This document shows positions 1-64,000 of a DNA stretch of 64,000 nt, in pieces (the stretch's first letter is position 1; every line of letters begins with the position of its first letter). The position numbers and the translations under genes were made by a program. The notes beneath the pieces were generated by a model that worked only from the letters and a program-made list of their open reading frames with translations, did no database searches and had not been told where the DNA came from. Source of the DNA: Earliella scabrosa (Eukaryota; Basidiomycota; Agaricomycetes; Polyporales; Polyporaceae); the NCBI GenBank assembly GCA_022605405.1, contig JABYQQ010000008.1, positions 1,612,001 to 1,676,000 of the forward strand, written 5' to 3'.

Positions 1-1290
1 CAAAGAACATCACGTTTGGCTCGAAGAGCCCCCGGTTCGTGACGAACGCAGCTTTCCACTCATCTCCCGTCTTAATCCGGATGTTGTTGTACCCCCAACG
101 AATGTCCAACTTAGTGAAGACCTTGGCTTGTTTGAGTCGATCCACCAGCTCTGAGACAAGAGGAATCGGATACCGATTCTTCACGGTGATCTCGTTGAGC
201 CGACGGTAGTCCTGTACGGGTCGCAGACTACCGTCCTTCTTTTTGATGAAGAAGAAGGGTGACGAAATGGGTGACTTCGACTCGCTAATGTAGCCTTTAG
301 CCAGGTTCTCCTGCAGGAACTTATCTAGTTCTACTTGCTCGTTGGGGGAGAGGGGGTACACTCGTGAATGGAACATCTTGGCCTCTGGTACCAGTTCAAT
401 TGCGTGATCGTACGGTCCATGCTCAGGGAGCCGTTCCGATGCGTCCTTGGAAAACACGCGTAGATACTGGTGATACCGTTCAGGCACAATCTGTTCCACC
501 GGACGCACTTCCTTCTTCTGGTACTCCTGTTCTGCAAGCTGCTGCGAGTACGTGTAGCCAGCCATTGCAAACAGTTGTGGAGCATTGGACAAGGCATGTC
601 CTTGCTCCCAGGAGTACAGAAGGGCATCCTCGGAGTTATCCCATTCAACCGGTATACTCGACGGGGTGGCTGGTTCGAGGTCCTCCTCGACCATCACTGT
701 AGCCCGTATCTTCCCTACTTCTTTAACCTTCCGCACTCGCCGAGTACGTTGACGCGCCGTAGGCCTAACCCCCGTATCACGCGTGTCCGTCTGAGCAGGC
801 AGTTGGCCTTCGAAGCAGGGTCGACACGATGCAGGACATCTGGACAGCTTCAACGTCCCTTGGTCCCAATCGACCTCAGGGTTGTGTTTGCGTAACCAAT
901 CCAGTCCGATAATGATGTCCTCCATGCCAATGTCCGTGACTGTGAACACCACCTTTTCTCGGTGTGCTCCTATCTCCAGTTCCAAGATGGCAACATCCGT
1001 GATCGTACCATCACGATTCAGAGTTCCATCAATGTTATACAGCGGTATCGGCGTAGCCAACTTCCGCGTAACCACACGGTTCTCCTTGACGAACCGCCTA
1101 CTTAGGAAGGTTGTAGTGGCACCGCTGTCCACCATGGCCACGACCTCCTTCCGGTGCTGCTTGCCGATTAGCTGTACTGGGACGTGAAAGTGTTGGCCAT
1201 CACGATCTAGTTCATAGATAATCCCGGACCCGAGTACAGCAAACCGACTATTCGTACAAGGACCTACACCCGCAGCCGCTAGTGAGGTCC
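1..1290 (-). CDS. pol: Ty3/gypsy pol polyprotein, 5' part (protease and start of RT), runs off left edge
   Basis: Read on the minus strand, one open frame follows gag and continues past position 1. It contains an aspartic protease with VDSGATTTF (near 1120-1140), the later IIGLDWL element of Ty3 proteases, then the start of reverse transcriptase: a proline-rich linker, KGYISESKSP, SPFFFIKKKDGSLRPVQDYR and NRYPIPLV. These are standard Ty3/gypsy motifs. Its codon phase is -1 relative to gag and the two frames overlap around the gag stop, so expression as a Gag-Pol fusion by -1 frameshifting is plausible (inference; no clear slippery heptamer identified). RT catalytic core, RNase H and integrase would lie outside the window. 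No stop interrupts the visible part, so the copy may be young. Confidence 0.9.
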
Positions 1291-1293
1291 GAA

Positions 1294-2664
1294 TCAAAAA
1301 TCCTCCGTCTTCTCTGCCGCTTTCACAGAGGCCAGCTGTTCCTGCAGCTGCTTCATCTTGGCCTCCATCTGCTCAAACTGAGCGGCGGAGATTTTCTTGG
1401 CCTTGCAGTTGCGTGCAATGTGCCCCGGTTTCCCGCACTTGAAGCACGTGCGGGTCTCCGGTTGCTGGTCGGTGCTCGCACCGGCGACTTGTTCCTTGCC
1501 TTTCCCTTTGAAGGGGCGGAACTTGCTGGCCTCGATGGACGCGAGGCCTTGGCTGATCTCGAGGGCCTCCTTCTGCATCTTGGCAAAGGTCGAGACGTCA
1601 CGCCCACTGGTGATGAGGGCGGTGCGCAACTGCTCGGGGAGACCATCTCGATAGCGCATGCGCTTGTCCTCCTCTCCAAGGCCCGTCCGGGCAGCGACTG
1701 CGGTGAACTTGGCCGTCCACTCCTTGACGGTGGCCATCTTGGGGCGTTGGGCCCCTCGATTGAGCTGCCGGAGTTCTTCGTAGGCGGAGGCCTTGTCGTC
1801 GACTGCACAGAAGTGGGCTTTGAAGTCCGTTTCGAAAGCCGCGAAGTCAGCCCAGCAGGGTTGAGAGCCCCCCAGCCGCGCGTAGTAGGGCAGAGCCCAG
1901 ACTGCCGCGTCGTCCTTGAGAAAACCCAGAATCATCTGGAATTTCAGGTCATTCGTGACCGCGGTGGGGAGGTTGTCGAAGAACGCCTTTGATCGCGAGA
2001 GGAAGGCGAGAGCGGCGATGGGGTCTTTGCCATGGTACGACTCCGGAGCGAGTAGCTTGACCAAGGAGTCAGGGATGGTAGTGGAGCCCGACATGGTGGA
2101 GGTTTGGACCGGTACGGCTACTGGTGTGACGGTGGATACAGGTTGTGTGACCTGCGGCGTGGGTTGAGCAACCTGTGGCGGAGGCTGCGTTGTGGTGGGT
2201 GAGGGGGGACGTTCGGATCGAACGGGTTTGGCAGGCGGGGAGTTAAGGATGACAGTGGTTGCGGGCTCTTCGGTGGTCTGACTTGGTCCTGCGACTGCTG
2301 TAGTCGGGCCCGGAGAGGATGCGCGCCGCTCTTGTAAGCGTTGGGCGACAAGCGCAACCCCAGGGAGGACAGTGGTAGGGGTAGGAGGAGTGTTGGCGCG
2401 ACTAGGAACGCGACTGGGTGGACGGGAGGTGGTACGGGTGATCGGCTGTGTTACCGGGAGGTCAAAGATTGCCCGGATAACGTTGGCGTTATGCTCGGTA
2501 CACCTTTCGAGTCCGTGTTCTGTGAGGGTCTGTTGGGGTGCTGCCCTGCCGCGGTTTGGGCACGGCTGATTGCCACAGACCTTAAAGGTCTTTTCCGCGC
2601 TAGACCAATGAACGTCGCGCTGCTCCCCTGGGTGGTACGCGTGGAAGAGTCCCCGGCAAGCCAC
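1294..2664 (-). CDS. gag: Ty3/gypsy Gag polyprotein
   Basis: 456-residue frame. The first ~200 residues are Pro/Thr/Ser-rich and low in complexity. A retrotransposon-type capsid region follows (around PESYHGKDPIAALAFL to the helical segment with FKAHFC and VKEWTAKF). Near the C-terminus is one CCHC zinc knuckle, CFKCGKPGHIARNC, followed by a short coiled coil. This order (capsid, zinc knuckle, then protease in another frame) is typical of Ty3/gypsy elements and packages genomic RNA in virus-like particles. The frame is open further upstream, so the true start could be earlier than the chosen ATG at 2664. Confidence 0.88.
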   Translation of the reverse strand: MACRGLFHAYHPGEQRDVHWSSAEKTFKVCGNQPCPNRGRAAPQQTLTEHGLERCTEHNANVIRAIFDLPVTQPITRTTSRPPSRVPSRANTPPTPTTVLPGVALVAQRLQERRASSPGPTTAVAGPSQTTEEPATTVILNSPPAKPVRSERPPSPTTTQPPPQVAQPTPQVTQPVSTVTPVAVPVQTSTMSGSTTIPDSLVKLLAPESYHGKDPIAALAFLSRSKAFFDNLPTAVTNDLKFQMILGFLKDDAAVWALPYYARLGGSQPCWADFAAFETDFKAHFCAVDDKASAYEELRQLNRGAQRPKMATVKEWTAKFTAVAARTGLGEEDKRMRYRDGLPEQLRTALITSGRDVSTFAKMQKEALEISQGLASIEASKFRPFKGKGKEQVAGASTDQQPETRTCFKCGKPGHIARNCKAKKISAAQFEQMEAKMKQLQEQLASVKAAEKTEDF

Positions 2665-2769
2665 GATGAAGTGAGGAAGAGAGGTGTGCGCGCCCGAGTA
2701 TCGTACGAGAAACTAGCAATGTAAAAGAGGTAGGTAAGGAGGGTCCACACGGTTGTCCTCCGTTCCTAA

Positions 2770-3370
2770 GGTGTTAAGCACCCCGGATACAACAGCTGGC
2801 GGGCGCAAGTGCGTGGCCTGGCTGAGGGATACTTGAAAACCCAGATGCCTCTCAAGCACAAAAGGTTCACAATGCTAGTTACTAGAGACCGTGGTATGTA
2901 TCGTAGGGCGCGCGTTACCTCAGAGGGAGTGTGAGTTACACGCCGGCGCTCGCAAGGAGTTTCGACCTAATGTCGCGACCTGGGGTCAAGCGAGACGAGG
3001 AGGGAACGACGAGGCGAGCGAGGGCGTCCGACGAGCGCTTGTGCAGCGAGAGTGGAGCAAGGCTCGACACGCAGGGCTGGAGACAAGTTGTATTGAGCGA
3101 AGTATCTACAAGTGAAATACAAGTGAGGCTTACCTGGAGACAAGAGGTCGAAACTGAGGTCTCCAGGTAGCGAGTGCTAGGGTTTATATCTACAGTTAGA
3201 ACAATAGCGCTTGGAGAACAATAGAACAATAGAGTGACGGAACAATGGAGGAGATACAATGGTATGACGACAATTGTGTCCGGAACAAAGGAAAAGAAAC
3301 AAAAGGGGCTCTGGAATCTGGAAGTACAATGGTGATAGCGAACAATGGAAACAGTGAACGGTCGTGAACA
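2770..3370 (-). repeat. candidate 5' LTR and promoter of the Ty3/gypsy element
   Basis: On the minus strand this stretch begins TGTT at 3370 and could end AACA at 2770, matching the inverted TG...CA ends of LTRs. It contains many short CATTGTTC-like repeats in its first half and a TATA-like GATATAAACC near 3190. It sits directly upstream of gag and directly abuts the broken copia frame. Only one copy is visible because the 3' LTR would lie left of the window, so the left boundary is a guess. No convincing primer-binding site was found after it. Confidence 0.35.
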
Positions 3371-3374
3371 GTGG

Positions 3375-5954
3375 TTAGTTGGGCGCTTCCCTAGGCGCTG
3401 AGGGACCGTTCGTGACATGGACTTTAGCAGACGGCTTGCGAGCGCGGATAGGACGGGCTGGAGCGGCAGGAGCCTGAGCAGGTGGTGGAGGAGGGGGCTG
3501 GTCAACTGGCTGAGCAGGTACATCGCGTGCGGGCTTGGACTCGGAGTCGCTCTCTTCGCGCGCGGCCTTCTCGTCAGGTTCGGACGGCGCGGTCGACTTG
3601 ACCTCGCTATCGTCCTCCCCCTCAAGCTCGGCAGCGTCGTCGAACAGGAAAGCGGGCAGGTCAGGCTTCGCGAACTGCACGTTACGCTCCACCGTGACCG
3701 TGTGTTGCTCGGGCCAATAGATCCGATGGCCCTTGCTCTGCGAGTCAAATCCGACCCATCGTCCGGCTTTGGCACGCTCTCCGACCTTGCCATCAGTCGT
3801 GCTGTGCACCCAAGCCTTCGCTCCCCACTCCGGGACTCCACTGAGGTCCGGAACGATGCCCGTCGCAGCCTCAAAAGGCGTGTGTCCACCGAGAGCCTTC
3901 GTGGATGTGCGGTTCTTCAACCACACGGCATGCATGAGAGCCTCGCCCCAGAGCGTTCGCGGGAGTCCGGACGCAATGAGCATAGCCCGAACCTTCTCCA
4001 TGAGGGTCCGGTTGAGGCGCTCGGAGACTCCGGCTTCCTCGGAAGTGTCGTGGACGGAGAGCTTGTGCTCGATGCCGTGCTGCTCGAGGTGCGACTTGAA
4101 CACGTTGCTGAGATACTCGCCGCCGCGATCCGTGTTGAGAAACCGGATCTTGACGTTGTGGTGGTTGTCTAGCCACGCCTCGAACGCCTTGAATGACTCA
4201 AAGGCTTCGCTCTTCTTCCGGAGGAGGTAGAGGGTCGTGAACCGCGTCTTGTCATCGGTGAACGAGATGTAGTACTTGCGTCCACCGAGCGTGACCACGC
4301 GCGCCGGTCCCCAGAGGTCCGAATGGACTTCCTCCCCAAGCTCCGTTGCACGCGCGCCTTGGCGCGTGGATGGGACAGGCTTCCGGGTCGACTTGGCCCG
4401 AATGCAGGCCTCGCAGCGCTTCTCCTCATCCGAGGACGGAATGAGCCTCACGCCCGTGATAAAACCTTTCGCGACGAGTTCGCGAATGGCCCGAATGGAG
4501 ATGTGGCCGAAGCGGCGATGAGCCTCGGCCTCCGTGAGTTCCTCAACCTTGCTCGAGGCGGCGTGAGCGGCGGGGTCGTCGCGTTCGCGGGCGACGACGT
4601 ACAAGCCCTTGGTCTTGGGAATGCGACCGATGGTCTCGCCGTCTGCATCCAGAATGACGCATTCTCCGCCGGCGAAAGTGGCGGAGAATCCGGCGTCGTC
4701 AATCCGTCCGACTGAGACGAGATTGAAGCCGAGCTCGGGCGTGTACAGGACGTTCTCCAGGCGGATAGGAGTGTCCTCGGACGGCGGGTTTGGGACAGGG
4801 ATCACCATGTCCCCAACGCCCATGGCATGGAATTGCTGCTGGTTGGCAGCGTTGAGAGCTCGTGCAGGGGTGTCCGTGAACGTGGCGAAGTCGTCACGGA
4901 ACGGCGACATGTGGTGCGTCGCACCAGAGTCGTACAGGTCGACGGGGTGACCGGGAACAGCGGCGGCAGCGTTCGGAGCAAGAGCAGCCGCTCCAAGCTC
5001 CGAGACGTCTCCAAACATGTGGCTGACCCAGTCGTGGACGTTCCGCATGCGATCCGGCAGCGGGAAAGGCTCCGGAGCAGGCGAGATGTCGTCTGCATCC
5101 TCTTCAGGTCCATTGGAGAGGGAATCGTCGTCGCCGGAACCGTCGCGGTCATGTTCCGAGATGGTAGAGTCGGAGACAGACTGGAGGGAGGGCATAGAGT
5201 CGTCTGATGCCTCCGTGAGCTCCGTGTATGCAGAATCCCCGGCGGACGACCAGGCATCATCACGGTCGGTGTCAGACTCGGTGTCGGACTCGCATGTGGC
5301 GCGATAGGATGTGCGCGGCGGCACGAGCATGGCAGACCACGCGCCGCCGACGTCGTCGACTTCCTCGATGCGTGTGCCGCTAGTCGCGACGTTAGCAGCA
5401 CCAGCAGCCGGCTTCGGAGGGTTCGCCTGCCCATTGTCCTTAGCAGACGAATTCTTCGCGCCGTTGGGCTTGCCCTTGCCCTTGCCCTTGCCCTTGGACT
5501 GCTTCGGGCTCGGGCAGTCGTCCTCCTTGTGTCCCTTGCCGCCGCAGTTCCAGCACTCGCCTACCGGCTTGCGCGGACCCTGACCCTTCCATCGAGGCTT
5601 CTCGGTCGAAACAGCACTGGCTGCAACGCCGGTGTCCTTCGCCTTGCCCTTGGCCTTCTTCTCCGCTTGGAGGCGGTCCCATTCCTCGAGCACGATGGCG
5701 ATCATATGCTCGGGGTCGACTGGAGGCTTGTCGGCGTCGGCGGAAGGCGTCGGAGACGTGAGCCGCTGCAGCAGAGCCTGAGCCGAGATCTGGGAGATGT
5801 AGGAGGCAAGTTCCGGCGGGAGGAAGTTGACGATGACGGACGCATACTCGTTGTCCGGCACGTCAATGTCGCATGCGAGGAGGTGGTCGTATGCGAGCTG
5901 GAGGCGGTCGAACTCGGTGTGGAGGTCCGCTCCGGGGGCGCACTTCATGTTCAT
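3375..5954 (-). CDS. Ty1/copia polyprotein: Gag (UBN2), protease, GAG-pre-integrase, integrase; RT missing
   Basis: 859-residue frame. In order: gag of the UBN2 type (N-terminus), a zinc knuckle CWNCGGKGHKEDDC (~residue 135), the copia protease signature LYDSGATHHM (~340), a GAG-pre-integrase segment with HRRFGH and CEACIRAKS, and the integrase core with catalytic HSD, NTDRGGEY and GVSERLNRTL (D, D, E all present). The frame stops after a Pro/Ala-rich linker where RT should begin. The stop lies only about 5 bases from the likely start of the gypsy LTR at 3370, so the RT half was probably separated by nested insertion. The element is in the same orientation as the gypsy copy. The same frame is open upstream of its first ATG, continuing the gag domain. 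Confidence 0.9.
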   Translation of the reverse strand: MNMKCAPGADLHTEFDRLQLAYDHLLACDIDVPDNEYASVIVNFLPPELASYISQISAQALLQRLTSPTPSADADKPPVDPEHMIAIVLEEWDRLQAEKKAKGKAKDTGVAASAVSTEKPRWKGQGPRKPVGECWNCGGKGHKEDDCPSPKQSKGKGKGKGKPNGAKNSSAKDNGQANPPKPAAGAANVATSGTRIEEVDDVGGAWSAMLVPPRTSYRATCESDTESDTDRDDAWSSAGDSAYTELTEASDDSMPSLQSVSDSTISEHDRDGSGDDDSLSNGPEEDADDISPAPEPFPLPDRMRNVHDWVSHMFGDVSELGAAALAPNAAAAVPGHPVDLYDSGATHHMSPFRDDFATFTDTPARALNAANQQQFHAMGVGDMVIPVPNPPSEDTPIRLENVLYTPELGFNLVSVGRIDDAGFSATFAGGECVILDADGETIGRIPKTKGLYVVARERDDPAAHAASSKVEELTEAEAHRRFGHISIRAIRELVAKGFITGVRLIPSSDEEKRCEACIRAKSTRKPVPSTRQGARATELGEEVHSDLWGPARVVTLGGRKYYISFTDDKTRFTTLYLLRKKSEAFESFKAFEAWLDNHHNVKIRFLNTDRGGEYLSNVFKSHLEQHGIEHKLSVHDTSEEAGVSERLNRTLMEKVRAMLIASGLPRTLWGEALMHAVWLKNRTSTKALGGHTPFEAATGIVPDLSGVPEWGAKAWVHSTTDGKVGERAKAGRWVGFDSQSKGHRIYWPEQHTVTVERNVQFAKPDLPAFLFDDAAELEGEDDSEVKSTAPSEPDEKAAREESDSESKPARDVPAQPVDQPPPPPPAQAPAAPARPIRARKPSAKVHVTNGPSAPREAPN

Positions 5955-6003
5955 GAAGTCGCAGCGGAGGTTCGAGCGGGCGAGGAGGGACTTGGAGGTG
6001 AAC

Positions 6004-6336
6004 TCAGCTGATATCCCTGCCCATACTTGTGCGACCGTCCGGGGTCCCCTTGCGCTTGTGCCTCGTGTAGGTGTTGTTCGGGATCTTCAGAAGCAGCAGG
6101 TAGAGGGCGAGGTTCTCGGACTTCTCCCAAGCTTCGATCTCCTTCGTCTCCGTGGCCGTGGGCTTGGTCGCATCGGCCGGTACGGGGCGCTTCGTGGACC
6201 CGTCGTAGTGGTTCCACACATCCTTCTGCTTAACGGCAATGGTGAACTGCTGTTCAAAGATCAGCCAGTTCTTCCCCTTGGCGTCGAGCTTCTCGAAGCC
6301 TCCGACGAATTCGGCTAGGCTGGGCGACGAAGACAT
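6004..6336 (-). pseudogene. N-terminal part of copia Gag, frameshifted from the main polyprotein
   Basis: Begins MSSSPSLAEFVGGFEKL and has the early UBN2/DUF4219-like features WLIFEQQFTIAVKQKD and a Trp-containing helix, as expected for the start of copia Gag. It ends at a stop near 6004. The continuation expected for the family (TVAQVWAGISAEFTSKS) is present in the frame of the main polyprotein around 5990-6030. A single one-base frame change between about 6040 and 6070 would account for the split, so this copy cannot make an intact Gag. An intron is less likely because no good splice pair fits. Confidence 0.7.
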
Positions 6337-6446
6337 AGCGTGTCGGCGAGATAGGGGTTAAGCAAGAGGGAAGCGAGTAGCAGCGGAGAGGAGAGAGGGA
6401 TGGGAGTGTTCGCGCGATGAGTCTTGCAGATTAAGGCCTTCGCGCA

Positions 6447-6458
6447 GGGCTCATAACC
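6447..6458 (-). other. candidate half-tRNA primer-binding site of the copia element
   Basis: The plus strand reads GGGCTCATAACC, identical to the anticodon arm of eukaryotic initiator tRNA-Met. In the orientation of the element this is complementary to that tRNA, and it lies ~110 bases upstream of the Gag start. Copia-type elements are known to prime from a cleaved initiator-Met half-tRNA. The match is short, so chance is possible. Confidence 0.45.
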
Positions 6459-6487
6459 TATAGGCGATAGCAACCGTGGATTGACGT

Positions 6488-6677
6488 CTGTAAGTAGACG
6501 GCGGAAGTCCTCAGTACGGCGCACACGGGTTGTGAGCAAGACTATAATGGTATTATGTACCTGTAAGTAGACGGCGGAAGTCTGATACAGATACTAGTCA
6601 GCTACTGCTATATGAATATAAGTAATGAGTGTTATGCTTACCCTCAGTACGGCGCACACGGGTTGTGAGCAAGACTG
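6488..6677 (-). repeat. tandem repeat: one unit with a 60-nt intron, one unit precisely lacking it
   Basis: Unit A occupies 6488-6543. Unit B occupies 6561-6677 and has the same two blocks (22 and 34 bases) but separated by 60 bases at 6582-6641. Read on the minus strand these 60 bases start GTAAGC and end CAG, and removing them gives unit A exactly across the junction. Unit A therefore looks like a reverse-transcribed spliced copy lying beside its intron-containing source. The repeat is in the leader or LTR zone just upstream of the copia Gag and its primer site. Seventeen unrelated bases lie between the units. Confidence 0.75.
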
Positions 6678-7111
6678 AGGGCAGACGGGACGCGAGTGGT
6701 CGAGTATAAGTGAGAGACGAGTACACGAGCGCTACGTCTCGGCTAAGGTACTGATGGTCCGAAAATGGTAAAGTAAACGCTCAACGGGCGATCGAGTTCG
6801 GCACGAACGGAATATCTACGTATCGGGACGGAAATAAGGAACGAGCATGCGGAAAGTATCAAAGGTATGTCAGCAGTGATAGGGAGAAGGATTAGAGACG
6901 GTCCGGGGCACGTATCGTATGTCCGAAAGGGATTCCGAGAGGACGCGCGTGTCTGCGCGTCGGGTTGCGTGCTCCAACAATCATCTCGGTAATCAAACCA
7001 TAACCCAGTCTGCTGCGATGTGGTCTGCCCGAAATATGTTTGAGAGGTGTCGAAACGTCAGCAGGAGGCTGCTCACCGGCTGAGTTATTGTCCGCCTCCC
7101 CGGTGTTGCCT

Positions 7112-7937
7112 TCAGACGCGGCTCTTGCGAGCAGCCTCACGTGCATGCTACTTACGGAGGCCTACCGATCGCAAAAGACGGAGTGAGCGCGATGTCGTCC
7201 ATCAGAACGTGGCGTGACTGACCTGTTGCGTGAACTGTGCGAGGCATAGGCTCCACTGGCATGCATCCAGCTCTAGCTCTGTCTCGTGACGGCCGCGATA
7301 CCTTCCCTCAAACGATAGTTCTGCTTGGGCTTTGACGAAGTCGTAAACTTGACGGAGGATCCTAGATGTTTCCTGTTAGTATGAGGTAGCAGCAAATCTA
7401 TGATGTGACCTACGGAAGAAACGCTGCCAGATCCGATTCAATGTGATCTGCGACGTGTTCCCCGATCATCTTGGCTGCATAGCATACGATGAGCAGCAGC
7501 TCAGCACCGCTGTTTGCGACGGAGACGCAGTCTATCTTGCTGCGGTTGTCCTGCCAGTGCACGCCAAGATCAACCCCCGTATGTCAATGTGAGCGAAGCT
7601 GAGTCGCACTTTCACCGTATGACAGGCTCCCAGAGTCTCTGACAGAAGGGCAGCCACTTCGTCCAAACGTGCCGCAATTTCGGCAGCCTTCTCCGGCAAA
7701 GTGACCCAGTGTCGCCGAACATGTGCGCCGACACTTTTGACCAATCCCGCAATTGCTTCGATATTCTAGGCAAAGGCAATATGGTGATCAGCGATTCATG
7801 GTTGGTGCGACCCAAAATGTGCTACACACCTTTAGCTCGGAGTCAACGGAGCCCTTCTTCGTGTCTTCTTCGTTGACGGCGGTCTTGTCCTTGAGTCCTT
7901 CCATGGGGACGATTGCGGTAGGAGGGGGATGAGCCAT
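7112..7937 (-). CDS. hypothetical small helical protein, five exons
   Basis: Exons (minus strand): 7937-7830, 7765-7616, 7550-7414, 7361-7223, 7147-7112. All junctions fit GT-AG and phase, giving ~189 residues. It begins MAHPPPTAIVPMEG. The middle is Ala/Leu/Glu-rich and probably alpha-helical (EKAAEIAARLDEVAALLSE; ELLLIVCYAAKMIGEH; ILRQVYDFVKAQAELSF), and the end is basic. No family was recognised with confidence; small helical adaptor-like domains of this kind are frequent in agaricomycetes. No signal peptide or membrane segment is seen. The last two exons are the least certain. Confidence 0.5.
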
Positions 7938-9270
7938 TGGTGTTCAGCACAGGTTGAAGGGTCGAGGTCGGGCAAGATTGCTGAGCTCGTGCTGTGAGCG
8001 CAGGGAGCAGTGTGTTGCATGGTCGATGTCTATGCTGGACTATATACTGGACGTCACGGTACAGAGGGGCTACGAGGCGCGGTGTTCATTAGGGGTATGG
8101 GCGGATGCGCGTCCAATGAGAAGACGCGGTCACGTGCCGTGGGCCAGACGTGTAGCCGAGGAGGAGAGACGCGTCCGAGGGCGAAACGGAGAGGGGAGTG
8201 AGCGATGCGGATGTACGATCAAGAAAAAGGAGTGAAGTTCCACAACACGGATGGGATCCGGATAGGGTGCGGAACGGCGGATAGGATGGAAAGCGAATGT
8301 GAGAACTTGAACGTCTGTCTATGGTGTGCGGACTGGATTGGAATACCCGCGTAGTCGTCATTGCAGGCTGTGCATTGGTGCAATGCTGTGAGTCGGCAGT
8401 AGCTGTGGGGGGGTGACGTCTGCGTCAAGCCGGTTCTGTAGGATTGAGGTTTCCGTATTTTGGACAGGAGTAAGTACGCTCAGTGCCCGGCGTCTGCTCT
8501 TCTTCGACTCTCTCTTGAGCCCGTCCAAGAAAGCTGTCTCGTCGAGGCTGGATGCTAGTAGACTTCCACCCGTGTCTATGAGTGCATGCTTCAAATGCAG
8601 GACGGATTATGACTCGGACTCTGCGAAGGACGTCGAGCTCCACAGTTCAATGTTCAGCGCTAGCCATTGGCCACGGCCACAGATTGAATTGGTAAGTTCT
8701 CCTACTTCCCACGGTAAGCATCGGTAATCATGATTTAGGGCAGGCTTGAGAAGATAAGCGCTAATATGCTGTGCTGGTCCTTCTCTTACCTGCCTCTTTG
8801 CTGCCTGTTGAAACGACTTCCTCGCGCGATGTCCTTCTCCCGCATGCTTCACACAAGCTTCATCTCAAGTCTTTCTCTCACGGCTCGTCATGGCACGTAG
8901 TGATGGTTATGCACGTGCGCGATGGGTCTCTGCCAGTGCTCTCATCCTAGGACACAGTGAGTATGCAGACCACACGCTTGCCGAAGTATAAACATCGCCG
9001 TGTGACTACAAGTACATGGCGATTTACGACGAACTCCAGAGATTGCTTAAAGTTACCGCAGGTAGTCTTACCTGACAGCCTCTGTGTCCATCGGGCTATT
9101 CTTAGGGCAGTGCGCTCACGAGGGATCCGAACTACTCGATCGTCACAAGGTTGGGATCCCTGTGCCTCGAGACTGACTCCAGCTCCCCCGCCAGCCTTCA
9201 CTCGCTCTCCTCCCATCACCACCTTCGTCCACAGTCCGCCCAAGCGTTCCAGTCCTTACGCGACCTCGCC
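7938..9270. other. gap without a supported gene
   Basis: Both strands carry only short frames with no splice-linked continuation or recognisable motif. It probably contains the promoter of the gene at 7112-7937 on its left and of the beta-barrel gene at 9271 on its right. Confidence 0.4.
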
Positions 9271-10277
9271 ATGTGGGTACTCGTCTCTCGTTTACTCTCG
9301 ACGCTCGTTCTTCTGGCTCTCGGTTCTACCCTTGTCTCTGCTACGCTCCCTGCGCACGAACACCAGCGCGTCGACGCCCTCCGCCGCCATCATGCCGTCA
9401 ACCTCACACAGCGCGGAACCCACCTGGAGAAGCGCTTTGACAAGACACGCTTCACGTACTTTGAGGTCGGCCAAAACGCGTGCGGCAGTTATGATCAAGA
9501 TAGCGACTTCGTACGTCCGCCTCCGCTTTGCTTGTGGTGGATATGCTACTGACATCTACGATGCGCTAGATCGTCGCTCTGAACATCGAAGTTAGTTCGC
9601 GACATTAGTGCTAGGCGGTCCCTCTCTAACCTGCCGTTCGCTGCAGCAATGGGCCGGTGGCTCACACTGCTACGCGCCCATCACCGTCTTCTACAAAGGC
9701 AAGTCCGCCCAAGCGAAGATCACCGACGAGGTGCGTTTTCTTCCTTCCCTCTGCTCCCCAAACGGTTGTGACCAATCCTCCATTCATCTGCACCCTGCGC
9801 CCAACCGCTCAGTGCCCATCATGTCCACACGGCGCCCTCGATCTCTCGCCAAGCCTCTTCTCGTTCCTCGCCGACGGGCTGGACGCCGGTGAAGTCTACG
9901 GGAGCTGGGTGTTCGGCTCCGGTGAGGAACCGAAGCCCGCCCCGCCTCCGCCGCCGAAGCCGAAACCCTCTCCGACGATTCACACCCACAAAGCTGCTCG
10001 CCCGCCTCCCTCGCCGTCGCCATCGCCATCCCCGTCGAGCACGAGCACGAGCATCGCCGAGGACACGCCGACGCCGACAGCGCCCGCACAAAGCGCAACC
10101 AGCACCACCCAGTCGTTGGCCTCGAGCGTGGGGGCGAGCCCGAGTTCAACCATCTCGGCCACCTCGGTGAGCCCGACGGCGACCGTCACGTCGTTCGACC
10201 AGGGCACGCTCAACCAGGTCAACCTGGCTGTGCTTCAGCTTGCTGGTATCATGCTCGCAGCGCCCGGCAGCGCATGA
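9271..10277 (+). CDS. secreted double-psi beta-barrel (RlpA/expansin-like) protein, Ser/Thr/Pro-rich stalk
   Basis: Exons 9271-9510, 9570-9590, 9647-9730, 9813-10277, all phase 0 (267 residues). Residues 1-24 form a signal peptide (MWVLVSRLLSTLVLLALGS). The barrel domain has the family marks FTYFEVGQNACGSYDQDSDF, IVALNIE, GSHCYAPITVFYKGKS and CPSCPHGALDLSPSLFSFLA with VYGSWVFG at its end; the Cys residues pair in secreted relatives. A long Pro/Ser/Thr stalk (probably O-glycosylated) and a weakly hydrophobic end (LAVLQLAGIMLA) follow, which could be a GPI signal. Unlike its paralogs at 17.8, 24.3 and 26.8 kb it has no clear transmembrane helix or cytoplasmic tail. Likely a cell-wall or extracellular protein; no enzymatic activity is implied, as the catalytic Asp of lytic relatives was not verified. 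Confidence 0.85.
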
Positions 10278-10801
10278 TACATACGACATCTGTCCTGTCA
10301 TCTCTCGCGATTGATACGGACATCTGACCCATCCATTCATTACTCCTCGAGCTCGTTCCGAGTTCTCTCGATGACCACTCCCCTACGAGCGTTGGCATTG
10401 GTGCGCGCCGCGTTGGCTTCTGCTGTTCGTCTGCCTTGACGCGTCTCGGTTCTGATATGTGCGCATGACGTGTTCAGTACAAGTGATACCCCCTGCGAAT
10501 GAAGATAGATCTCTCCTTGCGATAATCCTCATCCCAGCATACGGTCGCGGCCCGTTCATGCGCGACTTGTCTGCTCAGCATCAGCACCAAATGGTTCGCG
10601 TACGGAGAGAAGTTGATTATCCGAGTTGTGGCGCACATCCTTTCCAAACCTGCTAGTGGATGTGTTACATAAGCTCCTGCTTCCCGCTCGCAGCTCATCG
10701 CGACGAGTCTTGGAGCGTGCGCATCCCCTTGTGCTGTCGCAGCCGCGACGCTAGATGACAAAGCGAGGCCTCCGAATGGCCTCGTAGAACTCGTCGGTGT
10801 T

Positions 10802-11406
10802 GTGCAGCGTCCACCTGTGACTGATGTACTGCAAACGCGGGCAAACGGCTACTCAACGATTCCCCATGGACACATCCTGATGCTGATGTCAAGGTACGCT
10901 CTGCGCTCCGAGAGCGTTGCGCACGGCGCATCTGCTGACTCTGACTTTCCGCCACTGACAGGCACACTGGCAGCTCGTCAAGGTCGGAAGCGCATCCCCG
11001 TCGAGCTCACCTCAGTCCCTCGTATGCCGGACTTGGATACGTCCACGCACGACGGACGCCCTTCTCCGCGGACCACACAGCCCCGATCGCGGCTTCGGCC
11101 TCCCGTAGAAACGACACCGGCGGGCCCAGGTCGGACGGAAGCTCCGAAGCTGCGCAAGCGCACCCTGTCCACCGTACCCAACCCGGCGGTCCATACTCAC
11201 GAACCAAAGGCTGAGGAGCCCCGCGCTGCAGGACGTGGGGCGTCTACGAGCGCGTTCAACCCGGTGGAGGATACGGACGAGAGCGAGGACGGGGGCGTGC
11301 GCCTTGCTGGGGGCCGCCCGACAGGGCGTTCAGGAGCAGCGATTATGTGAACGCGCGCGGGATGGCTGGCACGCCCCCTTCGCCATGTACGTACCAAGTC
11401 TTCGAA
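10802..11406 (+). pseudogene. orphan cytoplasmic tail of a beta-barrel membrane protein, broken
   Basis: The frame ends EDTDESEDGGVRLAGG, the tail motif shared by the paralogs at 17.8-28.3 kb, but then runs to a premature stop after GRSGAAIM at 11350. In another frame, 11371-11406 encodes TPPSPCTYQVFE, which resembles the conserved PPPYQLFE terminus. No ectodomain or transmembrane segment lies directly upstream. A likely intron is at about 10893-10961. It may be the detached tail of the 9271-10277 gene or the remnant of another copy. Confidence 0.5.
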
Positions 11407-11814
11407 TTTTTGGGTTTCTCCGGGTCAGACGCGGATGTCTGTACCCATGTTTGGCTCGGTAAAGGTTGCTCATGAGGACAGACATTAAGGTCGAACTCAC
11501 TCGTTCGGCTCGAAGAGATCAAATTGGGATGGGAGGTTTGAAGAAGCCCGCCGTCGCGACGTACCGCACCCGCGTCCATAAGTATGTGGGCCCCGCCCGA
11601 ACCGCAGAAGTCCGCGGTATGCCCACCTCTCCGTGCTTCGTCTCTTTATTCCGCCACTCGAACCAACCACCCGCGACAGCCTTGTACTTAGAGCCTTCGC
11701 CGTCGCGTCTTCCATCCCGCGAAAGGGCTCTTCGCCGGGGATAGAACCCCATCCTGTGTCTTCGCCCGCGCATTTATCCAGACGGGGCCATGGAACGCGA
11801 AGTGATCTCGTAGA

Positions 11815-11823
11815 GGTATAAGG
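11815..11823 (+). promoter_or_regulatory. TATA box of hydrophobin gene 1
   Basis: GGTATAAGG lies ~115 bases upstream of the hydrophobin ATG at 11937, a normal spacing for fungal genes with high expression. Confidence 0.5.
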
Positions 11824-11936
11824 ACCGAGCGCAAGAGGAGACTTGGGGACTCACCAGTCGAGCCTCGACTTCCACATTCGCTCTCTTCCAGCACCCACAG
11901 CTGCACTCGTCGTTCGTTCTTTTATCAGGAGGCAGT

Positions 11937-12439
11937 ATGATCTTCTCTCGCGCCCTCACCCTCGCCGCGCTCCCGCTCCTTGCGGTCGCCACCCACGGCC
12001 TTCACAAGGCCAGGACCACGAGCAGCCCATGCTCCACCGGCTCCCTCCTGTGCTGCAGCAGCGTTGAACAGGTCCGTTCCGCTCGACATTGCGCATCCTC
12101 TTCCCTCAGCGTGACGCCTGACGCACTGACGTACCGACCTGCAGCCGTCTGGCTCCCCCGGGCTCTCCCCTTTGACAACCAATATCTTTGGGTTGCTCGC
12201 GGTAGCCGTGCCCTCTGCGGACGTCCTCGTTGGCGTGACCTGCACCCCGATCACCGCTGTGGGCGTTGGTGGCGCCGGGTCGTGCTCTGCCAACACGGTC
12301 TGCTGCGAGAACAACAGCTTCGTACGTCCCCTCTTCCCTCATCGATTAGCGCTGCATGCTCGACTTTGGTATGCTGACCGCGCGTACATACCGGCAGGGC
12401 GGCCTTGTGGCCATCGGATGTGTCCCGGTTGTTGCTTGA
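11937..12439 (+). CDS. class I hydrophobin
   Basis: Exons 11937-12071, 12145-12321 and 12398-12439 (phase 0 throughout), 117 residues. A signal peptide ([21 protein letters not shown]) is followed by the eight-Cys pattern: CSTGSLLCC, then [16 protein letters not shown] and IGCVPVV. The CC doublets and the spacing fit class I hydrophobins of basidiomycetes, which self-assemble into rodlet films on aerial hyphae and fruit bodies. The two introns sit at the positions usual for this family and match those of the second hydrophobin at 13199. A TATA box lies ~115 bases upstream. Confidence 0.95.
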
Positions 12440-13080
12440 GGCTATGTGTTTCGTCGGGGAGGCGTCGTACCGGACATGCGCGCGTTGTAGTATCAGAGCG
12501 AATGTAGGACAATCGAGTCCGTCTAGGACATGATACCATGTCAAAGAGATTCTATGATACAGCTACTAATTCAGCCAGAACGTACCACACTTAGCACTCT
12601 GAAGATGCCGTGACCGGTGTTCGTCAACTTCCACGTTGCTCGGTGTCAACTACGGTTGGTACGAAGCTCACTCCATGCGTGACCGATGACATACCGGTGT
12701 TGCGCATGGCATGCCGCCACTGGCAGGGCCGAAACCACGCTGAGTCCTTCGAAGTTCGAACAAAGATGGTAACAGACTTACTCGCCGTCGCCCAACCCTT
12801 GCTGGATGACCGCCGAGGCCAAGTGACCTGAATGGAAGACGTAACGCAGCCGCTCGTTCCGCCCCAGGCGAGCGAAGCGGCAATGAAGCTTGATTAACCT
12901 TGCGCCAGCCGACGCGCGCCCCGCGCCGCGCTCGTAGCCTTTAGTGTTTCGCACCGTCGCGTCGGGCTGCGGTCTTCCGATGTGGTCATGGCCGTCTCGC
13001 CCGCTTCGCGTGAACACATCGCGACGCCGGTGTGAAGAGGAGCGAGGGCTGGAGCCTGGACGGAGGGTCAGAATCTGCGC

Positions 13081-13088
13081 ATATAAGA
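13081..13088 (+). promoter_or_regulatory. TATA box of hydrophobin gene 2
   Basis: ATATAAGA lies about 115 bases upstream of the ATG at 13199, the same spacing as in hydrophobin gene 1. Confidence 0.5.
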
Positions 13089-13198
13089 GCCCCATCGTAG
13101 CTGAGGAGGGACCAGCAGCAGTCGACTCCTCCGCACTCGCAGCAGCCTCAGCACCTCGCGTTCGCACTCTCTAAACACTTCAGTACTCACCGAGCATC

Positions 13199-13634
13199 AT
13201 GTTCTCCCGCGTCGCCGCCTTCTCCACCCTTGCCACCTTCGTCGCGGCTGCGGCCGCTGCCGGCGCGAGCTGCAACACGGGCCCCGTTCAGTGCTGCAAC
13301 AAACTCGAGGATGTACGTGTCACTCATCATTCCCTGTATACGATTCCGGCTGAGGTTGATATGAACAGGCGAACTCCGCTGCGAGCTCTGCGATCCTGTC
13401 CCTGCTCGGGGTCGTCGTGCAGGACGTGACCGCGAAGATTGGTTTCGACTGCTCGCCCCTGTCCGTCGTGGGCGTTGCCAGCGGAAACAGCTGCTCTGCT
13501 CAGCCGGTGTGCTGCGAGAACAACAACGTCGTGAGTAGTCTTCCTCATCGTGTTTGATGCGTGGCAACGACTTACAATGTGCAATCGTTCAGGGCGGTCT
13601 CATCTCCATTGGTTGCGTCCCGGTCATGCTCTAG
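13199..13634 (+). CDS. class I hydrophobin
   Basis: Exons 13199-13312, 13369-13530 and 13593-13634, 105 residues. The N-terminal hydrophobic Ala-rich signal peptide ends near GASC. All eight Cys are present: SCNTGPVQCCNKLED, FDCSPLS, SCSAQPVCCENN and IGCVPVML. The central loop (SSAILSLLGVVVQDVTAKIG) is the hydrophobic patch typical of class I. Same strand, same intron pattern and 760 bases downstream of hydrophobin 1, so this is a tandem duplicate that has diverged considerably outside the Cys framework. Confidence 0.97.
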
Positions 13635-14199
13635 ATTCAGTAACTCGGATAATGCGGTAGACGTTTACGGTACCAGATGCATAATGAATGCCACGTTCAG
13701 TGATCATGTTGTCATCGTGGGGTCCGCACCGTGTGATACAACCAAGATTGTCAAATTGACATTGAATGCGAACAAGCAACAAACAATGAAGCTTTCGGTC
13801 AGATGCAGCAACGCTCACCTCCCAAATATACGCAAGAAGATAGACGCAAGAAAGAAATGCCTCAGCCATCTTCGCCTGGCACGCATCCGCTCTATCCAGA
13901 CGACGAAGATCTCCCCGCGGCTCTGCCACGAGCCCAAGCCAACACCGCAGGGGTCAGGGTTCTGAGGTCCACCCCGGAGGCTTGCTCGGGCTCAGCCTCA
14001 TCCGCGCCTCGGGGTCCCGGATCGGGCATCTCGGGTTGAGCCTCGCCGACAATGATGACGTCTACATCGTCGACCTCCAACTTCCCTGGGGCACGGCTCG
14101 TCGCAGGACCGGGCGGACGGGGAGGGTCCTTCGCAAGATCTTCATCAGACTTGCACCACGGCCTGTGCGTCTTCCAGTGCTGATCGGGGTGGAAGATTG
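13635..14199. other. gap without a supported gene
   Basis: Convergent 3' region between hydrophobin 2 and the MYND gene. Only short frames without motifs are seen; the part from 13980 reads as GC-rich spacer. Confidence 0.4.
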
Positions 14200-15136
14200 T
14201 CAGCGATCGTCATCGAACCCTTGGAGGTGGAGATAACATGCACGCACCCGTCTCTGGCACTCCTTGCTGCAGTACCTCGGCTTACGCATGGTCGGACACT
14301 TTCCCCCACACCGCATGTACTTGGTCTGAACCCCTTCAATCTCGCACTCCGGCGCCGCGCAGCGAGACGCAGTCGCGGCCTCCAAAGCCATCCCGCGCTG
14401 CTCCTCCTCCCACTCACGCACAGAGGCCTCCTCTGCGTTCCAGAGATGCGTGAGTGGACTATACCGCGTGGTCCGCTTGACGTCGACTCCGTCGCGCGTC
14501 CCGAGTTGGAGGATGTAAGAGGCGGTCTGCAGGATCGTGGAGCTGACAAGTCCATGTTTGGCCGTCGCGTCGGCATATACTGCGGCGATATAGAGAAGAT
14601 CATTCGACAGGGAAGCGTCCGGCGTGCTGGTCGGAAGGTGCTGCGAGAGGACGTCGGGGTCGCGCGGGACGGCGTGGCCGACGCTAGCCCGCTGGTGGAG
14701 CTCGAAGTAGGCGTAGGAAAGGCAAGAGTAAGTACGAGCGAGGAGGGCGCTCGAGATTTCCTCGACAGGGACGGGCTTTGCATGGTCTCGGTCTGTGATC
14801 TTCTCCCACACGTCGAGTGCACGATCGACGCTTTCTGGACAATAATGCCCGACATAGAATCTGCAGTACAAATCAGCTTCCCGATGGAACAAGATCGGCC
14901 GTCCTGACGTACCTGAGACCGAGGTCCAGCACGTGTGATCCACGGCCCGTGTCCTGTGGAAGAATGCTAGTGAATTTGTTGAGGGCTTCGAACATAGGTG
15001 CAGTGCGATAGTCGTGAAGGGCTGAGCGACGGAGTTTAACGAGGGCAGCAGGCTCGTTCATGAATACCATGGCGTCGTCCTCCACCACCAAGCCTAAGTG
15101 CGGGATAACTCTCATCTCGTTTGGGCAGAAAGGCAA
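14200..15136 (-). CDS. MYND zinc-finger protein
   Basis: Two exons, 15136-14913 and 14860-14200, join at phase 2 to 294 residues; the intron 14861-14912 is 52 nt. The C-terminal ~60 residues carry a MYND-type cluster: CAAPECEI, MRCGGKCPTM, RYCSKECQRRVRACYLH. MYND domains bind proline-rich peptides; free-standing MYND proteins are strongly expanded in agaricomycetes and mostly unstudied. The N-terminal part is helical (EALNKFTSILPQDTG; EISSALLARTYSCLSYAYFE) without a recognised domain. The frame may extend further upstream through another exon; ATG 15136 is the first that fits. Confidence 0.8.
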
Positions 15137-15858
15137 GAGCGAACGGAGGAATGCGACTGAGAAAAGACACGACCTCTTGGGTCGCTGTGCTCTTCGCCGC
15201 TGCGCCTGGGAAGGAGGATGTGGTGGTGGAAGGGGTGCAAGAAGCGGTCGGCAAGGGGACCAGCCCCCGCGGTCCTTATATCGCAGGAGGGAGCCGATTA
15301 GAGTGCAGCGTGCTGGCTATATGCGGTCACATGGTTGTCGATCCTCGCCTGACGCGTTGCGTCATCGATATCGTCGTGTCTGGCCAGTCCTTGCATAAAT
15401 TGAAAGTTGGAAGCACAAGGTATGTTACAGTGCTCAAGACAGTGTCCAATTAGGTTGTGAGAGTCTCGCAAATACCAGTACTGGGGCCCGAGTAATAGTA
15501 GTGAAGATACGAGTGTCCGTCATGTCCATGTCCATGGTCTCCTGCGGGTGCGAGGGCTAGAGAGAATGGTGCATGAGGCTTTGAATGGGCGTGAAGTCGC
15601 GCACTCCTATCCATCTGGATCTCTTGGAGTGGGCCGACGCATGCATGGCAAGATGGCAGCGAGCGTGCGCATGAAGCCGAGGCGCGGAGCGGTCGACGGA
15701 GCGCGTTCGCAACCTTCCGCGATCGACGAAGAGTAGGTGGTAGCAGCTAGTGGGCTTCGCGGCAGGGCCGAGAGCATCCGCTTGCAGCGCAGTGATGGTA
15801 GAGGATGTGAGACCGACCCAGAACAGCGTCCGAGCGCATGTCCAGGGGGGCGGGGGGT
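15137..15858. other. gap without a supported gene
   Basis: Contains the upstream region of the MYND gene. No frame with motifs or consistent splice sites is seen on either strand. Confidence 0.35.
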
Positions 15859-16074
15859 TTAGAGGCCGAAGATCTTCTTCAGGCCAGACTTGGTCGCCTT
15901 CGGATGCGATGGCATGCGCCCATTCGAAGAACGCAGCACCCGGCGTGCGTCCTCGTACGTGTGGTAGGTCTCCCGGGGAGACTGCGTGCTCCCAAAGGGG
16001 GCGAATGCGTTCGGAGACGCGGGCGCGGTGGGAAAGAAGGTGTAGACCGGGGTGTTGGTGTTGTAGTAGGACAT
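15859..16074 (-). CDS. small hypothetical protein (71 aa)
   Basis: Starts MSYYNTNTPVYTFFPTAP and ends ATKSGLKKIFGL with a stop at 15859. Single exon. It has a Tyr/Pro/Thr-rich N-terminus, a central ETYHTYEDARRVLRS segment and a basic C-terminus. Codon choice resembles the neighbouring genes and an in-frame upstream stop is close. No signal peptide, membrane segment or known family. Small single-exon proteins of this sort are common in agaricomycetes. Confidence 0.45.
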   Translation of the reverse strand: MSYYNTNTPVYTFFPTAPASPNAFAPFGSTQSPRETYHTYEDARRVLRSSNGRMPSHPKATKSGLKKIFGL

Positions 16075-16575
16075 CTTCGGGGAAGGGGTGGTGGCGTTTG
16101 AGGGGAAGAGTGTGATACGATTGTGAACGAGGAGGGCGACTCGAAGATGACTTGAGTTGCTCTGAGGTAGATGCGAGACTTGGTTGATGGAGACTTCATG
16201 TCGAGAACCTCCCGGTTATATACCATCCAGAGAGAGTCGGATTGCCTGCGAAGCGAGCATGCAGCGATGGGCGTGGAGGTGAGATGGCAATCGCATTGCG
16301 CGCCCACAGAAAATTGCCAGTCCTGGAAGTTGTTTGCGTCAGAGTAAACACGAGCACACATAGACACCCAGCGACAGGGTTGTTGCCAAGTTACCAGTCG
16401 CCCACAAACGCACCCGAGCGTAGATGAGCCGATGGACGAGAGAAACGCCGTCGACAATGAGGAGGAGGAAGAGTTGGCATAGGCGCCGAGTGTTTGTTTG
16501 TCTTCCAGTGGTGTACAAACAAAGAATACTTACTTACACTACTCCGACTCAGGCTTAGTGTTGTTCTGCTACTTA

Positions 16576-17063
16576 CACGGCGGGCACGGCCCATTTTTGG
16601 CTGCCAGAAATGACACAGAAAGTTATGTACCAGTTAACCTGGCACGTAACTTTCTAGCTCGTTTCTGACCATCAAAGAAGTGACGTCACACCGAAATAAA
16701 GAGCCACTTACCCTTCACTCGAAAGGCCGCCTTCTCGATGTGGACAAAGCAGCCGCCAGATATGTTCCGATTAGATGACATTTATGGATCATCTCTGTTT
16801 GCCGGAACCAGATATGTCACCTTACCGAAACATATCTGGTCCATATCTGTTCACTCGAGCACAGATATGTCTCCTAACCGGAACTTATCTTGCCGCCTCG
16901 GAGAATGCGGCCTTTCGGGCACACAGTAAGTAGCCCTTGATTTCCGCGCGACAGTCACTCCTTTGACCTTCAGAAAGGTGCCAGAAAGTTATGTGCCAGG
17001 TTAACTGGCACGTAACTTTCCGTGTCATACCTGGTGCCCGAATAATTGGCTGTGCCCGCCGTG
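16576..17063. mobile_element. nonautonomous TIR element (PIF/Harbinger-like MITE), 488 bp, TTA target duplication
   Basis: The left end CACGGCGGGCACGGCC (16576) and right end GGCTGTGCCCGCCGTG (ending 17063) are inverted repeats with one mismatch in 16. Both ends are flanked by TTA (16573-16575 and 17064-17066). Inside each TIR is a subterminal palindromic block around GTTAAC with AAAGTTA(T/C)GT on either side, itself inverted between the ends. The centre has several AGATATG words and no coding capacity. A 3-bp TTA/TAA duplication is typical of PIF/Harbinger families. Confidence 0.75.
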
Positions 17064-17766
17064 TTACTACGAGCCTCCCATTATCGTCGAGCACACGACC
17101 ACGAGCTATATTATGAGGCGTAAACGCTTACCTCTAGCTCGACTGAACACGGTACGCCCAACATCTTAGAGCTTATCGCTTGCTCATCGTCCTCCCCGCC
17201 GATTCGACACTGTGACTCTGGCATGGAAGTCCGCTGCAGTCCCTCGACCGCCCCAATGGCGATTGTCGACACTTATTTCGGACTGCGGATTTCCAATAGT
17301 TCCTCCATTCCGATAGAACTGATACGTCTTGATACCTGATCCAGCTCGACAGATGATAGTTCATTCCGTTCAGAGACTCCTGTCATACCTCAATCACGCT
17401 CATCATGAAGACCGGTGTGATTGGGATGCCACTTCCCTTGCAAGAATGACTTTTGGTCACATTTCTCGATTTGACCCGTCGTTCCCTCACAGCTTTGGGA
17501 CTCAGTATCCATGAGCACACTCTCATCGCCCACGTCCACCCGTCTTGCCCTCGAGCCTCGCGCATAACCTGCCTGTCCCTACACGTGTCGATATATTCCC
17601 CTTGACTTCTCGCTTCTACCGCAGCCCTCTCCTTTCACATCTACCTAATTCACTCTTTTGATCCCTACCAGCATCGTACTGGCGAGCAACACTTGCACTG
17701 CGTTCGGCGATTCCACAGCGGCAACACTGAAACTCCAGCAGGGACGCGCGACGCAAGCAGCTCTAC
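17064..17766. other. gap upstream of the beta-barrel membrane gene
   Basis: No gene supported. A TATA-like TCGATATATTCC lies near 17588. The stretch 17680-17790 has a protein-like frame with VLASNTCTAFGDSTAA that runs out of phase with the gene downstream; it might be a damaged first exon. Confidence 0.35.
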
Positions 17767-19225
17767 ATGAGTGACACAACGGCACGTCTCACGTCCTACC
17801 GCCCGGGCGACAACGCATGCAATGGCACTTCCCGCGACTCTGACTTTGTATGTTCCTCTTGGTTTCCCCTGGACCTCGTTTGAACTGACTTTCCACACTA
17901 TCATAGATTGCCGCCCTGAGTCCTGATGTCGGTGCCCCACCTCCCGTTGACTTATGACCCCGTTCGCGGCTGACGAGGTACCCTACTGTAGGAATGGGAC
18001 GACGGCGCGCACTGCTACACGCCCATTACGATCTTCTATGGAGACAAGTCTCTCGTCGCTACCGTCACAGACCAGGTATGTCTCGACCCCATTTACGCGC
18101 GGAGCAGCATCACTACTCTGCATGGCACCTGCGACTTACTCGAGCTCCAACTCCTCAGTGCTACACGTGTTCCGATCTCGGGCTCAACCTCTCCCCTGCC
18201 CTCTTCGAGCTCCTCACAGGCGACCTGGACCTACACGTCGCGTATGGAAGCTGGGTCTATGGTGTCTCATCTGCGAAGCCAGAGGCCCCGAGCAGTGTCT
18301 CCGACACCACGCCACCCGCAGACACGGCTACGACGTTGACTAGAAAGGGTCACCAGATGAGCACCACATTTGTCACCACGAGTACGAACGCGCCATCATC
18401 GGAAGCCGTTGACGACTTCACGTCAACCACGTGGTCGCCAGGAAGCACTACGATTCCGGTCCCCATTCTCTCTACATCGACTGCAACCTTTCCCGGCGCG
18501 AGCTCACCGGATACCCCTTCTTTGACTTCTTCGCTCGATACTTCTTCGCTCGATACTTCTTCACTCTCCGCTTCGCTCACTCGTCCGGCATCTGTGAGCA
18601 CCACCCTCCCTGCCATCGTAACCTCGAGCTCTTCTATGCACGACAAGTTGCCGTTCATTGGGCTCATCATTGGGATCGTGTCCATCGGATTGGTGAACAT
18701 CCTCTTCGTGCTCTGGATGCTATACCGACGGCACAAGCGTCGGAAGACGTCTCGAGAAGTATTCACCACAGATATGGAAGATGGAAACGCGAAGCCGGAA
18801 GGCAAGTCTCAATCGCAGTCTGGGTTCTCGACCGTACTGATGCCAGCGCTCCGCTCACAGCTCCATCCCAGTGGCGTACCTCGACTACCTACATAAGTCA
18901 AGGGCTCCGCGATCATTCCGCAACCCGGAGTGATATAGTTGAAGATGTGATCGAGAATGCCGCCACATCGAACGGGGGCTTCGATGCGGAAACGTTCAGG
19001 GCGGGCTCATACGGCGTTGCGGACTACACGCGTTCTGAAGCCTTGAGCGTGGACAGGTCCTGGAGGTCTCTATGGACTGACTCGCAGATTGTGTATGAGC
19101 TAGATGGAGGCGTGCGGCTCGAGGGAGGCCCTCCGGAAAGTCGACGGGACTCGGGGGATTACAGCTCGTCGTCGGGCCTGGAACCGACGATTATGCTTCC
19201 TCCGCCGTATCATCGGTACACGTAG
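17767..19225 (+). CDS. single-pass membrane protein with double-psi beta-barrel ectodomain and DGGVRL...PPPY tail
   Basis: Exons 17767-17847, 17907-17927, 17992-18075, 18159-18801, 18861-19225. The three internal small exons have the same boundaries and sizes (21 and 84 nt) as in the 9271 gene. Barrel marks: YRPGDNACNGTSRDSDF, IAALSPD, EWDDGAHCYTPITIFYGDKS, CYTCSDLGLNLSPALFELL and AYGSWVYG. A Ser/Thr stalk, a transmembrane helix (LPFIGLIIGIVSIGLVNILF then basic YRRHKRRK) and a tail ending YELDGGVRLEGG ... LPPPYHRYT follow. The last intron (18802-18860) uses a GC donor, the only way found to join the two frames. No signal peptide is visible at this start, so a 5' exon is missing or the N-terminus is damaged. 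Confidence 0.75.
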
Positions 19226-19981
19226 CTATACGAGGTCAGCAGTGCACTTCTACTTCTTGCGTTGTAACTTGAGATCTCGGTCGCCGTTTCTAAACCTTGC
19301 GAGCGCCGATTTTACTGTAGTACCGAGGTTCAATGTTAAACCCTTTTAGAACATCGTACAAACTTGACAGTACAGATTGGTACTGTTATGTTCGTTGAAT
19401 CCGCAAGGTTTTGAGGAGTAGATGCTCGTCCTTAGTTTGGGTCTGTCGGCATACTGTCCTTGAGTTTCTGATCAGACACTGCGTATCACAGGCGTCCCTA
19501 TACTATCATGATTGTTGAACGTTCGCACTGGCCAGGTCATGATATTGTCGAGGCTCCTCCATCTACGTCGCCACCTTACGACATATACATCTGAGATTGG
19601 TAACACCCATACTTCCAGAAGCTGTTGAATGGAGGATGTAGATGTCAACGAACGTCCAAAGCTGTGTAAGATGTGATGCGGTCCTGAGTCGAGACGTGGT
19701 ATACTTTTCAGGAGCATTAGGCCAGTGATCGTCGACAAGGTTGAGGGTCTGCTGTAACTAAGCGTACTGTTCCGATCTCGGTCATTCAACTTCCACTTGG
19801 TTGGGCTGATCTCGAGGCAGTGATAGCTCGAGGTTAATACTACTGTACTTATATACCCAAGTTCAGTCACTAGCAGCACCCCGCGATCGAGTCCGACCCA
19901 CAAACTGTCTCCTCCCTTTCCACCTTCCCGTCGTTGGCCGCTTATCTGGCATCCGTGAGCGGCACTGGCAGTCACGGTGAT
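19226..19981. other. gap without a supported gene
   Basis: Intergenic between two family members. A long minus-strand frame here has no family features and no splice support. Confidence 0.35.
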
Positions 19982-21334
19982 ATGCCAGCCATCATCCAAG
20001 TCGTGTCGAGTCCGAGTCCAGCCGCTGATACCTCTGACGCCCTGGACCCGCTGGGGAACGGGATTGGTTGCTCTAATCTGGAAGATACAGCCCCCACAAA
20101 GCGCAGAACTGTCCTTCAGCAACGCGACAACCTGGAAGACGCGCAGCTTCCCCAACCCACCTCAGTGCAAACTAGCTTGAGCCTGAGTACGGCGCTTCAG
20201 TCTTCCTCATTTGATCCACCCCCCTCGAGCACTACTAGTATTCAAGTCAGCAGTTTCGGTGTAAGCCTGAGGCCTGTGGACATCAGCGTCTCGCTCATCG
20301 AAGTCGGGCCCTTGTTCACCACTGCTCCGGCACAGCAAAGTGCAACTGGCACCGAGTCGGGGAGTACGCCGGTTTTCATGTCCCCAGGTACAGAGCGAAC
20401 ATGGGCACATTTCCGGATGCGTATCTAAAACACTCCCTCTCTTCCTCAGGTGTACCTACAATTGTGTCTGCAACGCTAATCGGAGTGGCTGCGCCATCCG
20501 AACCAACCCCGGCAACCCCCCACACAGCTACCACATCTAATTTCCCTACAATCACCTCTGCTCCAAGTTCATCGCCGCCTGCTCGGCCAACACAGAAGTC
20601 ACGGACCGTGCTGATCGCCGTTGGGGTCGTCTCTACGCTTCTCGTCATCATTGTCAGTGTCTGCTGGTGGAAAAGAAGACGGAGGGCTCTGAGTTGCTGG
20701 CTTGCCATCGAGAAGTATCCGACGGCACAAGAATATTCCCAGTTACCAGCAGGTGCGCCGAAACGCGTGATTTGGTGCTCTTTGCTCACCCGCTTTTACA
20801 GTACCCAATCGGCCGGTCTCAATTCTCCCCGCCGAATCCAGACGGGATTCCGGTTTGCGTCCGCAGTCGAAGGTGGATGTGCAGTCCGAAGCCATGTCGG
20901 AGTCCCTCATCGTGCAAGCTTCCCCAACAGACACTCTCCGATCGTCTCGCGCAGCGGATCCCGCGTCCACACCAGCGGGTGCTCACGCTGGCCCCGACAA
21001 GCTAACGGAATATGTCTCGCTTTCCTCCACCCCTCCAGAAGGCCATACGCAGAGCGCGCGGCCGACGGAGCAGTACCGTGTCGCAGCGCACTGCATTGTG
21101 CCAGCGGAAGCAGGCGGTGGAGGTATCGAGGGCGGTAGCTGTGAAGATGGAGGGCGGCCAGAAGCAGAAACGGGAAGCGAGGGGAGGAGTCTGATGGAGG
21201 AGTTTGTGTACGAGTACGACGGAGGCGTGCGCCTCGCTGGAGGTCCGCCTGGCAGACTGTTCAGTCCCAGTAACCCGGAAAGCGTGCGCAGGATTGCGAC
21301 TGCGCTTCCTCCTCCATATCAGCTTTTCGAGTAG
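19982..21334 (+). CDS. single-pass membrane protein of the same family, ectodomain lost
   Basis: Exons 19982-20387, 20450-20752, 20802-21334 (phases 1 and 1, both joins exact). The protein starts with a Ser/Thr/Pro-rich region, then has a transmembrane helix (VLIAVGVVSTLLVIIVSVCWW followed by KRRRR) and a long tail ending EYDGGVRLAGGPPGR ... LPPPYQLFE. The tail has VPNRP at the same place as the 24.3-kb paralog. No NACG or HCY barrel motif exists upstream within 1 kb and no signal peptide is seen. It is either a truncated relative or a member that works through its stalk and tail only; topology without a signal peptide is uncertain. Confidence 0.65.
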
Positions 21335-22133
21335 TTGCCTCTGCATGTAGACAGACGATGGACCGGATTGATATGTACTGGTGAATGTTGATGTCGACGG
21401 TGTTCAACGCGCCCCGTCGAGTCCCTCGACATATAGCCGGTGGTAAGGCCATTCAGGGGCGTTTATCTGCATCTTGAGGTAGAAAGATGCAGATGACGGA
21501 CCTGTGGTGGACAGCAACTGACAGTGTAGAGGGAATGCATCAGGAGCAGAGGTGCGACATCCTGTTTGCACGAGTCACTGGCATTCAACACGATTGCAGC
21601 ACATTGAACGTCAATACGTACAATCGTCGCGGCCTCTACACCTTCTCCGCAGACCTCCGTATGCCGAGATATCAAAGTCAGCTGAACCGGTTATTGCCAG
21701 CAAGATGCGTGCTTGAAGCGACCAGGTACACGGCTTCCCAGCGTAGGGAACTCCGGCGTCAGAATCGCCGTGAAGTCCTTCTTGATGTTGCTGAGCTACC
21801 AAACCGTCTCGAAGGTCATACACAAAGATCAAGAACGTGGTACAACACCTTTGCTTCCATAGGATAAGCGCAATCTGGAGACAGAACATGGTCGTTGTAC
21901 TGAGGGTACAACAGCTGGGCGGCTGGGATGCCGGCAAGTGCCATAATGTGCGTCTTGGAATGCACGGTCACAGGACCGTGATCCGAATGTGAAACGGTTG
22001 GGGAGAGTTCAAGCCGTGTTGTGATCGGGCCTATAACTTTCTCAATTGTCTCCGCTCCCTCTGTCTTTCTCTCTCTCCGCCACGAGCTGCGCTGGTCGTC
22101 GTTCACCACGTCCTGCTCGCCCTCTCTCCCGCC
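21335..22133. other. gap without a supported gene
   Basis: Nothing convincing on either strand. The pyrimidine-rich run at 22040-22090 is probably the 5' leader of the next gene. Confidence 0.35.
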
Positions 22134-23270
22134 ATGCAACTCGTGCACCCCGCTCCCCGCCCTCTCGCGTCCAAGACGAACTCCCGGACGACCCGCTCGC
22201 TCAAGGTCCACTTCAAGCTGCCCGTGATCAAGAAAGCGGCCCCCACCGTCTCGGTTACCAACACGAACGCAGCGCGTGTCAGCGCGGTCGTCGTTCCCCA
22301 GTCCTCCCCACAGGCCTTCCCCGAGGTATCGTCGTCGTCGTCTCCAAGCACAATCCCATTCCCATCTTCACCCATTCCATGTCCGTCTCGGAAGAGAGCG
22401 ATGAGCGAGGACAGCTACGAGCCGCAGGAGGGAGGGAGCACGGAGGAGGTGCAGGAGGATGAGCCGATGGATGTCGACGAGCCCGAGCCGCACGGTAAAG
22501 CGCTCCCCTTCCACCGCCGTATCTCCCACATCGACATCCTCCGTCGACGGTCCAAATCCTGTCTCGCCTCCTCCTATTTCCACAGCGACTCCCACTCTTC
22601 ACGCAGGACACATACCACGCATGATAGGCCTGTCTCGCCTCCAGCCGAAGGTCCGGCGAGGAAGAAGCCTGCCGTCCGTCGCGAGAGTATGAGCGCGGGC
22701 ACTCCCACCAGCAAGACCGTCCGCAAGGCAAAACGCGTCGTTGCCGATGCCCAATTCCTTGCGTCTATGCACAGCAGCATTGCGTTGCAGGTGCGCACCA
22801 GGGTGGACCATGGCGGGACCCCAGGCAGCAGCGATGATTTCACGGCGCAGGATGCAGTCCTGGTTGAGCGTATCTGGAACGCACTCCTCGACATGGGGTA
22901 TAGGCCTGTCCCAATCGATGCCCCGTCCCCATCTTCAGCATCTCCTGCTGCGTCACCCCCCACGCCAGCCTCGTCGCCATCTACAGCGATGAACGACCCC
23001 GCACGTGAGGCTGCGGAGCGCGCTGCGCGTCGGACGATGGCAGTGTCCTCAACACCCTTCGCGCTCGATCGCGTGCAGGACCTTCCTCCGGCGCCGACGG
23101 GGACGCTCACCGTCCCGCAGCTCGTTGCGGTACTGACTATGCGCCATCGCGACCGAACGACGACACGTCCGCGCTCGGCGTCGAAGAAGCACTCCGGGGA
23201 CGAACGGCCATCGCGGTCGCCACTATCTGCAATGATTCTGCCCTCGTCGGATCCGATGTCGACTTCGTGA
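22134..23270 (+). CDS. disordered basic hypothetical protein (378 aa)
   Basis: Single exon with strong codon bias and a long open frame. It is rich in Ser, Pro, Arg and acidic runs (SEDSYEPQEGGSTEEVQEDE), with probable nuclear localisation signals (PSRKRAM; ARKKPAVRRES; RKAKRVVADAQF). Two short ordered-looking parts occur: AQDAVLVERIWNALLDMGYR and GTLTVPQLVAVLTMRHRDR. No known domain. The composition suggests a nuclear regulatory or scaffold protein, which is only inference. Many polypyrimidine stretches precede the ATG, as in well-expressed fungal genes. Confidence 0.7.
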   Translation: MQLVHPAPRPLASKTNSRTTRSLKVHFKLPVIKKAAPTVSVTNTNAARVSAVVVPQSSPQAFPEVSSSSSPSTIPFPSSPIPCPSRKRAMSEDSYEPQEGGSTEEVQEDEPMDVDEPEPHGKALPFHRRISHIDILRRRSKSCLASSYFHSDSHSSRRTHTTHDRPVSPPAEGPARKKPAVRRESMSAGTPTSKTVRKAKRVVADAQFLASMHSSIALQVRTRVDHGGTPGSSDDFTAQDAVLVERIWNALLDMGYRPVPIDAPSPSSASPAASPPTPASSPSTAMNDPAREAAERAARRTMAVSSTPFALDRVQDLPPAPTGTLTVPQLVAVLTMRHRDRTTTRPRSASKKHSGDERPSRSPLSAMILPSSDPMSTS

Positions 23271-24286
23271 CACACACCTACCACCAATATCCGTTTTAAT
23301 CATAATTGTTAGTCGTCTCGACGATGACGTCTTCTCCTTCCTCCTTCAATTCGAGTCGTGCCAGCCAGGTATGGCGCGGCTTGCCCAACCTCAAATTGAT
23401 ACCTTTCACGAATGGGCGCGTCGGGTCGGACCCGCGGCCTTTTGACGATTGTAAGTTCTATCCTTGATCTCGATGTCCATGTCGTGTGACCCTGACGACC
23501 ATCTCCATCCACAGATGACGATCACACCCTACCATCCATAATCGTTAATACATTCACCTAATCGTCCCTTTACATCCATTCGCATCCACTTCCTGTTCGT
23601 CCATCGCCATACCAAGTCGTTCTTCATCGCCATTGACGGGCGCTCGGTCTCTTCGGTCTCGGTCTTCTCGGTCTTGGGTTACGTACGGTTCATCGGTTCA
23701 GTCTCGGCATCTCGCACAACACCTTCACAACACAACAGTCACAACACCAAGTCTCCCATCAATATCTCGTCTGCATCTCGACGAGGAACAAGCACTTATA
23801 ACATACACATACACATTCACTCCCTCTGTCCTCCGCCATCACCATCAACATCATCGCGCCGCACCGCACATACTGCACACCATAGTACACCCTCGTACAT
23901 ACCTGTATCCCTACTGTCCCTTACCTACCGTTTTCCCTGTCACTATCTACCCAATCGTCCGACCGGCAATCGCTGTTCAGCGTTGCTCGGGATCTGCGGA
24001 AACATGCTGGTGTGTCTGCACCTTGTCCTAACTCGTCCCAGCTCGTCAAGGCTACTACTCAATGACCTCAGGCTTCATAGGCTCCGCCTCTCGGGTTCGC
24101 GGATCATGCATCCACCTATGCGTCGCCATGGGTCGATCGGCGACCCACCGGCCAGTACAAGTACGAGTCTTGTTCCCATCTATCAAAATGGCATGTTGCA
24201 CGCTCGCAGATGCGTCTCGCTCATACGGATCCGGGATCCAACATGTCGTTTGGACACGCCCCCACCGTTCATCGTCCGAAACGCAG
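23271..24286. other. gap without a supported gene
   Basis: Low-complexity CA/TC-rich stretch at 23700-23900 (many CACAA and CATACA words). Long frames here have repeat-like composition and no motifs. Convergent 3' ends lie on both sides. Confidence 0.4.
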
Positions 24287-25921
24287 CTAGTCAAAGCACT
24301 GGTACGGCGGAGGCTGCCACGCCATCGCGAGCCCGCGCACGTCCACAGGTTCGCCCGTCCTGCCCGGCGGCCCGCCCGCAAGACGCACGCCGCCGTCGAA
24401 CTCGTACATGATCTGCGCGCTTGGACTCGTCCTGCCTGGCTCTCTCCCGTCCTCTTCGCCTATCGATGTCTCGTATTCCGCTCCAGCTCCTGCTACTGGA
24501 CCGTGCGGTGGAACGCCGCGAATGGTCTCGGTTGGAGGATGGTCGGTCGAGCCGCGGGATGCAAGTTCTGTCGCCTTCCGCGGGTGCGAATCCCATTGGG
24601 AGGACTCTGAGGGTGGCACTGGCTGATAGAGCGAGGGGGGACGTTCTGTGGAAATACAGTTCAACAGTCAGCAAACATATACTCAGTTCTCCGTGACGTT
24701 CGATCACCGACCACGCACCCGGTCTGTTCGGCACAACACCATCTTGGACAGCATCGACGTGGACTGCCATAGTCTCATTTCCCCCGGAACGTTGACGTTG
24801 AGCACCTATACGGCGCCGTCTCCAGCACAGTATGCCTACCGCCCCCAGGATGAGGGCAAGTGCGACGGCAACGAGGCCGACAGCGATGGTGGTGCGCGGC
24901 GACTGTGACTTTGAGTTTTGTTCTGCAGCTGTCGGAACAGGCACAGACGTTGCATCTGGCGATTTGATTCCGGTCGAGGTAGATGAGGTAGGAGCGTCCA
25001 ATGGAGTACCACTAGTGGTCAAGGACTCGGAGGGGGCAAACCCGGCCGGAGTCGTACTGCCAGCAGGATTTGATTGTGTTGAGATGGCATCTGGCATGCT
25101 TGAAGAGGTATGGGATGTCGTTGACGGTTCCTTGGCCTGAGTTGTCGCCGAGCGTGACTGCTGCTCTGACGAGGAGCTAATACTCGTTTGCCTGCTCGAC
25201 GTGCTTGGCCGGCTCAAAGAAGTTGAAATCGGATGAGCAGGCCCAGGCATCGAGCCGTCGTGGACAGTGGTCCGGCTTATCGTCGAGCTCTCCGTTGATG
25301 TCGTGGGTATCACAGGCCCTGGGACGGAAACAACATCTTCGACCCATTTTCCGCTCACTGTACCCACATTCAGGTCCCCAATGAGGGATGCGAATAGACC
25401 TGAAGTAATAGCGATTCCCCCTTCCTCACAGAACGGGCACTGTACGACCATTCAAGTTCCCATCGTTGCACAATATGGTAATAAGCCAGACTCGGTCACT
25501 CGCGGGTGTGGAGAATAAACACCGTACACGCACCTCGCCATTGACTTGTGCGGTGACCGTAAATCGTTGGAATGAAATGGAAATAAATTTGAAGCAGTGA
25601 GCACCGTTGTCCCATTGCTATATATTGATTGACCCGACTCGTGAGCAGGAGCCCGGATGCTATGAGGCAGTCGCGATCGACTCACGTCCGAGCTGAGAAG
25701 TACAGCCTATGCAAGAACGTCAGTGCATGATTTTTTACCACCAAGAGCATGTGCGAACGAGTGAAACGTACGTTGTCTCCGTCAAAGCTACCACAGTGAT
25801 TTCTGCCATCGTCTTCGTCAATGAAGAACCAGGTGATCGGGCCCCGTCGGGCTGAAATAGTCTGCGAGAATAGACTGAGAAGAAGAAGCGTGAGATATAA
25901 ACGAGGGACATGGGTAGACAT
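24287..25921 (-). CDS. single-pass membrane protein with double-psi beta-barrel ectodomain and DGGVRL...PPPY tail
   Basis: Minus-strand exons 25921-25772, 25706-25686, 25617-25534, 25439-24719, 24645-24287. Signal peptide MSTHVPRLYLTLLLLSLFSQ, then the barrel domain (ITWFFIDEDDGRNHCGSFDG; QWDNGAHCFKF; CPFCEEGGIAITSGLFASL; VSGKWVED), a long Ser/Thr stalk, a transmembrane helix (TTIAVGLVAVALALILGAVG then CWRRRR) and a tail with VVPNRP, EFDGGVRLAGGPPGR and the end WQPPPYQCFD. Intron positions equal those of the plus-strand paralogs. PPxY motifs are known ligands of WW domains (for example Rsp5/Nedd4 ubiquitin ligases); that this one works so is inference. Its closest relative is the neighbouring 26.8-kb gene. 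Confidence 0.85.
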
Positions 25922-26785
25922 GGCATTCGCTGGATATTGGGCTCTACGGTGTACTAAGTAGTAGTAGGGAGAGGAAGAAGAGTCGGCATTCGTCTGGGAA
26001 GCCACCACGCATGCGGGCACTTCTAACTTTCTATCTTTCGGGGAAGTGAGACTGACCATCCAGGTATCAGGCGTCCAAAGTTCCTGTCAGTCATGGATGT
26101 GACGACCGACAGATGGTGCCTGGTTCGTGAGATGATCAAACAGAGGGCGATATGAAAGTATACACTACTTTGTCAAGAACACGATTCCAAGCCAGTCCCA
26201 TAATAGCTATCGTCAACTTTCGAGAGTCGAATGAAACGAATAGAAGTCTCGACGTGTGCGACCACCTCTGGAGGTCTGGTTAGACGATCGGAGAAGGAAG
26301 GGATGACACCATCAACCAAGGCACCGATAGGCACTGAGATGGACAAATGATGGAGAAGACTGTAGGTGAAGCGCCATTTCAAGGGAGAGTCACAAAGACT
26401 CGTGCTGGGCCGTCAGACGGGCAACCATTCGCCCTGAGGCTGACGTCGAGTGAACAGCTCAACGCGACAGACGATCAGGACACCGTCTATTGAGGTATGC
26501 GTGCTGTTACCCACAGTCACTGGCCGCCGCCGTCACCCCGTCTCTGCCTGCACGCGTACCGTCCTCGCGTCCTCACTGACTTCCGGTCGCGAGTGCTTCA
26601 GGGATAGGGGGATGGGGAATGAGAGATGTAAAAGACGATAAAAGAGGGAGAGCGGTTCTTGTGAGCATTACAGACCCAAGGGCGGTACCTCAGTGTTGAT
26701 TTGACCAAAGCGAAATCGCCACCTCTTCAGATACGCAAGGATCCGAGGTAGGCATGTCTCCATCCCTTGATCGTCCTGCACGCAA
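25922..26785. other. gap between duplicated genes, with duplicated promoter
   Basis: 26060-26290 is recognisably similar to the upstream region of the 28.3-kb paralog (28480-28690), e.g. the words GTTCCTGTCAGTCAT and AGATGATCAAACAGAG in both. No gene is seen in 26380-26785. Confidence 0.5.
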
Positions 26786-28339
26786 CTAGTCAAAGAGCTG
26801 GTACGGCGGAGGATGCGCGATCGCGAGCCCGCGCACATCCACAGGCTCGCCCGTCCTGCCCGGCGGCCCGCCGGCAAGACGGACGCCGCCGTCAAACTCG
26901 TACACAACCTGTGCACCCGGATTGGTCCTCCCTCTCCCGTCCTCTTCGCCTGCCGATGTCTCGTATTCTGCTCCTGCTCGCTCTACTGAGTCGCCTGGAC
27001 GAACGCCGTCAGGGTTACCCTCGGCGGGAGGGTCAGTTGACTCGGAGCTTGATGCAACTTCTGCAAGCTTGAGCGCATGCGCATCCCATTCGGACGAGGG
27101 TGGCAGATGAGAGGAAGAGTAACCCTCTGTGACATTAGAGGTGAGTGACAGTCAGTACATGAAGCTATGGGTGTCTCTCCCAGCCCTTGACGCACCCGAT
27201 GTTCCTGACATGACACTATGACCGATGTCGACCTGGGCGGTCAATTCCTCTCGCCCCCGCTGACGCCGAGCAGCGACGCGCCTTCGTCTCCAGCACAACA
27301 TTCCTGCCGCGCCGATGACGAGGGCAAGAGCGGCGGAAACGACACTGGTAACGATGGTGGTGCGCGACTTTGAGCCTTGTCCTGCAGCTGGCTGAAGAGA
27401 CACAGAAGTCGCATCAGGTGATGATAATTCGGACGAGGTGGAGCTTGATGAGGCAGGAGTCTCCGATGGGGTATGGTCAATCGGTTTCACGGAAGGCGCA
27501 CTGAGTGTCAGAGTCGTACTGTCAGTCGAATGTGACTGCGTCTCGGAGGTTGCGTCCAGCAGCCTTGAAGAGGTATGGTAGGTCATCAACGATCTTGTGA
27601 CACGAGTGGTAGACGGGCCTGGCTGCTGTCCGGACGAGCCACTACTCGACGCGCTTGGGGGGTCCCACGATGCTGAGGTGCTAGGAACATCAGGCATCCC
27701 GGGGGTTGTGGGGTGGGTTAGTGTTCTCGTCGTAGTCGTGGGCTCCGGAGAATCGTCCAGGAATGCCCATGTTCCCCATACCCAACCCAAATCAAGATCC
27801 CCAGTGAGGACTCGAAAGGGCCTGCGGGTGAGTCCGAGTTCCCCGTCAACACAGAACGAGCACTGCATAACCCAATCCCGATTTGCGATGGGAGGATGCA
27901 CTCAGTTTCTGACGAATGCACTCCACGCGTAGAGGGTGATACACGTACCTTCCCGGTAATCTGTGCGGTAATTGAGCCGCCGCCGTATGAGATAGATATC
28001 TTACGGGAGCAGTCAGCACTGTTCCATAGCTGTACCAAACGACTCGAGTATTAGTAGAAGCGAGTGCTAGATGAAGGCGCCCGCGACTCACGTCTGGGCT
28101 GAGGTGTACAGCCTATATATGCGTGGACGTCAGTACATTATCGCCATAAGGGGCATGTGCTGACAACTGAGACGTACAAGGTCATTGTTTTTGTCAACGC
28201 TACCACACTCATTTATTCCAAGGCCTGAAGCGTTGAACCAGGTGATTTGACCGGGCCGTTGGGCTAGGACAGAAGTGGTCTGCGAGAGTATACTGAAGAT
28301 AAGGAGCGTGAAATGTGAAAGAGGGGCTAGGGCAGGCAT
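26786..28339 (-). CDS. single-pass membrane protein with double-psi beta-barrel ectodomain and DGGVRL...PPPY tail
   Basis: Minus-strand exons 28339-28178, 28112-28092, 28029-27949, 27862-27196, 27126-26786. Signal peptide MPALAPLSHFTLLIFSILSQ; barrel part with ITWFNASGLGINECGSVDKN, AVHLSPD, SADCSRKISISYGGG, CSFCVDGELGLTRRPFRVL and VWGTWAFL; Ser/Thr stalk; transmembrane helix (IVTSVVSAALALVIGAAGML then CWRRRR); tail EYETSAGEEDGRGR, EFDGGVRLAGGPPGR, GEPVDVRGLA and HPPPYQLFD. The last ~40 residues are nearly identical to those of the 24.3-kb gene while the barrel has diverged, suggesting constraint or gene conversion on the tail. Confidence 0.85.
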
Positions 28340-28706
28340 GGGATGAGCTGGGTATTGTGTTCTATGATGTACGAAGTGCTAGAGAGAGGGAGAAGAAATC
28401 GGCATTGGTCTGGGATGCGACCACCCATGGGACCCCTTTGGATTCTACCTTTTGGGCAACGTGTGACCATTCAAGTATCAGCATGCCAGAGTTCCTGTCA
28501 GTCATTATTCTGACGACTGACAGATACTTGATAGATACATCATGATTCGTCAGATGATCAAACAGAGTGTGCAGAAGTATGGAATGCTTTGGAAAGAAAG
28601 GTACCAATCTCCGAGTCGTCCCATATCCATCGGTGGGCTATGGTCCCAATCTAGACTCGGATGAGACGTGAGCGCTTTCGACATGATATAGCTTCAGTGA
28701 CCCTAA
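28340..28706. promoter_or_regulatory. duplicated upstream flank of the 28.3-kb gene
   Basis: Similar to the flank of the 24.3-kb paralog up to about 28690, after which similarity stops and the sequence becomes more A+T-rich. Confidence 0.45.
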
Positions 28707-28743
28707 CTAGTACTAGTCGACTATTCACTCACTTTCGACTAGT
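28707..28743 (-). mobile_element. hairpin plus CTAG at island boundary, Helitron-like 3' terminus (minus orientation)
   Basis: ACTAGTCGA (28712-28720) and TCGACTAGT (28735-28743) form a perfect 9-bp stem with a 14-base loop. Read on the minus strand the hairpin is followed by one base, then CTAG (28710-28707) and a T, the order hairpin-CTRR-T of Helitron 3' ends. The spacer is shorter than the usual ~10 bases, and one short match can arise by chance. Confidence 0.3.
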
Positions 28744-29105
28744 TGTAAATAAGTTATGGCCCTCCGGGCGGTCCTGGACACGTCTAGAGGTGTGTGGTGG
28801 CTTGTAATTACGCTGACGTGCGATCACGTTTTCGATAGTGAGTCGTGAGGTGTATATTCGATACAGAAGTGCTCTTCGGACTACGTCACTAATGTAATAC
28901 CACAACGTTTCAACGGAGTAGTACAGTGTGGATGGACGGGTGAAATCGTGATGGAATGGTGTTGTGTACGTGGACTAGACGGAGAAGAGAGACGTTGGCA
29001 ATACAGCAATTGACCAGAAAGACGGTACGGGGTGCAGCTACAGATACAGCGGAGGGAGAGTATGCATGAGTTTGGATGCACGTATCGACGTCGACATCGA
29101 CGTCG

Positions 29106-30050
29106 TCACGATCGTCGGCGACCTGTGAACTATCAGCGTATGAGCTAGGCTTCAGTGGATAGAATACGTACGTTTTGAGGGTCGACGCTCGCCTGTTGAA
29201 CTGCCCCCGAGGAGATCGGTAGCGGGCGCAGGGTGTGTACGGCGAGAGCGATGGGGATCGGTCTCTTCAGGCGGGTGGAGTGGCGAGACGTGAGTGGCAG
29301 GTTCGGTGTACTCGCCGTCGTCGTAGGATGGATCTAACTCCGAGTGTATGTTGTCGTAAACCCGGACGACGGTATTCATTGCGGCGATGACGTGAACGCG
29401 CGTCCTCCAAGGCAGCCGAGTGATATCATATTGGAAGGTCGGAGAGTTGGAGATGTTTTTCCACGGGTTACGGGCGGAAGGATGGGGTTGGTTTCGTGAC
29501 GTGATGGAGGGTGCAGGAGCGATGGGTTGTGTATGAGGGAGGGGTGTGATGCTCTGAGTCGATTGGTTTCCGTGTGAATGGATCATACGGGGGAGGGTTA
29601 CAGAAGGTTGTTTCGTTCGGTCGGCCCAGATCGCACCTGCGGGTAAGGCGACCATGTCGACTTCTTTCGTCTCGTGATATGGAAAGCACTGTGGGCGGGT
29701 GTTATATCCTTTGTCGACGAGTTCTGTCACATGTTAGTCTACAGGAGACAGGAAAGGGGTGGGTCGAACTTACTAGTGAGCCACGAACATTCGTGGTTGC
29801 CGAGGAAGCAAGCGAAACATTTCCATGTACGCAGATTGGTCGCTCCGCATTGTAGGTCCCTTCGCTTACACGTTTCGCACCGGTCGTCTCGAGCGTCGAT
29901 GAGATCGTTGAATAGTTTTGCAGTAGCTAGAGCCGGTAGTAGGAGGCCAGGAAAAATGGGTACTTTCTGGCCTTGCGAACGAAGTGTTCGAACGATGCCG
30001 ATTAATCTAGGATGGAGAGAGGAGAGGGGCGCGTTGGGGACAGTGAACAT
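29106..30050 (-). CDS. Zn-cluster-like (CX2CX6C...CX2CX6C) protein, paralog of the one at 48.4-49.3 kb
   Basis: Exons 30050-29774, 29723-29172, 29122-29106; the sum is 282 codons including the stop. The N-terminal third has PLSSLHPRL, VPIFPGLLLPALATAKLF, then six Cys as CETCKRRDLQC ... WKCFACFLGNHECSWLT. The spacing C-2-C-6-C-9-C-2-C-6-C fits a Zn2Cys6-type binuclear cluster, though the basic DNA-contact residues are fewer than in Gal4-type factors. After the first intron comes KGYNTRPQCFPYHETKEV and ALPAGAIWADRT, also shared with the paralog. The remainder is Pro/Ser/His-rich. It could be a transcription factor or a host-specific zinc protein; function unknown. The intron after the cluster is at the same site in both paralogs. 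Confidence 0.7.
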
Positions 30051-30878
30051 CGGCTGTGAGTTTCTGACGGTAGTGGAAGATATGGTGTGTTGGGAAGGAA
30101 GATGGTTGGATATGCGTGATTGTACTGCATGTGATGCTGCGGTTGCGGTGAGTCATATTCGCACGTCGGTACCGGTCGAGAGTGAGTTACGTCATGTTAT
30201 GTAAGGGGTGAAATGTTTTGAATCAATTTCGAGCCGGGAAAATGTTAACTGAAATGTCTATATTTGGTGTGTGCGGTGACAAGGGAAGAGGAAGGACTGG
30301 GCGTGTGTGGGTTATGGAAGGGTCGAGTTGCGCACATTGACTTCCGGTCGCAACAGATAGTTGTAGACGTTCAAAACGGACGTGCGTGCGCGAAACCAAC
30401 TGATTACCGCCTTCAAGATAATCGTACAGGACGGAGGTTATGATGTACACGACACAGTCATAGGAACGGAAAGAGTGAACGCAGAGAATATGTGGTACAG
30501 AACTGCGGCAACGGCAAATGAACGGTGCGGAAGGTACAACCGTACAGTACAGCTACATCGTACACGAGACGGAGTAATTATCGACGGAGCAGATAGCGGG
30601 AACAGACGGTACGTATACGTAGCTTCACCAAATGAACAAAGTGTAAGGAAGATAGATAGGCAATGCAGATCGGTGAACGGCCTAGAGTGTTGTACAAAGC
30701 GTGTGCAAAGAAGAAGAGAATACCGACAACCTCAACGCAGTCGTAGAGAGATGAAGGGAAAGAACTTTGGTGTAATCGGGAGACTCGGAACGTGTGCTAG
30801 AAGGGACGAATGGAAGGTCATTACATCGTAATCGTACAACCGTCAGTGTTTTTTACAAGATGGGAGGGGTCGAACGCC
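30051..30878. other. gap without a supported gene
   Basis: Contains the 3' flank of the RNR large-subunit gene and the 5' flank of the Zn-cluster gene. A 149-codon plus-strand frame has no motif or splice support. Confidence 0.35.
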
Positions 30879-33800
30879 TCAAGCGTCGCAACATTCGAAT
30901 GCAACGCGGCCATCGTCAGCTGCCGGTTCTAGGTCGGGCATCCCCTCGTCAGCTTCTGTATCCTCGTTCGTGTCGCCAGTGTCGCCCTGGTCTACGGTGG
31001 TAACGTTGTAGACGGAGAAGTCGGGGCGAGTTTGCGTACTGTCAACGCGTTTCGTGCTAAGGGTGGCTCCGCTATCCATCGGTGAAGAAGGCGACATCGT
31101 TCCGGCAGGAGGAACGGTACCGATGTCAAGCAGCTCCACTGCAGGAGACGACGGACGAGAATTAGTGAACGCATGGGTGCGGGAGTGTGGCTCGTCGTCG
31201 TCAGGGTCTTCGATGTCGGTAGCGTCGTCTTCACGGGGTGTGCCATCAGCATTTACACTGACTAGCGATGGAACGTCGTCTTCGTCTTCATCGCTAGAAG
31301 ACGATGCGATCGGGTCGCGGCGTACGGGTAATCCATATGGAAGAGGATAGGTGGGCGACTGTGTACGAAGATAGTAAATGCCGGTCTTTAATCCCTTCTC
31401 CCACGCACGAATGTGGAGTTTCCGCTGCGGATACGTCAGTTGGTACCAGCACGTTAAGAACTGGTTCAGACGCTCTTACCAAGAGCTGGATGTTGGGAGA
31501 CGCCACGCTGATAGACATGGATTGGGATTGATCTATATACGGGGCCCGATCTGCGGCCATATCGACGATTGAGAAGGGTTCGATCTCCCAAGCGGTGCGA
31601 TAGACTTCCTTGAGATCGTTGGGTATAGCGTCCACCTTTTGTACGGATCCTTCGGAACAAAATCAGAAGGATGCGGTCATGGAAAGATAACGTACGAACC
31701 GTGGTCTGTCAGGATCTGAAGACGAACGGCTTCGGACCACACCCCACGGGTCGTCAGATCGCGAACCAGCCAAGGGCATATCTGCGTAAAATCACCGCCG
31801 AGGAGCTGGTAGGTGACGACGTTACTGCGTTTGTAGGTATAAATGTAACGGTGAACGGACGGACTACGGTATGCAAGACGAGGCATTACCTGCTGTATGG
31901 CTCCACGCCTTCCGAATTTCCCATGACGTGAGCGGTGGATGCAGTGGGCATCTGCGCTGTGAGGAGAGAGTTTCGTAACCCGTACTTGGACACTAGAGAG
32001 CGGACGTCCGAGAAGTCGTAGTGGCATCTCAAACCGACCGACCACATGTCGAAGTATAGAATGCCTTGAGATGCGGGAGAGCCAGACCACGCCGGGTAAG
32101 GACCATGTTTCTGCGCCAGCTCGGCGCTTGCCTCCAAAGCTGCGTGGTAGATCGTCTCGAATACGCGCGCGTTGAGTTCACGGGCGGCAGGTGAGGAGTA
32201 GGGGAGGCCCATGATCATGAATACGTCGGCCAGTCCTTGGATGCCGACACCCAGCGCACGAGTCCGTTTAGCGGAGGCCGCGACCTGTCCAGTAGGATAG
32301 CGTCCTACATCAATCAGCCTATCCGTATTGCGTACGACCACTTTTGCAACGGCGTGAAGGGTGTCGAAATCGAATGTCCGGTCTCGCCGAACGAAACGAG
32401 GTAGGCCGATGGAAGATAGTGTGCATACCGCGGGGTCGGAGGATGATGCGTACTGTACGATTTCTGTGCAAAGGTTGGACGTCTCTATAACCCCCAAATG
32501 GCGCTGCCCGTTTCGACCTGAAAAGAAGGCCGAAGTGAGCGTGGGTCGTGTAAGAGAATATTGGCGGATCACCGACGGTTGATATTGTCTTGGTACATGC
32601 AGAATGGGGCTCCGCATTCCGTCTGTGCCCTACAAACTGACGCCCACAGGTTGCTTGCAGAGACGCGAGCGAGCGGTTTTACAGACGCGATGCAACGCTG
32701 ATATTCGGCGGTGAACTCGGCGTCGTAGAGCTTGCACAGGTTCGGCGCGTCGACGGGGTCGAACAAGCACCACTCGCCGTCCTCGTTCAGTCGTTGCATG
32801 CTGACAGCGGTTAGTACAACATCCCAATCGACGTCCGCCGCAAGGACACTTTCAGACAGCAGACTGAATTGGAAATCGACGCACAATATATCCGGTATCC
32901 ACAAGCCGGGATAAAGGTGTCGAACTCGCAGGTATTCGGGTGCGCGAGCAGTCCGACATTCGATGAACGACCGAACGTCGCCGTGCCAAATCGGTAAGTA
33001 GACGGTGGCGGCGGACGGCCTGCGTCGCCGGCTGCCGATGCAGTAGCTAGCGTGGGCGTCGTACACACGCATCAACGCCATAACGCCGGGCTGCTGAGCG
33101 ACACCCGCCCTGAACGAGGTCAGTTAGCGTATCGAGGTGTCCAGACGTACGAAAACGCGCACCTCCGACAGGGTACCTGTGCCAACGACATCCCTACGCC
33201 TCCATCAGCCATCCAGAAGTTGTCGACCTCCGCGGTATGTCGAAGTAAAGCGCGAGGTGTACGCGCGTCCGGCACAGTTAGGAAGCACGACGCGTAGAAG
33301 GGCGTTTGCGTTCCTGCGTTAAAAAGGACTGGAGATGCGTGAGTATACAGCTGCCTAGACAATGCGTCGTAGGTTTCCAAAACGCGGGACACGTCTGCAC
33401 CGTGGATGGCGAGAGCAGTTCGCATGTACATGTATTGCGGCCGCTCGAGGCGGTCGTCATTCGAACGAATGAGATAAGAACGAGACATGGTTTGAACAGC
33501 AGGACTAAAGGCGTTTTGTTAGCTTAAGTGGGAGCATCGCACTAACGTCGTACGTACTAAGCCAGGTTGAAGTCGCGCGCATGTACTACGGCTCCGTCCA
33601 GGAGATGCGAGTAGTTCTTGACGGTAGAAACCAGTTGGGTGTCCCACCGACCAGCGTTATCTACCGGACACGGGTCAACACGGTCAGCAGGCATAGAGTG
33701 CAATAGGCAGATACGGGTTTACGAACGGTTATCGAGAATCCATTCGCTGAACGAAGGTCCAACACTCTTATGGATATCGGCAATCATCAGACGCCCCGCG

Positions 33801-34357
33801 AGTAACGTGTACGCTGGGTGTCTCGCGCTGTAGCTGGCTACCGTAGAGGCAGTGTGTTTCTACGAACGGATTATCACTATCACGTGAGCCACCAAAGCTC
33901 GAAGTGCGCACTAGGAGTTCCGCGGATGTAATTTGAATCGGTAAGCTGGTCCGCACATCTTTGACAATCCTGTTTCATAGGTTGGTTGGATGTCCAGGAC
34001 GATATAGGATGGGGAAACGTACTCGTCGAAAGCGAGGTTGACCTGTTTGACATCCCAGCAGAACTGACTTCAGGTTACTAATGTTACACTTCATCGCTGT
34101 TTGGTGACGCCCGATTCGTAAGCAGTTTTTGAGCTATAAGCTGTGGGTTAACGATCGCCGGTAATCAATGGCTGTATTGTTACCTTCGTAGGGTCGAATG
34201 GTTGTAGTGAACTATAGGTTGGTGTTGAGTAGAAAAGATTGCGATGTTGGTGTGAAACGTACCGGCCTGATGGAGTAAGTCAGAATGCAAAGAGAGACGT
34301 GTGTCGAAACTTACCGCGTTTGAGAACAGTGGCGAATTCAGCAGGGGTAGTATCCAT
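30879..34357 (-). CDS. RNR1: ribonucleoside-diphosphate reductase large subunit (class Ia, R1), divergent, intron-rich
   Basis: Reduces ribonucleoside diphosphates to deoxy forms together with the small subunit (a gene for it lies at 54.9-56.1 kb). About 14 introns; the frames join to a full R1. N-terminal ATP cone: VLKRGRSLQPFDPTK, ITSAELL, ARHPAYTLLAGRLMIADIH. Catalytic domain: RPQYMYMRTALAIHG, THASPVLFNAGT, ASCFL (redox Cys), GGVGMSL, VMALMRVYDA, LWIPDIF, CGAPFCMYQD, SNLCTEI (catalytic N, C, E), AVCTLSSIGL (second redox Cys), KHGPYPAWSGSPASQGI, PTASTAH, DQSQSMSISVASP and LKTGIYYLRT (the Tyr pair). All catalytic residues are present. A ~150-residue acidic, Ser/Thr-rich C-terminal extension ends AFECCDA instead of a CX2C pair. 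Sequence is visibly more divergent than housekeeping fungal R1. Intronic stops make it look broken in raw frames, but every join found keeps phase. Confidence 0.93.
34315..34357 (-). other. RNR large subunit first exon followed by a 4-nt microexon (34264-34267)
   Basis: Exon 1 (34357-34315) ends in phase 1. The next exon must supply 4 bases, GCCG, bounded by CAG before and GTACGT after; flanking introns are ~48 and ~51 nt. Exon 3 then begins with T and codes SLQPFDPTK. Only this reading gives the R1 ATP-cone motif VLKRGRSLQPFDPTK in one frame. Confidence 0.65.
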
Positions 34358-35028
34358 GTTAGATGTGATTGCGTATGAAGGGTGCGGTGGTTAGCTCTAA
34401 GAAACCGCCTTATATTGCCGGCTGAGCGCATACGAATGTCATGATCATGGGGACGGGGAACAATGGATCGAGTATAATACAGTTCGTCTTCCTTTGATCG
34501 AGTACGTGATTGATGACAGCAGGTGTAATTGATATGTAACTACCTTGCGATAATCTGATGGCAACGCCAAATCAGTGAACATATGTCTAGAGGTATGAAA
34601 TGTATCGATGCGTACGGATTTTTGTGGCGTGCGGAAGATGTGCTATTGGCAGTTGTGAATCTGATGTTTACATTGGGATAGTTGTGATGTATGCGGCGAG
34701 GCGCACGATCAGATTGAGAGAGCGATGAGGAAGATAGTAGATGGGTATACAATCAGATGCGACCGACTGGGACGTGTTGATTTCGGTCGGTCGCAGATGT
34801 TGTGCATCATATAATTTATTACGGGATGATGATACGGTAGAACACGTCTGTGGTCAATGTTAGTTGAATGTTTGATTCATCGGACGCACGATCTCGAGTC
34901 TGGTGATGCAGGTTATCTGAGAGATGTGATATATGAGACGTGCTATATAATAGATGTGGTTTGAGGTTTAAGTGTTGTACGTATCAACGCCTCTTTCGTC
35001 TACACCTTTTGCTTCGGTATTTTGATTG
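34358..35028. promoter_or_regulatory. divergent intergenic region between RNR large subunit and the 35.0-kb gene
   Basis: Strongly A+T-rich with no gene supported. It separates divergently transcribed genes, so it should hold both promoters. No individual element is identified with confidence. Confidence 0.4.
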
Positions 35029-36715
35029 ATGTCGTCCAGTCTTAAAGAAGCTATTCTCAAGTGGAAATTGCAGTCTTTCCGATCCAGCGATCTGGCATAT
35101 GGTGTTGCTGTGTCTTCGTTGCGTCGTGGACAGCGGTTGATCGATGCAAAGAGGACGGGTCCGAGGGAGTGGACGGTATGTGACGTGTGTTCGAGATGAT
35201 CGATTTGCATAGGTTAACCCGTACCAGTTTTGTCGTGCAGGCACCGACGAAGTGGCAGTGTTCAGTCATGCCGCGATTTTTCACGACGCGGACGACTATT
35301 ATACTGGAAATCTTGTGTTTGGAGACAATGAAGCACCCGATACTGTAGCAGAGGGAAAAATGTAAGGTCGAGTCTACTATTTGAACTTGTTAACGAACGT
35401 CATACGTTAGCGAACGAACAGCTGGTTACAAATGTAACTATACTTACGCGTTCAACACCGTGAACGACGGCGATTTTTATCACTATCAGATGGTGAGTTC
35501 CAATTAGATGGCGTCTATAACCATTCGGACACTGTAACTAAAGTGTTGTTCAGGATTTGGAGGAGTATATCAAGACTTTACCCGGTTTCAATCCCGGCGA
35601 GGTCCCTCGAAAGACTTGGCAGTCGGGGTCGCACGAATACAGCAATAGCCTATTCTGGGTTAGTGTCCCGATGTTTATTCGGACTAAACCTGGAGACAAG
35701 AAGCCTCCGCCTGCGACTCACCTGCATCCGTGGGTGGTAGAAGCTGCGAAGAGCAGTCGACAGTATGTTCCGAATCCTGCGCGACCGAATGTTCGAGGAG
35801 TGGAGAAGGGTCGGTTAGAGGACATCCGAGCGTGTCGTCCTCCCGTTCTGCGACGTGGCGATGCGGTGGCCTTGCGGTTTAGCGTCACCTACATCGAAGG
35901 AGACAAAGACTACTATCCTCAGTATTTGTTGACGGACATCATTCGCGTGCATCTTGGACCGGAGGCGGCAAACGAGTTGGAGAATACGTTCGTGAAGCCG
36001 GTCACTGTTGCGGAGGCTTTACAAGACGGCGAGATTGTAGATGGTAAGTGGCTCGCGTGGTGACCGTACTTATTGCACGCTGATACAGGGCGAAGTAGAA
36101 GACGAGATTATATCCGAAGTACATCGGAATGCGTCTGGCAAGCGTGACGACGATGAGACGCAGATAACACGGGAGTTGGACAGCAGCGGAACATCAGCTC
36201 ACCGGAATCGCGCTGATCGCCGTGTGGAAGATATAGAGGAGGACGCAATGGATCCCCGCGCGGACGTGGAAGATAACGTGTCGGTCGGCTCTAGACGTGA
36301 TATGGAGATCGATGCGGTGGATGGATCTGCGGTCGATGCGGGTAATGAAGAGTTCGTTGTCGTTGGCAACCAACTCGATGACGAGGTACAGGCGGGCAGC
36401 CCCACGGGATCGACGGTTTCTTCGGTGACTTCGATGTCGAGTAGTGGGTTTGGGGATGGTGACAATGGCGACGACATGTACGAGGATGCTGGGTATGGCG
36501 GAAAGGGGAAGGGAAAGGGGAAGGTGAGAGAGCGGGAGAGTTACATAGATGGTGAAGCTGAAGAAGAAGCTCCGAAGCGGAGGAAAAGCGAGAGGCATCG
36601 GGCCAGGGACTGTAAGTTGATCGATTATTGTCGGCTTCGAGCGTTGTCTGACCATATTCGTTCATTTGCAATGTGCGATCAGAGCGGAGGTAGACGAAGA
36701 GCGGTTACAATATGA
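35029..36715 (+). CDS. hypothetical protein with RGD(A/I)V...YPQYLLTDIIRV core and acidic/basic nuclear-type tail
   Basis: Exons 35029-35175, 35213-35361, 35411-35492, 35554-36036 and 36089 to about 36660 or 36715, phases consistent. N-terminal part MSSSLKEAILKWKLQSFRS, then NPYQFCRAGTDEVAVFSHAA. Exon 4 encodes the most ordered part: GFNPGEVPRKTWQSGSHEYS, VSVPMFIRTK, PPVLRRGDAVALRFSVTYIE and YYPQYLLTDIIRVHLG. I know similar PPVFRxGDIVE...RV arrangements only as uncharacterised agaricomycete proteins often found near transposons. The last exon is acidic, Gly/Lys-rich (GGKGKGKGKVRERES) and has a likely nuclear signal (PKRRKSERHR). No function is assigned. The first intron is short (37 nt) and the last exon end is uncertain. 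Confidence 0.6.
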
Positions 36716-38857
36716 ATCGAAAGAAGTCGGACCTGCGGACACGTGATAGTGGATGACCGGGAATCGAATGTGAGGGTGAAATAGTACGAGCTGTATTTGA
36801 TAGGTTTTGAGGGACGTGTAGTGAGGATGTATCGATTAGGGAGAGTGACCGAAGACTGTTGATTGTGATCAGTACTAGTGTCTACCAATAGTCATGACGG
36901 TTCGGAAAGTGTACGAGATGCTGTTAAGTAGATCCGTGCGTTGGTGTTTAGGTGAAAATTACAGTGGATCGATGACGATCCGACTCCCCGAGTTGATGGC
37001 TTTACAACTGATTCACTGAACCTCGTGCACGTATCTCACACGGCACGTCGCACTTGCATTCATCCTGGGTGGCTGTATACCAATATTCAACGCGCTCTTG
37101 TCTACCCGCTGTTCGCCGTCCGCCGGTTGCTGTCGTTTCGACCGTCGTGGTTACCTCGTTCGGCTTTCTTCCGTCGCGGTCCTACTCTGTGGCCTTGTAC
37201 CTTCTACGATCCTCCTCGACCACCCGACGATCTACCAAGAGCCCCAGTCGTAGTGGCGGATCAATTGATGAGTACACAACAGTGGCAGGATAGGTCACAG
37301 CTGCGGTACATGGCGCGTTACGCCGCGTAGGTGAGTATCAATCCCAGCATTCAGAAGGGACACAACATACCTGACTATCAACTCAACTAATGTTTGTATA
37401 ACCTGAGCAAGTGGTTGGTGGGCCGATGACGAGGTGTAGAGCTAGGATAAGACATGGATTGACGGGACACCGAGTCGACGATTTTACGTCAAACGTGATC
37501 GTCTCATTGATCCCGGTAGATCGGGCCTTCATGGAATACGCGACGTCGAGGTTGTGGACAAGTAGCACAATACACTGATGCAGCAGTTGGATAACGACAA
37601 GCCGTGAGCAAGAGGTATGAATTCAAGGTTCAGCCGTTGCAGGGCGAGCGGGGAAGCCGGAGGTGTAAACGCACTTACAATGTCCAACTTAAGAAAGTTC
37701 GTCGCACTATGGCGATGGGGTACGATGTCAGCAGAGAGACAGGCGGCGTCGGCTGACCAGTGGACGTGATGTGGCAGGAGGGCTGCAGAGAGAATGCCAG
37801 GGTACGGCAGTTCGAGTGAGCCGCGGTTTACGGGACAGTAGAGTGGTGGATGCAAAGAAACACACAGGGAGGAGTACACTGATCATACTGACAATAGGAT
37901 GGAACGGCGAGGAAAAGTAATGCGAGTAGAAACTACACAAGAGGGGAACTTACAGGGTGCAAGACGATTTAGGCTGTACACGAGCCCGCGTGTTAGTACC
38001 GACTGTACAGCGACCGTTGGTTTAGTACAAAACACGCAAGATAACTGTGTATGGCCTAGGCGACGGATAGTGCAACGAGGAAGCACGCGCGATAGAGGGA
38101 GAGAGAGTTGAAAATTGTTGGAGTCGAACACGGCCGCTCGTGAGACAATTTTCAAGCGGAGTCTAAAACAACCGGAAATGCCTGTAGCCGCTTGTGTCCG
38201 GTTCATCAACAGAGGGATAGTAGTATGACACTCTGTGATGGTACAGGAGAGAGAGAGGCATCACTATCAAAATTTGGGTAGATATATAGCGTTACAAATA
38301 CTATCATGTTTCTGTGTACTGACGCTTCTACGGTACACTATGTAGCACTACATCGCACTACAAGTTCTAGTGGGTTAGCTCCGTTCTACAGAACAATAGG
38401 TGCTGAAAAGGTGTTTACTGATTAGCAGGACGGTACCAGAGAATTGAGTAGGACGGCCGATGGAACTTGATGGATACGGCATTTAATCGTAAGCGTGTAT
38501 TGTGAACAAGATCGAAGTAGTAGACCAGTTCCATGAAAAAACGTATAAAGTCAAAGAAGAGAGCAACTAGGAAGACGTGTTGGACAGGTGTTGTATGTCC
38601 TTGCCGTGACGCCGACGTTTACGACCTCCGGAAGACTGACCAAAAATACGTCGAGTATGAGCTCCGCTGATGCGTGGGCGGTCTCGGTTCTGATTGTCGA
38701 GATTTAGTAATGAGCAGGGGTTGAATAGCGAAACGTGTATTACTGCACGCCATTCTAGAGTAGAATTATCCTCTGCGATATTCGATGATGTGGGTCTCTG
38801 AAGGAACATGTTCTAAGATTAAATCATTACTGCGAAGTATCAAATAGTTCGTGTTGC
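36716..38857. other. gap without a supported gene
   Basis: Only short frames. A 101-codon plus-strand frame at 37025-37330 is open but matches nothing and has no clear start context. Composition is A+T-rich with GTA/TAC words. Confidence 0.4.
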
Positions 38858-40036
38858 TTACGGCAACTGGGCAGTCGCGAGGACGATATCAGACGAGCTG
38901 CAGGAGCAAAGATCGCGGGATAGAAATCGTTTGGTTTCACGCACCGCCTTCGGGAGCTTGTACGGCAACGGCCGATTCGACTGAACCGACACGTCGGACG
39001 TCCTGAGCGGAGGATACTTTTTGTGTATTTGTATGGTTAGGCTAGACGAAAGAGAATGAAGGGACTTGTAGTAGAAGGTGACTGGTATATCACGATCACT
39101 TACATAGTTTATCGAGGTGTTTCGTTTTCGTTGACGAGGGTGTGTATTATCTGCCACAGAATGCAACGAATCAGTCTGATGTTGTATCTCGGCAGAGGAC
39201 AAAAAGTTACGAAGGCGTTGGTCGATTGCGGACGGTACGGATTGAGTATAGTTGGAAGGAGTAGTGTTGGTAACGTCTCGCGACGTATGTTGTCGAAACC
39301 GCGATGGGACAGGTGGTCTGAAGTGACATCGGGTATGTCAGAAAGAGTGTAGATTGTAAACATGTATTGTATAGCACCTGTCAGGTTCGAGTGTGGCTGA
39401 ACGATCGGCCTGCGTGACAATATATTCGTCTTGTAGTATAACTGGATGGTCATGGGGGGTGGCATCCTTCGTACAATTCGTCAGTAACTACAGATCAGAC
39501 CGCGTATAGCATATACGCGTCGTAGGACGGGGTAGTGGTGACATAGTTGAGAGAATACATATACCGATGAATTTGTGCGGTAGAGGACGTCAACAGCATA
39601 TCCTACGTCTTGCGATGGAATCTTGTTTACCGTTTCATCGATGTGTTCGGTATCGTTGTAGCGGGCAGTATGAAGGCATCTGTAACACGGGACGACGTCC
39701 ACGCACTGCCACAGTCAATAGTTATCCAGCGTTGTATATTGACAACATACTGAAAGACCGTCATTGTTGCATGTAATACGAGGAAAAGAAGTGATTGATG
39801 TAGTGTACATGAAGGAGTTCATCGTTGTCGGTGGTAGATATTTCTGTGGAGGATATGTGTGCAGATGGGTGCACATGCGCGAAATACTCACCTGAACAGC
39901 ATTTGCTCGTACAGAACACACGGGATATCCTGGAATTGGTCTTGTACCTTTATCAACGGTGAACGATGCGTTACTGGACGTGATCGGCTGCTCGTGTATG
40001 ACGGAGTCAGACGAGACTGTTGTGTGTAGAAGAAAC
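38858..40036 (-). other. possible unrecognised multi-exon gene (minus strand)
   Basis: A first exon starting MFLLHTTVSSDSV (40036) ends with a strong donor CAG|GTGAGT near 39890. It can be joined in phase to an exon at ~39738 (YVVNIQRWITIDCGSAW). Further left, the 39109-39465 and 38858-39202 frames could hold later exons (MTIQLYYKTNILSRRP). No domain is recognised and the chain is incomplete, so this may be a decayed gene. Confidence 0.25.
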
Positions 40037-40438
40037 ATGGCGAACGGAGATTTCGTGTTCAGCCAATAACCAAGTATTTATAGTCCCAGTTGTATGTGTT
40101 AGCACAGCACGAACTCGTACACACATGGACATTACAATGTTTTCAGCAGCGACATTTGATTATCAATCTCACGACTGCTTGCGGATTCGATGCGAACCAT
40201 CGAGCTACGTTCTCAGATACATCCGAACCGACAGAATCAGGAAGTATCAATATGTAAGGCTGTAATGCACTCCAACGAACGGTAAACGTGAACAATCATG
40301 ATCCGCGCAACGATCAATACGAATTTGACATCCGATGTCCTCCTTTAACGTGTATACGTGCGCGTGAGAAATGGTATACACTGCGTCAACAGTAGACCGA
40401 TTCAACCTTAGCGGACGCGACACGTACAACCCAAACAA

Positions 40439-41549
40439 TCAACCGACGACGTTCTCCGCCTCATCAACACCCGTCACGTTGGATGGGAGAGATTGATTCA
40501 ACGAGTTACGAAGTGCACGCCAGGCCGCCTACAATGTGTTGAGTGCCTCTCGAGAATTCAACTATCAGCATATGCAGACACTCACGGTGATACGAGGATA
40601 GGGTGTGACGACATGCCACCCTCGCCTGAACCGGACGAGTGGAAAAGGTGGAATTGGCTGGCCAACAGTGGTGCGGAAAGGAAGGACGATTGCATCCACA
40701 TCACCGAAATATCTTTCGTCCCACGCGGAAGGATCAACACCAGCGTTAGAGGACGGACGTTCGAGAAAATGAAATCCTCGAAGTTTGTATTTCGATACGG
40801 CGGCCTGGTCCCTCTCTTTAGTGAGGTTGACCTTCAGCGCACCTGTCCGTACGAAAGTTGGGGAAGGAAATCCGCAGACGCAGCCGTCAGGTGTGAGGAA
40901 ATTGATCAACAGAGTCGACCAAAAGGATGTGAGGGGTAGGCACGGGTTGTTTGCGGCACTGCGGATCACGTCTACTTCACGCCGATCCTTCGTTTGAAAG
41001 CGGACAACGTCTTTGATACCATTGACACCGCGTTCAGAGGAGCGTTTACGAGGGGGGAGAGAGTTGGGAATAGGAACGAACTGGATTCGTGGGTCGCGAA
41101 CGATGACAGATAGAAAAGTGTCGAACATGCGGTCAGGAAGGTAAACGTCCATATCGCCTGGGATCCATTGTTCATCGGGGAGAAAGTATTGAAGGGCAAC
41201 AGAACCCGATATAACGCCGCCGCAGGCGCGGAGAATTGTATTGAAATAGTCGATATCGATGACGAAGGGGTCGATGGCTTGGTTGTAGCGAAGACGTAAT
41301 GTTGTGGCGACGACGGTGTAGAAGGTGCGACAGGTTTTCCGCCAATTCACGAGTGTTTTGATATCGGATGCTTGTATCACGGAAATCATGACGTCATGGT
41401 GTAAACTGACATGTTAGGTTAGCTGGTATAAACGTGTCTTCAATCTGTGCATACTCGATAGGTCCCGTCAACGAGTTGAGGGATGAGGAAGTGGCTTGAT
41501 AATTCGAGGGATGCGCGGGAGACGACGCTGCCGGAGTGGCGAGGTCCAT
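40439..41549 (-). CDS. F-box-like / nucleotidyltransferase-fold protein, family member 1
   Basis: Exons 41549-41455, 41405-40586, 40528-40439 (335 codons with stop). After a Ser/Ala/Thr-rich start, exon 2 opens with LHHDVMISVIQASDIKTLVN and WRKTCRTFY, an F-box-like helix pair. Then comes a core with GGVISGSVALQYFLPDEQW and GDMDVYLPDRMFDTFL; GS...DxD is the signature of the nucleotidyltransferase (MNT/polB) fold. Later: WSTLLINFLTPDGCVCGFP, KLRGFHFLERP and DERYFGDVDAIVLPF. The third exon codes AAWRALRNSLNQSLP. Related to genes at 42.1 and 63.1 kb, with the first intron at the same place and phase. Possibly a substrate adaptor or antitoxin-like nucleotidyltransferase; function inferred from fold only. 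Confidence 0.7.
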
Positions 41550-42138
41550 ATTAAATGATAGTCGGGAAACGGAAGTGTGATGAACGGAAGTTGAGTTGAA
41601 GTTGAGTGGGAGAATCGAAGTGCAGGAGCGGAGGGATAGGTCATCTGGTGAGATGGTGGGGGTTAAATATAAGGCGGCGGAAAACTTTGCACCGCAATCA
41701 TAACAGCGGTATTCGTGCAGCATTCGATACAGCAGAGGAATCATGCGGGACATCTTAGTAGAGTGACAAAAGGTTCGGTCGTGGAACTCTACTCTATGTG
41801 CGTCAAATGATAGCACAGAACAACAGCATAGTGAGACGTTGATTGTAGAACGAGCGACCACGTGCGAACAGATTACGAATTAGATGCGCACGATTACAAC
41901 AATAATAGTTCGGGCGCGCGATTACTGTCCGTTATTGATCGGTACGTCTAGGTCGATGTGATTGTGATCCATTGATTAACAGACTCATGGATTGTACTAG
42001 TTGTGAATTGGTAGGTGGTGGATGCGGTATTGGTAACAGCTGTTCGAGTAGGATGAGTTGGGTTAGACGATATCTATTGTTCGGCGATGCATGAACGAGA
42101 TGAAAAGACGTGCGTAGAAGAAATATCATCGGTTGTAA
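41550..42138. other. intergenic region between two family members
   Basis: A+T-rich; no gene seen. It should hold the promoter of the 40.4-kb gene. Confidence 0.35.
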
Positions 42139-43339
42139 TCATACAGTATACGCTCGATTCCTGCGGGAGACAGTTGTACCAGTGAAGGACGACGAAGAAG
42201 GAAGAGTTTCAGTAGCTGATAGAGATAGTCGCGAAAATATAGGGTCGGCTACAAGGAACAGAGGCATAGATATGACACCTCCTGGTAGAATCCCGTCGGT
42301 ATAAGCACATCCGTTATCGCACGATGCCATCGTCCATAAACGCCAAACCGTCATGTATCCGTATGGTGGCCGTGAAGTTGCGTATGCAAGGGTATGGTTG
42401 TGCGTGAGTGGGCAGATAAATGCAAATAACGAACCTGGGTCTCCGAAATAGCGGCCTTGATCTGGACACAGATACAAATGACGCATACAAGGTACAGTAT
42501 GGGGATTTTGACGGGTCCCGATATCGACACGATATTCCGGCCAGTGTGAGGAATGAAGAGCGAATAGAAATCCGTGAGACAGGAGTAGTTGTACGTTCTC
42601 GTAATCGTCGTCGGTCAACGACTCTAATGTAAGTTCCGAGAACAGTGCTCGTCGAGACAGAGTGAGTCGAGGATAGGCGCAACTGAAGGAATCTTCGGTG
42701 ACGAAGTTCATTAGAGCTGTAGTCCAAGAGCGACCAATGGGCGAATAGCAGCTGACGGTGCGAGATTCGTGTATGTGAATTTTACGACCCGTTGCGGTGA
42801 TGAAACGGGCGCAACGACGAATGTCGCGCTGATGTCTGAAGGATGGAGTGGGTGCCGTTATGCGGTCGAATACCACGTGCGGGGATACGAATGGTGAATA
42901 GGTGAGGTATTCCAGTAGGATGGGGAAGCAGTTTTCGTCGATGAAAACGTCAAGTGCGGCGGATATGATGCTGTCGTCGCGCAACATAAACGCGAGTGCA
43001 AAGATGCCTCCAAGGACGGCCCGGCAATCCCTGAGAATTCGGAGGAAGTCGCGAGGACATGGAAGATAGCGTCGGACCATGTGGTGCATCGTGGATTGCA
43101 AGACGCGCGTTACACGGCCGCAAGAGGCTCGGCATACGGCTCTCCACAAAAGCAGAGACGGCATATCCATACGATCGAGGACGAGAGTGCCGAGCTGCAC
43201 GTCGTATCTGTAACATTTGGTATAATGTCAGATTTAGTTAAAGCTCGAAGACTGCGAGACATATTTACAGAAGACGGTGAAACGGCGTGGACTGGTTAAG
43301 ACTGGACGGACGTGAGGTTTGCAGAGAAACGGTAGCCAT
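42139..43339 (-). CDS. F-box-like / degenerate nucleotidyltransferase-fold protein, family member 2
   Basis: Exons 43339-43269 and 43207-42139 (380 codons with stop). N-terminus MATVSLQTSRPSSL...FHRLL; exon 2 begins YDVQLGTLVLDRMDMPSLLL and WRAVCRASC (F-box-like). The core reads CRAVLGGIFALAFMLRDDS then LDVFIDENCFPILLEYL: the GS and first Asp of member 1 are changed, so nucleotidyl transfer is unlikely. It shares ALMNFVTEDSFSCAYPRLTL, LLSHGFLFALHSSHWPEY and CPDQGRYFGDPGSLFAF with member 3 at 63.1 kb. The tail is Ser/Thr-rich. Confidence 0.65.
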
Positions 43340-43757
43340 CGTCTTCGACAATGTAAGTGTAGAGTCGAAGGATACAAAAGATGATATGTTGATTCGAACG
43401 AATTTTGAATGTGAGGCCGTTGGTGGTAATGAATGCGGGGGTGCAGGGAGACGGGGGTTTATTTCTATAGTTCTTGATGTACATGTGTCAAGTATGTTCG
43501 TAGTGCAACGTGAGTAGATATTGCATCGATCGGCAGAAGAGGGTTTGATAGTTAGTCAGACGTGAGAACTGAAAACATATCTGATGTGTGTGACAAGTTG
43601 TGGAGAGGATGTGATTGGAATGCGAAATGTTGTATATATGATTGCACGTAGTGATTATAATCAACGCGTCGATGGGTGCTGATATGATGTATCCTGATTG
43701 TGGCAGACTGAGAGCAGAGGTAAGAATCAATCAGACATACCTTACATAAAGGACGGG
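43340..43757. other. divergent intergenic region
   Basis: A+T-rich stretch between a minus-strand and a plus-strand gene; no gene seen. It presumably contains both promoters. Confidence 0.35.
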
Positions 43758-45111
43758 ATGAAAGTGGAGATGGACATCGATATGCATTTATCTGTACGGC
43801 AGGTTGGACATTGTAGGTCTCGGAATTGTGCCTGTGGTGTGTTCACTAATGGGATGTAGTTGTCATTAAGGAGTATATAGACCATGGACGAACTGGTGTG
43901 GTGTTTCGAGGGGAAGACCAGCGTACAGGAGGTGTGGTGGCCGTCAAGCTTTCACGTCAAGAAGATGAATACAGAGAATCAATACGGAATGAAATCAGAT
44001 GTTATACGCGAACGAATGGCGTTAATGAAAACGGCGATAAGTTAGTAACCACTATAGTGTGTATATTGCGTGAACGACTCATGTCTGTGGTAGATCAATT
44101 CATTTGTGCACGATGTTGTCGCACGGGATCTGTGTAGATGGGGACTATATCGTCCTTCCCATGTTGGGGTCGACGGTACGAAAGATGTTGACACAATTCG
44201 GCGTCGAGATGTTCGACGAAGAAGATGCGTGTAGCGTCAGTAAACAAGTGGCGGAAGGTTTATCTTGTAAGTATAAACAAGTCGAGCCGTCTTGAACATA
44301 GGTGTTGACGGGGTACAGATCTTCACCACATGGGAATCACGCATACCGATATTACGTCGGAAAATGTCTTGTTGTCGGTGGATAGCGTGGGGAAATTGAG
44401 GGATGTACGTCGGCGGTCGTCAGGAAAGAAGGATGTAAGTTGACGAGGCTGAAAAGGCATAACGTACCGAGAGCGGTTGATAATTTGACGTACAGGCCGG
44501 CGATGTGTTAGTTTACATCGTTGATATGAGCGATGCCCGTATAGGCATCAGCGGACAGAGCGGTATGATCGGAAGTAATCAATACAGAGCTCCTGAAGTA
44601 ACATTGGGTCAGTGCAATAGGAGCGTTTATTGTCTGCTAGCACAGCGCTGATGTATTTATTCAGGGCTCCCTTGGAACAACCACGTGGATTCTTTTGCGT
44701 TAGGATGCCTCATGTACGAAATTCGAACAGGAGGGATGTTATTTCCCTGGACGACTTCTTCAGCAGAACGACTATTTGCGGTATTCAAGAGAATTGGGCC
44801 ATTCCCAAGTGATTTAGTGCGGAACGCTGGACCTGCTTTCGAAAAATATTTTCGCGACATTGGAGGTGTATTTGAAGTACTGTTGTCTAGAACATCCGTC
44901 AGCGACATACAAGGTCAGCGACATGTACGCGCGTTACAATCTATTCAAGTAAGTGTAAGATGAAATGGAACAAGTGTTTCGTATTGATAGATGTATACAG
45001 ACTGATGGAGATGACGGAATGTATGCGAAGTGGTGTCGGTCATTTCTCGTTATCGCACCTGATAAACGAGGAAGATTGGAGGAGTTCTTGATGGTCATGA
45101 AGGATGTTTGA
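43758..45111 (+). CDS. SRPK-like protein kinase with HTD catalytic loop
   Basis: Exon joins found: 43812|43860, ~44041|44093, ~44271|44324, ~44437|44497, ~44608|44667 and ~44949|45001, all phase-consistent, giving ~340 residues. N-lobe: FVIKEYIDHGRTGVVFRG (Gly loop) and VVAVKLSRQ (Lys), then the Glu in NEIRCY. Catalytic loop GITHTDITSENVLL: HTD replaces HRD, as in SR-protein kinases. The DFG position reads VDMSDARIG. Activation segment ends SNQYRAPEVTLG, followed by VDSFALGCLMYEIRTG, LFPWTTSS and a short C-lobe (FLVIAPDKRGRLEEFLMV). Both Lys and catalytic Asp are present, so activity is possible; the Phe/Gly of DFG are not. Kinases of this branch phosphorylate splicing or cell-cycle proteins, but the substrate here is unknown. 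Start at 43758 is the first ATG that fits; an earlier exon is possible. Confidence 0.8.
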
Positions 45112-45601
45112 TGCGCTGATGGGAATATTTGGGGCATCGGATGTACGCCTGCACGAGTAGGTGATATCGAAGAAGATGTGGAATCCATTCGACTTGCTTC
45201 GGATAGTTGACGCACTGGTTTGACCGTAAGAAATTCGCACGGTTAAAGTTTAGGGCGACGTACTGATGCCTTAGTAAGTTGTCAATAACAATCCGAACCG
45301 AATGATTGCGGGGTTGTATCATAACATCAGTAACAAATCTGGATTGCAGTGTGGATGTCGTAAGACCGATACAGGTCGAACTTATGGGGCAATTGTTATA
45401 AGCGTGGGGTCGACAGAACTTTCACAAGACGTTGACGGTGCGATGTATTGCGGAGCAAGATTTATGATGTGAGATTGATGATCAGATATGCGTATCCTCG
45501 GTTTGTCTGACCAGTCCTATAAAGAAAGAGATCGCACTTCAGGCAGGGATACGAAAGTATTTCTATTTCTACCCGCTTATCTAGGATACAGATATTCGTT
45601 C
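45112..45601. other. intergenic region
   Basis: No gene supported; upstream region of the zinc-finger gene. Confidence 0.35.
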
Positions 45602-46479
45602 ATGGATCTTTCGAACTCACATACGACATCATGCGGAGCGGTGGATTCTACTAGGCCCGTTCTCCCGTCTATTCAAGATATACTTGGTGGTTAGTTCACT
45701 TACAGTTCTTAAGGTTGTGGACGCTGAAGGAATACGTCAGCCGAACTAGCGCGACCGGTACCATCAGTTCAAGTGAAAAATCCGTATTCGCAGAGTGTTG
45801 TGTGTTCCTCTTCCGATGCGGGGATTGGGAGCTCCTACAGCTCATGCGAAAAGGTACCGTATGGACATCTAATATACAGATATTTGACTGACGGGACGAG
45901 TCGTGTTCGTACAGTGTCCAAATCTGCCGTATAGGTCTACGCTACCAGATGGTTCGATTGTTTCCACCGATACACGACATGACAGTGCGCATTCGGCGCA
46001 GTCTCTTCAAGCCTATCGGGTTCTTGAATACGACTATGTCCCGCGGACATACCAGAGGCCTCCTCACGACAGTCCTCTGGTGGTTGCACGTTCGTCGGTG
46101 TATAGATTAACGGAGGATGCCGGACCAATCAAACGTCATGTGTGCGGAGAGTGTAGGAAAGCATTTGACAGACCGAGTTCTCTAAAGGTACGACTGTTGT
46201 TTATACTTCGCGACACACTTGCTAATCATTGAATAGATACACATGAACAGTCACACAGGAAATAAACGTAAGTTTTTAGTTCACGAACGTGAGTTACGCT
46301 CAGTGTAGACGACAGCGTTTGTATGCCCAGTACAGTCGTGCCGTCGTCGGTTTAGTGTCAACAGTAACATGCGTCGTCATCTTCGTGGACATGGACTTAC
46401 ATTATGTAGAATGTCGACGCCAGCGGAGGGTTCTCATGACGACGGAGATCGAATGGACAAGACTAGTTATAACCGTTAG
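45602..46479 (+). CDS. C2H2 zinc-finger transcription factor, two fingers
   Basis: The first exon begins MDLSNSHTTSCGAVDSTRPV with LPSIQDIL, a short motif typical of small fungal C2H2 regulators. A middle exon is Ser/Tyr-rich (frame ending YRLTEDAGPIKRHVC). Finger 1: CGECRKAFDRPSSLK joined over intron ~46189-46238 to IHMNSHTGNK. Finger 2, after a second intron, starts PFVCPVQSCRRRFSVNSNMR and continues RHLRGHG. The linker TGNKPF matches the TGEKP consensus. Finger 1 has C2 and H2 split by the intron at the usual site. The protein ends ~25 residues later with a Ser/Asp-rich tail. Exon limits between 45690 and 45900 are uncertain. Confidence 0.7.
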
Positions 46480-46592
46480 GTTTGCTCGATCATGTACAGG
46501 TGAAATCGACTTGTAAGAGAACACGATGTCAAGAGACAAGAGGGCGAGAATGGCAAAAGTCGTATAACCACATGGTAAAGTCCTAGAGCGAA

Positions 46593-47445
46593 TCATCTGT
46601 ACCATACGAAATACTCTCGAACATCATCGACATCCGAGTCTTCGAAGTTAACATAGTCGGGGACGCCAGCACATGCGAGTTTCATGATCAGAACTGTGCC
46701 AGGCCACGGTCGAGGAGGGGGGATTACTCCTTTCGTGAGAGATGCGATGGCGTTGTTAGGAAAAACGTCGTGTGCATACGACTCCAAGCAGAAGAATATG
46801 ATAAACGGAGACAAGAGGAACGATAGGTTTCGTCCGAACTGAAGTAGGAACGAACCGTACGGCTGAATGAAGAACTCCGATAAGACAGGGATGGGAAATG
46901 GGGAGACTGGATTCGTGGTGTTGCGTAACAGACGAACTTGCACGAATTGAGGTGAATCTACGGTTGAAACGGTCAGTGTTTGGGATTAGGATTGTTTTCA
47001 GTGCGCACCTTGTAGGGGATGTGCAAGCATTGCAACAACGGTTGCCACATGCTCTTCAGGGATCGAAGTCGGCAGACTAGGTTTTCCAACCTCGCAGGGA
47101 GAGTTGTTATCTCCCTTATGTGTCGACGAGGCGTCTTGTGCGGAACGCAGCGACTCAAGAACAGCATCTGAGCTCTGCAACGCGGCACCATCGCATGTGT
47201 TACGATGGTTCGGCCAGTCCTGATGTAGAAGTATGAATCATCCGAATGTGAAGATCGAGGAGTTAACGCACCGCGAGGAAATCTTGAGGGGAGCAGTATG
47301 GCGGTCCGTTGATACATCGAGCGCAGTGAAACAATGAAGCAGTACCGCAGACAGTACAAGGAGGTAGTTCAGTCATCCGCAACGCGGTGAGCGGGTGGGG
47401 AGTGTCGTGCATGGAAGCAGAGGAATCAGATATCAGAGACGACAT
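46593..47445 (-). CDS. MYND zinc-finger protein
   Basis: Exons 47445-47272, 47219-47009, 46957-46593 join in phase to 249 residues. The MYND ligands are spread over the first intron: PPCTVCGTASLFHCARCING, PYCSPQD, then DWPNHRNTCDGA. The C-terminal part has FFIQPYGSFLLQFGRN, FPNNAIASLTKG, PPPRPWPGTVLIMKLA and DYVNFEDSDVDDVREYF, a region seen after MYND in other agaricomycete proteins but of unknown function. A different subfamily from the MYND gene at 14.2 kb. The start could also be at 47514 or at MTELPPC. Confidence 0.75.
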
Positions 47446-48436
47446 GATCTCGACGACAGGGTAGGCGTACGATAGGTCGACCTCTGTATTTAAGGGGACG
47501 TCGACAAGATACATCGATTATCGCGCATAGATGACTTCAGTCGTCGTGTGCTTTTGACACGGTCTGAGATGGAGTGCGGGAACTTGCGTTGCGTTGGTAA
47601 AGTTCGTGGGTAAAGACGCTGCTGTCCGATGTACGGCCAAACCTTAAAAAGGATTGTTCCCACGACTTTGGTTGGTGCGGTGCTAATAACGAACAGTCTG
47701 ACGGTAACGAGCTGCTGTGAATTGATAACGAATCGATGGACAGTAGGTGGGAAACGGTGAAGCAACGAACGTACGAGATCGTGTTAGTTTGGCGACCGAT
47801 GTATATAGAACTACGTGTTCTTTACATAGTATTCAAGACGCGATGGAAGACTGTATCACGCGAAGTGTATTTTCAAGAAGATGAACTCCACACTTTTGCA
47901 ATTACGTCCACAGTTTGGTGCTTCTTCTTCGTGAGAGTACGAATGTACACTTTCATGTCTGTGTTTCGTGATGCTAGACGTGATGTGAAATATCCTGTCG
48001 GTTTCCTTTCAAACTGGCGTCTGGAACGTGAAGCATTAGGTTGTGCGGTTTAGAAAGAGAGCTCACAAATGCAGTCTTCCAATGTGAACGATGTGGTATA
48101 TACACTCATTACGCTCGAACATCCGTTGTCGACGGGGACCTCGGTCTTGCCTTATTTGTGATGATTGAACCGTCTTCGCCGTTCCAGCGGTAGGTGTTAA
48201 CTATTTGGCATACGTGGACTGTTGCAGCAATGCAGACGACTGGTTTCATAATGGCACTTCATCGTACATTGAATGACGTAGACATAGGCAAGGTACAACG
48301 AGGATAGAGGATACGAGGAATCGAGAGCAGCGTCAGTTACGGCGGAATGCTGTACAACAGTAATCAGCGCGTTGAATCGAGACGACAGTATTAAAACAAA
48401 CATTGGTCAGACTTGTGATTTTTGCGGAACGAATGG
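47446..48436. other. gap without a supported gene
   Basis: A 105-codon plus-strand frame at 47736-48053 (MDSRWETVKQRTYEIVLVW...) is open but has no motif. Otherwise short frames only. Confidence 0.35.
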
Positions 48437-49317
48437 CTAAGCCGTGAAAAACATGATATCGTCTTCATCATCCGTCGCGTCGTTGTTATCATCAGGCTGA
48501 GAGTGATTGTCGTCGTTGTCGACAGGGCCCTTTAAGACCGACGTCGCACGTTCGATGATCTCCGTACCCTTGATCAACGCCTCCATCGCTTCGAACACCA
48601 GCGCATGAGTGGATGGGGAGAGACAGGACAGTGCGTGATGGAAATCGGTCGAGTCTGCGATGGCTCTCCAATCGCGATGTCCAGTCTCGGTCCGCCACGT
48701 GAGCCAAGGCGAGTTGGGACGCAGAAGTTCGTTCGCGATGGTGGTGTGATTGGTGAGAGTGTCGTTTGAGGTTGTCGATGACAACGTAGTGGTGTGCGGC
48801 CACTCTACACCGGAAGGGATCGCGAGGATGTTCTTAGAGCGAGCTTCATCATATTCAAAGCATATTGGGTGGTCTTCATAACCTTTCGCCTTGATCTCTA
48901 CGTCGTGTCAGCAGTGTGAAGAACAGGTGTGATCTATCACGTACTGGTGTACCACGAGCACTCGACTGTATCTTGATTGAAACACGACAGACATCTCCAG
49001 GTCGAGAGGTTGGTGGCCTCGCAGGACGAGCCTCTTGCCGAGCAAGCGTCGCATTGATCGACGTGGATCTCAAGTAGATCGACGAATAACTCCGGGGTTG
49101 CGTATTGTGCACGAAGCAGAGCGGGGAATACTGGTACGGCCCCTCCGAGAGAACGATACATGTTGACGATAGGGTGAAGATCAGGATGCAAGGAAGACAG
49201 TGGAATGTTGAACGTGGAATTGCCGGTGTTGCTGTTGAATGTCATGGTGGGTGTAGACGAAAGAGGTGGTTGGAATTGGGAGACGTATGAACGTGCGAGC
49301 GCGTACGCCCTTTTCAT
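48437..49317 (-). CDS. Zn-cluster-like (CX2CX6C...CX2CX6C) protein, paralog of the one at 29.1-30.0 kb
   Basis: Exons 49317-48945 and 48897-48437 (phase 1 join), 277 residues. It shares with the 29.1-kb gene PLSSLHPDLHPIVNMYRSLG, VPVFPALLRAQYATPELF, the six-Cys block CDACSARGSSC ... WRCLSCFNQDTVECSWYT and, after the intron, KGYEDHPICFEYDE and AIPSGVEWPHTT. The Cys spacing is C-2-C-6-C-9-C-2-C-7-C. The C-terminus has a helical segment (HALVFEAMEALIKGTEIIER) and an acidic Asp/Asn-rich end. The intron site after the cluster is conserved between the two genes although the sequences differ at more than half the positions. The start may instead be the ATG of MTFNSNTGNS at ~49245. Confidence 0.72.
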
Positions 49318-51750
49318 GTTACGTCAGCTGTCTCGCGTGCTTCGGATCAGCATTTGAGCGGAGCTTACACGGGCAAAGACGGGAACGCGTTCGTCTTTGA
49401 ATATAATTCTAAAGGTTTCGGGAAGATCTATCAGTACGCTAAACTTGTTTGATATTATACTTCATAGCAGTTGATGAACGTCTGGAGAGCAGTCGACTAC
49501 ATCGATACAGCTAAGTATTAATGTGGAGTCTTAAGTTTACCCGTGTAATTTGAACTGGCTACTTACGGTCAAAGTGAATTAGTTATCCGCTTTAACGCCT
49601 GGCCTCCCGTAACGCGCCAACTCCGGTTATCACCGAAACGTTGATCTCCGCTTGAATGTCTCAATGCACGCTGACAGGAACTTCGCCACCTGGTCGTCTA
49701 TCGTGTTCCTTCCCCGCGGTCGTTTGCCATCTGCCTTGCGTTTCGGTCTGGATGCTGCTTGAGCGCCAACTGAAGCTATCTATCACAACAGCTCGGATAT
49801 CCTGATCCAGCTGACAATCTGTGTCTGAGGCTTAGATTACGGGTGACGACGTTACCCAGGAATAGCATACATCATTTCAACTCCCGTCGCACCCGCGCAT
49901 ACAAGCGCTTACGCTCACACGTCCAGTTTCTTGGGCGGGTGTCTGATGGGCTGTCGAATGGAGTAGACGCGTCTGTGCCTTCGCAGGGCAGGAAGTTTTG
50001 TAGGATTGAAGGACAGGGGGAGGAAAACGTGAGTATAGCCAGTGTCCTAGATGCTTCCGCGAGCTTCGTTAACGTGTTTCATCCGCAGCGTAACCTCTCT
50101 CAGTTGTCTGACGCGTCATAGAGAAGTGGAGGAAACCCCAGGTGAGTCGGTTTAGTCGTCTATTCCTCGCATTAATTGTCAGCCCAACCCCTCTGCTCTA
50201 TCTACCGACGACATGTTCGTGTCTTTCCCAGACACGTCTTTTGCCTGTGCGTCATCAGTTAACTCTTTCGTCCGCACGTTACGTCAGTGGATACCAGACG
50301 AAGTCAACATCGTTGGCACCAAAGCGGGCATGAAGTCATGACGGATGTATTTCGGCCGACGTTAGCAGTTCTTCGATCTGGGACTTCAATATCGCCTCGG
50401 TGACATGTGCACCTTCAGCCTTCGTGGGCATTTTCAGCCTCGGAACGTGCTTGATGCTGTTATGCATACTCGACGCACCTTCCGCTGTGTGACCCTCTCT
50501 ATGTATCTGTCAGCTGGGCTCGAGTGATGTGGAGGATAGGGGCATGGCGGACTCCGGCTGTCTACCTGGGAAGTAAACGACTATGCTTTACGCACTCCTT
50601 CTTTCAGGTCCACACCGCTCTCTTCCCTCCGAGCTGGGTCTCCTGTTCCTCATGACCTGTCATCCACTTCAGTCACCGCTGTTCTGTCTCGATGAACCGA
50701 CGAGCACTTTTGCTGCATTTGTAATAGGTGCTCGACGTGTTTCCGCTGGTGCCAAGCGGTCTCTTGCCTACGCGAATCGTCTGTGGCCCGTGTGAGGTGT
50801 ATCTTCATCTGTGATCGCGCCAAGGCTTTGTCGGCAGGCCGTACGAGTTCTCCGCACGTCTACACCCGGTAGTATGAGTATGTAATATTCGATTCCATTG
50901 AAATTATCCAGCCGACGTCTGACGGCAGTAAGAAAAGCATCAAACAATAAAACATCAAGTGAAGTATTGTATATGGGGCTTCAGAACAGCCTGGCAGGAG
51001 ATGGAGATGAGATATCCGAGCGAGGCCGACTGCAAATGTTTGAAGCTAGAGGATGTGCTGTACAATGCATTTCGCGATAGAATGGAACATTGGAGCGATG
51101 AAGTAATGATACGACGTATAGCGGAGAGGATAGATCGGAAGTGAGAGCGGCGCGAAATATTAGAGACTTCGAGAGGCGGGAGTTAAGTGCGCGGTAGAGT
51201 GTGAAGTACTATAGGAGAAGGCCACGCTATTCGAGGGATGTCTGGTGGTGAGGTGAATGCGTAGCTGTCTTTTACCAGATCTAAACCGCTCACTTCAAGC
51301 GTATTAACAGATACAAGCGGCTATCGGCGTCGTGTAAGTGTGGACGGAGTACCGAAATACGTATACAACAAGTAAGAGCGGAGGACGCAACAATATCAAG
51401 AAATGCTCGTCAAGTGTATGTAGAACGCGACTGTGTAGTTCCGTGGCAGAACGCCTCTTATTGTATCGATACGTATAGTAACAAACGTACAATAGAATAC
51501 CGGTCAGAATAACTGAAGAGCGTTACTTTTCGTACTATTCGTCCAGTGCGATGTAGTCTTATCACGGTTTGGTTGTTGTGTTGAAAGATGAACGGACGGA
51601 TTTAACTCCATTGCGCAATTCTACCGCTGGTGACGGCGATGCATCGAGTCAGATACGATAAGATCGAGGTGCAAGGACTCACTTTCATACGAAATGCTGT
51701 TAGCCGTACGCGTAACAATATTCGATAGAGCGCTATTCTTCCTCTTACGT
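49318..51750. other. gap; possible decayed gene at 49843-50330 (plus)
   Basis: 49850-50800 is more G+C-rich than its surroundings. It has a 92-codon frame (RRTRAYKRLRSHVQFLGRVS; RKFCRIEGQGEENVSIAS) and a later spliceable stretch (WIPDEVNIVGTKAGMKS) without a recognised family, so it may be a remnant from elsewhere. 50880-51750 shows nothing. Confidence 0.3.
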
Positions 51751-52904
51751 CTATAAGGACCAGATTGCGTTCGAGGACGCTATATCGAACACGATGAGTA
51801 ACCTATATACACATCGAAGTTGTTCATCGCAGACCTTCCTAGGTTGATCCTCCGCTGCAGTAAACTCCGTATTGTGTGCCTGCGCACACAGCGTCCAATA
51901 ATTAGACGCACCGTATGCAGTCATGAATGGCGAGAGTGAGTGAGCGGAATCGTGAACGTGGGATTGAAACGTCGCTGGTAATAAACGGCTGGAGCTGGCG
52001 GTGGACGGCGTCGGTAACGCAACGGCTACACTCGCCGATGAATCATCTAAGTTGTCGCGGATGGAACATGGAACGGTCTCGCGCCTGCAAGATGAAGGTA
52101 GATCCGCATGATCTGCTAGGTATCGATAGTCCGATTAGGTTAGTGGTAAGATTACAAGATCGATATGCCACACACCAACATCAACCGATAGATGTGGTTT
52201 CCGACCATTGATCTCTGCAGGGGACAGCATGATGTAGTTGCGAACGGGCTGATCGCATGACGGAGAAGAATCGATTTCGTCTACGTTTGCAAAGTAGTCG
52301 ACACTGGGATGGTGCTGAAAGAGGCTGAAAATCACCTATGGCCCATACACGATGACTGATAGTCACTCACCACTGACGGACGCACGACTTCATTTGCACG
52401 AGGATCGAAAATACTCGGGTCGAGACCACGCTGGTATGATACAGGGTAGTCGAGGTGTAGGGTTGGCCTAGTGACATTCGCAGATGCATTTGCAAGAGAA
52501 GTACGACAATAATGCATGCTCGCCATGCGGATTTGATCGGCAATCGTATCACCGTACGACGTTGAATCATGACGTCTATCCTGCGCATGATCAAATATTG
52601 CAATACAGCGGATTGTATACGACGATGACTTACTCCCGCATGTACCCCCGTATTCAAGAAGCTGATGGTCGGATCCACATTGAAGCATCCTTTGGTAGCG
52701 AGCATAGGTTTGGGGGAAGCGATGTCGGACGAATAGCCGCTTGAAATGCCTGGGAAGGTATTCGTTGTAGGGGATGTTACGGCGGATATATCGCCGTCGG
52801 ACTAACCCGTAATAGATGAGATGATTTATGAACGAGAGAGACGTAACGACATACCGCGGCACTTTCCGGACATTCGATATAACCTTCTCCCGAAATCGCG
52901 ACAT
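51751..52904 (-). CDS. unrecognised multi-exon gene
   Basis: Three stretches join in phase on the minus strand: the frame ending DPSIFDPRANEVVRPSV (to ~52379), an exon HHPSVDYFANVDEIDSSPSC ... PAEINGRKPHLSVD (~52323-52189) and, after an intron with a CTAAC branch-like site, a ~120-codon frame (PSSCRRETVPCSIRDNLDDS ... ASNYWTLCAQAHNTEFTA) ending at 51751. The composition is Ser/Asp-rich and protein-like but no domain is recognised. The 5' end (MSRFREKVISNVRKVPR) may contain another intron. Confidence 0.35.
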
Positions 52905-54932
52905 TTTGTTCAGATTCGTCGCTTGTTGTGAGAGAAGATAATGAGTCGGGGGATGGCTAGAACGCTGATTATTACTATATGCGACAGATCGAGTTCTGTA
53001 GACTGAGACTTACCAAACTACGGTATGCCATGGTTACGATGGCTTGCCCAAGGTCGAGTGGAGGGTGTTGGTCGAAAGGCAACGACAAGTTTGAAGAGCG
53101 GTGAAACGCTCTGGTGTAAACTTGAAAGATGTGGTAATATAAGAGGAAGGTGCAGGGAATGATAACATCAAATTCTAACTCGAGTGGTCTGCGGACTTCC
53201 AGAACGTGTCAATATGTTTAAAACCGTCTGGTACATCGTTCATTCTCTACACGCATGGTCACCTGATCGTGGTAGGCACGGAAGAGGTAGAGAAACGGCA
53301 GCAATGTTGTGGATTATGCTATAAGCTCGTCAGCCCAAACGTAGCATGAAGACGTCTCGTATATGGAATGTGGATTGCTCGATTCTGCAATACAGATCCT
53401 GCAAAGGAGCGTTTGGAGGTGCGTGACGGTATACTGTGAGGGTTTGATCGCATTGTGTACGCGATGATCTTTAGCAGGCCTGCAAGGGACAGATTTCACC
53501 GTGGGTATTAGTGAATTGTTCGCTAATGATCGTTATTGTCACCTACATCTTGGATAGGGTACGATGAAGAACGCAGACCCTGGGTTGGCGCTCCGCGGAG
53601 CTAGACTTCCGAAGAACATGTCCAGGTGGGAGAATGCTGTCCAATAGACATACGGTGAAGAAGGGTGAAGATATGGAAGCAATACTGATCGCAGTCCTTC
53701 GTGAGCATGAGAATTTTGACAGCTTGCGCAGTGGCATCAGAGATGTTGAATAAACGCATCGTAAACTGATGGTGATGCGTTGTATATGATATGTAGGTGT
53801 GCCCATCGATCTGACGAAAGACCGCTTTAACTAGGAAGGACTGATCTTGATATGTGATAAATATGATACCATCGGTTAGACGATGGAAACATTCAGCGCT
53901 TGTTTCTGCGTGCACTGTTGTTATTGCCAAATGTACGGTCAGCGTGCGGTTGGTATGTGTATAAAGGATGTACCATTATCATGATGAAGACACGTACGAT
54001 GTCTGTCAAGACAGTAGACACCAGATAGGAGGTAAGACACAGGACTAAGATAATACCTCTCACGTTAAGGGTCCGTCCGGGTGCAATAGATGCGATATGG
54101 AAATACAGAACAGAGACCGCATCGAATGGTGTTATCAGAACCTCGGAACAATGGGAAGTAGCAGGCAATTTATAGATGATCGGATTGAGTAGGGGAATGC
54201 ATATTGGAAGGTGCGGATTATGTAGCATTCGTTCGTGGGAATTTGATGAGAACTATAGAAGCACGAAGGCATAGGTCTACGAATTTTGGAGTTTGCGAAT
54301 GTTCTGATGATCAATAGATGCACTCGAGGGAACGTGTGAACATCATAGACTACCCCACGTCTACAACATGATGGTTCTAGACGAGGTTTGTGTACATCTC
54401 AGTTGATTTAGTATCGCGATACAGTTCAACATTTTCACTGGTTTCACGGCGGGAGATGATATAGCTACGGCACATGTGGGTTTTACATACATGGAGGCAT
54501 CATATGCAGTCTACTATAACATATTACATTCGTTGTCCGGCCGGATTAACGTAGTGCAATGCACGCGATAGGTTGAATACGATGCAGCGTGCGGATCCAC
54601 AGGACGTTATCTAGTTCACTGCTACGCCAACAACAGGGAAGACTGTTCATCGAAATAGCGTATAAATTTCTTACTTCACGTATTGTACAGCACTTTATAA
54701 GACGTACAAACGACCGCAGCACGATCTGCTCGAGCCTGTAATCGCAGGTGATGTAACTACAGTGAGTAAATAGCGTGTATCGATGCACGCCGTATTCTCC
54801 GAACGAGATATAAGTGTACAGTTCAAGGTCAAACGATTCGGAAACTACACAATACTACGACATCACATACAAGACGGTTTGACATCACAATACAAATTCA
54901 TGAGAACAACCTGCACTACACAACGCGACGCA
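52905..54932. other. gap without a supported gene
   Basis: A+T-rich. The minus-strand frame 53601-53930 (ECFHRLTDGIIFITYQDQSF) is protein-like but isolated. Nothing else was identified. Confidence 0.35.
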
Positions 54933-56095
54933 CTAGGTTTCCACAAGTACATCAGAAGCAGCGAAACCGTATCGATAGTCACCGACAGGTCGCTCGAAAA
55001 AGTTAGCCTTCACTCCGACGCCGATAGCCTCCATGAATGCAAACTGGAGAACGGGTAGATTTCAGCAACGAGTCATCCCCAATCAGAAGCTGACACCTAC
55101 GGGATTCTTCTTGTTGTAGAACGTGGGACAGCCGAACCTGTCGAGGAGCACGTCCGCGATGTGTTCAATATAGTCACCCATAAGGGCAGAGTTCATCCCC
55201 GTCAGTGGACCGGGGAGCGCGGCTGAAGACAGTCAGCAGGTAACGTCGCGTACGCATTGGAAGCCTACCGGTGAAGAAGGTCTTCTCGATCTTGACAGCG
55301 TCTTGAACCATGTTCGAAATCATCCACGAAGAGACCCCTCCTCCGAGTTCATGGTACATCAGACATGCAAACGAAACGTGCGAGCCTTCGTCTCGAGCTA
55401 TCATGACGTTGGTCTGAACGAGACCAGGCATGAGACCCCTGCTCTTCAACCAATATATTGCCGCAAAGGAGGATGAGAAGAAAATTCCCTCAATGATGGC
55501 GAAAGCGACGAGGCGGGTGGTGAGAGACGCGGTCTTGTCTTCGATCCACTTCCGGCTCCACTCCGCCTTGGACAAAATGGCCGGGTTCTTCTCTACCGAA
55601 CTGAAGATAGCTTCTTGTTCCTGTGAATCCGGAAGAAGTTCCATCACGATTCGACTATAAACTTCGCTGTGGACGTTCTCCCTGAAACGTATGTCAGTTC
55701 TGTAACTGCCGTCAAATGGACTAACCCACATCATGAGTTGTACGCCGTAGAAACAGCGAGCTTCAGGCAACGTAACCTCCGAACAGAAGCGTTGGGCAAG
55801 GTTTTCGACGATTATCCCGTCAGCTGCCGTAAAATACGCCAGGATAGTCGATATAAAGCTGCGCTCATCCTCCAGTAGCTTGCTCGACCACTGGTCACGA
55901 TCGACCGTGAGGTCGATGTCTGATGCCGTCCAGATAGACGATTGCGCCGCCTCATACGCAGCCCACAACTGCAAGCAGATCAGTCCGACAAGTTCATCGA
56001 GAGATGTATACAAACGACAGCACCTTAGGACGTCTAATAGGAAGAAGAACGTAACGCGAGCGATAGTCGATGACGTCGGGAGACGGAGAAGACAT
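54933..56095 (-). CDS. RNR2: ribonucleoside-diphosphate reductase small subunit (class Ia, R2)
   Basis: Carries the di-iron/tyrosyl radical that starts catalysis in the large subunit (gene at 30.9-34.4 kb). Exons 56095-56024, 55968-55730, 55681-55269, 55222-55101, 55043-54933 sum to 319 codons, all in phase. Start MSSPSPDVIDYRSRYVLLPI, then AYEAAQSSIWTASDIDL, FTAADGIIVENLAQRF (Asp and Glu ligands), LPEARCFYG (Glu ligand and radical Tyr), ENVHSEVYS (His), VAFAIIEGIFFSSSF (Glu), IARDEGSHVSFAC (Glu, His), then ALPGPLTGMNSALMGDYIEH, YNKKNPFAFMEAIGVGV and ANFFERPVGDY. All iron ligands and the radical Tyr are present. The C-terminal end is VLVET rather than the usual terminal Phe used to dock on R1; an extra exon may have been missed. 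Shorter than typical R2 (~400) by its N-terminal extension. Confidence 0.93.
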
Positions 56096-56504
56096 TGTGG
56101 AAAGATTCGGTTGAGGTTCATGAGACAGACGTAGTGGACGAAAGAGGTATTTGTAGGGAAGCAGTATAAGGTTTGAATACGGCTGATTTAATCACGCGTG
56201 GTGGAAATGAAAGAGCATTACGCGGCAACCTATCAGGACGGTACTGGACCATGGATGGAACGACTACTATGGATGACAACAGATGGACGAGGTGGGAGGT
56301 TGTCGTAGAACATCATCACGACTTACTCGTTGTGTTGATATACACCGCACACGCTCATAGTGATGGTATGTTGCATTGTTTAGACGCGGAAAAACGACTA
56401 TATAAACATTATCCAACCGTACGCGTGCGATGTTGCAGTCGAATCAATGTCGTCCGTACACGCGTTAGACACATTTGCTTCGGATATCGAAGCTGTGATA
56501 GATC
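56096..56504. promoter_or_regulatory. divergent intergenic region between RNR small subunit and Helitron transposase
   Basis: About 400 bases between divergently transcribed genes. The 111-codon plus-strand frame here lacks features. No Helitron 5' TC end could be fixed. Confidence 0.35.
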
Positions 56505-56757
56505 ATGAGCGAATCGTTCTATCACAATGTAAGAGCAGTAGTTGCTGTTTGGGCTCGGTTGTTGAATCTAATTGTATTTTTGATAGGTGAGACAGGACCC
56601 ATTGCAGGGCCGTCACATAATACTTTCGAGCAGTCTAACGATGTAGAAAGTAAGGTTTCGCTCGACGTACGTACAATCGACGATGTTGACCATGACACAG
56701 TTGTTCATATCGCGTTGAGCAATAAACTGATTGCGACGGACGACATCATCGTCGGTG
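56505..56757 (+). CDS. possible 5' exons of the Helitron transposase gene
   Basis: MSESFYHN is followed by a GTAAGA donor (56529) and a TTTTTGATAG acceptor (~56586), then an acidic exon (GETGPIAGPSHNTFEQSNDV ... DDVDHDTVVHIALSNKLIAT) ending near a GTGCGT donor at ~56756. This fits a spliced leader exon pair in front of the main transposase frame, but the join was not resolved. Confidence 0.35.
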
Positions 56758-56765
56758 CGTGATGA

Positions 56766-59700
56766 TTGATGAATCATATTGTGCCCCCCTCTCACGTTCA
56801 TCGTATGATAGCTTGCGCTCGGACGCAGTTGAATGGACAAGTCACTCTGCAATGGTCCAGCGCGGCTCAACTTTCTCTCGACTATACTCATTCTATCAAG
56901 TGTATTTTCAGCGTATGGAACGATGCTGATTTATCGAAGCTGTCTTTGCGCGACAATGATGTCGTCGTGAATGCACATGCTACAGAACTTTTTAGCGTTT
57001 ACAGGATGTGGCAGTCAGGGGATCTGCGAGAACTCGCGCACGCTCACGAGATTCCTCTACTTGTCAAAGACAACAGGACCACTTTGCGAGCTAAAATTCT
57101 TCAGCATATATGCAACGAACATTGTCCGGTGGTATTGACGGTATTCACAACTTTAGGACAAGTTCGTTCGGATGCTCGAGTGCAGCAAAATATAGATGCA
57201 TTCGAACGTGCGGCGGTACCGGCTACAAGAGATGCATTCTTCATGGAATGTATTGACAGTACCACGCGCCAGTCGTTCATTCGAGAATGGCAGGACAAAT
57301 TTGCGACAGACAGATTTCGTCAATTGGTATGTGCATCATGTGCCCGCGGTGTGACGACTGCGGATGCGAAGACGGTCGATCCACGGGAGTTGGATCTAAC
57401 CCTCCTTAGAAATGATGCACTACCGTTGAAGGTGCGTCCGACTACATATGACTTTGAACTGTACGACCGAGCCATCTTATGTCCGTATGGTTTGACCGAT
57501 CGGTGGATGTTAGCACCTATGACGCTATGTCCAACTTGCTGTCGTGAGTTGGTAGGTAAGACGCGCATGCCAAAACTTTGCTTAGCAAACTGGCTTTACT
57601 ATGGTACAGACGAGTTGCCGTCTGCAGTGAAATCCGCACTGGCAAAGAGCTCGCAATTCGACCGGCTCCTTGTTGCACGAGCTCGAGCCAGTAAAATCTC
57701 GTATAGGTTTACCGAACTCAGGAAGGACAAACCGTATCATCCTGAACCTGGCCATTTCGTGGACCCTACAACAGCACAACGTTTTGTGAAGGGTAATGTG
57801 TTAGTTATGCCTCAGAACTCGACGATGCTAAACCGCGTTCTCCCTCCTTCACCGACCGTGATACGAGACACCGTCTGTGCAATATTCGTGGGTAGAATGA
57901 AACCTACAAAGCAAACTATAGGTAAAATTAGTCCGATACTAGCGCGGAAAAGCACGATACGAACCATCATTGAATTTCTAATCGCGGAGAACGACCATTA
58001 CAGCTGCGATACGACGTTTCATGGTTTTAGCGAAGACAATTTAAATCGTCTATTCGACGAGGATGACAGTACCGATGCGGGCGTCCCGTGCGCTATGGAG
58101 ATTGGTTTCCTTGAAGACACCGAAGCTAATCGCAGTGTAAACTCAGACTATACTACAAGGAATGAAGAAGTCGAGACTCCTGCAGACGGTGAGGACATAC
58201 TGATGGAAAACGTTGGGTATACGTCTGGTGACGACTCGCCGGTATCATATCGAGATATGAAGATGAAAGCTCTAATGCATTGTTTGACCGGAGGAAGGTT
58301 TGTGAGGTCGCAAGCTGGAGATCGTTTTATCCCTGACTTTGAGAACCCCAGTTTACTGACATGGATGTTCCCTCATTTAGATCCATGGGGTATTGGTGGA
58401 TTCCATCACCCCCATCGGAGAATAACCATCACACTTGAAGATCAGTTACGGTACTTATTGCAGATTCACGACAGTCCATTTACCAAGGACGCCGACTTTG
58501 CATTTGTGTATTACAATATTCTTCAGAAGAAAGCAGTATGCGATTCAGTTCATTTTAGAGTCAAAGCATCTCAACAGCGGGAAATCGTAACGCAACTGTT
58601 GAACGTAGACAGATCGATGTTAGGAACACTGATCGAGAAGTTCAAAAGGGATCCAAAATACGATAGTAACGTGAGAGAGGAGATACAACTGCTATCACTA
58701 GTGAATAAAGTTGGAGGCGTCTTACACGACTTGCCTGGAACATCTGGATATAAGATACGTATGCGTAATGAGATCCGCGCACTGGTGAACCACAAAGGTA
58801 CACCGGCTTTCTTTGTCACACTCAACCCTTCAGATGTACAAAACCCGTTAGTTCGTTTGTTTGCGGAACATGATATTTCGTTGGAAAGTATCGAGAGAGG
58901 ACAAGAACTATCCGAGTGGGGTCGGAAATTGCTCGTGGCGCGAAATCCGGCAGCTTGCGCTAGATTCTTTCATACGATGATAACAGGATTCATCGAGATT
59001 ATTTTGAGATATGGACGTGAAGAATCTGGATTATTCGGACGATGCTCAGCATATTACGGTACAGTTGAAGCTCAAGCCCGAGGAACTCTTCATTGTCATA
59101 TGTTGATATGGATTGATAATCATCCTTCGCCGCAACAGTTGCGTGATTTGATGTCTGAAAACGCCGACTATCAACAGAAAATGTTCAGGTGGTTAGAGAG
59201 TCTGATAAAGTGCGAACTACTGGGGTCTGTGACGGAAGTGTTAGAAGAAGGGGGGACACCGTTATTACGTCCTCGAATTCCGGAAACAGACGGATATATT
59301 CATCCAGGATGTCGGCCTGCTCCATCAGTATCGGATATGCCTGCCGAACAGTTTGGTATAATGTATGAATCATTCGTGAATGAGCTAGTGACGCAGTATA
59401 ATTGGCACGAACATACGGAAACGTGTTGGAAATATCTTAAGAAATCAGAATCTAAAACAGACGAGAATTGTCGAATGCGTATGGATGGGAAGACGAGGTC
59501 GCACAGTATGATAGATGAAGAGACTGGATCCATATTGTTGAGAAGACTGCATCCTAGGATAGCAAATTACAACGATTTGGTAATGTTCCTGATGAAAGCG
59601 AATATGGACATAAAACATATTGGTTCTGGGGAGGGCGCAAAGGCGCTGATATATTACGTTACAGACTACATTACAAAGTCATCTTTACCGGCACATCTCG

Positions 59701-62660
59701 GTTTAACTGCATTGATGTACGCCATTCAACGAGCAGACGACAAATATAAAGACGTACAGGAGTGGGGACCAAAACAACACGCGGGAGCGCTGACTATTGC
59801 AATGAATAGCATTATGTGTAAACAAGAATTCTCACAGCAGCAGATAATGAGCTATATCATAGGAGGGGGAGATCACTACGCTAGCCACAGATTCCGGTTA
59901 ATTCACTACGGTGCGTTTGAACGCAGGATCGATGCGTACTGGCATTCTCGGGAACGACGTGAACACGATTCTAGCGCTAGCGTCGATAGTCTACATCCAG
60001 CACCCGTGATGAATGAATCACGAGCTGCAAATATACACAGTACTACAAACACTGTTAGTAGCGTCGACCCGGTCAGTAGAGAAGAGGAGGTAGCTTTATT
60101 ATCAGGAGATGGATCTATATCTGCTTCAAACCAACAACAAGATTATATGTACAGACCTTTAGAAGCACCGTTCGCGAATATGTGTCTATACGAATACGTC
60201 GGAATGACAGAGAAGATTACCGTGCAAGCAGAAACGACTCGTTCAGAACGGCGTCAAAATGTCGATTCTCAATCTAGAAGGAGGGGGAGAAGAGAGGAAG
60301 CACGAGGGATGTTTACTGATATGCATCCGCAAAGAGACACTCACCTCGTACGTCAACGAGTGATATGGGTTGTTCCGGTAATTTTGGGTGACCGCATACC
60401 CAGAAACGATAGATCTGTAAAGGAAAAAGAGGAATGGGCTCGCGCTATGTTAATATTGTTCGTTCCATGGAGAGACGCTCTAGAGTTGAAAGATGACGAT
60501 GAGAGTTGGCTCGATGCGTTTGACCGGCGGTCAGCAGGAATGTCACAGGCACACTTGAACATTATCAATAATATGAACGTCCTTTGCGAGTGTAGAGATG
60601 CTCGAGATAACCACCGTCGGATTAATAGGCATGCGACAGATGATCACGATGTTACGACAACCAACGAGAGAGAGCGAGAGACATACATTGATCCCGAAGA
60701 GCAACCGCATAGTGTTCAACATGCGCATCTGGACGGAGATATGCAGGCAGACGAAATCAAAGATCTGCTGGCACTTCTAGACAGTGAAATCCAACTACCT
60801 GCCAGAGCTGCAATGGACTGGTGTTTCTCCCGTCAACCAGAAATGACAGTGGAGCAAGATGACTCGGATCGTGTCAAACAATTGACCGTACAAGAAAGAC
60901 GAGAGTTGGCTGCAGAGTTAGCCACAATGCGACAGTTGAAACGGAAAAGGAGACCGGACCTTACAACGGAGCAACGCGACGAACGGCGCAACGTTAGAGC
61001 GAGAACGGGAACTTATCCATCAGTGGATATATCTACCGTAGAGAATACGTCTACGTCAAATGCACAAACTACATCCACGGATGGCGATCGTACCGCTGAT
61101 ATTGAGGGGGTAATACTACAAGTTGTCATCGAGTTCGGATTAGATCGAAACGAAGAGCAGAGACGCGCATTCGAAATTGTGGCCAGGCATCTTGGTGATG
61201 AAATAGACGAACAGCTGTTGATGTACATAGGAGGTGTCGGCGGAACGGGGAAATCGCACGTTGTGAATGCAATCCTGAGGATGTTCGAACTATTGGGGAG
61301 AAGAAATGAAATTCAAATCAGTGCGCCGACCGGAGCGGCCGCAATTTTGATTGGAGGGTTTACGATCCATTCCCTACTACTTCTCCCGGAGAGATCAGGG
61401 ACAAATCTCGAAGAGCTGGAGAAGGCATGGGCAAACGTACGATATCTGATAATAGACGAAGTTTCGATGATAGGAGCAAGATTGATGAGTCAAATATCTG
61501 CAAGGCTGCAACAAGCGAAAAGCACGTATGGACATGCAGAAGATCGTCCTTTCGGTGGGGTACATGTAATATTTACCGGCGATTTCGGTCAACTGCGCCC
61601 AGTTCGGGATGGTTCTTTGTTTAAAAGTGAACTCGTCTCACATCCAGGACTAAGAACCGTCAATCGAACTGAAGGGATTTCTCAACTGAAGGGGGTATAC
61701 CTTTGGCGTCTCGTTCGTACGGTGGTGATTCTGAGAAAGAATCAACGCCAACGCGACGATAAGCACTACGCAGAGCTAATTATGCGCATACGACAAGGTA
61801 CGGAAGGAAATCGTCGAGATGTAGTCATCTCATCGGACTTTGCTGCACTGCAGGGTCGGATATTGCAAACGTTAAGACGTAGTGCGAATGTCACCGATAT
61901 GCGAGCCTTTGAAGATGCTCCGGTTATCGTGGGTACCAAATATCTGCGAGATTTGGTTAACTGCAGACTATTGAATCATCACGCACGCAGATTGGGTGTT
62001 CATATCCATAAGTACTATAGTCGTGATACGATATTAGGTGAGACTCCGACCATCACCGAGCAGAAACGTCTTCATCAATTGCGTAACGAAGACACAGACG
62101 ATTGTCCGTCCGTGATGGAACTTTTCATAGGTATGAGAGTAATGATACAAGAAAATCTCGCCTTCATGAACAACGTTGTTAACGGTGCGGTAGGAACCAT
62201 CGAAGGTATACGGTACGAAGAAGAGGGCAACAAAAGATACGCAATAGTTTTGTATGTAAAGATACCAGGATCCGGACGCGTATGTCAGAACACGGAGGAT
62301 GACGTGATTCCTCTTTTTCCCGAGAAATATTCGTTTCAATGGGCCAGGACAGAGGACGATGTAGTTAGAGTGAACAGAATCCAGTTTCCAATCTTACCAG
62401 CTTATTGTTATACAGATTACAAAGCACAGGGGAGATCACTAGATACGGCAATCGTAGATTTAACGAGTGCAAGATCATTACAGGGTGCATATGTTATGCT
62501 ATCCAGAGTACGGAACATCAAAGGACTCGGAATTTTACGACCGTTCTTACAAAGCAAAGTGCATCAGAGACTTCCTCAAGAGATGCGGTCAGAATTCGCA
62601 CGACTAGAAATGTTGGACGAGATGACAAAACAAACACATATGAACAGAGAGCGGTTGTAA
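56766..62660 (+). CDS. Helitron Rep/PIF1-helicase transposase
   Basis: 1,964-residue uninterrupted frame. N-terminal SAP-like segment (LRELAHAHEIPLLVKDNRTT ... ILQHICNEHC), then a DUF6570-type zinc-rich region (CASCARGV; LCPTCCRELV; PKLCLANWLYYG). The Helitron-like N domain includes the HUH relaxase motif GTLHCHMLIWI (His at ~776 and 778) and catalytic tyrosines in YYVTDYITKSS (~963-968). After an acidic/basic linker comes a PIF1/RecD helicase: GGVGGTGKSHV (Walker A, ~1489), LIIDEVSMIG (Walker B, ~1561), FTGDFGQLRPV and YCYTDYKAQGRSLDTAIVDL (~1880). It nicks and transfers a DNA strand for rolling-circle transposition and unwinds it. No internal stop or intron, so this copy looks able to function. 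Confidence 0.95.
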   Translation: MMNHIVPPSHVHRMIACARTQLNGQVTLQWSSAAQLSLDYTHSIKCIFSVWNDADLSKLSLRDNDVVVNAHATELFSVYRMWQSGDLRELAHAHEIPLLVKDNRTTLRAKILQHICNEHCPVVLTVFTTLGQVRSDARVQQNIDAFERAAVPATRDAFFMECIDSTTRQSFIREWQDKFATDRFRQLVCASCARGVTTADAKTVDPRELDLTLLRNDALPLKVRPTTYDFELYDRAILCPYGLTDRWMLAPMTLCPTCCRELVGKTRMPKLCLANWLYYGTDELPSAVKSALAKSSQFDRLLVARARASKISYRFTELRKDKPYHPEPGHFVDPTTAQRFVKGNVLVMPQNSTMLNRVLPPSPTVIRDTVCAIFVGRMKPTKQTIGKISPILARKSTIRTIIEFLIAENDHYSCDTTFHGFSEDNLNRLFDEDDSTDAGVPCAMEIGFLEDTEANRSVNSDYTTRNEEVETPADGEDILMENVGYTSGDDSPVSYRDMKMKALMHCLTGGRFVRSQAGDRFIPDFENPSLLTWMFPHLDPWGIGGFHHPHRRITITLEDQLRYLLQIHDSPFTKDADFAFVYYNILQKKAVCDSVHFRVKASQQREIVTQLLNVDRSMLGTLIEKFKRDPKYDSNVREEIQLLSLVNKVGGVLHDLPGTSGYKIRMRNEIRALVNHKGTPAFFVTLNPSDVQNPLVRLFAEHDISLESIERGQELSEWGRKLLVARNPAACARFFHTMITGFIEIILRYGREESGLFGRCSAYYGTVEAQARGTLHCHMLIWIDNHPSPQQLRDLMSENADYQQKMFRWLESLIKCELLGSVTEVLEEGGTPLLRPRIPETDGYIHPGCRPAPSVSDMPAEQFGIMYESFVNELVTQYNWHEHTETCWKYLKKSESKTDENCRMRMDGKTRSHSMIDEETGSILLRRLHPRIANYNDLVMFLMKANMDIKHIGSGEGAKALIYYVTDYITKSSLPAHLGLTALMYAIQRADDKYKDVQEWGPKQHAGALTIAMNSIMCKQEFSQQQIMSYIIGGGDHYASHRFRLIHYGAFERRIDAYWHSRERREHDSSASVDSLHPAPVMNESRAANIHSTTNTVSSVDPVSREEEVALLSGDGSISASNQQQDYMYRPLEAPFANMCLYEYVGMTEKITVQAETTRSERRQNVDSQSRRRGRREEARGMFTDMHPQRDTHLVRQRVIWVVPVILGDRIPRNDRSVKEKEEWARAMLILFVPWRDALELKDDDESWLDAFDRRSAGMSQAHLNIINNMNVLCECRDARDNHRRINRHATDDHDVTTTNERERETYIDPEEQPHSVQHAHLDGDMQADEIKDLLALLDSEIQLPARAAMDWCFSRQPEMTVEQDDSDRVKQLTVQERRELAAELATMRQLKRKRRPDLTTEQRDERRNVRARTGTYPSVDISTVENTSTSNAQTTSTDGDRTADIEGVILQVVIEFGLDRNEEQRRAFEIVARHLGDEIDEQLLMYIGGVGGTGKSHVVNAILRMFELLGRRNEIQISAPTGAAAILIGGFTIHSLLLLPERSGTNLEELEKAWANVRYLIIDEVSMIGARLMSQISARLQQAKSTYGHAEDRPFGGVHVIFTGDFGQLRPVRDGSLFKSELVSHPGLRTVNRTEGISQLKGVYLWRLVRTVVILRKNQRQRDDKHYAELIMRIRQGTEGNRRDVVISSDFAALQGRILQTLRRSANVTDMRAFEDAPVIVGTKYLRDLVNCRLLNHHARRLGVHIHKYYSRDTILGETPTITEQKRLHQLRNEDTDDCPSVMELFIGMRVMIQENLAFMNNVVNGAVGTIEGIRYEEEGNKRYAIVLYVKIPGSGRVCQNTEDDVIPLFPEKYSFQWARTEDDVVRVNRIQFPILPAYCYTDYKAQGRSLDTAIVDLTSARSLQGAYVMLSRVRNIKGLGILRPFLQSKVHQRLPQEMRSEFARLEMLDEMTKQTHMNRERL

Positions 62661-62854
62661 GTGAGACACAGTAGTTGATAACAAAGGGACCGATTAGATC
62701 AAAACAAGGAAAGGTGCATGATGATGCAAACCCCACATGGATGCCGTCAACTCGTATTCGATGGTCGATAAATCATATTATATCTTGTGGTTTGTTGTGA
62801 TCGCAGTTACGGCGAGTCGATGACAACTGTTGGATCACAGTCTCGGTCATTAAT
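62661..62854. other. 3' flank of the transposase gene
   Basis: No gene; A+T-rich stretch between the transposase stop and the hairpin. Confidence 0.4.
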
Positions 62855-62903
62855 CACTCGCTGCAGGGTAGCGAGTGGCGCGTATTAATATCGGTTGTGC
62901 TAG
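62855..62903 (+). mobile_element. candidate Helitron 3' terminus: hairpin then CTAG
   Basis: CACTCGCT (62855-62862) and AGCGAGTG (62870-62877) form a perfect 8-bp stem with a 7-base loop, about 200 bases after the transposase stop and in the same orientation. CTAG follows at 62900-62903, next to a T, as expected for the hairpin-CTRR|T end. The 22-base spacer is longer than the usual ~10-12, so the exact end is uncertain. Confidence 0.45.
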
Positions 62904-63068
62904 TCGTCTGCTGGTTCAGCTACGAATATCTTTCGAACGTGTCCTCCACGTATACTGGTCAGATCACCGAAGATACCGTGCGTACGTGATACGGTATGAC
63001 GACTGCTGTAACTAATATTCACGCGTGCGATCTTGTATGCAGATGTACCACGTTTTGGCACACGCAAA

Positions 63069-64000
63069 TGGGCATGACATGGCGCCTGTAGTGAACGCAA
63101 TTCATATACTGGAGTGAGCCCGAGTTGTACTGTCAGTAACGTATACTAACAACAGCACAGCCTACACAGTGAAATCAAGGACATGATTGTGGACGAAATG
63201 GATCTACCGTCAGTGACGAATTGGCGGGCGACCTGTAGGGACAGCTACAACGAATCGACGTCATCGATTCGACGAGGAGTACGCCGTGTCATCAGACCTT
63301 ACCTTATCCACGCCGAACCCTTGATGACCCTCGTCGCTAAATATCATGCAGTGATAGGGGGGGTAGCGGCGGTAGCGTTTATCCTTCGAGATCCTTCTAT
63401 CTGCGACAAGCAACTGGACGTCTACAGTTCGCGATCCTATTACGCGCACCTCGTCGAGGACCTCATCCGATGTCCGGGAATACGCTGTAATATTCGCACT
63501 ATCAGGAAAACGCCCCTCACTCCTTCATTCATCGGTGACAGGCAGCTAGCGTCGCAGACAATACTTGAACTCGTATCGGGAAGGGTTGTCGTAGTTCATC
63601 AGTCTACCACACCCAGTCCGTGTTCACCCATTGTCCGCTCGCCGCTCTCTGCGCTGATGAACTTCGTCACCAATACTTCGTTTGGTTGTGCTTACCCTCT
63701 CCTTACCTTACGCCGACGCTCTCTCCTCGCGGATATGCGTCTCCTCACTGCCAGCTGTATGGAGACGTACGCCACGGAGGTTCTCCTTCACCATAGGTTT
63801 TCTTTCGCGGTCAGTCCAACCGCATGGTCTGACTTGCGCACCACCGATCTGGAGCCTCCAAACTCAAATTCGCACTACTGCCTCAGGCGGCGGTTCCTTT
63901 GTCCACAGCAGGGCCGCTATTTCGGAGACAAGGGGTCGTTCGTGGCGCAATTCGATCCACTGTTTGGCACAACTGCAGTCGGGCAGTCACACTCTGCGCC
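63069..64000 (+). CDS. F-box-like / degenerate nucleotidyltransferase-fold protein, family member 3 (runs off right edge)
   Basis: Exon 1 63069-63087 or -63088 (MGMTWRL), intron to 63160, exon 2 open from 63161 to the window end. It begins LHSEIKDMIVDEMDLPSVTN and WRATCRDSY (F-box-like), then GGVAAVAFILRDPS and KQLDVYSSRSYYAHLVEDL in place of the nucleotidyltransferase core. Further on are SALMNFVTNTSFGCAYPLLTL-type sequence (63650-63715), HHRFSFAVSPTAWSDL and CPQQGRYFGDKGSFVAQF. It matches member 2 at 42.1 kb along its whole visible length; the intron has the same phase and lies before the same Leu as in members 1 and 2. It starts only ~165 bases after the candidate Helitron end. The C-terminus is outside the window. 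Confidence 0.72.

What the first reader, a model, noticed from the sequence alone, without database searches (positions are those of the whole stretch)
28707..62903. Both subunits of a class Ia ribonucleotide reductase next to an intact Helitron transposase in an accessory-looking island
The large (30.9-34.4 kb) and small (54.9-56.1 kb) subunit genes are intact, intron-rich and visibly divergent from housekeeping fungal RNR, yet keep every catalytic residue I could check. The small subunit is divergently arranged ~400 bases from a full Rep/PIF1 transposase. Fungi normally have RNR genes scattered among conserved neighbours; I know of no Helitron that carries RNR. A dNTP-supply module linked to a rolling-circle element would make biological sense, but the link is inference from position.
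Basis: partly seen in the sequence, partly recalled or inferred. Interest (0 to 1): 0.88.

Follow-up and report, generated by a model that had tools for sequence, protein, structure and literature searches.

The report
Giant jumping element carrying ribonucleotide reductase
In a wood-rotting fungus, a large family of Helitron-like jumping DNA elements carries its own complete ribonucleotide reductase, the enzyme that makes DNA building blocks, plus a conserved but catalytically dead copy of one subunit, which suggests that a transposon can bring its own supply of building blocks.

Summary
The window (Earliella scabrosa, contig C8) holds one copy of a multicopy element. Genome-wide, 24 of 28 non-housekeeping R2 genes sit 3.2-3.6 kb from, and divergent to, a Helitron Rep/PIF1 gene; housekeeping R1 and R2 lie elsewhere. 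Active R1 lies just inside a repeated terminus (hairpin, then (C/T)TA|T; window 28750), found in 9 of 10 R1 loci read. Its core motif has 119 genome-wide matches against 5 for a reversed control, and independent alignments stop at it.

R1, R2 and transposase keep their catalytic motifs; copies differ at mostly saturated dS with low dN. Element R2s form one clade (100/99) across Polyporales, and the Earliella copies lack the FTxDEDF tail by which R2 docks on R1.

New here: three elements read in full also carry a second R1 that is catalytically dead. Nine of nine such copies read lack NLCxE, VCxLAS and PTAST, form one clade, and the closest pair shows dN/dS 0.08.

Best reading: a giant Helitron-like element with its own RNR and a pseudo-R1. 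The dNTP-supply role is inferred. The 5' end, expression, and linkage in other species were not established.

The parts
28750..28781 (-). R1-side element terminus: GTGTCCAGGACCGCCCGGAGGGC, 9 nt, then TTA|T; hairpin GCCC-GGA-GGGC. Last element base 28750
   Evidence: (36.8 bits); same motif in 9 of 10 R1 loci read; junctions (other copies)
30879..33856 (-). Catalytic R1 (large subunit), intron-bearing; SCFL, NLCTE, AVCTLSS, PTAST, YYLR present; C-terminal vicinal Cys-Cys (ECCDA). 5' limit not fixed
35029..36051 (+). Gene B, unknown, conserved in C9 and C10 copies
   Evidence: no Pfam match
40565..41389 (-). Gene C, unknown, resembles gene D by eye
42139..43200 (-). Gene D: F-box-like start plus nucleotidyltransferase-like fold (weak structural matches only)
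44146..44957 (+). Gene E: protein-kinase-like fragment (Pfam 30.5 bits, below the 31.7 cut-off); DNA hits in C10 only
46599..47400 (-). Gene F: unknown, Cys-rich MYND-like start (by eye)
54933..56121 (-). R2 (small subunit), ligands and tyrosine present; stop 13 codons after GDY by direct reading, without FTxDEDF (the NCBI model P0001 splices to another tail, also without it)
56766..62660 (+). Helitron-like transposase: Helitron_like_N (Rep), DUF6570, PIF1 helicase; HCH, YYVTDYITK and GVGGTGKS motifs in the ORF
   Evidence: 431 relatives; dN/dS
63150..64000 (+). Gene H, similar to D; continues past the window to about 64181

Best explanation
The segment is one copy of an old, recently mobile family of very large Helitron-like rolling-circle elements (conserved core about 37 kb in C9; full length not fixed). 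Shown: each of about 25 copies couples a RepHel transposase to R2 of a class Ia RNR, arranged divergently, and the active R1 is the outermost gene beside the hairpin end; the three elements read in full also carry a catalytically dead R1 paralogue (R1'). R1, R2, RepHel and R1' are kept by purifying selection. Inferred: the short divergent region co-expresses R2 and transposase, so that dNTPs rise when the element synthesises tens of kb of new DNA; the lost R2 docking tail means that the element enzyme pairs within itself and not with host subunits; R1' acts as a non-catalytic alpha subunit that modulates element or host RNR, or binds another host factor, as inactive herpesvirus R1 homologues do.
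For: Divergent R2-RepHel pair at 3.2-3.6 kb in 24 of 28 non-housekeeping R2 places, 26 of 28 within 24 kb. Shared core gene order at protein level in C8, C9, C10. Terminus: 99% pair (C34/C8) and 76% relative (C12) stop at one base; motif in 9 of 10 R1 loci read; 119 matches vs 5 reversed; within 6 kb outward of 15 of 22 NLC+ R1 places, chance 0.7% each; in C9 eight copies of another repeat start exactly at the junction. R1 motifs intact. R1' dead in 9 of 9 read, monophyletic 99/97, dS 0.64 dN 0.05 in the closest pair. R1/R2/RepHel dN low at saturated dS. Element R2 clade 100/99. R2 tail lost in 8 of 8.
Against: The other (5') end was not found, so a single element spanning all genes is inferred from synteny; in C9 another repeat abuts the left arm. 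The end is (C/T)TA, not CTRR, and RepHel points away from the hairpin end. Of 100 listed end motifs 76 are not assigned to an R1, and 7 of 22 NLC+ R1 places (one of them housekeeping) lack a listed end within 6 kb. No expression or enzyme data. Some near-identical copies at contig ends may be assembly duplicates.
Confidence: 0.78

Rival explanations
1. An endogenised relative of a large DNA virus, or a virus-derived replicon, that uses a Helitron-like RepHel; RNR and F-box/NTase genes are common in such viruses.
For: RNR and F-box proteins occur in giant viruses; gene D's best fold matches in the viral library are giant-virus proteins, some named F-box (E 3.4e-8, TM 0.41). About 25 strongly diverged copies in one genome.
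Against: No capsid hit with PF04451 (but its control was silent, so weak). RepHel found no relative in IMG/VR. Element R2 is apart from 21 IMG/VR R2 (98/91). Repeated hairpin terminus and genes with introns.
Confidence: 0.1
2. A passive gene-capturing Helitron: the RNR genes once were host genes, now serve the host (dose or stress role) and only hitch-hike.
For: Helitrons capture genes; selection keeps R1 and R2; many listed ends are not next to an R1.
Against: Two subunits, a dead R1 and RepHel are kept together in diverged copies; R2 docking tail lost, which argues against pairing with host R1; housekeeping RNR present.
Confidence: 0.1
3. Ordinary host RNR genes, amplified by segmental duplication, with a Helitron next to them by chance.
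For: A few near-identical places at contig ends (C3/C7; C1/C10/C22) look like duplicated or doubly assembled ends.
Against: Separate housekeeping genes; fixed spacing and orientation in 24 of 28; repeated terminus and exact junctions.
Confidence: 0.02

Closest known systems
Fungal Helitrons HELPO1/HELPO2 of Pleurotus ostreatus (PMC4289320; passages)
   Same: RepHel transposase, subterminal hairpin, extra genes carried; a 3' end deviating from CTRR (CTTG in HELPO2)
   Different: 1.5-13.7 kb there; 'ribonucleo' does not occur in that paper's main text. Here the core is about 37 kb with two RNR subunits and a dead R1
Helitron2 / FoHeli elements of Fusarium (PMC5148889; passages)
   Same: RepHel; in some, transposase orientation inverted relative to the ends
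   Different: About 5-11 kb with asymmetric terminal inverted repeats; no such inverted repeat was found here in the regions scanned
Giant eukaryotic transposons: Teratorn (PMC10175614; start of abstract) and Starships (PMC12134995; start of abstract)
   Same: Large size, many genes
   Different: Other transposition enzymes: piggyBac fusion with other sequences; tyrosine recombinase
Inactive herpesvirus R1 homologues such as HCMV UL45 (PMC5469499; start of abstract)
   Same: Non-catalytic R1-like protein encoded by a selfish element
   Different: Here fungal and transposon-borne, alongside an active R1 and R2; no function known
Yeast RNR1 and RNR2 (1zyz, 1smq)
   Same: Class Ia R1 and R2 with conserved catalytic motifs
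   Different: Element R2 lacks the FTxDEDF tail in Earliella; half of eight readable element R1 tails end in Cys-Cys instead of CxxC

Membership tests
Helitron superfamily | RepHel protein: HUH Rep domain plus PIF1-type helicase in one ORF | tested here: met
   PF14214 E 2.4e-34, PF05970 E 3e-22; HCH and YYVTDYITK in the ORF (motif roles recalled)
Helitron superfamily | Hairpin about 10-12 nt from the 3' end (Helitron1 definition in PMC5148889) | tested here: met
   GCCC-GGA-GGGC with 7-10 nt to the end in 8 of 9 termini (L003: 4 nt by the script's rule, 10 by another reading); predicted hairpin in 8 of 9 folds
Canonical Helitron1 | 3'-CTRR end | tested here: not met
   (C/T)TA in 9 of 9; so filed as Helitron-like, not as canonical Helitron1
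Canonical Helitron1 | 5'-TC end and insertion between A and T | tested here: inconclusive
   T follows the end in 9 of 9 (the rule itself required TAT); 5' end not located
Helitron2/Helentron | Asymmetric terminal inverted repeats | tested here: inconclusive
   No second copy of the motif in the C8, C9, C10 regions scanned, but the opposite end is unknown
Class Ia RNR large subunit | Active-site cysteines, NLCxE, PTAST, YY pair | tested here: met
   window R1 against yeast RNR1 and reading
Class Ia RNR small subunit | Six metal ligands and radical tyrosine | tested here: met
   columns invariant in 10 of 10; roles recalled; enzyme activity not tested
Inactive R1 homologue (UL45-like in function) | R1 fold kept, catalytic residues lost, gene conserved | tested here: met
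   9 of 9 read copies, one clade, dN/dS 0.08 in one pair; the barrel exon only; function not tested
Endogenous nucleocytovirus | Major capsid protein | tested here: inconclusive
   PF04451: 0 matches, but no control genome rang

The most novel reading that the evidence does not exclude
A eukaryotic rolling-circle transposon that is self-sufficient in nucleotides: it encodes an RNR holoenzyme uncoupled from host subunits by loss of the docking tail, plus a dedicated pseudo-R1 that relieves feedback inhibition of the element enzyme, disables host RNR, or neutralises a host defence, so that dNTP supply is part of the transposition machinery.
Probability: 0.4. Interest if true: 0.93.

Novelty: new variant of a known kind. 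Interest (0 to 1): 0.87.

Why it matters
If true, dNTP supply is a limit that transposons can evolve around, as large DNA viruses do. [quoted passage not shown] The conserved dead R1 raises a directly testable question: what does a pseudo-RNR do for a transposon? Searches of the held open-access library listed no title or abstract start that describes RNR in a Helitron; the papers were not opened, several listings were capped, and subscription papers and preprints are not held.

Tried and rejected
Low GC as a sign of foreign DNA: rejected, the C9 copy has host-like GC. Nucleotide alignment of window and C8 flank with C9 and C10 to find ends: only nine pieces of 150 bp or more at 70-77%; replaced by protein synteny and by the near-identical C34/C8 pair. 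Subtelomeric location: no telomere repeat at 7 contig ends examined, 140 bases each. A second copy of the hairpin end at the left arms: not found. Left end by shared 13-mers: nothing. Left end in C9 by repeat junction: ambiguous, because another repeat ends there. RepHel relatives in IMG/VR: none. Linking R2 and RepHel in other species by shared contig lengths: none seen by eye between the listed rows. NCBIfam and Pfam on remaining ORFs: nothing useful. The first R2 tree held one mis-framed row (L010); it was mended, and there I also moved the Panus row P0049 into the element group because the first tree had put it near that group. Before merging R2 matches, I left out the 22 weakest rows of 80 (C-terminal exons beside listed places). 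One search stopped with a script error before all pairs were printed; RepHel pairs were redone.

Full report
OBSERVATION. The window is G000:C8:1612001-1676000 of a 51.7-Mb assembly. The best match to its R2 is annotated Earliella scabrosa on a contig of 2240451 bases, the length of C8. R1 aligns along yeast RNR1, with the SCFL, NLCxE, VCxL, PTAST and YYLR motifs (residue roles recalled). R2 columns for metal ligands and tyrosine are invariant in 10 of 10 element R2 proteins aligned.

COPY NUMBER. HMM searches for R1, R2 and Helitron_N gave 99, 80 and 68 matches, merged to 45, 30 and 66 places (for R2, 58 of 80 rows were merged, the rest being C-terminal exons beside them). Housekeeping genes are separate: R1 at C9:79196-80790 and two R2 at C5:1027425-1030462; these R2 fall among basidiomycete R2. 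Of the other 28 R2 places, 24 have the Helitron_N domain 3.2-3.6 kb away in divergent orientation, and 26 have it within 24 kb. The two without are C10:1774, at a contig start, and C44:20974. Near-identical places at contig ends (C3/C7; C1/C10/C22) may be assembly duplicates, so 'about 25 copies' is an estimate.

ANATOMY. The C8, C9 and C10 elements share a core order at protein level, although DNA aligns in only nine pieces of 150 bp or more at 70-77%. On one side of RepHel: R2, F, D, C, B, R1. On the other side in C9: H, F, D, C, another gene, R1', an H-like gene; the arms are a partial mirror image. In C8 the second block is inverted and lies outside the window (about 76.5-86.9 kb in window coordinates). 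Gene D has an F-box-like start and a nucleotidyltransferase-like fold, with weak matches only: best PDB E 0.005 at TM 0.22; best viral E 3.4e-8 at TM 0.41.

TERMINUS. A 99% identical pair (C34 and C8:1977k) and a 76% relative (C12) stop at one point about 1.3 kb past the last R1 HMM match in C34. The motif there, GTG(T/G)CCAGG-NN-(C/T)GCCCGGAGGGC, then mostly 7-10 nt and (C/T)TA|T, is in 9 of 10 R1 loci read; L004 has none in the letters held. It scored 33-39 bits in three regions, against at most 13.9 elsewhere in the regions scanned. With up to 3 mismatches the core has 119 matches genome-wide, against 5 for the reversed control (100 of 119 listed). Among those 100, one lies within 6 kb outward, in the right orientation, of 15 of 22 R1 places with an intact NLCxE pattern (the housekeeping gene, without one, included) and of 7 of 23 other places; chance is 0.7% per place. 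None of the 9 proven-dead R1' has one. 76 of the 100 were not assigned to any R1, so most listed ends belong to something without R1 next to the end. In C9 eight copies of an unrelated repeat start exactly at the junction and six other sites match only the element end. In the window the last element base is 28750. The opposite end was not found: in C9 another repeat ends at 1732958 and homology to the C1:5.02-Mb element starts at 1732959, which may be the end or a nested insertion.

THE DEAD R1. Where active R1 reads SSNLCTEI, R1' reads ASNESASL (C10), CLDASATC (C9) and ASGKVLDL (C8). All 9 R1' copies read lack NLCxE, the VCxLAS cysteine and the PTAST loop, while the rest of the barrel exon aligns throughout. 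In C8 and C9 the YYLR pair is also gone, and in C8, C9 and C10 no SCFL is seen (by eye). R1' forms one clade (99/97), so it arose once; in the two element pairs that can be matched (C10 with C1:4.46-4.51 Mb; C9 with C5:258-291 kb) R1 and R1' group alike. Between C9 and C1:5027k, over 189 codons, dS is 0.64 and dN 0.05. None of the 45 rows for this exon has an internal stop. Of these 45 rows, 22 match the NLCxE pattern, one more (L007) is active on reading, 9 are dead and 13 were not read.

SELECTION AND AGE. dS is mostly saturated; dN is 0.18-0.41 for R1, 0.16-0.46 for the R2 pairs printed, 0.16-0.40 for RepHel. Thirty-six R2 (Earliella, Cubamyces, Polyporus, Lentinus, Trametes, Cerioporus, Sparassis, Panus) form one clade, 100/99, with a Trametes R2 of normal tail as sister (97/87). 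This group lies beside, not inside, the sampled fungal-animal group, and apart from 21 IMG/VR R2 (98/91), so a host-fungal origin is likely but not resolved. Polyporus and Lentinus copies fall in several subclades, so the R2 family predates those genera. Whether these R2 lie in the same kind of element in other species was not seen.

TAILS. In 8 of 8 Earliella element copies read, a stop comes 10-16 codons after the FFER...DY motif, without FTxDEDF; both housekeeping R2 have a GTGAGT donor before their stop, presumably leading to a tail exon that I did not read. The NCBI model of the window R2 splices to another tail, also without FTxDEDF. Several relatives end in FSTxxxF. R1 tails end in CxxC in four element copies, in Cys-Cys in four including the window, and L002 shows neither.

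MECHANISM. Shown: linkage, one end, conservation and a conserved dead paralogue. Inferred: dNTP supply for rolling-circle synthesis, co-expression from the region between R2 and RepHel, self-pairing, and the role of R1'. In print, fungal Helitrons reach 14 kb, maize ones 39 kb, and full-length gene capture is called exceptionally rare (PMC6431247, passages); HELPO elements measure 1.5-13.7 kb (PMC4289320, passages); some Helitron2 elements carry RepHel inverted relative to their ends (PMC5148889, passages). Inactive R1 homologues are known from herpesviruses (PMC5469499, start of abstract).

Noticed in passing
window 9657-10277(+), 17994-18896(+), 24291-25451(-), 27152-27901(-): Several ORFs share a GDLD...(V)(Y/W)G(S/T)W motif followed by Ser/Thr-rich and transmembrane-like stretches; they look like a local family of fungal surface proteins next to the element (by eye).
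   Followed up: no
window 3375-5954(-) and 1294-2664(-): Retrotransposon-like ORFs: a Ty1/copia-like gag-integrase reading and a CCHC zinc-knuckle gag-like reading (by eye).
   Followed up: no
G000:C25:313461 and 328661; G000:C1:2419015, 2434203, 2449393: R1 copies repeated at regular steps of about 15.2 kb, as in tandem arrays; possible products of rolling-circle read-through.
   Followed up: no
L138:1-317 (C34:297200-297516): A short repeat of about 317 bp with a dozen further copies in the genome sits between R1 and the element end; probably a nested insertion.
   Followed up: no
window 47.5-54.9 kb: About 7 kb between gene F and R2, against about 1 kb in C9 and C10: probably an insertion; ORFs there have no useful Pfam match.
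   Followed up: partly
G000, 76 of 100 listed end motifs: Most listed hairpin ends are not assigned to an R1; they may mark smaller non-autonomous or other-cargo members of the family.
   Followed up: partly
window R1 tail 30879-31400; L003, L005, L007: The C-terminal redox motif is a vicinal Cys-Cys instead of CxxC in four of nine element R1 tails read.
   Followed up: partly
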